From an uncultured Dokdonia sp. (GTDB taxonomy: Bacteria; Bacteroidota; Bacteroidia; Flavobacteriales; Flavobacteriaceae), in the NCBI GenBank assembly GCA_913060645.1, contig CAJXSW010000018.1, positions 1 to 35,901 of the forward strand: DNA of 35,901 nucleotides, written 5' to 3'. This document shows positions 1-35,901 of this stretch, piece after piece. Numbering within the stretch: position 1 is the first letter of the stretch; the number at the start of each line of letters is the position of its first letter. A program made the position numbers and the translations under genes. Below the pieces are notes generated by a model that did not search any database, had not been told where the DNA came from, and saw only the letters and a program-made list of their open reading frames with translations.

Positions 1-64
1 ATTTTAAAAAATAAAAGATCTTAAAAAGAGAATTACTTTTGAATGACTAAGATTGTTGTTATCA

Positions 65-80
65 CGCTTTCGCGAAAGCG
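65..80. repeat. Dispersed palindrome, intergenic copy 1
   Basis: Perfect 16-base palindrome CGCTTTCGCGAAAGCG, 53 bases before the first gene of the window. The 133 bases upstream of that gene contain nothing else I can name; all three plus-strand frames carry stops near the left edge, so no upstream gene can be followed in. Confidence 0.9.
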
Positions 81-133
81 AAACAAAGCCACACATAGAT
101 GATAATAAGTTTTAAAACCTTTAGTTTTGCACC

Positions 134-976
134 ATGCTTGTATCTGCTGTGATTCCATGTTATAATGCACAATCTACCATAGTTAGAGCTGTTGATAGTT
201 TATTACATCAAAGCATTGCTATAGATGAGATTATAGTTGTAAATGACGGTTCTGAAGATAATTCTCTTCAAGTGTTACAAAACATAGCAAAAGAGAACGA
301 AAAAATTAAAATACTTAACCAAGAAAATAAAGGTGTTTCAAAAGCAAGAAATGTTGCGATTAATGAAGCTCGCGGCAAATTTATATTGACGCTTGACGCA
401 GATGATTATTTTGAACCTACATTTCTAGAAAAGGCAATTTTGAAGTTTGCTGAAGATGCAAATTATGGTGCCGTGATGTGTGGATATGTAAGAATTATTG
501 ATAACAAGAAAGTATTACCCTATATCCCCAGTGAAATTTCTTTAAAGTCCTGTCTATTTAATAATGGCGCACTTTCCTGTCTTTTGTTTAAAAAGAAAGC
601 AATAATTGAGGCTGGAGGTTACGATGAGAAAATGGTAGAAGGGTATGAAGACTGGGATCTTAACATTAGAATCTTAAAGGCTGGATTTACCTTTGGGATT
701 CTACGAGAAGTACTTTTTAATTATGTAGATACTCCAGGTTCAAGAACCTATACAGCTACTCCTAATGATATGGAGCTAAGGATGTATATGTATTATAAAT
801 ATAAGGATCTCTACCAGAAAAACGCTTCATATATTTACCAGCAATTAATAAGTCAAAACATACAATTAAGACGTCGCCAGAAAAAGGTAAAGCAATCAAT
901 GTCTTTTAAGCTAGGAGATAAAATAATAGATAGTTTGAGAGTTGTGAAGCATATTTTAAACTTTAAAAGACAGTAA
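134..976 (+). CDS. Family 2 glycosyltransferase
   Basis: A 280-residue GT-A fold glycosyltransferase of family GT2, expected to transfer a sugar from a nucleotide-sugar donor to the lipid-linked glycan at the cytoplasmic membrane. Seen: the N-terminal nucleotide-binding strand VSAVIPCYN, the VVNDGSEDNS motif (residues 35-44), the metal-binding DADD (88-91), and GYEDWD (170-175), where an acidic residue normally serves as catalytic base. The C-terminus ends in a basic helix with a SFKLGDKIIDSL tail that resembles tails of the genes at 2054 and 2908. The ATG at 134 puts the first beta strand right at the N-terminus, as is usual. Donor and acceptor cannot be predicted. First visible gene of the plus-strand operon; the next gene starts 5 bases downstream. 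Confidence 0.88.
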   Translation: MLVSAVIPCYNAQSTIVRAVDSLLHQSIAIDEIIVVNDGSEDNSLQVLQNIAKENEKIKILNQENKGVSKARNVAINEARGKFILTLDADDYFEPTFLEKAILKFAEDANYGAVMCGYVRIIDNKKVLPYIPSEISLKSCLFNNGALSCLLFKKKAIIEAGGYDEKMVEGYEDWDLNIRILKAGFTFGILREVLFNYVDTPGSRTYTATPNDMELRMYMYYKYKDLYQKNASYIYQQLISQNIQLRRRQKKVKQSMSFKLGDKIIDSLRVVKHILNFKRQ

Positions 977-981
977 CCGTT

Positions 982-1962
982 ATGATATCAATAATAATAG
1001 CGACCTATAATAGAGCTCCTTATATACTCGAAACCTTACAATCTATTGCACAGCAAACGTATGAGAACTTTGAGTGCATTATTGTAGATGATGGATCTAC
1101 AGATAATACAAATGAGATTGTAGCTTCTATCGTCGAAAATGATAAAAGGTTTACTTATACACTAAGGCCAGAGACACAAAAAAAAGGTGCAAATCATTCT
1201 AGAAATTATGGGTTTACACTTTCAAAGGGTGATTACGTAAAGTTTTTTGATAGTGATGACGTAATGTTACCCACTCATCTTGAAGTAAGTATTAATACCC
1301 TAGAAAAGAGTCAATATGATTTTGTAGTAGCAGACTGTATAAATTTTGATACTAAAGGACTTTTAGAAAGACCTTACAATATAGATCGTAAAAATTCACC
1401 TATATCTGCTCTACGATATGCGCAGTTTAAAACAGCCTGGATAACAAATGATTTATTAGTAAAAAGAGAATTTGCAAATAAACTAAAGTTTGAGGGAGAT
1501 ATTAGAGATCAAGCGAGTGAATACCAGTATAATATAAGGTTACTTTTGCTTACTACTAATGGTTTTTTAATAGATAAGATTCTTACACATAGAAGAATAC
1601 ACGATGATGGATTTGTAGTAAAAGCAAAAAAAGATATGTTGCGCTTTGACATAATGAATGCAGAGCTCTACTACATTACTGCAAAGTATGTTAAAGATCT
1701 TGCTCCGGAAGCGCTATTGAGATGGTTATTATCAAGTCACGTATTATTAACTTATAAAGTAGCAACTCAGAAAGTATTTCCGGAAAATGTTATAGGTGCA
1801 ACACTGTTTTTAGCGAGAATAAATGGTATAAGCGGATTGATGTATCCGCTATCTATTATTTCTGGCTATATTACAGGAAAAGGTTACAAATTAGCTAAGA
1901 TCGCGAGAGAACAAAGAAAAAATTTGATATTACGCTTTCGCGAAAGCGTAAAACTAGTTTAA
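982..1962 (+). CDS. Family 2 glycosyltransferase
   Basis: A 326-residue GT2 glycosyltransferase. Visible motifs are SIIIATYNRA at the N-terminus, IIVDDGSTDNT (33-43) and FFDSDD (88-93), which holds the metal-binding acidic triad. The C-terminal 100 residues are poorly conserved and probably contact the acceptor or membrane. It starts 5 bases after the preceding gene, so the two are likely co-transcribed. The last residues, RFRESVKLV, are encoded by a copy of the dispersed palindrome at 1933-1948, so the extreme C-terminus appears shaped by the repeat rather than by enzyme function. Substrate unknown. Confidence 0.87.
   Translation: MISIIIATYNRAPYILETLQSIAQQTYENFECIIVDDGSTDNTNEIVASIVENDKRFTYTLRPETQKKGANHSRNYGFTLSKGDYVKFFDSDDVMLPTHLEVSINTLEKSQYDFVVADCINFDTKGLLERPYNIDRKNSPISALRYAQFKTAWITNDLLVKREFANKLKFEGDIRDQASEYQYNIRLLLLTTNGFLIDKILTHRRIHDDGFVVKAKKDMLRFDIMNAELYYITAKYVKDLAPEALLRWLLSSHVLLTYKVATQKVFPENVIGATLFLARINGISGLMYPLSIISGYITGKGYKLAKIAREQRKNLILRFRESVKLV
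1933..1948. repeat. Dispersed palindrome, coding copy (frame RFRES)
   Basis: Perfect CGCTTTCGCGAAAGCG (flanking A and T extend it to 18 bases, 1932-1949), read as Arg-Phe-Arg-Glu-Ser at the very 3' end of the GT2 gene at 982-1962. Confidence 0.92.
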
Positions 1963-2053
1963 TGAAAATTTTATTAAAATAAAACCTGTAGTGTAACTTC
2001 TTCATAAAGTAAGTTGTTCTAGCAAAAATATACTTTACCTATTTTTATAATAT

Positions 2054-2908
2054 ATGGCAGAAGAAGTAAGTAATGAAGTAACAGTTGTTATACCTTGTTA
2101 TAATGATGGTGTCTATATAATAGAGGCACTACAATCAGTGTTTGCACAAACCATATTGCCTAATAAAATCTATATAGTAGATGATGGTTCTAACACTGAA
2201 ACAAAGGGAGTTTTAAGAAAAATAAACAATGATCGAGTAGAAATTTTATACCAACAAAATCAAGGTGTATGTACAGCGAGAAATTATGGAATAAATAAAG
2301 CTACGACTAAGTATATACTTACCCTAGATGCTGACGATAGTTTTGAAAACACATTTATAGGGAAATCTGTTAATATTCTTGATAATAATACTGAGGTAGG
2401 TGTAGTATGTTGTTTTTATAAAGAGTTTGGAGAAGGAGTAGTAAATAAAGACATTATAAAGCCACAAGGTCGCACAGTTACTGATTTTCTTACAAAAAAC
2501 AATGGTGTTGCTTCTGCTTTATTTAGAAAGGAGTGCTGGGTGGAAGTGGGAGGATATGACACACAATTTGAAAATGGATATGAAGACTGGGATTTTTGGT
2601 TATCAATCTTGAGAAATTCTTGGAAAATGGAAATTATAAAAGAATCACTTTTTAATTACCGCAAAAAAAAATCTTCAAGGGATACAACTGCCATAGCCTT
2701 GTATGATGAGGAATTGAGAATGAAAATTTTTAAAAAGCATAAAGACTTATATACCGAAAATTTAGACTTCATTTTACAGCAAATGATTTATAAAAATAAT
2801 ATTGCCCAAAACCAATTAGAAAAACTTCAAAAAGGAAGGGAGTACAGGTTAGGACATAGTCTATTTTTACCTATAAAATTTTTAAAACAACTTGTAAGTG
2901 CAAAGTGA
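2054..2908 (+). CDS. Family 2 glycosyltransferase
   Basis: A 284-residue GT2 enzyme paralogous to the genes at 134 and 2908. Motifs seen: VTVVIPCYND, IVDDGSNTET (41-50), the DADD metal site (92-95) and NGYEDWDFW. The C-terminus carries the shared YRLGHSLFLPIKFL tail, a likely amphipathic helix. A 91-base AT-rich gap separates it from the previous gene; I see no clear TAnnTTTG promoter there. The next gene overlaps its stop codon, so the pair is translationally coupled. Sugar specificity cannot be read from sequence. Confidence 0.88.
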   Translation: MAEEVSNEVTVVIPCYNDGVYIIEALQSVFAQTILPNKIYIVDDGSNTETKGVLRKINNDRVEILYQQNQGVCTARNYGINKATTKYILTLDADDSFENTFIGKSVNILDNNTEVGVVCCFYKEFGEGVVNKDIIKPQGRTVTDFLTKNNGVASALFRKECWVEVGGYDTQFENGYEDWDFWLSILRNSWKMEIIKESLFNYRKKKSSRDTTAIALYDEELRMKIFKKHKDLYTENLDFILQQMIYKNNIAQNQLEKLQKGREYRLGHSLFLPIKFLKQLVSAK

Positions 2909-3768
2909 TGACTATACCTCAGGTTTCCATAATCGTTCCTTGCTATAAACAAGCTGATTATCTTCAAGAGAGTTTGCAATCTGTTTTAGATCAAATTTTT
3001 GATGCTTGGGAATGTATCATAGTAAATGATGGAAGTCCAGACAGTACTGAAAATGTGGCTCAAAAGTGGTGTACAAAAGATGCAAGGTTTAAGTACATAA
3101 AAAAAACTAATGGTGGTCTATCTAGCGCTCGTAATGCTGGTATAGAGATAAGTCGTGGAGAATTTATCCTTCCGCTAGATGCAGATGATGTTTTACATAA
3201 AGCGTTATTAAGTACACTTGTCCCAGTTCTTGAAACTAATGATGATGTGGCTGTAGTTTCCTGTTATAGTAAGTTTTTTGATGGAACAATAAGTAATATC
3301 GTTAATGAGCTAAAACCTAAAGGAGAGAGTTATAAACACTTACTTTATGTAAATCAACTAGTTGCTACATCGTTATACCGGAAGAGCCTCTGGAAAGCAG
3401 TGGGAGGCTATGATGAGTCTATGAAAAAAGGATTTGAAGATTGGGAGTTTTGGATTGCAATCACAAAATCTGGGTGGAAATATAAAATAATTCCTGAATA
3501 TTTATTTTACTATAGGAAAGCAAAGAAGTCTATGCTTGTAGATACAATTAATAATCACACAGAAATTGTAAAACAGTACATTATCACTAAGCATAAAGAA
3601 CTTTATATTGAAGATTTTGAAAACTGTGTAGAAGTTTTTACTTACCACCTTAAGATAAGCAGGGCAAAAGAGAAACGCTTACAAAATAGTATAGAGTATA
3701 AGCTAGGAAAAGTTTTACTAGAGCCTTTTAGGTTGTTGGGGCTTTTAAAGACTAAAAATAAAGGGTAA
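2908..3768 (+). CDS. Family 2 glycosyltransferase
   Basis: About 286 residues, GT2 family. Motifs: VSIIVPCYKQ, IIVNDGSPDST, the DADD metal site (91-94) and KGFEDWEFW. The C-terminal EYKLGKVLLEPFRLL tail again matches its two paralogues. Start choice: a GTG at 2905 lies directly before an ATG at 2908. I prefer the ATG, which shares one base with the TGA stop of the upstream gene; the GTG would add a single residue. Third member of what looks like a GT2 gene set expanded by duplication. Confidence 0.87.
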   Translation: MTIPQVSIIVPCYKQADYLQESLQSVLDQIFDAWECIIVNDGSPDSTENVAQKWCTKDARFKYIKKTNGGLSSARNAGIEISRGEFILPLDADDVLHKALLSTLVPVLETNDDVAVVSCYSKFFDGTISNIVNELKPKGESYKHLLYVNQLVATSLYRKSLWKAVGGYDESMKKGFEDWEFWIAITKSGWKYKIIPEYLFYYRKAKKSMLVDTINNHTEIVKQYIITKHKELYIEDFENCVEVFTYHLKISRAKEKRLQNSIEYKLGKVLLEPFRLLGLLKTKNKG

Positions 3769-3773
3769 TTACT

Positions 3774-4556
3774 ATGAAAATTTCTGTTGTAATAAGAAAT
3801 AAGAATCAAGAGACCGCCCTAACGTTTTTACTCAAAAATCTAGTAGCTAGATATGCAGAGGATGTTGATGAAATAGTTGTTATTGATAACCTCTCTACAG
3901 ATAATAGTAAACAAGTTGCAGAAAACTATGGCTGTCGTTTTGAGAGTATTGAGCATTTCTCTTATGGCGGTAGTGCAAACTTTGCGGCTAGTAAAGCAAG
4001 CCATCCTATTGTTGTAATCTTTAGTGCTCATTCATACCCAGTAAGTCACGACTTTTTTAAACTTATTAAAGAACGCTTTAAAAATAATGATAAGCTCGCA
4101 GGGCTTCGTTGTTTACATAGTTCTAGCGATTATAGAAGCTATATAAACGAGGTAAGTGCGAATGAGGATCCTAATAAAGCAGGCCTCATTTTTTCTGGAT
4201 CTGCCTTTAGAAAGTCTGTTTCGGAAATTATTTCTTTTAATGAAAACGTAGCCACTTTTGAAGATAAAGAGTGGTCTACCCGAGTTCTAAAAGCAGGGTA
4301 TGAGATTGACTTTGTTCCATCCATATTCCACTATGAAATAAAAAGAACTAAAAAGCAACTCTATTTTAGATTTAAAAATGATTTAATAGGTAATTATCAG
4401 CTGTGGCATCAAGATGTTAGTTTCTTATCTGCTACAAAGGGATTTATTGCAACGAGTTTTAGGCTTAAAGTAGGGCTGTTAGTTGATCTTTGGTATACTC
4501 TTAGGCGTTATATCCATACTATTAAGTTTATAATTATTAAACCTAAAAAATTTTAG
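3774..4556 (+). CDS. Family 2-like glycosyltransferase with altered metal motif
   Basis: A 260-residue protein with the GT2 N-terminal half: KISVVIRNKN, EIVVIDNLSTDNS (33-45) and a GGSANFAASKA segment. Where GT2 enzymes carry the DxD metal-binding motif, this one reads FSAHS (83-87), with no acidic residue. A downstream FEDKEWSTRVLKAGYEI block, equivalent to the catalytic-base region, is intact. The protein may use a different mode of donor binding, or may be a non-canonical subfamily that is normal in flavobacteria. It lies 5 bases after the previous gene and 1 base before the next, firmly inside the operon. Confidence 0.8.
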   Translation: MKISVVIRNKNQETALTFLLKNLVARYAEDVDEIVVIDNLSTDNSKQVAENYGCRFESIEHFSYGGSANFAASKASHPIVVIFSAHSYPVSHDFFKLIKERFKNNDKLAGLRCLHSSSDYRSYINEVSANEDPNKAGLIFSGSAFRKSVSEIISFNENVATFEDKEWSTRVLKAGYEIDFVPSIFHYEIKRTKKQLYFRFKNDLIGNYQLWHQDVSFLSATKGFIATSFRLKVGLLVDLWYTLRRYIHTIKFIIIKPKKF

Positions 4557-4557
4557 T

Positions 4558-5598
4558 TTGCAAAACCATCTTAGCTCTTGTCGAGAAAATAATTTTGATT
4601 TTTTACGGTTTTTGTTTGCTGTATTTGTGATTATTACGCATTCATATGCATTGTCTGGCTTAGAAAGTCAGCAAGATTTATTACAACAAATTACTAATAA
4701 TCAAGTTAGTTTTTCTAGTATAGGTTTGAGTGGTTTTTTTGTAATAAGTGGGTATTTTATCTTTAAAAGTTTTGAACGAAGTAGTCACTTTTATGAGTAT
4801 TTAAAAAAACGAGTTTTAAGAGTTTTTCCGGCTTTACTAGTAGTGCTACTTTTATCACTTTTGCTTGTAGGTTTGATATATGAAGGTAAAACACCACTAT
4901 TATTAAATTCAAGTTTTTGGACGTATCTACCTAATAATTTATCCTTATACGGATTTCAGGGAGTTATTTCTGGAGTTTTTGAGGGCAATCCTTATCACTC
5001 AGTAAATGGCTCACTATGGACCATACGTTATGAGTTTTCATTATACATAGCAATAGCTCTGCTGTTTTTTATTAAAAGAAGGCCTGTTTTAATGGCAATC
5101 TTGATTTCTTTTATAGCAGTGCTAATGTTGAGTATATACCACGTTTGGATAGATAAATTTGCAGGAGTTAAGATATTAGGTATGCAAGGTTTACATATAT
5201 TAAATCTTGGAAGTTTTTTTGTGATAGGATCATTACTTGCAATAGCAGACTTTATTAAATGGAATAGTAAAATGCTTGTTGGTTTACTATGTATCACAAT
5301 ACTAGTTTGCTTTAAAATAGGCTTATATAATGAAGTAAAGCACATTTTACTTCCTCCCCTTATTATAGGCTTAGGCTTTCTTCCTGTTAAGCACATCTCT
5401 AATTTTTCAAAATTTGGAGACCCTTCTTATGGGATTTATATCTATGCATTTCCAGTACAACAATTACTAATCTATTTATATAGACCTAGTATAGCGGTTT
5501 TTATTATTCTTTCAATATTTATATCAATTTTGTTTGGTTATTTATCTTGGCATCTTATAGAAAAGAGAGCTATGTTGTACAAACAGAGAAGAAGTTAA
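4558..5598 (+). CDS. Acyltransferase family 3 membrane protein
   Basis: A 346-residue integral membrane O-acyltransferase of the acyltransferase-3 (OafA/NodX-like) family, expected to acetylate or otherwise acylate the growing or finished glycan. Seen: the N-terminal RENNFDFLRFLFAVFVIITH block containing the family Arg, Asp and His (H28), followed by roughly ten hydrophobic segments and a C-terminal SWHLIEKRA. Translation must begin at a TTG at 4558, one base after the upstream TAG stop, because no in-frame ATG precedes the conserved N-terminus. Its stop lies 2 bases before the ATG of the next gene. The acyl group and the sugar acceptor are unknown. Confidence 0.85.
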   Translation: MQNHLSSCRENNFDFLRFLFAVFVIITHSYALSGLESQQDLLQQITNNQVSFSSIGLSGFFVISGYFIFKSFERSSHFYEYLKKRVLRVFPALLVVLLLSLLLVGLIYEGKTPLLLNSSFWTYLPNNLSLYGFQGVISGVFEGNPYHSVNGSLWTIRYEFSLYIAIALLFFIKRRPVLMAILISFIAVLMLSIYHVWIDKFAGVKILGMQGLHILNLGSFFVIGSLLAIADFIKWNSKMLVGLLCITILVCFKIGLYNEVKHILLPPLIIGLGFLPVKHISNFSKFGDPSYGIYIYAFPVQQLLIYLYRPSIAVFIILSIFISILFGYLSWHLIEKRAMLYKQRRS

Positions 5599-5600
5599 AA

Positions 5601-6764
5601 ATGATAAACCAAGTTAAAATTCTTATAATTGGTCCAATAGCTGATTTTGGAGGTAGAGAGGTTGAAGCAAAAATTTTAGCAAATAGTTTTGTCGAATTTT
5701 ATACGGTAAACTTTCTTTCCACTATTCATATGACAGAAAAGTCATATGCATTATTAAATCATAAAAATTTTACTTGGAGTAACGTATCAAGAAAAATATA
5801 TCAAGAGCATTTATTGATAAGGTTGTCGAGTAAGCTTTCTAAATTTTTGAATGGTAGAGTTGATGCTCCCATTACATTTATGGGAAATAAAGTTACGCAT
5901 CAATTTTATGATTTTAATAAGCTTTATTTGCAGACAATTCAGAGTGCTATCTCAGAAAATGATGTTATTGTTTTCTGTGGAGATTTTCAATCAAAATGGT
6001 TAAAAGAAATAGTTGACTATTCATTTACGCACAAAAAAAAGTTTCTTTTTAGAACAACTGGGACAATTTATGGAATAACCGATGAGTTGAAGTCTATCTT
6101 TAAAAATGATTATAGAATTTTAATACATTCTAAGCTCAATGGTCTTGTTGCGGATAAAATATGGCCAAACAATAAAACAATTATTGATCAAACTACTTTA
6201 AATGAAGGGCAGCTATTAAAAATTCCATTAGATTACGGTAAAAATATCACTTACGGTTATCTAGGTCGTTTTGGCAAGGAAAAAGGAATTTTAGAATTAT
6301 TGCAAATAACAGATTCATTAAGAATACCTATCATTTTTGCTGGTGATGGCCCGTTTAAAAGTGAGGTAATTGAATTTTGTTCAAAGCGAACAGAACGCGC
6401 TTTCATAGGTAAATTAAAAAGTGAAGAGATAACAATATTTTTTTCTAAAATAGATGTCTTAATTATTCCATCGTTAGAGGAGGCTGGTCCTTTAGTAGGT
6501 ATAGAGGCAATGGCAGCCGGTAAAATAATCATCTCGACTAAAGTGGGTGCAACCCAAGAACGTCTAGAGGATACAGATAATCAATTTTGGTTTGATATAA
6601 ATGACCCTCAATCGCTTTTAGATACAATTAAGTTTGTTGAGTCCTTATCCCAAGATGAGCTAGTTAGAGTTAAAAGACAAGTAAGAGAACGTTATCTTGG
6701 AAAGTATAGTAATGTAGAGGTTGCTTCTCAATACATTAGCGTTGTTAAAGAATTACTTAATTGA
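5601..6764 (+). CDS. Family 4 glycosyltransferase
   Basis: A GT-B fold retaining glycosyltransferase of family GT4, about 387 residues. Seen: the N-terminal VKILIIGPIADFGGREVE strand with the glycine-rich loop, the second Rossmann domain beginning ITYGYLGRFGKEKGI, and the donor-binding signature LEEAGPLVGIEAMAAG with a Glu-x7-Glu pair. An open frame extends upstream to 5547 inside the acyltransferase gene, but the ATG at 5601, 2 bases past that gene's stop, gives the normal family N-terminus. Its stop overlaps the TTG start of the next gene. Donor sugar unknown. Confidence 0.86.
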   Translation: MINQVKILIIGPIADFGGREVEAKILANSFVEFYTVNFLSTIHMTEKSYALLNHKNFTWSNVSRKIYQEHLLIRLSSKLSKFLNGRVDAPITFMGNKVTHQFYDFNKLYLQTIQSAISENDVIVFCGDFQSKWLKEIVDYSFTHKKKFLFRTTGTIYGITDELKSIFKNDYRILIHSKLNGLVADKIWPNNKTIIDQTTLNEGQLLKIPLDYGKNITYGYLGRFGKEKGILELLQITDSLRIPIIFAGDGPFKSEVIEFCSKRTERAFIGKLKSEEITIFFSKIDVLIIPSLEEAGPLVGIEAMAAGKIIISTKVGATQERLEDTDNQFWFDINDPQSLLDTIKFVESLSQDELVRVKRQVRERYLGKYSNVEVASQYISVVKELLN

Positions 6765-7915
6765 AAATTCTAACCGTAGCCATACCGAATCATCACTTTT
6801 TTCAATGGGTAAACCAGCTGGAAGAAGCTGGGTATGAAGTCTATTGGTTTGATATTACAGACAGTGGTCCGTCATCTCAAAAAATCCCTTGGGTTACACA
6901 GATTAAAGGATGGAAGCTCAAATGGGATTTTCCTCTAAGATTTAGAATTAAAGGTGCATTACCCAAATTATATGAGACCATTCAGCAATGGAATGAACAC
7001 GCTGTTGAGGACGCTTTCGCGAAAGCGTACCAAGAAATACGACCAGACATTATCCATTGTTTTGAGATGCAACTCTCAGGACTTCCAATACTTTCTGTTA
7101 TTCAAGATTTACCAGTTCCATTAATTTATTCCTCTTGGGGGAGTGATCTTTTTGACTTCAAACGATTAGGCGTTTCTCAAAATGCAGCAACGGCATTTTT
7201 AAAAAGAACAGATTACTTGATTACAGATTGTAAAAGAGATCAAGCTATTGCCAAAGCAAACGGCTTTGAAGAAACATTTTTGGGAGTATTTCCAGGCAAC
7301 GGAGGTTTGACTATAGAAGCGTCTTCAATAAAAAGGTTAGAACATAGAAATACTATTCTAATAAAGGGATATGATGACGGAGTAGGAAAGGCATCTATAG
7401 TCTTAAACGCTTTAGAACGAGTTGATAAGGCCATTCTTCAAGACAAGCAAATTATCATTTATAGTGCAGATCGCAGTATTGAAACACAGATAAAAAACTC
7501 AGAACGACTATCTTTACTAGCGATGCAAATCTACTCTCGACATTCATTTATAAACAACGTGCAGCTCCTTAAAGTGATGGGTAATAGCTGTATTCATATA
7601 GCAAATAGCCTTTCTGATGGAATGCCAAACGCGCTTCTAGAAGCAATGGGGATGGGCGCTTTTCCCATTCAATCTAATCCAGGAGGAGCAACAGAAGAGG
7701 TCATCACAGATGGGAAAAATGGTTTTCTTATTCAAGATCCATTAGATATTAATGGAATTGCAAATCTCATAGAAAAGGCACTAGATGACAAATCCCTAAG
7801 AAAGAGTGCACAGGAATTCAACACGGCATTTATTCGTAAAAATTATAATAGAACTATCTTACAATCTCAAATAGTTAGTTTGTACCAACAAGTTTATACT
7901 AATCGTAATTCCTAA
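6761..7915 (+). CDS. Family 4 glycosyltransferase
   Basis: A 384-residue GT4 enzyme. The N-terminus KILTVAIPNHHFFQW and the C-terminal SLSDGMPNALLEAMGMGAFP with SNPGGATEEV are typical; the Glu-x7-Glu pair appears as Asp-x7-Glu. Translation starts at a TTG at 6761 that overlaps the preceding TGA (TTGA), with no better ATG nearby. The central region includes DAFAKAYQ, encoded by a dispersed palindrome at 7012-7027. Its TAA shares one base with the ATG of the next gene. Confidence 0.85.
   Translation: MKILTVAIPNHHFFQWVNQLEEAGYEVYWFDITDSGPSSQKIPWVTQIKGWKLKWDFPLRFRIKGALPKLYETIQQWNEHAVEDAFAKAYQEIRPDIIHCFEMQLSGLPILSVIQDLPVPLIYSSWGSDLFDFKRLGVSQNAATAFLKRTDYLITDCKRDQAIAKANGFEETFLGVFPGNGGLTIEASSIKRLEHRNTILIKGYDDGVGKASIVLNALERVDKAILQDKQIIIYSADRSIETQIKNSERLSLLAMQIYSRHSFINNVQLLKVMGNSCIHIANSLSDGMPNALLEAMGMGAFPIQSNPGGATEEVITDGKNGFLIQDPLDINGIANLIEKALDDKSLRKSAQEFNTAFIRKNYNRTILQSQIVSLYQQVYTNRNS
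7012..7027. repeat. Dispersed palindrome, coding copy (frame AFAKA)
   Basis: Perfect 16-base palindrome (18 bases, 7011-7028, with the flanking A/T pair) inside the GT4 gene at 6761-7915, read as Ala-Phe-Ala-Lys-Ala, so in a different frame from the copy at 1933. Confidence 0.92.
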
Positions 7916-8808
7916 TGGATATTTCTTTCTTAATCGTTACGAGAAATAGGCCTGTAGACTTGAGACTCACGCTCGATAGGCTCAAAGAGATGATTGATCT
8001 AGACAATCATGAGGTGCTTGTGTTTATAGATGGCTGTGAGCAAACCACTCCATTAATTTCTGAATATCCTTGGGTAGGATGGAGTCAGGTTTCAAAAAGC
8101 ATAAGTGCTTCTCCAGCAAGAAATCATCTCTATAAAGGTGCACAAGGGACTATTTTTATTGGTTTAGATGATGATGCACATCCCATAAGTCGAAATTTTA
8201 TTGAGGAGGTAGAAGCACGCTTTCGCGATCCCGATAGCTATCGGGACGTAAATCTCGGTATCCTAGCTTTCCAAGAAGTTCGTGGTTTGTTTGTGACAGA
8301 TCAGGACGCTTTAAAGAATTGTGTGAAGAGTGATGTTTATAAAACAAATGATTTTGTAGGCTGTGGCTTCGCTGTAAGTAAAGAAGCCTACGAAGCCACA
8401 AATGGCTTCCCTTTATGGATGGATATTTATGGCGAAGAGTCTGCTTTGGCTATAGAGGTGATGGATGCTGGATATGATATTGTGTATGATTACCACCTTC
8501 AAGTAAACCATAGAGTAAACGTTCAGAAACGTAAAGTTATGGGCCGTAATTATTTTAGATTTGAGCACCAACTGCGTAACGTGTTGAATTATTATCTAGT
8601 GTATTACCCAAAACCAGCTCGTAGAATTCTAAGAACATTGCTGCATAATTTCAGGAAATATGCATTGAGTGATTGGACTTATTTTAAAGCATATTGGCGA
8701 GTTTTAATAGGCACACTTCTAAATATAAAAAGCACATTATCTTACAGAAAGCCAGTGCAGTTGTATACTATTGAGAAGAGGAAGCAATTAAGGGATTTAA
8801 AATATTAA
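7915..8808 (+). CDS. Family 2 glycosyltransferase
   Basis: A 297-residue GT2 protein: DISFLIVTRNRP at the N-terminus, SPARNHLYKGAQG, the metal-binding GLDDDAHP (84-90) and a later IYGEESALAIEVMDAGYDIVY segment corresponding to the catalytic-base region. The triple-Asp form and the TRNRP start match GT2 members common in capsule and exopolysaccharide loci. Residues about 102-111 (RFRDPDSYRD) are encoded by two joined palindromic repeats, directly after the metal-binding strand. The ATG overlaps the upstream stop by one base. Confidence 0.85.
   Translation: MDISFLIVTRNRPVDLRLTLDRLKEMIDLDNHEVLVFIDGCEQTTPLISEYPWVGWSQVSKSISASPARNHLYKGAQGTIFIGLDDDAHPISRNFIEEVEARFRDPDSYRDVNLGILAFQEVRGLFVTDQDALKNCVKSDVYKTNDFVGCGFAVSKEAYEATNGFPLWMDIYGEESALAIEVMDAGYDIVYDYHLQVNHRVNVQKRKVMGRNYFRFEHQLRNVLNYYLVYYPKPARRILRTLLHNFRKYALSDWTYFKAYWRVLIGTLLNIKSTLSYRKPVQLYTIEKRKQLRDLKY
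8218..8246. repeat. Composite of two palindromes
   Basis: CGCTTTCGCGA (8218-8228), a truncated copy of the dispersed palindrome, is joined without a gap to the perfect 18-base palindrome TCCCGATAGCTATCGGGA (8229-8246). Both sit in frame inside the GT2 gene at 7915-8808. From memory, the second palindrome resembles a repeat seen in several Bacteroidota genomes; it occurs once in this window. Confidence 0.85.
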
Positions 8809-8812
8809 AAAA

Positions 8813-10252
8813 ATGTTTTTTAACTCCCTAGACTTCGCCGTATTTCTTCCTATAGTTTTCATGCTTTATTGGTTTGTAACAAATAAAAACTTAGGTCTAC
8901 AGAACGCGCTAATTGTTGCTGCTAGTTATGTGTTTTATTGCTGGTGGGACTGGAGGTTTCTTGCACTTATCATTTTTAGTTCCCTAGTTGATTATTGTAT
9001 TGGTAGATTTTTAACTCAGGAAGAGCGTACGCCATGGCGTAAGCTATATCTATGGCTAAGCATTCTAGTGAATCTTGGCTTTCTTGGATTCTTTAAGTAT
9101 TATAATTTTTTTATTGATAATTTTATTGAAGCTTTTTCCTTCTTTGGAGCATCTATTCAACCTAATACGTTAAATATTATATTGCCCGTAGGGATTAGTT
9201 TTTACACGTTCCAAACATTAAGTTATACTATAGATGTTTATAAACGGAAATTAGAACCTACTCAGGATATTGTTTCCTTTCTAGCTTTTGTAAGCTTCTT
9301 CCCTCAGCTTGTAGCGGGCCCTATAGAAAGAGCAACAGATTTATTGCCGCAGTTCTATAAGAAACGCGAGTTTCATTATTCAAGGGCAGTTGACGGCTGT
9401 CGGCAAATTTTATGGGGACTTTTTAAAAAGGTCGTTATTGCAGATCAATGTGCACAGTATGCAAATGACATCTTTAACAACTCTACAGGCTACTCAGGCA
9501 GTACGTTAGTCATGGGAGCGCTATTTTTCACTTTCCAGATTTATGGAGACTTCTCAGGGTATTCAGACATAGCTATTGGGACCTCTAGGCTGTTTGGATT
9601 TGATTTAAAACAAAACTTTGCTACGCCATATTTTTCAAGAGACATCGCAGAGTTTTGGAGAAGCTGGCATATATCGTTGTCTACTTGGTTTAGAGACTAT
9701 CTCTATATTCCATTGGGAGGAAGTAGAGGAGGAACGTGGATGAAAGTGCGTAATACATTTATTATCTTCTTAGTAAGTGGCTTCTGGCACGGAGCAAATT
9801 GGACTTTCATTATTTGGGGATTACTTAATGCTATTTACTTTTTGCCATTATTACTTACAAATCGCAACCGGAATCACTTAGGTGTGGTGGCAACTAATAG
9901 CTATCTACCTTCTTTAAAAGAAGGGCTGAGTATATTAGGTACATTTGGAATCACTGTTTTTGCTTGGATTTTTTTTAGAGCGAACTCTTTGGGTCACGCC
10001 ATGGTATATATAGAAGATATCTTTTCAACGGGTTTGTTTGCATTACCTGAGATAAGACCTTCGGATCTTATTGTAACGATTATTATATTTATGAGCGTTG
10101 AGTGGTTAGGCAGAAGAGATAAGCACGCTCTTGAGAATATATTAGTGCAACGTTATCGTGTTGTGAAATGGTCTTTTTATTTACTATTATTTGCGCTAAT
10201 TTTAGTATATAGCAATGAATCAACTCAGGAATTTATTTATTTCCAATTTTAA
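8813..10252 (+). CDS. MBOAT family O-acyltransferase (AlgI-like)
   Basis: A 479-residue polytopic membrane O-acyltransferase of the MBOAT family, related to AlgI and DltB, which moves acyl groups (usually acetyl) across the membrane to exported polysaccharide. Seen: the N-terminal MFFNSLDFAVFLPIVFMLYW typical of AlgI-like proteins, the FFPQLVAGPIERA block (162-174), FWRSWHISLSTWFRDYLYIP (281-300), and the invariant catalytic-type His326 in GFWHGANWTFIIWG. About ten or more hydrophobic segments. It starts 4 bases after the previous stop, and its TAA overlaps the ATG of an SGNH-like gene, a pairing typical of MBOAT acetylation systems. The acceptor is presumably the glycan made by this locus. 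Confidence 0.92.
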   Translation: MFFNSLDFAVFLPIVFMLYWFVTNKNLGLQNALIVAASYVFYCWWDWRFLALIIFSSLVDYCIGRFLTQEERTPWRKLYLWLSILVNLGFLGFFKYYNFFIDNFIEAFSFFGASIQPNTLNIILPVGISFYTFQTLSYTIDVYKRKLEPTQDIVSFLAFVSFFPQLVAGPIERATDLLPQFYKKREFHYSRAVDGCRQILWGLFKKVVIADQCAQYANDIFNNSTGYSGSTLVMGALFFTFQIYGDFSGYSDIAIGTSRLFGFDLKQNFATPYFSRDIAEFWRSWHISLSTWFRDYLYIPLGGSRGGTWMKVRNTFIIFLVSGFWHGANWTFIIWGLLNAIYFLPLLLTNRNRNHLGVVATNSYLPSLKEGLSILGTFGITVFAWIFFRANSLGHAMVYIEDIFSTGLFALPEIRPSDLIVTIIIFMSVEWLGRRDKHALENILVQRYRVVKWSFYLLLFALILVYSNESTQEFIYFQF

Positions 10253-11154
10253 TGAAAAAATTTATCAAAACTATATTGATTTTTGCATTAATCTTTTTCA
10301 TAATTGATAAGGCCGCCTACTTCATTTTAGTGAAAACTAGTAAACTGCAATCAGATAAAAAACTAGAGAAGATTCTAGAGGGAGGAATGGATAAGGAACT
10401 TATTATTTTAGGTTCTAGTAGGGGAATAGGAAATCTTATTGGAGAACAACTAGAAAATGAAACAGGCCTTACTACATACAACCTATCTTATAGAGGGAGT
10501 GATATAAACTTTCAATCTTATATTTTCAAAAGCTACCTGCTGCATAATAGTGTACCTCAAGATTTATTTCTAGTAATCGATAATCCTGCTCTTTTGGATG
10601 CAGAGCCAGTCTTGTCTTTTAGATATGATCGTTTGTATCCATTGGCCCATTACAATGAAATAAATGACACGCTGATTAAGTTGAAAAAACACTCGATTGC
10701 TTCAAGATATATCTATTGTTTGAGATTACAGAGCTCTCAACTCAATTTTAATAAAATTAAACCTGTGAATAATTGGCTTATAGATGACTATGGGTCTCAA
10801 ATTCTTTATGGAAAATCTCTTTATATCACAAATATTTCATCAAAGCCTACTGATGACTATACTGTTGAAGAGGATGTTGAAAAAATTAACTCACTTAATC
10901 AAATTCAAGAGTTATGTCAAGAAAAAAATATTAAAATTCACTATATTTTCCCCCCTAACTTAAGCTCGTTTAACAAGGGGTTTTTAAAAAGATTTCTACA
11001 GCTTGTTCCTGATGATGTTAGTCTATTTATTTATGACGATAATAAATCAATATATAAAGATGAAAAGTATTTTTATGACGAATCTCATCTAAATAATAAA
11101 GGAGCCAAACTATTTACAAAAGATGTAAGTGACTTTATAAACAATAATAAATAG
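10252..11154 (+). CDS. SGNH-like membrane-anchored partner of the MBOAT acyltransferase
   Basis: A 300-residue protein with one N-terminal membrane segment (residues about 5-27) and a predicted periplasmic domain. The first block reads IILGSSRGIGN, where a Ser (55 or 56) would be the nucleophile, and near the end YDESHLNNKGAKLF gives the Asp276/His279 DxxH pair of SGNH hydrolase-type enzymes, followed by the usual LNNKGA. AlgX, AlgJ and PatB-type partners of MBOAT proteins use this fold to pass acetyl groups to polysaccharide. The overlap with the MBOAT gene (TAATG) supports the same role here. Family assignment comes from motifs only; overall similarity to a named protein is weak. Confidence 0.75.
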   Translation: MKKFIKTILIFALIFFIIDKAAYFILVKTSKLQSDKKLEKILEGGMDKELIILGSSRGIGNLIGEQLENETGLTTYNLSYRGSDINFQSYIFKSYLLHNSVPQDLFLVIDNPALLDAEPVLSFRYDRLYPLAHYNEINDTLIKLKKHSIASRYIYCLRLQSSQLNFNKIKPVNNWLIDDYGSQILYGKSLYITNISSKPTDDYTVEEDVEKINSLNQIQELCQEKNIKIHYIFPPNLSSFNKGFLKRFLQLVPDDVSLFIYDDNKSIYKDEKYFYDESHLNNKGAKLFTKDVSDFINNNK

Positions 11155-11263
11155 CTATTTTAATCACTACTTAAAATAAATTTTATCCGATGCAACGCTT
11201 TAATTTTAATTCCTATTTATTATATTGAAAAGAAAGTAATCTTGATTAAGTAATTGATAATGA

Positions 11264-11737
11264 TATTCCGTAAATGTTTTCTTTAACTTTTATGATCTTT
11301 TCAACGCAAAAAAAACTAATAAGTGGATATACCTTGCTCAGCGATTACAATTACGTCTCAAGTTTAAGAGATTTATAAAAAAATCTATGGGTCAATTGTA
11401 TGGAGGTAATACATATTGGTCTCTCACTAGAGAAGCTGTCCAATATGTGATAACTCACACTCAAGAAAATCCTAAATTTTTAAAGCGATTTAATTTTACA
11501 TTTTGTGCAGAAGAGATGTATTTTCAAACAGTGCTCATGAACTCAAGTTTTAAGGAATCTATTAACCATGATGACCTGCGGTATATGGATTGGGCTACGG
11601 GTAGAGGTGGAAACCCAGCTTTTCTAGATGAAACAGACTTTGAGAGTATCATAAGTAGTAAAAAACTATTCGCTCGTAAATTGAGTCAAGATAGAAATGC
11701 ACTCTTTGAGATGCTTAGTAAGTATAGACAGGAATAA
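11264..11737 (+). pseudogene. Core-2/I-branching (GT14-type) glycosyltransferase remnant
   Basis: An ATG at 11387 would give 116 residues, but the same frame continues upstream without an initiator to a TGA at 11261-11263. The extra codons (FFNFYDLFNAKK, then KFKRFIKKSM) still look like the same protein. Recognisable C-terminal features of the core-2/I-branching family are LYGGNTYWSLTREAVQYV, the acidic CAEEMYFQTVLMNS block and NHDDLRYMDWATGRGGNP. Full-length bacterial members are near 300 residues, so roughly the N-terminal half is missing. No typical start or spacing is present. I read it as a decayed gene; a short expressed fragment cannot be ruled out. The 109 bases before it (11155-11263) contain nothing callable. 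Confidence 0.72.
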
Positions 11738-11846
11738 AACCAATTGAGAAGTACAGTTTACTACAAGTATTTTAACCTAAAAATGCATACTTTTATCGGA
11801 TAAATAGTTAAGGCGGTGTTAAAGCTTTAACTACAACCCAACCACA

Positions 11847-13010
11847 ATGAAAAGCATCGGTTTTATACCCCTGCGTAAAGGCTCAAAAGGCATTCCAGGT
11901 AAAAACAAAAAGAAACTCCTAGGTCGCCCACTATTCTGCTGGGTCTTAGCTGAAGCTATAGCTTCACGTCTTGATACTATTTATATTTTTACAGATGATG
12001 AGGATATCATCGCTTTTGTAGAAAAGGAATATCACTGGACAAATAAAGTAAAAGCCGTACAACGTAGCGACGAGAGTGCTACAGATACTGCTTCTACAGA
12101 AATGGGGATGCAGGAGTTTGTAGCTGGTTTAAAAGAAGATTTTGATGTACTGTGTTTACTTCAAGCAACATCACCTTTTACAACTTATCAAGATATAAAT
12201 GCGTGCCTAGATGCAGTAGCGTCAGGTACGAATAATGATTCGGCTCTTACGGTGGTAAATACACACCGATTCACTTGGAATGCAGATGGAATACCTCAAA
12301 ATTATGATGTGTTTAATCGACCGCGTAGACAAGATTTTGATGGGTTACTTATTGAGAATGGAGCTTGCTATGTGACAACGCATGACGCTTTTCGCGAAAG
12401 CGGGAACAGAATCAGTGGTAAAATAGCTACGGTACACATGCCAGAGGATAGTCTTACAGAGATAGACACGCTGACCGACTGGAAAATCGTTGAGGAATTG
12501 CTAGCCGCTCGTTTAAAAACGAAAAAGCAAAGTAACCGAATTACACATCTTATACTTGATGTAGATGGTGTGTTTACAGATGGCTGTATTTATTATGGTG
12601 CAGAGGGCGAACTGATGAAAAAGTTTGATATGCGTGACGGTATGGGATTAGAAATTCTACGTCAATATGGGGTTGAGGTAATGGTGATGACTTCTGAGGA
12701 TTCTCAAATAGTAGCCAGCCGAATGAAGAAATTAAAAATTAAAGACGTGTTTTTAGGAGTGAAAGACAAGTATAGTCTACTTTCTAGAATTGCCACAGAT
12801 TGCGGGATTGATTTTTCTGAAATAGCATATATAGGTGATGACGTGAATGATCTTGCAAACATTTGTGCAGCAGGGTGGTCACTTACACCTGCAAATGCTA
12901 CGATGCCTATCAAGAACCACGCAGATATCATTTTACAAAACAATAGTGCAGAAGGAGCGATACGTGAGGCCTGTGACTTTATTATAAAATATAACAACCG
13001 ATATGAGTAA
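11847..13010 (+). CDS. neuA: CMP-nonulosonate (sialic acid-type) synthetase fused to KdsC-like HAD phosphatase
   Basis: A 387-residue bifunctional protein. Residues 1-225 form a cytidylyltransferase that activates a nonulosonic acid with CTP: FIPLRKGSKGIPGKN (6-20) is the nucleotide-binding loop, followed by LLQATSPFTTYQDI and ENGACYVTTHDAF. Residues 230-387 form a HAD phosphatase of the KdsC type: LDVDGVFTDG with Asp238 nucleophile and Asp240, MTSED (281-285), GVKDK and the acidic GDDVNDL (330-336). The phosphatase suggests that the synthase product is a 9-phosphate, as in the Bacteroides KDN and animal Neu5Ac routes. The synthase gene follows with an 8-base overlap. Which nonulosonate (Neu5Ac, KDN, Leg or Pse) cannot be settled. 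An altered palindrome lies at 12386-12402. Confidence 0.88.
   Translation: MKSIGFIPLRKGSKGIPGKNKKKLLGRPLFCWVLAEAIASRLDTIYIFTDDEDIIAFVEKEYHWTNKVKAVQRSDESATDTASTEMGMQEFVAGLKEDFDVLCLLQATSPFTTYQDINACLDAVASGTNNDSALTVVNTHRFTWNADGIPQNYDVFNRPRRQDFDGLLIENGACYVTTHDAFRESGNRISGKIATVHMPEDSLTEIDTLTDWKIVEELLAARLKTKKQSNRITHLILDVDGVFTDGCIYYGAEGELMKKFDMRDGMGLEILRQYGVEVMVMTSEDSQIVASRMKKLKIKDVFLGVKDKYSLLSRIATDCGIDFSEIAYIGDDVNDLANICAAGWSLTPANATMPIKNHADIILQNNSAEGAIREACDFIIKYNNRYE
12386..12402. repeat. Dispersed palindrome, altered copy with one extra T
   Basis: CGCTTTTCGCGAAAGCG: the 16-base palindrome with one T added in the left arm. It encodes part of DAFRESGNR in the cytidylyltransferase domain, so the two halves read as the AFAKA frame and then the RFRES frame. 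Confidence 0.8.
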
Positions 13011-13878
13011 TTACAAAACGCCTTATACAATTGCTGAAATAGGCGGAAACCATAAAGGCGATATGGAAATCGCAAAGGAGATGATTAAAGTAGCGGCAAT
13101 CTTCTGTAACGTAGATGCTGTGAAATTCCAGAAGCGACATAATATTGAACTTCTTACTAAAGAACAATATGAAGCACCACATCCTAACCCTGTAAATTCG
13201 TATGGAGACTCTTATGGAGCGCATAGAGAGTTTCTTGAGTTTGATGTGAATCAGCACGCAGAGCTTAAGGCTTTTTGTGAAGAGTTAGGCATTACCTATG
13301 CAACTTCGGTTTGGGATACAACGAGTGCAAAGGAAATTGCAGGGCTTCATCCAGAGTTTATAAAAATACCTAGTGCTTGTAATAACCATTACGAAATGCT
13401 AGGGTGGTTATGTGAGAATTACAAAGGGGAGATTCACTGCTCCACCGGGATGACTACTAGAGATGAGATAGAGGAACTAGTACAGTTTTTTGAAAAGCAT
13501 AACAGAGGTAAAGATCTAGTACTTTATAACTGTACATCTGGATATCCAGTACCCTTTCCAGATGTGTGTTTGCTGGATATTAAAACACTCATAGAAAAGT
13601 ATGGTGATCGTGTAAAGCACATCGGGTTTTCTGGTCACCACCTAGGCATTGCAGTAGACGTTGCTGCTTATACATTAGGAGCAAACATTGTAGAACGCCA
13701 CTATACACTAGATCGTACTTGGAAAGGTACAGATCACAGTGCATCACTAGAACCAGCAGGAATGAGAAAGCTTTCTAGAGATTTAAAGGCGGTATATCAA
13801 GCATTGGACTATAAAGCGACGGACATTTTACCTATTGAGCAAGTACAAAGAGATAAGTTGAAATATAGAAAGGTTTAA
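13003..13878 (+). CDS. neuB: NeuB-type nonulosonate synthase without SAF domain
   Basis: A 291-residue TIM-barrel enzyme that condenses phosphoenolpyruvate with a six-carbon amino sugar or mannose derivative (possibly 6-phosphorylated) to give a nonulosonic acid. Seen: YTIAEIGGNHKGD (8-20), AVKFQKR (39-45), IKIPSACNNHYE (120-131), STGMTTRDEIEEL (147-159), the metal-binding His in GFSGHHLG (208-215) and His233 in ERHYTLDR, and TDHSASLEP. Standard NeuB is about 340-350 residues with a C-terminal SAF (antifreeze-like) domain; this protein stops right after the barrel. The ATG lies inside the upstream gene (8-base overlap), so the two are coupled. No 2-epimerase gene is in the window, so the substrate must come from elsewhere. 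Confidence 0.87.
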   Translation: MSNYKTPYTIAEIGGNHKGDMEIAKEMIKVAAIFCNVDAVKFQKRHNIELLTKEQYEAPHPNPVNSYGDSYGAHREFLEFDVNQHAELKAFCEELGITYATSVWDTTSAKEIAGLHPEFIKIPSACNNHYEMLGWLCENYKGEIHCSTGMTTRDEIEELVQFFEKHNRGKDLVLYNCTSGYPVPFPDVCLLDIKTLIEKYGDRVKHIGFSGHHLGIAVDVAAYTLGANIVERHYTLDRTWKGTDHSASLEPAGMRKLSRDLKAVYQALDYKATDILPIEQVQRDKLKYRKV

Positions 13879-13927
13879 GGTAAATTAAGAGTCTTTGTTT
13901 AAGGCAAACTAACAAAAATTAGGAGTC

Positions 13928-14159
13928 GTCATTTCGACGGAGCATAGCGACGAGAAATCTCATCAGAGTAAGCAGAGAAGAGTGAGCATTGTATCTGAGC
14001 TTTTTACTTGAGCTAGATAATGCGATTTCTCCTTAGGTCGAAATGACAAAAGGCTAGAGCAAAGTGAAATCTCATCAGAGTAAGCAGAGAAGAGTAAGCA
14101 ATGTATTTTGAGCTTTTGCGTGAGCTAGATAATGTGATTTCTCCTTAGGTCGAAATGAC
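13928..14159. repeat. Tandem 112-base intergenic repeat with inverted-repeat ends
   Basis: This fills most of the 334-base gap 13879-14212. Unit 1 runs 13928-14047 and is bounded by GTCATTTCGAC (13928-13938) and its inverse GTCGAAATGAC (14037-14047); inside these, GAGAAATC and GATTTCTC also pair. Unit 2 (about 14055-14159) is offset by 112 bases, keeps the right end (14149-14159) and the shared core CTCATCAGAGTAAGCAGAG, but has lost the left inverted arm. Each unit could fold into a long imperfect hairpin. No coding frame is plausible. It resembles REP/MITE-like intergenic repeats of flavobacteria; that comparison is from memory. Confidence 0.85.
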
Positions 14160-14212
14160 AAAAGAATACAACCAAAAGAAACCTTATTACAGTAAGTAGC
14201 TGTATATGAAAT

Positions 14213-15619
14213 ATGATTAAAAAAAATAAAGTTTTTATTCTTTTCCCAGATGGTGTGGGCCTACGCAACTTTGCTTTTACTAAGTTTAAAGAAGTGGGAG
14301 AAGCGCAAGGATTTGATATCACTTACTGGAATAACACGATATTTTCGTTAGAAGAGGAATTGGGTTATAAAGAAGTGAAGATTGTGAACACAAAGATTCA
14401 CCCTAAAACACCTACACTTAGTCACGCAAGGAAGAGGGTAGAACTTGCGCTTTCGCGAAAGCGTGAAAAGGATCATGTCTATCCTACCTATCGTTTTCCA
14501 TTGCAGTGGGATAGTATAAAGAAAGCCTTAAAAAGTGCTTTTGTAAAGTATCACGAAACGTTTAGTGCCACACCAAAGGGATGGCAACGAATAATGAACC
14601 AAATGCAAGCCGCCGAACGATCTACTGTTCGCTACCAGGAGCTTAAAGCACAACTAGAAGAACACCGTCCAGATATTGTTTTTTGCACCACACAGCGCGC
14701 CACACAGGCCATTGCACCTATACTGGCTGCAAAAGATTTAGGAATCAAAACTGCGTGCTGGATATATAGTTGGGATAACCTGCCTAAGGGAATGACCACC
14801 ATAGAGACAGATTACTATTTTGTATGGTCTGAGTTGATGAAGGAGCAGCTCTTACAGTATTATCCAAAAACGAGCGAAGAGCAGATATTTGTAACGGGAA
14901 CTCCGCAGTTTGAGCCTCATTATGATAGTAGTATTTTGCTTTCGCGAAAGCAATTTTGTCTAGAGCATAACCTTAGCGAAGAGACACGATATATTTGTTT
15001 TTCTGGGGATGATCAAACCACGTCACCACTGGATCAATATTATCTAGAAGATACGGCAATTGCAGTAAGAAAATTGAGAGAAGAAGGTGAAGATATAGCC
15101 ATTGTGTATAGAAAGGTCCCTATTGACTTTTCGGGTAGATATGATGAGGTTTTGGCTAACTATAGTGATGTCATAACACCTATAGATCCTTTGTGGAAAC
15201 CAATGGGCTTACAATGGAATCAAGTGATGCCTACCAAAGAAGATTTTGCTTTATTAGTAAATACCTGTCACCACTGCGAGCTTGTGGTAAACATATGCTC
15301 GAGTATGGTGTTTGACTTTGTGGCTCACGATAAGCCTACAATCTATCCAAACTATGAGCAGCCACAACTTAAAAAAGGAATACGTGATATAGGACAGAAC
15401 TATAAATATGTACATTTTCGATCTATGCCAGATTATGATACAAGTGTCACTTGGGCAATGAATAAAGAAGATATTTATGATGGAATTAAAGGCTTACTTA
15501 ATGGTAGTCTTAACCCAGTGCCTATTACAAAAAGATGGTTTGGGATTGTAAATAAACCAGAACAACCTGAGAAGGCTAGTGAGCGTATTTGGGAAGGGAT
15601 ACATCAAATTCTTGATTAA
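14213..15619 (+). CDS. Putative GT-B glycosyltransferase, possible nonulosonate transferase
   Basis: A 468-residue protein I cannot place in a named family. Visible: an N-terminal strand KVFILFPDGVGLRNF, a stretch DIVFCTTQRATQAIAPILAAKDLGIKT (154-180) followed by WIYSWDNLPKG and a VWSELMKEQLLQYYP helix with VTGTPQFEPHYD, then YICFSGDDQTTS opening a second domain and CSSMVFDFVAHDKPTIYP near the end. This layout is that of GT-B enzymes similar to CDP-glycerol glycerophosphotransferases and some capsule transferases. It follows the nonulosonate genes, so I infer it may use the CMP-activated sugar; the sequence alone does not prove it. Two palindrome copies lie within it. No membrane segments seen. 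Confidence 0.6.
   Translation: MIKKNKVFILFPDGVGLRNFAFTKFKEVGEAQGFDITYWNNTIFSLEEELGYKEVKIVNTKIHPKTPTLSHARKRVELALSRKREKDHVYPTYRFPLQWDSIKKALKSAFVKYHETFSATPKGWQRIMNQMQAAERSTVRYQELKAQLEEHRPDIVFCTTQRATQAIAPILAAKDLGIKTACWIYSWDNLPKGMTTIETDYYFVWSELMKEQLLQYYPKTSEEQIFVTGTPQFEPHYDSSILLSRKQFCLEHNLSEETRYICFSGDDQTTSPLDQYYLEDTAIAVRKLREEGEDIAIVYRKVPIDFSGRYDEVLANYSDVITPIDPLWKPMGLQWNQVMPTKEDFALLVNTCHHCELVVNICSSMVFDFVAHDKPTIYPNYEQPQLKKGIRDIGQNYKYVHFRSMPDYDTSVTWAMNKEDIYDGIKGLLNGSLNPVPITKRWFGIVNKPEQPEKASERIWEGIHQILD
14448..14463. repeat. Dispersed palindrome, coding copy (frame LSRKR)
   Basis: Perfect CGCTTTCGCGAAAGCG in the gene at 14213-15619, read in the third possible frame as ALSRKR (residues 79-84). Confidence 0.92.
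14937..14952. repeat. Dispersed palindrome, second coding copy in the same gene
   Basis: TGCTTTCGCGAAAGCA: the 14-base core is intact but the outer C/G pair is replaced by the compensating pair T/A, so the palindrome is still perfect. Read as LLSRKQ. Confidence 0.9.
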
Positions 15620-16761
15620 TGCATATAGCCTATTTAACACCTGAGTATCCTCATCCTAAATTAGGCAATTCTGGGGGGATGGGAACAAGTATAAAGAACC
15701 TTGTGTCAGCTATAGTTTCCGAAGGACATCAAGTGAGTATGTTTATCTACGGTCAAAAAATAGATGAGGTTTTTACCGAAGGCGGAGTGATATTTCATGT
15801 TATAAAACAGAAGAGTTATGGGTATGGAGGGTTTTTTCTATACCGAAAACATATTAGTCGTTATTTAAACAAGTATTCAGATACCATAGATATTATAGAA
15901 GCACCTGATTGGACAGGGATCACGGCATTTATGAAGTTAAAGAAACCGTTGGTAATACGTTTTCACGGAAGTGATACCTATTTCTGTCATATCGAAGGAC
16001 GCTTACAAAAGAAGAAGAATGCTTATTTTGAAAAACAAGCAGTCAAAAAGGCAATTGGTTTTATAGCTCCAACTACTTTTGCGGGTGAAAAAAGTATGGA
16101 ACTCTTCAACTTGCCTAAGGATAAATTGAAAATCATTCATTATGGTCTAGAATTAGAGAAATTTAATAATGCGGATCCAGGGACATATGAAAAGTATCGC
16201 ATTCTTAATATAGGAACCTTGATAAGGAAAAAGGGCGTTTTCCAGCTTATAGAAGTCTTTAATAAATTGGTAGAGATAGAACCTAAGAGTACTTTGGTTT
16301 TTATAGGTGCAGATAGTGGTGATGTCCAAACAGGATCAATATCTACTTGGGAATTAATGAAAGATAAAATGACAGTAAAAGCTGCTGCTCGAATTTCTTA
16401 TTTGGGTAAAATACCTTATGAGGAAGTACAAGGGCAAATCAAGAAAGCACATGTTTGTGTATTTCCATCGCTTGCAGAAACTCTGGGAATGGTAACCATA
16501 GAATCTATGGCATTAAAGAAGGCAGTGGTTAATACTGATATAGGTTGGGCACGAGATTTAATTGATCATGGTGTTAATGGTTTTATGCATCATCCAGATG
16601 ATTTTAATGCCTATGTTCACACCATTAAAAATTTATTTGATGATCAAGAATTGGTAGAGAAAATAGGAGAAGCAGGTAGAGTAAAAACAGAAGAGCAGTT
16701 CGATATTAATAAAACAGTTCATCAAAATATAGCGTATTATAAAAGTATTTGTTCCTTATGA
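15619..16761 (+). CDS. Family 4 glycosyltransferase
   Basis: A 380-residue GT4 enzyme with clear features: HIAYLTPEYPHPKLGNSGGMGTS at the N-terminus with the glycine-rich loop, VIRFHGSDTYF in the middle, the second domain starting RILNIGTLIRKKGVFQLIE, and FPSLAETLGMVTIESMALKKA with the Glu-x7-Glu donor-binding pair. The N-terminal GGMGTSIKNL loop is reminiscent of glycogen synthase-like GT4 members, but the donor is unknown. Its ATG overlaps the previous TAA by one base and its TGA overlaps the next ATG by four. Confidence 0.88.
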   Translation: MHIAYLTPEYPHPKLGNSGGMGTSIKNLVSAIVSEGHQVSMFIYGQKIDEVFTEGGVIFHVIKQKSYGYGGFFLYRKHISRYLNKYSDTIDIIEAPDWTGITAFMKLKKPLVIRFHGSDTYFCHIEGRLQKKKNAYFEKQAVKKAIGFIAPTTFAGEKSMELFNLPKDKLKIIHYGLELEKFNNADPGTYEKYRILNIGTLIRKKGVFQLIEVFNKLVEIEPKSTLVFIGADSGDVQTGSISTWELMKDKMTVKAAARISYLGKIPYEEVQGQIKKAHVCVFPSLAETLGMVTIESMALKKAVVNTDIGWARDLIDHGVNGFMHHPDDFNAYVHTIKNLFDDQELVEKIGEAGRVKTEEQFDINKTVHQNIAYYKSICSL

Positions 16762-18242
16762 TTTCCCTTGTACACCATAAAGGTATTGCGATTACGGGCA
16801 ATTATAACGGACTGCCAATAATTGAGGCTATTTATAAATGCGCTCATGAAAACCCTGATAATTACTTGTTGGTTTATGAGAAAACAGCAGATGTTGATGC
16901 ATTTAAAGCTGCACTACCTGAAATAAATCATCGGGCATACTTTTTCTCCAATTACAATAATTCACATCCAGACATAGGATATGTAGAGGATAGTCCTTTT
17001 TTAAATATTAATAAAAAGGTCACGTATCCCACTTGGTTAAAAGGAACAGCTATAGTTTGTATGCATGCCAACCTTATCAATGAAAGTGTTCTTAGTCATT
17101 CTAATGAAAAGAATTATTTATACTGGTTAAATTCGATAGGTAAACTATCGCAAACTCGAGGTGTCTTGAACTATCAAATACCTACAACCATTCAAAATGA
17201 AGAGTTTAAAACGTACGAACTTTATAAGTTTGTAAAACAACATTATAGAACTAGATGGGTATTCATTTTACTTCTCTGTCATTTATGGTATGAGCAACGC
17301 TTTCCTGTAATTTCATTAATGAGAACAATTTTCATTAAAAAATCTTTGTTGAAAATTGATATACATGAATTGCAAATCTTTAAAAAAATCCATGCTAAGG
17401 CAAACTTTAAATATGACGTTATTATTCCTACTATGGGAAGAGCTGGTTATTTGATGGATGTTTTACTTGATTTAAATAATCAAAAAATACTGCCTAATAA
17501 AGTTATAGTTATTGAACAAAATGCAGATGGTCATGCAACGAGCAATCTAGGTTTTGTCAAGGATGAACAATGGGATTTTGAAATAGTCCATGAGTTCACT
17601 CATATCACCGGAGCCTGTAGAGCTCGTAATCGAGCAATAGCTTTGAGTAGTGCAAACTGGATCTTGTTATTTGACGATGACGTGCGTATTGAAAATGATT
17701 TTTCTACTAGAATCTTAGATTTTATGAATGATAGCAAAGCAAAATGTGTGACTTTTTCTTGTTTGCAAAAAGGAGAAATAGAGAAGCAAAGTAATTACTT
17801 GCAATGGCCAGCATTTGGATCTGGATGTTCTATCGTACATAGAGAAGTAGCGGAGAGTTGTGAGTTTGATATGGCACTTGAGCATGGTTACGGTGAAGAT
17901 GTAGATTATGGAATGCAAATACGTAATGCCGGATATGACGTGATATATGCGCCTCAAATTCAATTATTGCATTTAAAGGCTCCTGTAGGAGGATTTAGAA
18001 AACCACATGTTTTTCCATGGCAAGAAGATGCTGTCTTACCTAAGCCATCCCCACAAATCATGTATCATCGTACTAAGAATTATACTCCAAAACAGTTGAT
18101 AGGATACAAAGTCACTTTGTTTATCAAGTTTTATAAAGACTACTCAATCAACAATCCTATTGCTTATTATAAATATTTTAAAAAGGCATGGAGTAAAAGT
18201 CTGTACTGGTCACAAAAATTAGCTCAAGATGCAACAGTGTAA
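16758..18242 (+). CDS. GT2 glycosyltransferase with unassigned N-terminal domain
   Basis: About 494 residues in two parts. Residues 219 to about 450 are a GT2 domain: YDVIIPTMGRAGYL, VIVIEQNADG, GACRARNRAIALSSANWILLFDDDV with metal-binding DDD (306-308), and EHGYGEDVDYGMQIRNAGYDVIY. The first 215 residues (starting ISLVHHKGIAITGNYNGLPI) match nothing I recognise; they include a hydrophobic stretch around 168-178 and many aromatic residues, and may bind the acceptor or act as a second catalytic domain. Start: a TTG at 16749 is possible, but the ATG at 16758, overlapping the upstream stop as ATGA, is better. The next gene overlaps by 14 bases. Confidence 0.82.
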   Translation: MISLVHHKGIAITGNYNGLPIIEAIYKCAHENPDNYLLVYEKTADVDAFKAALPEINHRAYFFSNYNNSHPDIGYVEDSPFLNINKKVTYPTWLKGTAIVCMHANLINESVLSHSNEKNYLYWLNSIGKLSQTRGVLNYQIPTTIQNEEFKTYELYKFVKQHYRTRWVFILLLCHLWYEQRFPVISLMRTIFIKKSLLKIDIHELQIFKKIHAKANFKYDVIIPTMGRAGYLMDVLLDLNNQKILPNKVIVIEQNADGHATSNLGFVKDEQWDFEIVHEFTHITGACRARNRAIALSSANWILLFDDDVRIENDFSTRILDFMNDSKAKCVTFSCLQKGEIEKQSNYLQWPAFGSGCSIVHREVAESCEFDMALEHGYGEDVDYGMQIRNAGYDVIYAPQIQLLHLKAPVGGFRKPHVFPWQEDAVLPKPSPQIMYHRTKNYTPKQLIGYKVTLFIKFYKDYSINNPIAYYKYFKKAWSKSLYWSQKLAQDATV

Positions 18243-19230
18243 ACTAAGCCTTATCATTTGCACTTACATGCGACCAGATCCCTTAACAAGATTGTTGGAG
18301 TCCGTCATGGCGCAAACTCAAGTACCTGAAGAGATTTTAATTATTGATGGTTCTACAGATGATGATACGGGATCTCGCTTTCGCGAAAGCAGAAATAACA
18401 TTATAAGCTATCATAAAGTGCCAAAAGAATGTCGCGGACTTACGAAGCAACGTAATTATGGAATATCAAGAATCAATGACGAGATAGATATAGTTGCATT
18501 TCTTGATGACGACACGATTTTAAATCCAGATTATTTTGAGAACTTGGTTTCTACTTATGCTCAATATCCAAAAGCGGTAGGTGTAGGTGGTTATATTACA
18601 AACGAAGTTTCCTGGGAGAAGACAGAACAGGGAAAAGTTGAGGATTTAAACCATTATTATTACGATGGTTATAGGAGAAAGGAGAGCAGTCGCTACAAAC
18701 TAAGAAGAAAATTAGGGCTGGCACAAACTACACAACCAGCCATTTATCCTGAATTTGGTCATGGTAGATCTATAAGTTTTTTGCCACCTTCTGGTAAGAT
18801 TTATAAAGTAGAACAGTTAATGGGAGGTGTTTCTAGTTTTCCTCTTGCTGTTTTAAAAGAACATAAGTTTTCTGAATATTTTGAAGGTTATGGTCTCTAC
18901 GAGGATGCAGATTTTACATTGCGATTATCTAATATAGGAGATTTGTATGTGAATACAGCAGCACAATTAGAACACCATCACGATGCAGCAGGAAGACCTA
19001 ATAAATACACTTACGGTAAGATGGTCGTGCGCAATGGCTGGTATGTATGGCGAGTAAAACATCCCAAACCATCATTTAGGAACAAACTCAAATGGTATCA
19101 AATCACCGTATTGCTTACTGGTATTAGATTTCTGAATATCTTTACTACGAGTGAACGTAAAGAAGCATTCACAGAAGCAATGGGAAGAACCGTAGGTATA
19201 TTTAGTTTGCCTTTTAATAAACCTAATTAA
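18229..19230 (+). CDS. Family 2 glycosyltransferase
   Basis: A 333-residue GT2 enzyme: KLSLIICTYMRPDPL, ILIIDGSTDDD (36-46), RGLTKQRNYGI, the metal-binding FLDDDT (91-96), and a later GYGLYEDADFTLRLSN block with the likely catalytic-base Asp. It starts inside the previous gene (14-base overlap), indicating coupling. Residues 50-54 (RFRES), just after the DGSTDDD loop, come from a dispersed palindrome. Sugar specificity unknown; the long middle region (KYKLRRK type, rich in basic residues) may lie at the membrane. Confidence 0.86.
   Translation: MQQCKLSLIICTYMRPDPLTRLLESVMAQTQVPEEILIIDGSTDDDTGSRFRESRNNIISYHKVPKECRGLTKQRNYGISRINDEIDIVAFLDDDTILNPDYFENLVSTYAQYPKAVGVGGYITNEVSWEKTEQGKVEDLNHYYYDGYRRKESSRYKLRRKLGLAQTTQPAIYPEFGHGRSISFLPPSGKIYKVEQLMGGVSSFPLAVLKEHKFSEYFEGYGLYEDADFTLRLSNIGDLYVNTAAQLEHHHDAAGRPNKYTYGKMVVRNGWYVWRVKHPKPSFRNKLKWYQITVLLTGIRFLNIFTTSERKEAFTEAMGRTVGIFSLPFNKPN
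18376..18390. repeat. Dispersed palindrome, coding copy (frame RFRES)
   Basis: CGCTTTCGCGAAAGC: the 14-base core is exact, the left outer C is present but the right outer base is A. Read as Arg-Phe-Arg-Glu-Ser in the GT2 gene at 18229-19230, the same frame as the copy at 1933. Confidence 0.9.
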
Positions 19231-19778
19231 TGAAGTTTTCAAAAGACATCAAAAGATATACGGACTATAGCGGGAAGTCGGCCTTAATAATGTTGTTGAC
19301 TCAGCAAGGGCTATGGGCATTGTTACAGTATCGTTTTTTTAATTGGATTTATACATCTAAGCTGCCTAAAGTATTAAAATGGCCACTATTGGCTATAGGA
19401 GTTCTCAAATTAAAAGCTATAGAAATCTTAACAGGGATAACCATTCCATATAGCGCAACCATAGGAGAAGGATTTTACATAGGCCATCATTCTGGTATCA
19501 TTATCAACGCAAAGGCTATCATAGGTAAGAATTGTAACATCTCTCAAGGAGTAACCATAGGTGTAAGTGGTCGCGGCGATCATCGTGGTATTCCAGTAAT
19601 AGGTAATCAAGTTTATATAGGAGCAAATGCCACAATAGCAGGCAAGTTAAAGGTAGGAGATAAAGCGGTGATAGGAGCAAATAGTCTTGTAGTTAAAGAC
19701 GTTGTTGCGGGAACTACGGTAGTAGGTGTGCCGGCTATAAAAGTAAGTGATAACGATTCTGCAGACTATATTTTATGA
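19230..19778 (+). CDS. Left-handed beta-helix O-acetyltransferase (serine acetyltransferase-like)
   Basis: A 182-residue acetyl-CoA-dependent O-acetyltransferase, most similar in layout to CysE-like proteins of polysaccharide loci. After an N-terminal helical part, hexapeptide repeats run from about residue 73 to 170 (IPYSATIGEGFYIGHHSGI, then INAKAIIGKNCNISQG, VYIGANATIAG, AVIGANSLV). The His86-His87 pair sits where the catalytic His of this family is expected, and the GVSGRGDHRGIPVIG loop is typical. In this context it more likely acetylates a sugar or sugar precursor than serine. Its ATG overlaps the upstream TAA by one base and its TGA overlaps the next ATG by four. Confidence 0.87.
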   Translation: MKFSKDIKRYTDYSGKSALIMLLTQQGLWALLQYRFFNWIYTSKLPKVLKWPLLAIGVLKLKAIEILTGITIPYSATIGEGFYIGHHSGIIINAKAIIGKNCNISQGVTIGVSGRGDHRGIPVIGNQVYIGANATIAGKLKVGDKAVIGANSLVVKDVVAGTTVVGVPAIKVSDNDSADYIL

Positions 19779-20887
19779 AATTACTCATCATATCTGATGC
19801 ACCTATTTTAAGTAATTCAGGGGAGAAAGAAGCGTACGCACCTTATGTGAAGGAAATGGATATATGGATGCAGCATGCTAGTGATGTTTCTTTTGTATGT
19901 CCGACTAAATATGATCGTAATCTTTTAACTCAAGCTTTTCAAATACAAGATTTTGAAGTTCAATCATTACGAAGACTGGAGTTTCATTCAGTATTATCAG
20001 CATTAATCTCTTTTCTAACCATTCCATATCAAGCCATATTGTTATGGAATACCATGCGCAAAGCAGATCATATTCATCTAAGATGTCCAGGTAATCTTGC
20101 TTTGCTAGCCAGTATAATACAGGTTACGCTTCCGCGAAAGCGAAAAACGGCTAAGTATGCAGGTAATTGGGATCCAAAATCCAAACAACCATTAGCCTAC
20201 AGCATACAAAAGTGGATTCTCTCTAATACATCACTTACAAAGAATATGCAAGTGCTTGTATATGGAGAATGGCCAGGGATGACAAAAAATATTAAACCTT
20301 TTTTTACAGCGAGCTATTACGATAATGAAAAGGAGCCTATAATAGATAGAGAATTTGAGCAGCCTCTAAAAGCGATATTTGTAGGTACTATGGGAGCAAA
20401 TAAAAGACCTTTTGAAACAGTACAGCTTATAAAATCTTTACGCAGCTCTGGATTAGATATTACCCTTGAGATGTACGGTGATGGGGCAGTGGTAGAAGAC
20501 ATCAAGTGGTATCGGAAAGAAAATGGGATTTTAAATCAAATCGTCATACGAGGAAACCAACCTGGGCATGTAGTAAAAGAAGCCTACAAAAATGCAGATC
20601 TTCTCATATTACTCTCCAAAAGTGAAGGATGGCCTAAGGTTGTCGCAGAGGCAATGTTTTGGGGTGTAGTTCCTATTGTCTCGAGTGTATCATGTGTGCC
20701 TTGGATGATTGGAAACGATAAGCGAGGTATACTCATACATGATACAGAACATATCGATGTTGAGTATTTAAGAAAACAGTTAACTAACAAAGAAGCTCTT
20801 GTACAAATGAGTAAAGAGGCCGTAGAGTGGTCTAGGCAATACACAATGGATACCTTTGCTCAAGAAATCAAAAAGCTATTACAATGA
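19775..20887 (+). CDS. Family 4 glycosyltransferase
   Basis: A 370-residue GT4-type protein. The N-terminus is KLLIISDAPILSN; the second domain begins KAIFVGTMGANKRPFETVQLI, and the donor-binding segment is SKSEGWPKVVAEAMFWGVVP with a Glu-x7-Glu pair. The N-terminal domain is divergent (HLRCPGNLALLASII, KYAGNWDPKSK), as in several flavobacterial capsule transferases. ATGA overlaps link it to both neighbours. A palindrome with one substitution at 20127-20142 encodes LPRKRK. Confidence 0.83.
   Translation: MKLLIISDAPILSNSGEKEAYAPYVKEMDIWMQHASDVSFVCPTKYDRNLLTQAFQIQDFEVQSLRRLEFHSVLSALISFLTIPYQAILLWNTMRKADHIHLRCPGNLALLASIIQVTLPRKRKTAKYAGNWDPKSKQPLAYSIQKWILSNTSLTKNMQVLVYGEWPGMTKNIKPFFTASYYDNEKEPIIDREFEQPLKAIFVGTMGANKRPFETVQLIKSLRSSGLDITLEMYGDGAVVEDIKWYRKENGILNQIVIRGNQPGHVVKEAYKNADLLILLSKSEGWPKVVAEAMFWGVVPIVSSVSCVPWMIGNDKRGILIHDTEHIDVEYLRKQLTNKEALVQMSKEAVEWSRQYTMDTFAQEIKKLLQ
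20127..20142. repeat. Dispersed palindrome, altered copy (one substitution)
   Basis: CGCTTCCGCGAAAGCG differs from the consensus at one base (T to C), which changes the Ser of LSRKR to Pro. It is in the same reading frame as the copies at 14448 and 14937. Confidence 0.75.
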
Positions 20888-21963
20888 AAGTCCTCCAACT
20901 TATAGATTCTTTAGATGCAGGAGGAGCAGAGCGCATGGCTGTAAACATCGCAAACGCAAATGCAATGGCTGGAGTGGAATCATATTTGTGTAGTACCGTA
21001 AGAGGTGGGGCTCTAGAGAAGATGATTAATAAAAATGTCCAATATTTTATTTTAAATAAAAAAAGCAGGTTAGATTACAGAGCTTTAAATTTATTTTTCA
21101 AATATCTAAAAGACACTAATGTAGATATAATACACGCACATTCCACTTCTATTCAGTTAGCAGTTTTATCGAAAATAAAATATCCTAAAATAAAAATTTT
21201 GTGGCATAATCATTTTGGATTAAGCACAGAGATCAGAGGTTTTGCACTCTCCAAAATAAAGATTTTTTCAAAATTTATAGACGTTAGTATTGCTGTAAAT
21301 CAAATGCTATTAATATGGGCTGAGGATAATTTATATACAAAGAAAAATTTTTTTTTAAATAATTTTTCTTTGCTCTCTACCTCTACTAGTGATAGTCACT
21401 TAACTACGCTTAAAGGTGATAATGGTAAGAGGATACTTTTATTAGCAAACCTTAGACCTGTCAAAAATCATATAAACTTAATGAAAGTTTTCAAAGAAAG
21501 CTTGCTGAAATATCCAGGTTGGACTTTACATTTTGTAGGAAAAGATTTTAATGATGATTATTCAAAACTTATTGACGATTATATAAAAACGGAAAAATTA
21601 GAAGGTATTGTTTTTTGTTATGGTTCAAGATCAGATATCTCAAACATTCTTAGTCAATCTACAATAGGAGTATTGGTGTCAAAATCTGAAGGGTTACCAT
21701 TATCACTATTAGAATATGGTAATGCCGCGCTTCCAGTCATAACCACTAATGTAGGACAATGCGCTAAGATTGTAGGTCGCAATGGTTTTATTATAGATGA
21801 TGTAAATGCAGAAATGTTTAAGGCATTACAGCGAGTATTTGCAATGAAACCTAAGGATTTAAAAATTATTGGTGAGAATTTTAAAAGAAGTCTCGAGGTA
21901 AATTATAGTGAGAAGGCTTTTATGAATAAAATCTTACCAATTTATAAAGGATTGATATCTTAG
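20884..21963 (+). CDS. Family 4 glycosyltransferase
   Basis: A 359-residue GT4 enzyme: KVLQLIDSLDAGGAERMAVNIA is the classic N-terminal glycine-rich acceptor/donor loop, DIIHAHSTS follows, and RILLLANLRPVKNHINLMKVF opens the second domain. The SKSEGLPLSLLEYGNAALPVITT segment provides the Glu-x7-Glu donor-binding pair. The middle part (about 21050-21400) is especially AT-rich, with poly-T runs. It overlaps the previous gene by four bases and ends 4 bases before the GTG of the next. Confidence 0.87.
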   Translation: MKVLQLIDSLDAGGAERMAVNIANANAMAGVESYLCSTVRGGALEKMINKNVQYFILNKKSRLDYRALNLFFKYLKDTNVDIIHAHSTSIQLAVLSKIKYPKIKILWHNHFGLSTEIRGFALSKIKIFSKFIDVSIAVNQMLLIWAEDNLYTKKNFFLNNFSLLSTSTSDSHLTTLKGDNGKRILLLANLRPVKNHINLMKVFKESLLKYPGWTLHFVGKDFNDDYSKLIDDYIKTEKLEGIVFCYGSRSDISNILSQSTIGVLVSKSEGLPLSLLEYGNAALPVITTNVGQCAKIVGRNGFIIDDVNAEMFKALQRVFAMKPKDLKIIGENFKRSLEVNYSEKAFMNKILPIYKGLIS

Positions 21964-21967
21964 ACAC

Positions 21968-23329
21968 GTGAATATATCAAAACAACCTTCATACTTATTC
22001 TTTATGGTGATTCATATCATCATAGGGGTATTGGTATATCTAGTTAGATCACTCGCGCTCGTGTATTTTGTAGGTACTATTCTCTATTTTTTAGTTCAAA
22101 TATTTAGAACTGGAAATAAAAATAATGAAGCACTCATGGCAGCGGGGTACATAACTGGTGCTGAGGTTTTCTTTAGGATGAGCTATGCTGTTCCTGTTTA
22201 TGAGTTAGGTAAATATTCTGTAATAGCTTTTATGCTTATAGGACTTTTCTTGAGTGGTACTAGTCGGAAATCTGGTGTGTATTGGATTTATATTTTCTTG
22301 CTACTTCCCAGCATACTAGTAGCATCCATGAACTTGAATTTAGGCACAAATGTTAGAAACGCAATTTTCTTTAACCTCAGTGGTCCTTTATGTTTAGGCC
22401 TTTCGACTTTGTATTGTATTGATAGAAAGCTAACCTATAGACAACTATCTAACTTGACTAGATGGATTTTATTACCTATTGTGGGGATGTCTATTTATAT
22501 CACTTTAGGGACCCCAGATTTGAGAGAAGCTTTAAGTAGTACTGGAGCGAACTTTGCAGCATCTGGTGGCTTTGGTCCCAACCAAGTTTCTACGGTATTA
22601 GGACTAGGAATGTTTCTGTCACTTGTCCAGCTTGTGGTCTATAGTAAAGATAAAGTGTTTCTATTCATTCATTTAGCGCTTACGGGCTTTTTACTTTATA
22701 AAGGGATTATTACATTTTCAAGAGGAGGAGTAATTACAGGTATTGGTTGCAGCGTAGCCTTCTTAGTTATTTATTTTGCAGGCTCAAAAGGTGTCGCCCG
22801 TAGAAGAATGATGACCTACTTAATTTTATTAGGAGGCGTGCTTGTTGCTGTTAGTGCTTATAGCTCTTTCCAAACCAATGGACTTATTAATAAACGCTAT
22901 ACCAATAGAGATGCCGCCGGCCGGATTAAAAGTGATATTACTACTGGTAGGGCAGAGATTTTTGAGACGGAGTTAAATGCCTTTTACAATAATCCTGTCA
23001 TTGGAGTTGGGGCTGGTAAGGCAAAAGAATTAAGAGCAGAAGAAACAGGTATTGGAGCTGCTTCTCATAACGAAGTCAGTAGATTATTATCAGAACATGG
23101 TAGTTTAGGATTAATTATACTAGGAATTCTTATTATTTATCCACTTGTATATCGAGCTAAGAATAGAAGGAACTATCTATTTTTTGCAGCTCTAGGGTTT
23201 TGGTTTATGACCATAAATCACTCGTCTATGCGTATTGCTGCGCCAGCTTTTATATATGCTCTAGCCCTTTTAAACGTTGTTCATGAAAAGAAAAAAACTT
23301 CTATACGTAGGCAACGCGTTATCCAGTAA
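21968..23329 (+). CDS. O-antigen polymerase/ligase-type membrane protein (Wzy-like)
   Basis: A 453-residue protein with about eleven hydrophobic segments and a large external loop near the C-terminus holding TTGRAEIFETELNAFYNNPVIGVGAGKAKE and AASHNEVSRLLSEHGSLGLI; the His-Asn-Glu and Gly-rich motifs are typical of the Wzy_C/O-antigen ligase family (WaaL/Wzy). It would polymerise repeat units on undecaprenyl diphosphate or ligate glycan to a lipid or protein acceptor at the periplasmic face. Translation appears to start at GTG 21968. The next gene begins 47 bases before its end. Polymerase and ligase cannot be told apart from sequence. Confidence 0.85.
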   Translation: MNISKQPSYLFFMVIHIIIGVLVYLVRSLALVYFVGTILYFLVQIFRTGNKNNEALMAAGYITGAEVFFRMSYAVPVYELGKYSVIAFMLIGLFLSGTSRKSGVYWIYIFLLLPSILVASMNLNLGTNVRNAIFFNLSGPLCLGLSTLYCIDRKLTYRQLSNLTRWILLPIVGMSIYITLGTPDLREALSSTGANFAASGGFGPNQVSTVLGLGMFLSLVQLVVYSKDKVFLFIHLALTGFLLYKGIITFSRGGVITGIGCSVAFLVIYFAGSKGVARRRMMTYLILLGGVLVAVSAYSSFQTNGLINKRYTNRDAAGRIKSDITTGRAEIFETELNAFYNNPVIGVGAGKAKELRAEETGIGAASHNEVSRLLSEHGSLGLIILGILIIYPLVYRAKNRRNYLFFAALGFWFMTINHSSMRIAAPAFIYALALLNVVHEKKKTSIRRQRVIQ

Positions 23330-24299
23330 AGGGAAGACGGTGACTACTATTGAGACCCTTAGTTTATTACTGAGGCAGGAAGGGTATGATGTTGAGGTAA
23401 CGTCAACAAAACAAAATAAGTCACTACGCATGCTTGATATGATGCGTGCATTATTGCGTTCTCGCAAGAGTATAGACACTGTTCTTATAGATACATATAG
23501 CACTGCCAATTTTTGGTATGCGGTGGTCATTACTCGTTTATGTAGAGCATTCAGTATTCCGTATATCCCAATTCTACACGGAGGTAATTTGCCAGAACGC
23601 CTAATTAGCAACAAAAAGACTTGTGAGAAACTCTTTGGTAGAGCAGCGGTAAACGTGGCTCCTAGTGGCTATTTATATAACGCTTTCGCGAAAGCGGAAT
23701 TCTCAAATATCACTTACATTCCTAACACCATTGAATTAGAGAAGTACCCATTTAAAGAGCGAACAGTATTTAAACCCAACTTATTATGGGTAAGATCATT
23801 TGCCGAAATTTATAATCCGCTTATGGCTATTAAAGTGCTTGAGAAAATACTTGAAAAGTATCCCGAAGCTACTCTAACAATGGTTGGACCAGATAAGGAT
23901 AGAAGTCTAGCGCGGTGTGAAGATTATGTGACAAATCATAATCTTCCTGTGAAATTTACGGGGAGCCTTTCTAAAGAAGCTTGGACATCTCTAGCGCAAG
24001 ATCATGATGTTGTTATAAGTACTACAAACTTTGACAATACTCCTGTGAGTGTGATAGAGTCAATGGCATTAGGATTACCTGTAGTATCTACAAATGTAGG
24101 TGGAATGCCATATCTTATTCATGACACTGTAGATGGTCTATTGTCAGCCCCGGAGAATGTTTCTGCTTTCTCAGAAAAGATAAGTAAGTTGCTTGAAAAC
24201 ACAGCTAGCACAAAGGAAATAGTGTTGAATGCTCGTCAAAAAGTAGAATCCTTTGATTGGAGCGTAGTAAAAGAGCAATGGCATAAAGTGCTCTGCTAA
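23283..24299 (+). CDS. Family 4 glycosyltransferase
   Basis: About 338 residues, GT4. KLLYVGNALSSKGKTVTTIETLS is the N-terminal loop, IPILHGGNLPERL follows, the second domain begins NLLWVRSFAEIYNPLMAIKVL, and TNFDNTPVSVIESMALGLPVVSTNVGGMP is the donor site, with Asp-x7-Glu in place of Glu-x7-Glu. The ATG at 23283 (a TTG at 23277 would add two residues) is inside the preceding gene, an overlap of 47 bases, larger than any other junction here. Residues about 134-138 (AFAKA) are encoded by a palindrome at 23681-23696. Confidence 0.86.
   Translation: MKRKKLLYVGNALSSKGKTVTTIETLSLLLRQEGYDVEVTSTKQNKSLRMLDMMRALLRSRKSIDTVLIDTYSTANFWYAVVITRLCRAFSIPYIPILHGGNLPERLISNKKTCEKLFGRAAVNVAPSGYLYNAFAKAEFSNITYIPNTIELEKYPFKERTVFKPNLLWVRSFAEIYNPLMAIKVLEKILEKYPEATLTMVGPDKDRSLARCEDYVTNHNLPVKFTGSLSKEAWTSLAQDHDVVISTTNFDNTPVSVIESMALGLPVVSTNVGGMPYLIHDTVDGLLSAPENVSAFSEKISKLLENTASTKEIVLNARQKVESFDWSVVKEQWHKVLC
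23681..23696. repeat. Dispersed palindrome, coding copy (frame AFAKA)
   Basis: Perfect CGCTTTCGCGAAAGCG in the GT4 gene at 23283-24299, read as Asn-Ala-Phe-Ala-Lys-Ala, the same frame as the copy at 7012. Confidence 0.92.
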
Positions 24300-24335
24300 A
24301 TTTGTGATATATTTACGGTACTCAACCAACCTCGA

Positions 24336-25730
24336 ATGTCCCTCTTACCTAGTATCCATTTTGATGTCTCAGAGCGTAAAGTATTACTGCGCATATTTGA
24401 TATCTTATCTGTTCTGGGAGCACTCTATCTCACAGAATTATTCTTAGAATTTGATTATGTAAAAATCAGAAAGGAAAACGCAACGGCAATCATAGTGCTT
24501 GTGGGGTATCTGTCCATCTTTGGGACGGTGTTTGAACTTTATTTCTTGCCAAAGACGGTGAAGTTTCAAACCATGCTTAAGAATGTGATTCTTACCGTGG
24601 CAGTTACTGTGTTATTCTACTTGCTAACTCCTTTTTATACTCCCATTCTTCCAGAAAATAGACTACAGATAGTGTACTTTTTCTTGGCAATGATTATAGG
24701 TATTTCTTTGTGGAGGTGGTTGTACGTGTCTATAATTTCGGCACCAAGATTTTATAGAAAAGCAATCGTAGTAGGAGATTCCTTTAATATTCATAAGATT
24801 ATTAAGAATCTAGAAGGAGCAGATCCTAATTACAAAATAGCAGGTTATATAAATACGGAGCCTATGTCTATTGGAGATGTAATCTCAACAGAGGCAAAGC
24901 GATTTCCTATTAAAGATCTGAAAGAAACCATCTCAGAAAATGGAATTTCTGAAATTATTGTCGCTAGTACTTATGAAGATGGAGTATCGCTTGAACTCTA
25001 TAATCAGCTCATAACACTCTTGAAATTAGGCTTCCCTATACGGGAGTATATGCAGGTCTATGAGGATATCACGCAGCGTGTTCCTGTAGAATATGTAGAT
25101 AAAGATTTTTACCGTTACTTTCCATTTAGTCGTAGTAATCAAAACAAATTCTATAAACTCACTCATCGTATTTTTGATGTGGTCATGTCTGTCTTGGGGA
25201 TTTTATCATTTATTGTGGTACTACCTATAGTCTTTATGGGTAATCTTATTGGTAATCGAGGTCCGCTATTTTATACACAAATACGCATAGGCCAAGGTGG
25301 TAATACATTCAAGATTATCAAACTACGTACAATGGTTGTAAATGCAGAGAAAGATGGTGCTGCATGGTCTACTAAAAATGACACGCGTATTACTTCATTT
25401 GGTAAATTTTTAAGGAAGAGTAGACTAGATGAAATCCCGCAGTTTATTAATGTGTTTCTAGGAGAAATGAGCGTGATAGGCCCAAGACCGGAACGCCCAG
25501 TATTTGTAAAGGAACTTTCTAAAGAGATACCTTTTTATGAGACACGCCATATTATAAAGCCAGGACTTACAGGGTGGGCGCAAGTAATGGGTGGTTATGC
25601 AAGTTCTGAAGAAAGTTCGCTAGAAAAGCTACAGTATGACTTATATTATATCAAGCACCGTAATCTCTTTATGGACCTGAGTATAGTACTTAAAACCATT
25701 AGTACAATAATAAATTTTAGAGGGCAGTAA
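24336..25730 (+). CDS. Polyprenyl-phosphate sugar-1-phosphate transferase (WcaJ/WbaP-type)
   Basis: A 464-residue initiating glycosyl-1-phosphate transferase that puts the first sugar phosphate on undecaprenyl phosphate. Four N-terminal membrane segments (about 20-135), a soluble Rossmann-like region (140-250, KAIVVGDS), then a membrane-associated hairpin (about 280-305) and the catalytic bacterial sugar transferase domain: GPLFYTQIRIGQGG, FKIIKLRTM (325-333), the catalytic Asp365-Glu366 in SRLDEIPQ, VIGPRPERP (380-388) and KPGLTGWAQV (408-417). Length and layout match the family. Last gene of the plus-strand cluster; its stop lies 2 bases from the stop of the opposite-strand gene. Confidence 0.94.
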   Translation: MSLLPSIHFDVSERKVLLRIFDILSVLGALYLTELFLEFDYVKIRKENATAIIVLVGYLSIFGTVFELYFLPKTVKFQTMLKNVILTVAVTVLFYLLTPFYTPILPENRLQIVYFFLAMIIGISLWRWLYVSIISAPRFYRKAIVVGDSFNIHKIIKNLEGADPNYKIAGYINTEPMSIGDVISTEAKRFPIKDLKETISENGISEIIVASTYEDGVSLELYNQLITLLKLGFPIREYMQVYEDITQRVPVEYVDKDFYRYFPFSRSNQNKFYKLTHRIFDVVMSVLGILSFIVVLPIVFMGNLIGNRGPLFYTQIRIGQGGNTFKIIKLRTMVVNAEKDGAAWSTKNDTRITSFGKFLRKSRLDEIPQFINVFLGEMSVIGPRPERPVFVKELSKEIPFYETRHIIKPGLTGWAQVMGGYASSEESSLEKLQYDLYYIKHRNLFMDLSIVLKTISTIINFRGQ

Positions 25731-25732
25731 TA

Positions 25733-26932
25733 CTACTCCTCATTACCATTTGTTCTCGTAACTTTAATTCTTCTAAGTATAAATACGTAGCGTATTGTAA
25801 TTGCTATAAGGAGCGGTAAAAGAGATAATGCAAATCGCTGGACTCCTATAATCCAGTGAAAGAATAAAAGCGACATCATAATTACAGCCAACTTCATATA
25901 GGGATATACCCATTGTGGAGGTTGTACTCTTTTTACAGCAAATGCTGCTAGTATATGAAATGGGAAAGCCCAAAGTAAATTATAATTCCACGCCGTAGCA
26001 TTATGATCTGTGCCAAACCATAATAAAAAGACTACAACTCCTATAAGCCCTGTGATTAGTAAAATACTCGTGTCTAGCCAGTCTAGTGGATTTTCATTCT
26101 TATGATCTTTGTAGGTTTTGTAGATGATAAGCCCTGCTAGAAGTCCAAGTATAAACAATGGACTTAGTAAGAAATTAGTACTATAGCGATGTTTGATTTG
26201 AGGTGAAAATACCGTTTTGGCTTCTTTTACGAGTGGTAGTGTTCCTGAAGGTGTATTTATGGTAGCTTCTTGAAAAGCATACATAAGCTCATGTGGTAAA
26301 AACAAGTACTCTTCTGGAGTGGCAGTTCTATCAATTACAGATCCTAGTGCAATATCAATTCCCATACTTCCCCAAGTATTCCACGACACGTATTCATGTA
26401 TGAGATCACGGTGTGTCATACCAGCTTCTTGGTGATCATAGCTCATTGTTACATTAGCTTCATCTTTGATGATCTCAAACGGTCTCGTAGAGCAATTATC
26501 GTAGAAGAAATCATATTTGTAATATTTGTTTTCTTCTTTGGCATTATTCACCAAAAACTCAAAGACGTCTTGCTTCTGATCTTGAGTGAGCTGTAGTTCT
26601 TGAGACTCAATCCATCGTTGCTGGAGCTTATAACTATATTCAAAGTCGTCATACTTATCTACACCAACCTCATATAGTAATTTTCCCCTTGCAAACTTGA
26701 GGTAGAAATTAGGAGTTTTAAAGTTGAACTTACCGTAGTTAAACACAATATCTAACCCTTTTTTATAATCACGTACGTGGATGGCATTGTGCCCAAAAGC
26801 GTCATTGAGTACAGCTCCAGGACCTATGGTGATTAGATTAATAGTTGCGTCATCAGATAGGCTAATGAATCTATTCTGTCCAAACCCTAGGGTAGAGAAA
26901 CACAGGAAAATTAAAAGGATAAGATTTTTCAT
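25733..26932 (-). CDS. DUF4105 / Lnb-type lipoprotein N-acyltransferase candidate
   Basis: A 399-residue membrane protein. The signal sequence MKNLILLIFLCFSTLGFGQ is followed by a periplasmic domain of about 230 residues of the DUF4105 (Lnb N-terminal) family, with His48 in NDAFGHNAIHVRD and Cys147 in FYDNCSTRP, the Cys-His pair expected for a papain/NlpC-like fold. The last third has five hydrophobic segments. Bacteroidota lack canonical Lnt in many lineages, and this family has been linked to lipoprotein N-acylation; I infer that role from family membership. An open frame runs upstream to 26983, but the ATG at 26932 gives a proper signal peptide and avoids starting inside the terminator of the next gene. 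Confidence 0.82.
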   Translation of the reverse strand: MKNLILLIFLCFSTLGFGQNRFISLSDDATINLITIGPGAVLNDAFGHNAIHVRDYKKGLDIVFNYGKFNFKTPNFYLKFARGKLLYEVGVDKYDDFEYSYKLQQRWIESQELQLTQDQKQDVFEFLVNNAKEENKYYKYDFFYDNCSTRPFEIIKDEANVTMSYDHQEAGMTHRDLIHEYVSWNTWGSMGIDIALGSVIDRTATPEEYLFLPHELMYAFQEATINTPSGTLPLVKEAKTVFSPQIKHRYSTNFLLSPLFILGLLAGLIIYKTYKDHKNENPLDWLDTSILLITGLIGVVVFLLWFGTDHNATAWNYNLLWAFPFHILAAFAVKRVQPPQWVYPYMKLAVIMMSLLFFHWIIGVQRFALSLLPLLIAITIRYVFILRRIKVTRTNGNEE

Positions 26933-26983
26933 ACCTTGTAAAGATAGTGGAGGTATAAAAATCTCACAATCAATACAGGGCAT

Positions 26984-27011
26984 AAAAAAAAGCCGAGCGA
27001 CGCTCAGCTTT
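26984..27011 (-). terminator. Intrinsic terminator of the small secreted-protein gene
   Basis: On the minus strand a nine-pair stem AAAGCTGAG / CTCGGCTTT (one T-G wobble) with a five-base loop, followed by a run of T. It lies 20 bases past the stop of the gene at 27031-27366. Confidence 0.88.
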
Positions 27012-27030
27012 ACAAACTAGGTGAAGCTTC

Positions 27031-27366
27031 TTAAGCTCCCGGGACGATGCGTACTGGTAATGTAAATTGCTCTCCTATGGTTCTTGTGCTTAGCTTTTCA
27101 TAGTTAAGACGAGCCTTAATAAAATCTGCTACATACTCTTCGTCAGTATCTACGCTTAATACAACAACTTCATGTTTGTTGTTTACCATTAATGTTACTT
27201 GAGCAACAAGCTCCTTAGTAACTTCAAATTCTGGCTTGTTCAAAAGTACAGCTACTTGCTCTGTAACTGTTTTTTCTTTGTTGTCTGATGTTGGTTCTGT
27301 TCCTGTTGCAAAGGCTGTGTTTACTGCAAGTAAAGCGGCTACCAATAATACGTTTAATGTTTTCAT
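27031..27366 (-). CDS. Small secreted protein, flavobacterial family of unknown function
   Basis: A 111-residue protein with a clean signal peptide (MKTLNVLLVAALLAVNTAFA, cleavage near residue 20) and a small alpha/beta domain. The block VTLMVNNKHEVVVLSVDTDEEYVADFIKARLNYEKL followed by FTLPVRI resembles a short secreted family common in flavobacteria and loosely recalls the TonB C-terminal fold; I give no function. It is a single-gene unit: own terminator downstream, and a 424-base gap upstream. A weak near-match to the flavobacterial -7 element (TCTATTTG) lies about 50 bases upstream, without a convincing -33 TTG. Confidence 0.72.
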   Translation of the reverse strand: MKTLNVLLVAALLAVNTAFATGTEPTSDNKEKTVTEQVAVLLNKPEFEVTKELVAQVTLMVNNKHEVVVLSVDTDEEYVADFIKARLNYEKLSTRTIGEQFTLPVRIVPGA

Positions 27367-27521
27367 AATTTACTTTTTTGTCTCGATGTACTCGAGGTTT
27401 TTGATGAATTATTACAGTACAAATAGACGACTTATTTCTCGTTTTTCTATGGGAGTTAGTAAAGCTTAACTGTTGTTTAATGCTGGTTATGAGTTGTTAA
27501 CGTAGGGGATTTGTTGTGGTA

Positions 27522-27539
27522 ACGCTTTCGCGAAAGCGT
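27522..27539. repeat. Dispersed palindrome, intergenic copy
   Basis: Perfect 18-base palindrome ACGCTTTCGCGAAAGCGT in the gap downstream of sucC. It is not followed by a T run on either strand. Confidence 0.92.
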
Positions 27540-27718
27540 CATTATCAACTTCATAATGTATTGGTAACAACAGTAAGCATTACGTGAAATATGGAGTGAT
27601 ATTCTATTATAATAGTTTGAGAATCCTTAAAGAAAGTATGGAGTAGTTAATGTTAAGAAAATGACCTATTTGGTAGTTGTCTAGCTATAGATTATGACAC
27701 CTAATGATATTTGTAAAA

Positions 27719-27752
27719 CAAAAAAAATCCCACTTTAAAGAAAGTGGGATTT
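27719..27752 (-). terminator. Intrinsic terminator of sucC
   Basis: Perfect 12-pair stem, AAATCCCACTTT (27725-27736) and its inverse (27741-27752), loop of four bases, followed on the minus strand by a run of seven or more T. It begins 38 bases after the sucC stop. Confidence 0.92.
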
Positions 27753-27790
27753 GAAGGATGCTACAAGTAGCATCTATGTATTAAAAAGTA

Positions 27791-28981
27791 TTAAGCTAGT
27801 ACAGCCTGTACTTTATCTGCAGCTTCTTGGAATTCAATAGCAGATTGAACATCAAGTCCAGAATCATCTATTAATTTCTTTGCGATATCTGCGTTAGTTC
27901 CTTGTAAACGTACAATGATTGGCACGTTGATAGTTCCCATGTTCTTGTATGCATCAATAATACCTTGTGCCACACGGTCACAACGTACAATACCTCCAAA
28001 AATGTTTACTAAGATTGCCTTTACAGCTGGATCTTTAAGTATTAATTGGAAAGCAGCTTCTACACGCTCAGCATCTGCAGTACCTCCTACATCAAGGAAG
28101 TTTGCAGGCTCACCACCAGATTGCTTGATAAGGTCCATAGTTGCCATTGCAAGTCCAGCACCGTTTACCATACATCCTACGTTTCCGTCTAGATCTACAT
28201 AGTTAAGTCCTTTCTCACCAGCTTCAACCTCTACTTGGTTTTCTTCACGCTTGTCACGCATTGCTGCATATTCCTTACGACGGTATAATGCGTTATCATC
28301 TAGTGATACCTTTGCATCTACTGCCATAATTTTATCGTCACTTGTTTTAAGAACAGGGTTGATCTCAAAAAGTGAACTATCAGAGTCTGTGTATGCTTTA
28401 TAAAGAGCAGCAACAAATTTTGTCATGTCTTTAAAAGCAGCACCACTTAATCCTAAGTTAAAAGCAATTTTACGTGCTTGGAAAGGAAGTAATCCTGTTG
28501 CAGGATCAATTTCTTCATGAAAAATAAGGTGCGGAGTTTCCTCTGCTACTGTTTCAATATCCATTCCACCTTCTGTAGAATACATAATCATATTGCGACC
28601 AGTACCACGGTTAAGTAGTACAGACATATAATATTCTTCTGGCTCGCTGTCACCTGGGTAGTATACATCTTCTGCAACTAGCACTTGGTGAACTCTTTTA
28701 CCTTCTGCACTTGTTTGTGGAGTAACAAGATCCATCCCGATAATCTGATCTGCAATAGATCTTACTTCATCTAGGCTCTTTGCTAGCTTTACACCACCAC
28801 CTTTACCACGACCACCTGCGTGAACTTGCGCTTTAATAACGTGCCATCCAGTACCAGTTTCCTCAGTAAGTCTTTCGGCAGCTGCAACAGCCTCATCCGG
28901 AGTCTGTGCTACATAACCACGCTGGATACGTACGCCAAAACTATTTAATATCTCTTTTCCTTGATATTCGTGTAGATTCAT
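27791..28981 (-). CDS. sucC: Succinyl-CoA ligase (ADP-forming) subunit beta
   Basis: A 396-residue enzyme subunit that with SucD interconverts succinyl-CoA and succinate with ATP or GTP formation in the citric acid cycle. Seen: the N-terminal MNLHEYQGKEILNSFGV, the ATP-grasp segment VIKAQVHAGGRGKGGGVKLA, LFEINPVL, the GLNYVDLDGNVGCMVNGAGLAM motif of the CoA-ligase domain, and ANFLDVGGTAD with NIFGGIVRCDRVA near the C-terminus. Length is normal. It is monocistronic, with its own promoter and terminator; sucD is not adjacent, which is common in Bacteroidota. Confidence 0.98.
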   Translation of the reverse strand: MNLHEYQGKEILNSFGVRIQRGYVAQTPDEAVAAAERLTEETGTGWHVIKAQVHAGGRGKGGGVKLAKSLDEVRSIADQIIGMDLVTPQTSAEGKRVHQVLVAEDVYYPGDSEPEEYYMSVLLNRGTGRNMIMYSTEGGMDIETVAEETPHLIFHEEIDPATGLLPFQARKIAFNLGLSGAAFKDMTKFVAALYKAYTDSDSSLFEINPVLKTSDDKIMAVDAKVSLDDNALYRRKEYAAMRDKREENQVEVEAGEKGLNYVDLDGNVGCMVNGAGLAMATMDLIKQSGGEPANFLDVGGTADAERVEAAFQLILKDPAVKAILVNIFGGIVRCDRVAQGIIDAYKNMGTINVPIIVRLQGTNADIAKKLIDDSGLDVQSAIEFQEAADKVQAVLA

Positions 28982-29012
28982 AATCTTCGTTTAAGATGCT
29001 TAATTTGCCTCG

Positions 29013-29043
29013 CAAAAATAACAAATGCGCCACGAGAGCGCAA
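29013..29043 (-). promoter_or_regulatory. Flavobacterial sigma-A-type promoter of sucC
   Basis: On the minus strand a TTG (29041-29043) is followed after 20 bases by TATTTTTG (29013-29020), an exact match to the Bacteroidota consensus TTG-N17-23-TAnnTTTG. The -7 element lies 31 bases before the sucC ATG, a suitable distance. Confidence 0.75.
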
Positions 29044-29074
29044 TAGTTATTGTGATTAATTATAAGTATTGATT

Positions 29075-29350
29075 TTATACAATTTCTGCACTCAGTCCTG
29101 CTTGTAAAAGTTTTGAGCATCGAGGCTCCAGATCTTTATACTCACCAGACTTTACAGAGCATTGCCCTTTGTAATGTACTAGTAACGCACATTGATGTGC
29201 TTGATTCTCCTCATGATCACATGCATAAATAAGGGTATTTATTACGTGGTCAAAAGTATTTACTTCATCATTATACAGAATAATCTCGTGTGATGGAGAT
29301 TCTTCTGTTAGTACGTCTACGTCTTCTTGATATTTTTCTTGATTACTCAT
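29075..29350 (-). CDS. clpS: ClpS adaptor protein
   Basis: A 91-residue adaptor that delivers N-degron substrates to the ClpAP protease, or ClpCP in this phylum. The core ILYNDEVNTFDHVINTL (24-40) contains the family's NDE-x-N-T/F signature, and the later HYKGQCSVKSGEYKDLE and LQAGLSAEI close the domain. The N-terminal 20 residues are acidic and variable, as is usual. The gene is preceded by an extended palindrome and then prmA; a TAAATTTG match to the -7 promoter element lies 20 bases upstream (29370-29377) but lacks an upstream TTG. Confidence 0.95.
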   Translation of the reverse strand: MSNQEKYQEDVDVLTEESPSHEIILYNDEVNTFDHVINTLIYACDHEENQAHQCALLVHYKGQCSVKSGEYKDLEPRCSKLLQAGLSAEIV

Positions 29351-29389
29351 AGCGTTGAGATTAATACTGCAAATTTACAAATTTTAGAG

Positions 29390-29413
29390 ATTACGCTTTC
29401 GCGAAAGCGTAAT
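29390..29413. repeat. Dispersed palindrome, extended intergenic copy
   Basis: The longest copy in the window: the 16-base core plus four matched flanking pairs gives a 24-base perfect palindrome between prmA and clpS. It could form a strong hairpin in the prmA transcript, though no T run follows. Confidence 0.92.
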
Positions 29414-29445
29414 TCTAAAAATTATTTATCATCAGAAATTTGAAA

Positions 29446-30306
29446 TTATCCTCTTTTTTCAAACTTACAAGCCACCCAATTATTGCGTTCATAATTACTT
29501 ACAAAGTAAAGTCCATGCTCATTGCACTTTTCTGAAATCAGCGGAATGTCTTCTGTATAGAAGCCACTTAATAAGAGTATGCCATCCTCAGAAAGGCAAC
29601 TCGCATATACACCGATGTCTTGTAATAGGATGTTGCGGTTTATGTTTGCGATAATGAATTCGTAATTTTTATCAGATAGCAAGGAAGCCTCACCTTCATA
29701 GGTCGTTATGTGCTTACAGTTGTTACGTTCTACATTTTCAATAGTATTAAGGTAACACCAGTTATCAATGTCTATCGCATCTATAGGTTGTGCACCTCTC
29801 ATTTCGGCAAGGATGGCGAGTACGCCCGTACCGCAGCCCATATCTAAGGTTTTCTTGCCAGCAACATCAAGTTTAAGTAGGTGCTTGATCATCATGTGTG
29901 TAGTCTCATGGTGACCCGTACCAAATGACATTTTTGGTTCAATAATGATATCAAATTCTACATCAGTTTTTTCATGAAAAGGTGCGCGTACGGCACACTT
30001 TCCATCTACTTCAATAGCTTCAAAGTTTTTCTCCCACTCTTCGTTCCAGTTTACTTGCTCAATTTCTTCGGCAGTATATGTGATTACAAATTCATCTGAA
30101 TTTAGAATCTGAATATCAGTAAGAAGTGCCGAAAAATCGACATCACCATTTGGGAATGCTTCTTCTTTCTGTATGTATGCAATCACACCACTAGTAGTTT
30201 CTGTAAAGCTTTCAAAACCAGCATAACCTAGCTCTGCAATGATAATTTCTGTAGCAGGGTCGCGAGGCTCAATAGTAAAGGTATATCCTAAGTAAATGGG
30301 TGTCAT
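29446..30306 (-). CDS. prmA: Ribosomal protein L11 methyltransferase
   Basis: A 286-residue SAM-dependent enzyme that trimethylates ribosomal protein L11. The N-terminal L11-recognition domain covers about 1-80; the catalytic domain shows PKMSFGTGHHETT (124-136), the SAM-binding TLDMGCGTGVLAILA (153-167), DAIDIDNW with the ribose-binding acidic residue, and ANINRNIL in the position of the motif IV loop. The ATG overlaps the stop of the upstream peptidase gene by 4 bases, so prmA is translated from the same transcript. Adjacent prmA and clpS is a familiar flavobacterial order. Confidence 0.96.
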   Translation of the reverse strand: MTPIYLGYTFTIEPRDPATEIIIAELGYAGFESFTETTSGVIAYIQKEEAFPNGDVDFSALLTDIQILNSDEFVITYTAEEIEQVNWNEEWEKNFEAIEVDGKCAVRAPFHEKTDVEFDIIIEPKMSFGTGHHETTHMMIKHLLKLDVAGKKTLDMGCGTGVLAILAEMRGAQPIDAIDIDNWCYLNTIENVERNNCKHITTYEGEASLLSDKNYEFIIANINRNILLQDIGVYASCLSEDGILLLSGFYTEDIPLISEKCNEHGLYFVSNYERNNWVACKFEKRG

Positions 30307-31910
30307 TCTTTTATAGTTTCTAAGTTATAAGATGCATTAGGATCAATAGTAAGTTTTATAGATCCGTTTTCTCCAGGCAAAAGTACGGTTTCTGAGTTGA
30401 TGAGAATCTCATCTTTTGCAGTAAAATCTACTCGAGCGTCCTCTATAAATTGCTCATTTTTAATCATAATTTTATGCGCGGCATTAATTTTAAAGTTCCA
30501 TCGAGCAAATCGCTGATTTTCAATCATCATATACGTATCAGGCTGTAGCATGTCATGTGTCATCTTTACAGCTCTGCCTGTGTGTAATGATCCCGCTCCC
30601 CATAATCCTTTGAGTGGTACGTTTGCTTTTATGTGATCAATATTAGTTGCGCTTAATTTTATAATGCTATTCACTTCATCTACTGATAGTGATGGATTGA
30701 GTGAAAACATAAGCCCTATAGTTCCAGTGACTAGTGGCGCGGCAGGTGATGTCGCTTGATACGGATTGTGAAATACTTCACCAGTATCCTTATAATTATA
30801 ATATTGGAAAATATCATTACCTGGAGCTACAATGTCTACGGTACTATCTAGATTATTGGTAGAGCTTAGGTATAGGGTGTATTCTTCATTTGGGTCATTG
30901 TTTTTAAAGCCGCCGGTACGTGATAAGTGATATTGTTGCTTCTCTGCATAATACTTCCCGTTTTTCTCTTCAATGAGAAGTCCATCTGAGATTTCATCAT
31001 TTTTATGCTGTACACTTCCTACAGATATTACATGTTCGTAAGCGCCTGGATATCTAAGTTGTTCTCCATTTGTAACACTATATGCAGCATTATGTGGTAC
31101 AGAAACAATTACGGTTCCTAGGTCGCGCATTTCATTAATCGCTTCCTGCGCAGTCTCATAATAGGTGCGTGATCCCCAGCTGCAATTAATCACTTTTGCG
31201 CCTGCTCTTGATAGTTCTAGTAGTTGGCCCAACTCTTTAAAGTTACCATAGGTGGTAGTGTATATTTGGCAGTCATAGCAAACTCCTGCGGCACCATATC
31301 CATTATCACCTTGAGCTGCTGCTATGGCAGCAGTGCTATATCCGTGACCTTTTGAAAGGCTGCTTTTTTTGTAAACGGTAGTTTTACCTTTGAATTCTGG
31401 ATCTTCTGGATCTATGTAACCGTCAGAAATTCCAATGGATACTTTAGGAGAGCCTGTGGTATAATACCAAGCCTGTGGTACACCGAGGAAATCATAATAA
31501 TCAAGAACCGCTTGGGCTCCGGTGTTCTTGCCAGTAGTGCTTGTAACGCCGTAATCATTAGGTTCATAAATTTGTAGCGATTCATTGGAGATACTCTCTG
31601 CAAATTCAAAAAGATCTGGAGCTAGATTCACCAATTCTTCTTGAAACGTTTTACTCTCTGCAATAACAAAGTATGTGCGTTTAAGTTTGTCTCGTTGCGC
31701 GTACTTAAATTCTTTTCTAAAGATTTTAACTCTATGCTTAGTAAACAACTTTTTTAGCCTCACATCATCTCCTAGGTAAGTGATAAGAGAGTCCTTTGTG
31801 CTTAAAGGTATCTCTACATTTATAGATGTACTGCGTATGTAAAAGCGATCTTCTTGTGCTTCTAGTAGGCAAGAGAATAGCAGTAAATATAAAATAATGA
31901 ATCTAGTCAT
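30303..31910 (-). CDS. Subtilisin-like S8 family serine peptidase
   Basis: A 535-residue secreted peptidase. Signal peptide MTRFIILYLLLFSCLLEAQ, a propeptide-like region up to about 150, then the S8 domain: Asp163 in SIGISDGYID, His189 in KGHGYSTAAIAAA, the oxyanion Asn274 in VPHNAAYS, and Ser388 in ATSPAAPLVTGTIGL in place of the usual GTSMAAPHVAG. A C-terminal beta-rich tail of about 110 residues follows; I see no clear T9SS sorting signal at the end. The segment GVCYDCQIYTTTYG may form a disulphide. Its start lies 8 bases inside the upstream lipoprotein gene, so the two are coupled. Confidence 0.9.
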   Translation of the reverse strand: MTRFIILYLLLFSCLLEAQEDRFYIRSTSINVEIPLSTKDSLITYLGDDVRLKKLFTKHRVKIFRKEFKYAQRDKLKRTYFVIAESKTFQEELVNLAPDLFEFAESISNESLQIYEPNDYGVTSTTGKNTGAQAVLDYYDFLGVPQAWYYTTGSPKVSIGISDGYIDPEDPEFKGKTTVYKKSSLSKGHGYSTAAIAAAQGDNGYGAAGVCYDCQIYTTTYGNFKELGQLLELSRAGAKVINCSWGSRTYYETAQEAINEMRDLGTVIVSVPHNAAYSVTNGEQLRYPGAYEHVISVGSVQHKNDEISDGLLIEEKNGKYYAEKQQYHLSRTGGFKNNDPNEEYTLYLSSTNNLDSTVDIVAPGNDIFQYYNYKDTGEVFHNPYQATSPAAPLVTGTIGLMFSLNPSLSVDEVNSIIKLSATNIDHIKANVPLKGLWGAGSLHTGRAVKMTHDMLQPDTYMMIENQRFARWNFKINAAHKIMIKNEQFIEDARVDFTAKDEILINSETVLLPGENGSIKLTIDPNASYNLETIKE

Positions 31911-32424
31911 TATCCTTAGTTTCAGATGGTGCGATAGTTTCTTTGAGAGAGTTTACATCTTTGATTAGTTGGTCAATTTGTTTTTCTTTATCAATGAGGT
32001 GTAAGGTAAGCTCCTCAATTTTTTTAAGAAGTAATGCATTCATGGCACCTAGTTCAATACCGTTTTCTTCAACTTCTACGGCAGACGGAATTTCTGGCAA
32101 ATGCCCATTTTTCTGAATGTAGGTTTCGATTTCGCGTAAGCGTGATAAATCATACCCATCTTTAAATACCGTATCTGCCCATTCCTTTATATCCACCTTT
32201 ATAGACTTAGCATGTATCTGGCCATTTACCTCAAGCTTATCTGTAGGTTCTTTTTTACCTATGCCCATATTGCCATTTTTTGTAATATAAACGGCTTCAG
32301 CTTCTTGTGAGTTATTAAGGAGAATAAGTGAGCCATCTTCTTGAGTGCTTGTGGTTACAGCTTGTTGCGAGGTACAACTACAGATGGTGAGGAGTAGGAG
32401 TAGTGGTGTAATACTAAATTTCAT
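31903..32424 (-). CDS. Small lipoprotein with flavobacterial tail/coiled-coil module
   Basis: A 173-residue lipoprotein: signal MKFSITPLLLLLTICSC with a lipobox Cys (Cys15 or Cys17). The middle, ITKNGNMGIGKKEPTDKLEVNG then IHAKSIKV, and the segment LREIETYIQKNGHLPEIPSAVEVEENG with GAMNALLLKKIEELTLHLIDKEKQI form a module normally found at the C-terminus of long secreted fibre-like proteins in this phylum. The final 40 residues are a coiled coil. In such proteins the module probably assists trimer assembly. Here it is almost the entire protein. It overlaps the subtilisin gene by 8 bases. Function unknown. Confidence 0.82.
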   Translation of the reverse strand: MKFSITPLLLLLTICSCTSQQAVTTSTQEDGSLILLNNSQEAEAVYITKNGNMGIGKKEPTDKLEVNGQIHAKSIKVDIKEWADTVFKDGYDLSRLREIETYIQKNGHLPEIPSAVEVEENGIELGAMNALLLKKIEELTLHLIDKEKQIDQLIKDVNSLKETIAPSETKDND

Positions 32425-32470
32425 GTGATAAAAGATTGAGCTCTAATGTACTAATACCAATTGATATAAA

Positions 32471-32503
32471 ATAAAAATGCGCTTCCATCTCTGGAAGCGC
32501 ATT
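32471..32503 (-). terminator. Intrinsic terminator of tpiA
   Basis: Perfect 11-pair stem AATGCGCTTCC / GGAAGCGCATT (32476-32486 and 32493-32503) with a six-base loop, followed on the minus strand by TTTTAT. It starts 24 bases after the tpiA stop. Confidence 0.9.
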
Positions 32504-32526
32504 GTCAATTCTTAAATTATTTGAGA

Positions 32527-33279
32527 CTATGCAAATGCATTTACAATATCAAAAAAGTCATCTGCTTTAAGTGCAGCTCCACCTATTAGTCCACCATCTA
32601 CATCTGGTTTGCCAAAAATTTCTTTAGCATTAGCAGGCTTTACAGATCCTCCATAAAGGATTGATACGTTTTCAGCTACGTCACTATTATATTTTTCAGC
32701 AACAGTTTTTCTTATAAACGCATGCATATCTTGCGCTTGCTCTGGTGATGCTGTTTCTCCTGTACCTATTGCCCATACTGGCTCATAAGCAAGAACAATA
32801 TTTGACCAAGCGCTTGCGTCTAAGTGAAATAATGCATTTTTGAGTTGGCTACCCACCACATTTTCTTCCTTTCCAGCCTTACGGTCTTCTAGTTCTTCAC
32901 CAAAACAGAATATTACTCTCATATCGTTTTTAAGAGCGCTATCTACTTTTTGAGCAAGTAGTTCATCACTTTCGTGAAAATAAGCACGGCGTTCACTATG
33001 GCCTAAAATCACTGTATCTACACCAATCCCTTTGAGCATACCTGCCGAAATCTCTCCAGTATAAGCACCACTTTCTGCTTGATGCATGTTTTGCGCAGCA
33101 ACAGTGATATTAGAGTCAGAAAGACTATCAAAAGCACTGTAAAGGTTTACAAATGTAGGAGCGATAATAACCTCTGCATTTCCTTCATTCTTCTTTTGTT
33201 TAAGTGCTGTAATTAAGGTTGCTGTAGCACCTAGGTCATTATTCATTTTCCAGTTTCCAGCGACGATATTCTTTCTCAT
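32527..33279 (-). CDS. tpiA: Triosephosphate isomerase
   Basis: A 250-residue glycolytic enzyme that interconverts dihydroxyacetone phosphate and glyceraldehyde 3-phosphate. All signature residues are present: Asn9 and Lys11 in AGNWKMN, His94 in ILGHSERR, Glu166 in AYEPVWAIGTG with the flexible loop 6, and the phosphate-binding ILYGGSVKPANA and GGLIGGAAL. Length is normal. The 5' region (33295-33314) contains a seven-pair hairpin, ATCTCTT/AAGAGAT, which might affect expression but has no known role. A terminator follows the gene. Confidence 0.98.
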   Translation of the reverse strand: MRKNIVAGNWKMNNDLGATATLITALKQKKNEGNAEVIIAPTFVNLYSAFDSLSDSNITVAAQNMHQAESGAYTGEISAGMLKGIGVDTVILGHSERRAYFHESDELLAQKVDSALKNDMRVIFCFGEELEDRKAGKEENVVGSQLKNALFHLDASAWSNIVLAYEPVWAIGTGETASPEQAQDMHAFIRKTVAEKYNSDVAENVSILYGGSVKPANAKEIFGKPDVDGGLIGGAALKADDFFDIVNAFA

Positions 33280-33412
33280 TATAGTTCTTTTTTTATCTCT
33301 TAAAACAAAGAGATATGGTTAGTAGTTCATTCCAGAAGCCTCAATTATGAAAACTAATAATGTAGGATAACATATAGTTTTGAAAAGGCGTATGTGTTTT
33401 ACTTTGTTGTGT

Positions 33413-33432
33413 TTCGCTTTCGCGAAAGCGAA
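33413..33432. repeat. Dispersed palindrome, intergenic copy
   Basis: A 20-base perfect palindrome (TTCGC, then the core, then GCGAA) in the 245-base gap between tpiA and the ABC permease gene. The rest of that gap holds only the tpiA 5' region and AT-rich sequence. Confidence 0.92.
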
Positions 33433-33524
33433 TTTCTTAAAAATCAAATATACTAAGAGAAAAAGAGGTTTAGTCCTGATTTAACCCAGTTTTCACGATT
33501 ACGTTTTCGTAAAATATTTGTGAT

Positions 33525-34601
33525 CTATCGAAGTCTGATCTTAGGGTCTAACCATCCATATATAAAGTCTACTAGAATATTAATGGTGACAAAAAGAGTT
33601 GCGATGATAAGTACGGCACCCATTATAATAGGTAAATCCAGTGTGTTGAGCGCATCTACTATTTCTTTACCTAAGCCGTTCCAACCGAAAATATATTCTA
33701 CAAACACGGCGCCCGCGAGCATAGAAGCAAACCATCCAGATACTGCAGTCACTACAGGATTTAATGCATTTTTAAGTGCGTGGTTTTTTATAATCTGGTA
33801 GGTGGTAAGTCCTTTAGCTTTTGCAGTTCTTATATATTCTTGATTATAAACCTCAAGGAGCGAGTTACGCATTAATTGAATTACAACGGCAAGCGGACGT
33901 ATACCTAAAACTAGTGCTGGTAAAATCAAATTCTTCCATTGGATGTGCACATGCTCTCCAAAATCATCCATCTCATACAAGCTACCTGTCATATTGAGAT
34001 TGGTATATTTATGAAGGGCATAACCAAAGAGCCAAGCAAAAAGAATAGCGCTAAAAAAACTAGGAACACTCATTCCTAGTGTACTTACAATCTGTATGGT
34101 TTTGTCAACCCATGTGTCCCGCATTTGCGCAGAAATAATCCCTAAAAAAACACCAATACATATGGCAATTACAATTGCGGTAACAGCAAGAACAATCGTG
34201 TTGGGTAACGTTTCGGCAATTACTTGTGTGACGGGTTTACCTGTCTTTTGAAAACTTTCTCTTAGGTATGGATATTTTACTGCTAGCGTGCTATTGCCAA
34301 TCTCAAATAATGGAGTAGCGCTGTACTTGCCAGAGGATAGAGATGTATAGTTTTGCTCATCATTAGCGTGTAGAGAGAGCAAAGAAAGATCGTTAATGTA
34401 GTATGCGTATTGCGTACTTATAGGCTTATCAAATCCATATTTTGCACGCACTTTAGCTAGTTGTTCTGGATCTTCATTTTGATCTAGCATCATACGTGCG
34501 GGATCTCCAGGAAGTACCGTAAACAAGAAGAAAATGACGGTTACTACTCCCCATAATGTGAGAAGCGCATAACCTAATTTATATAATAGGTATTTAATCA
34601 A
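33525..34601 (-). CDS. ABC transporter permease, dipeptide/oligopeptide (DppB/OppB) type
   Basis: A 358-residue inner-membrane permease. Seen: N-terminal segment about 8-30 ending FFLFTVLPGDPARMM, the AKYGFDKP motif typical of DppB, a roughly 60-residue periplasmic insertion (70-125), PVTQVIAETLPNTIVLAV, and the ATPase-contacting EAA loop EYIRTAKAKGLTTYQIIKNH (255-274). About six membrane segments. Start: a frame is open to 34655 inside the upstream gene, but a TTG at 34599-34601 that overlaps the upstream TAA gives the normal N-terminus (IKYLLYKLGYALL). No DppC, ATPase or binding protein is adjacent in the window. Substrate is presumably a peptide, not shown. Confidence 0.88.
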   Translation of the reverse strand: MIKYLLYKLGYALLTLWGVVTVIFFLFTVLPGDPARMMLDQNEDPEQLAKVRAKYGFDKPISTQYAYYINDLSLLSLHANDEQNYTSLSSGKYSATPLFEIGNSTLAVKYPYLRESFQKTGKPVTQVIAETLPNTIVLAVTAIVIAICIGVFLGIISAQMRDTWVDKTIQIVSTLGMSVPSFFSAILFAWLFGYALHKYTNLNMTGSLYEMDDFGEHVHIQWKNLILPALVLGIRPLAVVIQLMRNSLLEVYNQEYIRTAKAKGLTTYQIIKNHALKNALNPVVTAVSGWFASMLAGAVFVEYIFGWNGLGKEIVDALNTLDLPIIMGAVLIIATLFVTINILVDFIYGWLDPKIRLR

Positions 34602-35876
34602 TTGGTGCCGCCTTACCTTCGAGCATTTGCTGTTTTGCAGCAAGCGCTTCATCAATAGTTATTTCTTTGTATTCAAACTCTTGTCCGAAAAGATCTTTTC
34701 CATATTGCTCAATAGTTTGAGGAAATCCAGCTGCAGCACGTCTTTCATTTACATCTTGTGGATCTGCTATAGGCCATATAAAATCGGCCATGTTTGGGTA
34801 TGTTGCTCCTTGAGTACCATAAATTTGAGGTTCGCCGTTACTCATAAGTAAGCGGTCTTCCATCATTGCAACAAGTCTGTATGGCAGTTCGCCATCTTTT
34901 CCAGCTTTTTTGATGGTATCTATGTAGGTTGGGATTTTATCAGGATTATGCTGGATCACATACCAAGCAGCAGTATTTGTAGGTTCGCCCACGATACTCT
35001 TCCCAGGATATCCTTTAGTTTTTATGGTATATTCAATACGCTCAAGATTAATACTATCTAGTAATTCCTGTTGCTTCCAGATAAAATTTTGAAATTCCTC
35101 TGGAGCAACGCCTAGCTTTTTAGCTTCGGCATTCTTTTCTTCACCATCTTGCAAGTACATCATCCTTCTGTACTTTTGATCAAGAATGGCTATACTATCT
35201 AGCTCGTGTTTAAGTGTGAAATCTAGATTAGGCTTACTATTTTCTAAGGTTTGTAACCGCAGATCTTGAGCATCATTATAGTGAAGCTTCTGTAAGATAG
35301 TTCCTTTGTGAAGACTCACAATCCCAGGATTTGCACGTACAATAGTTTTTAAAACCGTTTCATCTGTAAAGTAGAAGTTAAAGGGAAGTTTAAAAGCTTG
35401 CACAAACTCATCTGTTACCTCTTGAGAGGAAGAGCTTAAGCCTATTACATTATATCCTTTTCTAATTGCGTCTTCTGCAGTGGTTCTTATATTATAGTAG
35501 CCTTCTCGTTCTGTACTGGTTAAGTTATAAGCAACTATTACAACGAGATTTTCTTTCTCAAGAAATTCTGTGGTGTAGTTTTCTCCTCCACGCTCTATTG
35601 TAAAATCATGTACTGGTGGCTCATAACCTTCGGCGGTCTGTAACACTTCGTAGGAGATAAATTCTCCGTCTACTTGTGGGTAGCCTCCTTCTGTTGTAAT
35701 AACTTCTTCCTTGCCATCAATATTAAATTTCCATCGATATTCAAAGGTAGCTTCTGGCGCGCCCTCTGGTGTTTTCATTCCTTCGGCAATATTTGAACCT
35801 ACTTTATAAGCTCTAAAATCTAACAACGGCAAGTGCTCTAGTACATGCATACCAAAAAACATACACCCTATAAATG
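34594..35876 (-). CDS. DoxX/BT_3928-type protein C-terminal part fused to DUF6624, 5' partial
   Basis: The frame is open to the edge of genuine sequence (AFIGCMFFGMHVLEH before and through the first Met at 35862), so the N-terminus, probably the DoxX membrane segments, is missing. Visible: the end of a membrane helix, YKVGSNIAEGM typical of the BT_3928 family, a thioredoxin-like fold without CxxC (LVVIVAYNLTSTEREGYY, YNVIGLSSSS, FYFTDETVLKTIVRANPG), and then about 215 residues ending in DUF6624 hallmarks (VGEPTNTAAWYVIQHNPDK, MMEDRLLMSNGEPQIYGTQ). BT_3928-type genes often sit by tpiA in Bacteroidota. Its stop overlaps the permease start. Function unknown. Confidence 0.8.
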
Positions 35877-35901
35877 CTGTCTCTTATACACATCTGACGC
35901 T
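35877..35901. other. Nextera/Tn5 adapter sequence at contig end (not genomic)
   Basis: CTGTCTCTTATACACATCT (35877-35895) is the 19-base Tn5 mosaic end and GACGCT (35896-35901) is the start of the Nextera adapter. This is library-preparation sequence left on the contig, so nothing should be annotated here. Confidence 0.97.

Follow-up and report, generated by a model that had tools for sequence, protein, structure and literature searches.

The palindrome GCTTTCGCGAAAGC was confirmed as a real, genome-wide array in Dokdonia, and the word is confined to three Flavobacteriaceae genera. It is most likely a recognition mark for a putative DNA-handling protein. The reading placed first here, held with somewhat less than even confidence, is that the array is kept by a kilobase-scale DNA-handling process, probably as a putative palindromic DNA-uptake signal.

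Copies in the window and across genomes

The window, which is the whole 35,901-nt stretch of DNA analysed, contains ten exact copies of the 14-mer, starting at 66, 1934, 7013, 14449, 14938, 18377, 23682, 27524, 29395 and 33416. The sequence-only reading had the right count and placed the last two starts one base off. Its three altered copies are present (8218, 12388 and 20128), and its list missed another at 32128. Eight of the ten exact copies form the full 16-mer palindrome CGCTTTCGCGAAAGCG, while the copy at 14938 reads TGCTTTCGCGAAAGCA, so that the replacement of the outer pair by T/A with symmetry kept is as had been claimed. The sites are listed below; no strand is assigned to any of them.

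66-79 (16-mer 65-80): perfect 14-mer, upstream of ORF 134-976
1934-1947: perfect 14-mer, in ORF 982-1962, translated RFRES
7013-7026: perfect 14-mer, in ORF 6761-7915, translated AFAKA; the aligned place in G006 has 4 substitutions
8218-8233: interrupted copy, CGCTTTCGCGA..., then a second palindrome, CCCGATAGCTATCGGG, at 8230-8245
12388-12401: near-match with 2 mismatches, in ORF 11847-13010; falls where the perfect array has a gap
14449-14462: perfect 14-mer, in ORF 14213-15619, translated LSRKR
14938-14951: perfect 14-mer whose outer pair is T/A, in ORF 14213-15619
18377-18390: perfect 14-mer, in ORF 18229-19230, translated RFRES
20128-20141: near-match with 1 mismatch, in ORF 19775-20887
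23682-23695: perfect 14-mer, in ORF 23277-24299, translated AFAKA
27524-27537: perfect 14-mer, between ORF 27031-27366 and ORF 27791-28981 (sucC by eye)
29395-29408: perfect 14-mer extended to the complete 22-bp consensus TTAC...GTAA, flanked by ORFs 29075-29350 and 29446-30306 (by eye clpS-like and prmA-like)
32128-32141: near-match with 2 mismatches, in ORF 31903-32424
33416-33429: perfect 14-mer, between two minus-strand ORFs, 32527-33279 (tpiA by eye) and 33525-34655 (permease)

The copies at 14449 and 14938, 489 nt apart, are the only pair in the window closer than 1 kb. The aligned place of the interrupted copy at 8218 is an intact site in G006, a site recurs in the gap holding the 27524 copy in several Dokdonia species, and the 33416 copy is in place in G016, G002 and G003, where flanking identity is about 76-79%.

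The exact 14-mer was absent from all 100 dinucleotide shuffles of the window (chance expectation 0), as the sequence-only reading had anticipated, and control palindromes of the same composition averaged 0.00-0.03 per sample. Together these controls rule out chance or composition as the origin of the word. The count that had been proposed to separate a genomic feature from local clustering gave 705 copies in the 3.1-Mb genome and 0 in a reversed-sequence control, and a merely local cluster is therefore rejected.

All 18 Dokdonia congeners carry the word, at 369-905 copies, and two further Flavobacteriaceae genera (g11 and g210) carry hundreds of copies; 261 of the 299 genomes in the family survey have none. 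Copy number does not rise with genome size between G011 (5.5 Mb, 903 sites) and G003 (3.3 Mb, 905 sites). A scan for other dispersed over-represented words took in 72 of 80 named loci, those of at least 10 kb, and registered a word from 4 copies in about 21 kb upwards; among 12-mers the Dokdonia word ranked first, and among 10-mers second. The sole comparable case in that scan, L040, looks like a repeat group. A second palindrome of the window, CCGATAGCTATCGG, is found in 94 of the 299 family genomes and, because it reaches at most 59 copies per genome, is a different, sparser thing.

Site structure, spacing and conservation

The core of 14 bases lies in an extended consensus of 22, TTACGCTTTCGCGAAAGCGTAA, and a sequence preference spans about 60 bp. 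On both strands the 3' flanks are poor in G as far as about +23 nt, and they are A/C-rich, not T-rich. Arm covariation in the flanks did not go beyond single positions at z 2.0-2.5, with no extended pairing, and a symmetric protein therefore probably reads each half. Single deviations from the 16-mer hit the outermost base in 56 of 73 cases, and there is almost no variation in the inner 14 bases.

Spacing is far more even than chance, and pairs closer than 1 kb are rare. Gaps below 1 kb number 1 of 47 in G000 (11.7 expected), 5 of 150 in G016 (38.4 expected) and 0 of 37 in g11 (6.7 expected); in G230, none of 99 gaps over 727 kb is below 1.2 kb, against 15% expected. Even spacing is weakest in G012 (CV 0.74, p 0.018), and a 160-kb sample of G230 gave p 0.13. 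Array density is one site per 3.5-7 kb. Across the G016 chromosome, 32 samples of 20 kb held 171 sites with near-uniform cover (variance/mean 0.54) and no ori/ter trend by eye.

The median distance of imperfect copies to the closest perfect site is 1.6-4.4 kb, whereas random points give 0.9-1.9 kb. Imperfect copies thus tend to sit in the gaps of the array and not near perfect copies, and a reading as redundant leftovers is not supported. Compared with random placement, this position is not significant alone in G009 (p 0.16) or G230 (p 0.37), and adding imperfect copies did not lower the CV (0.408 to 0.452 in G000, 0.78 to 0.81 in G230).

Among 68 G000 sites aligned at orthologous places, 62 are intact where about 28 were expected; the other six differ by 1-4 substitutions each, and none by insertion or deletion. 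Two of four sites seen only in a relative align with gaps, in divergent stretches. Conservation is confined to the site proper, and no halo of raised identity was found around sites in the between-species comparison. The combination of orthologous conservation, even spacing and symmetric flanks without arm covariation supports the earlier suggestion of selection for, or drive of, a symmetric site.

In Dokdonia and g11, 101 of 202 sites are intergenic (about 18 expected), and G230 shows no clear enrichment (4 of 25, 2.4 expected). Of the end-to-site distances for intergenic sites, 57 of 116 are at most 30 nt from a gene's 3' end. Intergenic enrichment, this position and the palindromic form would suit a REP- or MITE-like mobile palindromic element or a transcription terminator, yet 122 of 227 sites lie in ORFs, with all three frames used. 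A mobile element, one of the origins first proposed, is not supported because no aligned site differs by an indel and in-gene sites sit in open frames; only two relative-only sites are gapped. An intrinsic terminator is not supported, given the A/C-rich 3' flanks on both strands, which have no T-run, and the sites inside ORFs; the absence of extended pairing likewise speaks against a terminator or known RNA, and an Rfam search of the window gave 0 matches at gathering scores. An element or terminator origin is very improbable.

Foreign DNA and candidate processes

A foreign-looking cassette array of 25.6 kb contains no site; this hole was picked post hoc as empty, and under random placement a gap of such length within those 140 kb has p 0.015. 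The palindrome array serves in this way as a clock for foreign DNA, with the cassettes visible as a hole. Sites occur every 4.5-6.5 kb in at least one temperate-phage-like lineage, and two fully sequenced Nonlabens phages, whose host may or may not carry the array, have none.

Under the uptake-signal reading, a symmetric (dimeric) protein or complex would recognise the double-stranded palindrome, which would be a counterpart of the Haemophilus and Neisseria DNA uptake sequences. Natural transformation would prefer, then recombine, kin DNA; site-bearing fragments would be imported more often, and sites would accumulate by drive. The process would reward roughly one site every few kilobases, and another copy less than about 1 kb away would add little. 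Abundance, even spacing, gap-sited imperfect copies, conservation, intergenic enrichment, the empty cassette array and ComEC are points for this reading. ComEC is intact in 26 of 26 genomes tested, 14 of 14 carriers and 12 of 12 with few or no copies, and does not discriminate because it is equally present in the latter. Phage carriage is awkward for uptake, which alone predicts no such thing. The absent identity halo, which recombination tracts might leave, may also count against it, as does the G230 intergenic count. Among the papers listed in a literature search, none reports competence in Dokdonia, and no uptake receptor was found.

In favour of this reading, passages of PMC1939737 describe uptake sequences as having significantly even spacing, lying in part within ORFs and being enriched in non-coding DNA; against it, the known ones are described there as not palindromic. 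A further point in favour is that in Riemerella columbina, placed in the Flavobacteriaceae by its authors, own DNA is reportedly preferred in natural transformation; passages of the same study leave undecided whether A-rich 10-mers are uptake signals (PMC7965970). For this relative in the same order, a sharp candidate word in a related genus opens the question to direct testing.

A close rival is chromosome architecture, in which a genus-specific nucleoid or segregation protein would bind the palindrome at intervals of about 4 kb and organise the whole chromosome; we consider this a substantial but somewhat less probable account. Its models are AIMS and Noc/ParB-type binding to 16-bp palindromes. 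The perfect symmetry of the site, its half-sites without arm covariation, the sequence preference of about 60 bp, the even spacing, the near-uniform G016 cover without ori/ter trend and the sites on phages are all consistent with it. However, no cover is imposed on newly acquired DNA, because the cassettes are site-free and the 5.5-Mb G011 has no more sites than the 3.3-Mb G003. In addition, 14 nearly invariant bases seem far beyond the need of 700 sites, and there is no candidate protein. Of the functions first proposed, a site for a symmetric DNA-binding protein and an uptake signal rank as the two best.

Phage carriage would also fit a Chi-like site that works in both directions. The palindrome, acting from either side, would stop or regulate the double-strand-end nuclease and so shield kin DNA and adapted phages. 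Kilobase-scale protection would yield even spacing, and one site per 3.5-7 kb resembles the density of E. coli Chi, for which passages of PMC1939737 give 1008 copies in about 4.64 Mb. Symmetric recognition of 14-22 bp nevertheless differs from known Chi sites, which are short and lack symmetry, and the site-free Nonlabens phages, with the caveat on their host, do not fit; this function is unlikely.

Less probable again is a HIP1-like origin, in which DNA methylation and mismatch repair would create and maintain the word; this too was among the original proposals. The word is highly iterated, GC-rich and palindromic, and its outermost-base deviations match a bias also described for HIP1 (PMC4390886). 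A search of 14 carriers and 12 other genomes for PF00145, PF01555 and PF02086 found PF02086 methyltransferases in 7 of the carriers and 2 of the others, but none of the three families is common to all carriers, and nothing in G006, G009 or G281 scores over cut-off, which tells against a methylation origin. The almost invariant inner bases and the 1-kb exclusion, which mutation-repair bias alone does not predict, point the same way.

Taken together, we tentatively propose, at a little below even confidence, a previously undescribed, methylation-independent system that would mark the whole chromosome in three Flavobacteriaceae genera with a long palindrome and an exclusion of about 1 kb. A putative dimeric protein would read both sides and, during uptake or nuclease protection, distinguish foreign DNA from that of kin, which would include the chromosome and adapted temperate phages. 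Dokdonia strains are cultivable, so the palindrome can serve as bait for its reader protein.

Comparison with known systems

The Dokdonia word resembles the USS of Pasteurellaceae and the DUS of Neisseriaceae in being one over-represented word in hundreds to thousands of copies, evenly spaced, present in ORFs with intergenic enrichment, particular to a genus or family and accompanied by ComEC in carriers. Unlike them, it is palindromic, longer (14 core, 22 extended), set at one per 3.5-7 kb, located in Bacteroidota and found on phages too, and its uptake role is putative. With cyanobacterial HIP1 (GCGATCGC) it shares palindromy, huge over-representation and the predominance of outer-base deviations, whereas it differs in length (14-22 bp against 8, or 10 in some), in even spacing with exclusion and in lacking a methyltransferase common to all carriers among the three families tested.

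The ParB site parS and the Noc site NBS are 16-bp palindromes with TTTC and GAAA, bound by symmetric proteins. The Dokdonia 16-bp palindrome contains both motifs, separated by 2 bp instead of 4 bp, and has about tenfold more copies than NBS. E. coli Chi has a similar density, but is an asymmetric word of 8 bases and not a long palindrome. To our knowledge, few bacterial groups mark the whole chromosome with one word, namely through uptake sequences, HIP1 and Chi. The array described here is a new case in Bacteroidota, unusual in its perfect long symmetry and in a spacing rule that can be measured and to which imperfect copies mostly conform.

Abundance and distribution of the palindrome

The palindromic 14-mer GCTTTCGCGAAAGC occurs ten times within the 35.9-kb window, where none is expected, and eight of these copies are perfect 16-mers, i.e. 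the same word extended by one outer base pair per side. The sequence-only reading had located all ten, each correctly to within 1 base, and its view that chance would not yield the word agrees with its absence from 100 dinucleotide shuffles. The genome-wide count proposed in that reading gave 705 copies in the window's genome (G000; 3,112,495 bases in 219 contigs, 89% complete) versus 0 for a control word, the 14-mer read backwards without complementing. Site density is normal in the window's variable polysaccharide locus, which would fit exchange among carriers, the genomes with hundreds of copies.

Gene names were assigned by eye except where Pfam is given. Two further features were recorded in the window:
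11847-13010: fusion of a cytidylyltransferase and a HAD-type phosphatase domain (Pfam); the next ORF is NeuB-like (by eye), and the pair suggests that the polysaccharide locus includes a nonulosonic acid step
8230-8245: second palindrome, CCCGATAGCTATCGGG, nested within a copy of the main palindrome that is interrupted here
The word CCGATAGCTATCGG was found in 94 of 299 family genomes, at most 59 copies each.

The taxonomic distribution is narrow. All 18 Dokdonia genomes, including the window's own, carry 369-905 copies. Among 18 genomes from other genera of the family, G027 (genus g11) has 578, G029 has six and the remaining 16 have none; the count is zero in 23 of 23 genomes from other families of the order. 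A 16-mer survey of 299 family genomes (own included) found high counts only in Dokdonia (503, 630), g11 (495, 579) and genus g210 (153, with 408 14-mers in that genome); three genomes had 11-13 copies, 30 had 1-4 and 261 had none. Across 395 genomes of the class (own included), seven had any copy, and more than two were found in the own genome only. Likewise, just two of 80 named sucC loci from species genomes contain the 14-mer, both Dokdonia-labelled (L005, whose SucC is 98% identical to the window's, and L015); on this basis the genus of the window, g1, is assigned to Dokdonia.

Low counts were checked in 14 of the 30 low-count genomes (1-4 copies each), from which 20 stretches were taken. 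Thirteen stretches (nine genomes) have copies in cation-efflux-like genes (CusA/CusC-like, by eye) common to several genera; another gene is common to three stretches and the rest differ, with one Fur-family gene confirmed by Pfam. Because these copies sit in genes shared across genera, much of the low-copy occurrence is probably DNA received from carriers. The Dokdonia-type palindromes in these efflux-like genes of several Flavobacteriaceae genera (L085-L090, L092-L098) sometimes recur at set distances (933 nt, about 2.45 kb) and could be a tag of the donor; in L089 and L090 a longer divergent stretch replaces the palindrome near the signal peptide of a CusC-like gene (by eye). Separately, over-represented 10- and 12-mers in L040 (Mesonia hippocampi) are clustered and probably a local repeat, and short sequences of L129 (about 9009-9053, 11562-11607 and 12239-12353) match G006, G008 and G009 at many scattered places (74-100%) and appear by sequence to be further dispersed repeat families.

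Spacing, structure and conservation of the sites

The array is evenly spaced. In G000, sites across 142 kb are 3.6 kb apart on average (CV 0.37, versus 0.97 if placed at random), and none of the 38 gaps is shorter than 1 kb, compared with a quarter expected by chance. Short gaps are also scarce in the other sets.

Gaps below 1 kb, observed and expected (G000, G006, G008 and G009 have much of the array in common, so these sets are not independent)
G000: 1 of 47, expected 11.7
G016: 5 of 150, expected 38.4
G012: 1 of 43, expected 8.6
G006: 0 of 23, expected 4.9
G009: 2 of 27, expected 6.0
G008: 1 of 26, expected 5.9
g11: 0 of 37, expected 6.7
G230: 0 of 99 below 1.2 kb, expected 15%

The complete G016 chromosome was sampled in 32 pieces of 20 kb, 12 of them contiguous and 20 spread out, which held 171 sites with a variance/mean of 0.54 (p 0.017 vs Poisson) and, by eye, no trend of site density against GC skew. 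Of its two emptiest samples, one contains a 14.9-kb giant ORF and the other a cassette array. Around the latter, a 140-kb stretch, which overlaps one sample of the G016 gap count, is looser (4 of 38 gaps below 1 kb, 9.2 expected, p 0.019).

Near-matches (1 or 2 mismatches) fall in the gaps of the perfect array (pooled rank test, p 3e-16), and shifting them randomly made the array less even in 8 of 8 sets, significantly in six. For these two reasons they look like functional elements of the array, not decayed remnants; in G000 and G230, however, including them with the perfect sites brought no fall in the CV.

Single deviations from the 16-mer lie at the outermost base in 56 of 73 cases, a count that includes orthologous copies more than once, and inner positions are nearly invariant. 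The extended consensus of 114 intergenic sites is TTACGCTTTCGCGAAAGCGTAA: on both strands the first 23 nt or so on the 3' side are rich in A and C and poor in G, with background beyond, and genic sites show a similar flank preference. Flank positions do not pair beyond flanks shuffled between sites, save single positions at z 2.0-2.5; hence each half-site seems to be read separately, as a dimeric protein would do, and selection seems not to favour a long hairpin.

With ORFs called by a simple longest-ORF rule, which makes genic and intergenic counts approximate, 105 of 227 sites in five sets lie outside ORFs (about 20 expected). Dokdonia and g11 account for the excess (101 of 202 against about 18 expected); G230 has 4 of 25 (2.4 expected). 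The 122 in-ORF sites use all three frames (68/27/27), most commonly reading AFAKA.

Orthologous sites are strongly conserved, and the raised identity is confined to the site, reaching background by 12-30 nt from its centre.

Aligned sites identical between G000 and relatives, with the fraction for random 14-column windows
Relative at 93% identity: 21 of 25; random 0.56
Relative at 90% identity: 22 of 22; random 0.35
Relative at 87% identity: 19 of 21; random 0.29

The six differing sites have 1-4 substitutions each and no insertion or deletion. Of four sites present in a relative and absent from G000, two (G009, G008) are at the same place and differ by one substitution; the other two lie in divergent stretches aligned with gaps. 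In comEC a site falls at one shared codon position (RFRES) in all 11 Dokdonia genomes checked, out of 18, and also in G230; the two g11 genomes and six genomes with few or no copies have no site there. Because this site is common to Dokdonia and G230, some positions are old; the case was met through position lists rather than a gene survey, so it gives no ground for singling out comEC. Elsewhere, a Dokdonia site is matched in position by 1 of 6 alignable sites in g11, 2 of 5 in g210 (comEC being one of the two) and 1 of 2 in G012.

Candidate roles: uptake or chromosome architecture

A spaced array with exclusion would result from a process that handles DNA in fragments a few kilobases long and favours one site per fragment, with no gain from another; preferential uptake of kin DNA would be one such process. 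By this analogy the array may be a DNA-uptake signal, a tentative reading that is slightly favoured but falls short of probable. Self-preference in transformation is described for Riemerella columbina in the available part of PMC7965970. ComEC is intact in 14 of 14 carriers tested, and likewise in 12 of 12 other genomes.

The same spacing would also be produced by an architectural protein with kilobase reach, a serious if doubtful alternative. The symmetry of the site leans towards such a role, or a Chi-like one, as does carriage by phages. In a viral collection, 41 stretches hold the 16-mer, 17 of them with two or more 14-mers. In one phage-like lineage (capsid and portal genes, Pfam), five contigs with 99-100% identical capsids each carry two or three sites at distances of 4.5-6.5 kb; contig L160, which shares the tail gene, has an integrase gene (Pfam). 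A second contig (L175, L192, L195) has six copies and tail-like genes by eye. Phages can thus carry the array, perhaps because carriers are their hosts. No sites were found in thirty distant relatives of the lineage (20-58% capsid identity, some only 4-6 kb) or in two Nonlabens phages, whose host need not be a carrier.

Against architecture, three observations lean to an uptake drive: the accumulation of 14-base sites by the hundred, comparable copy numbers in genomes of 3.3 Mb (905) and 5.5 Mb (903), and an empty cassette array in G016:
G016:C1:2850871-2876454 (L300 with L372): tyrosine-recombinase gene (Pfam Phage_integrase), then a series of ORFs
These ORFs are orphan, mostly in the same direction and divided by long repeats, of which 18 kb contains 12 copies at 1.3-2.3 kb intervals; the array looks like a chromosomal, integron-like cassette array with unusually long repeats. 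Its 25.6 kb are free of sites, both perfect ones and those with 1 or 2 mismatches, and on both sides sites resume at one per about 3 kb; a gap that long has p 0.015 under random placement, for a stretch selected for being empty.

Comparison with known systems

By form, the closest system is HIP1 of cyanobacteria, whose companion, in the available part of PMC4390886, is a methyltransferase for the word. Three Pfam families were searched in 14 carriers and in a comparison group of 12 genomes that have few copies or none (G029, with six, among them).

Genomes with methyltransferase matches
PF00145: carriers 6 of 14, others 8 of 12
PF01555, over cut-off: carriers 2 of 14, others 2 of 12
PF02086: carriers 7 of 14, others 2 of 12

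Carriers G006, G009 and G281 have no over-cut-off match to any of the three, so these three families give no support to the HIP1-like methylation proposed from sequence alone; with none of these families in every carrier, the HIP class was set aside.

In the open-access literature, to which the searches were confined (subscription papers lying outside their scope), the 14-mer string occurs in no paper, and TTTCGCGAAA in none on a related subject by title. Nothing was found there on highly iterated palindromes in Flavobacteria or on Nonlabens phage with Dokdonia. Nothing on the array appeared among the matches listed for HIP1-type words in Bacteroidetes or for wider searches, nor, in the parts available, for Dokdonia palindromes and Flavobacteria uptake sequences.

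Uptake sequences, as described in the available part of PMC1939737, are spaced significantly evenly and lie partly in ORFs, with enrichment outside them; Karlin and colleagues read this spacing as a sign of roles in replication, repair or compaction (PMC1939737). Known uptake sequences are not palindromes, whereas the Dokdonia word is. For this reason, and because an uptake role here is only putative, the word is not filed as an uptake sequence; by analogy, it would work most like one.
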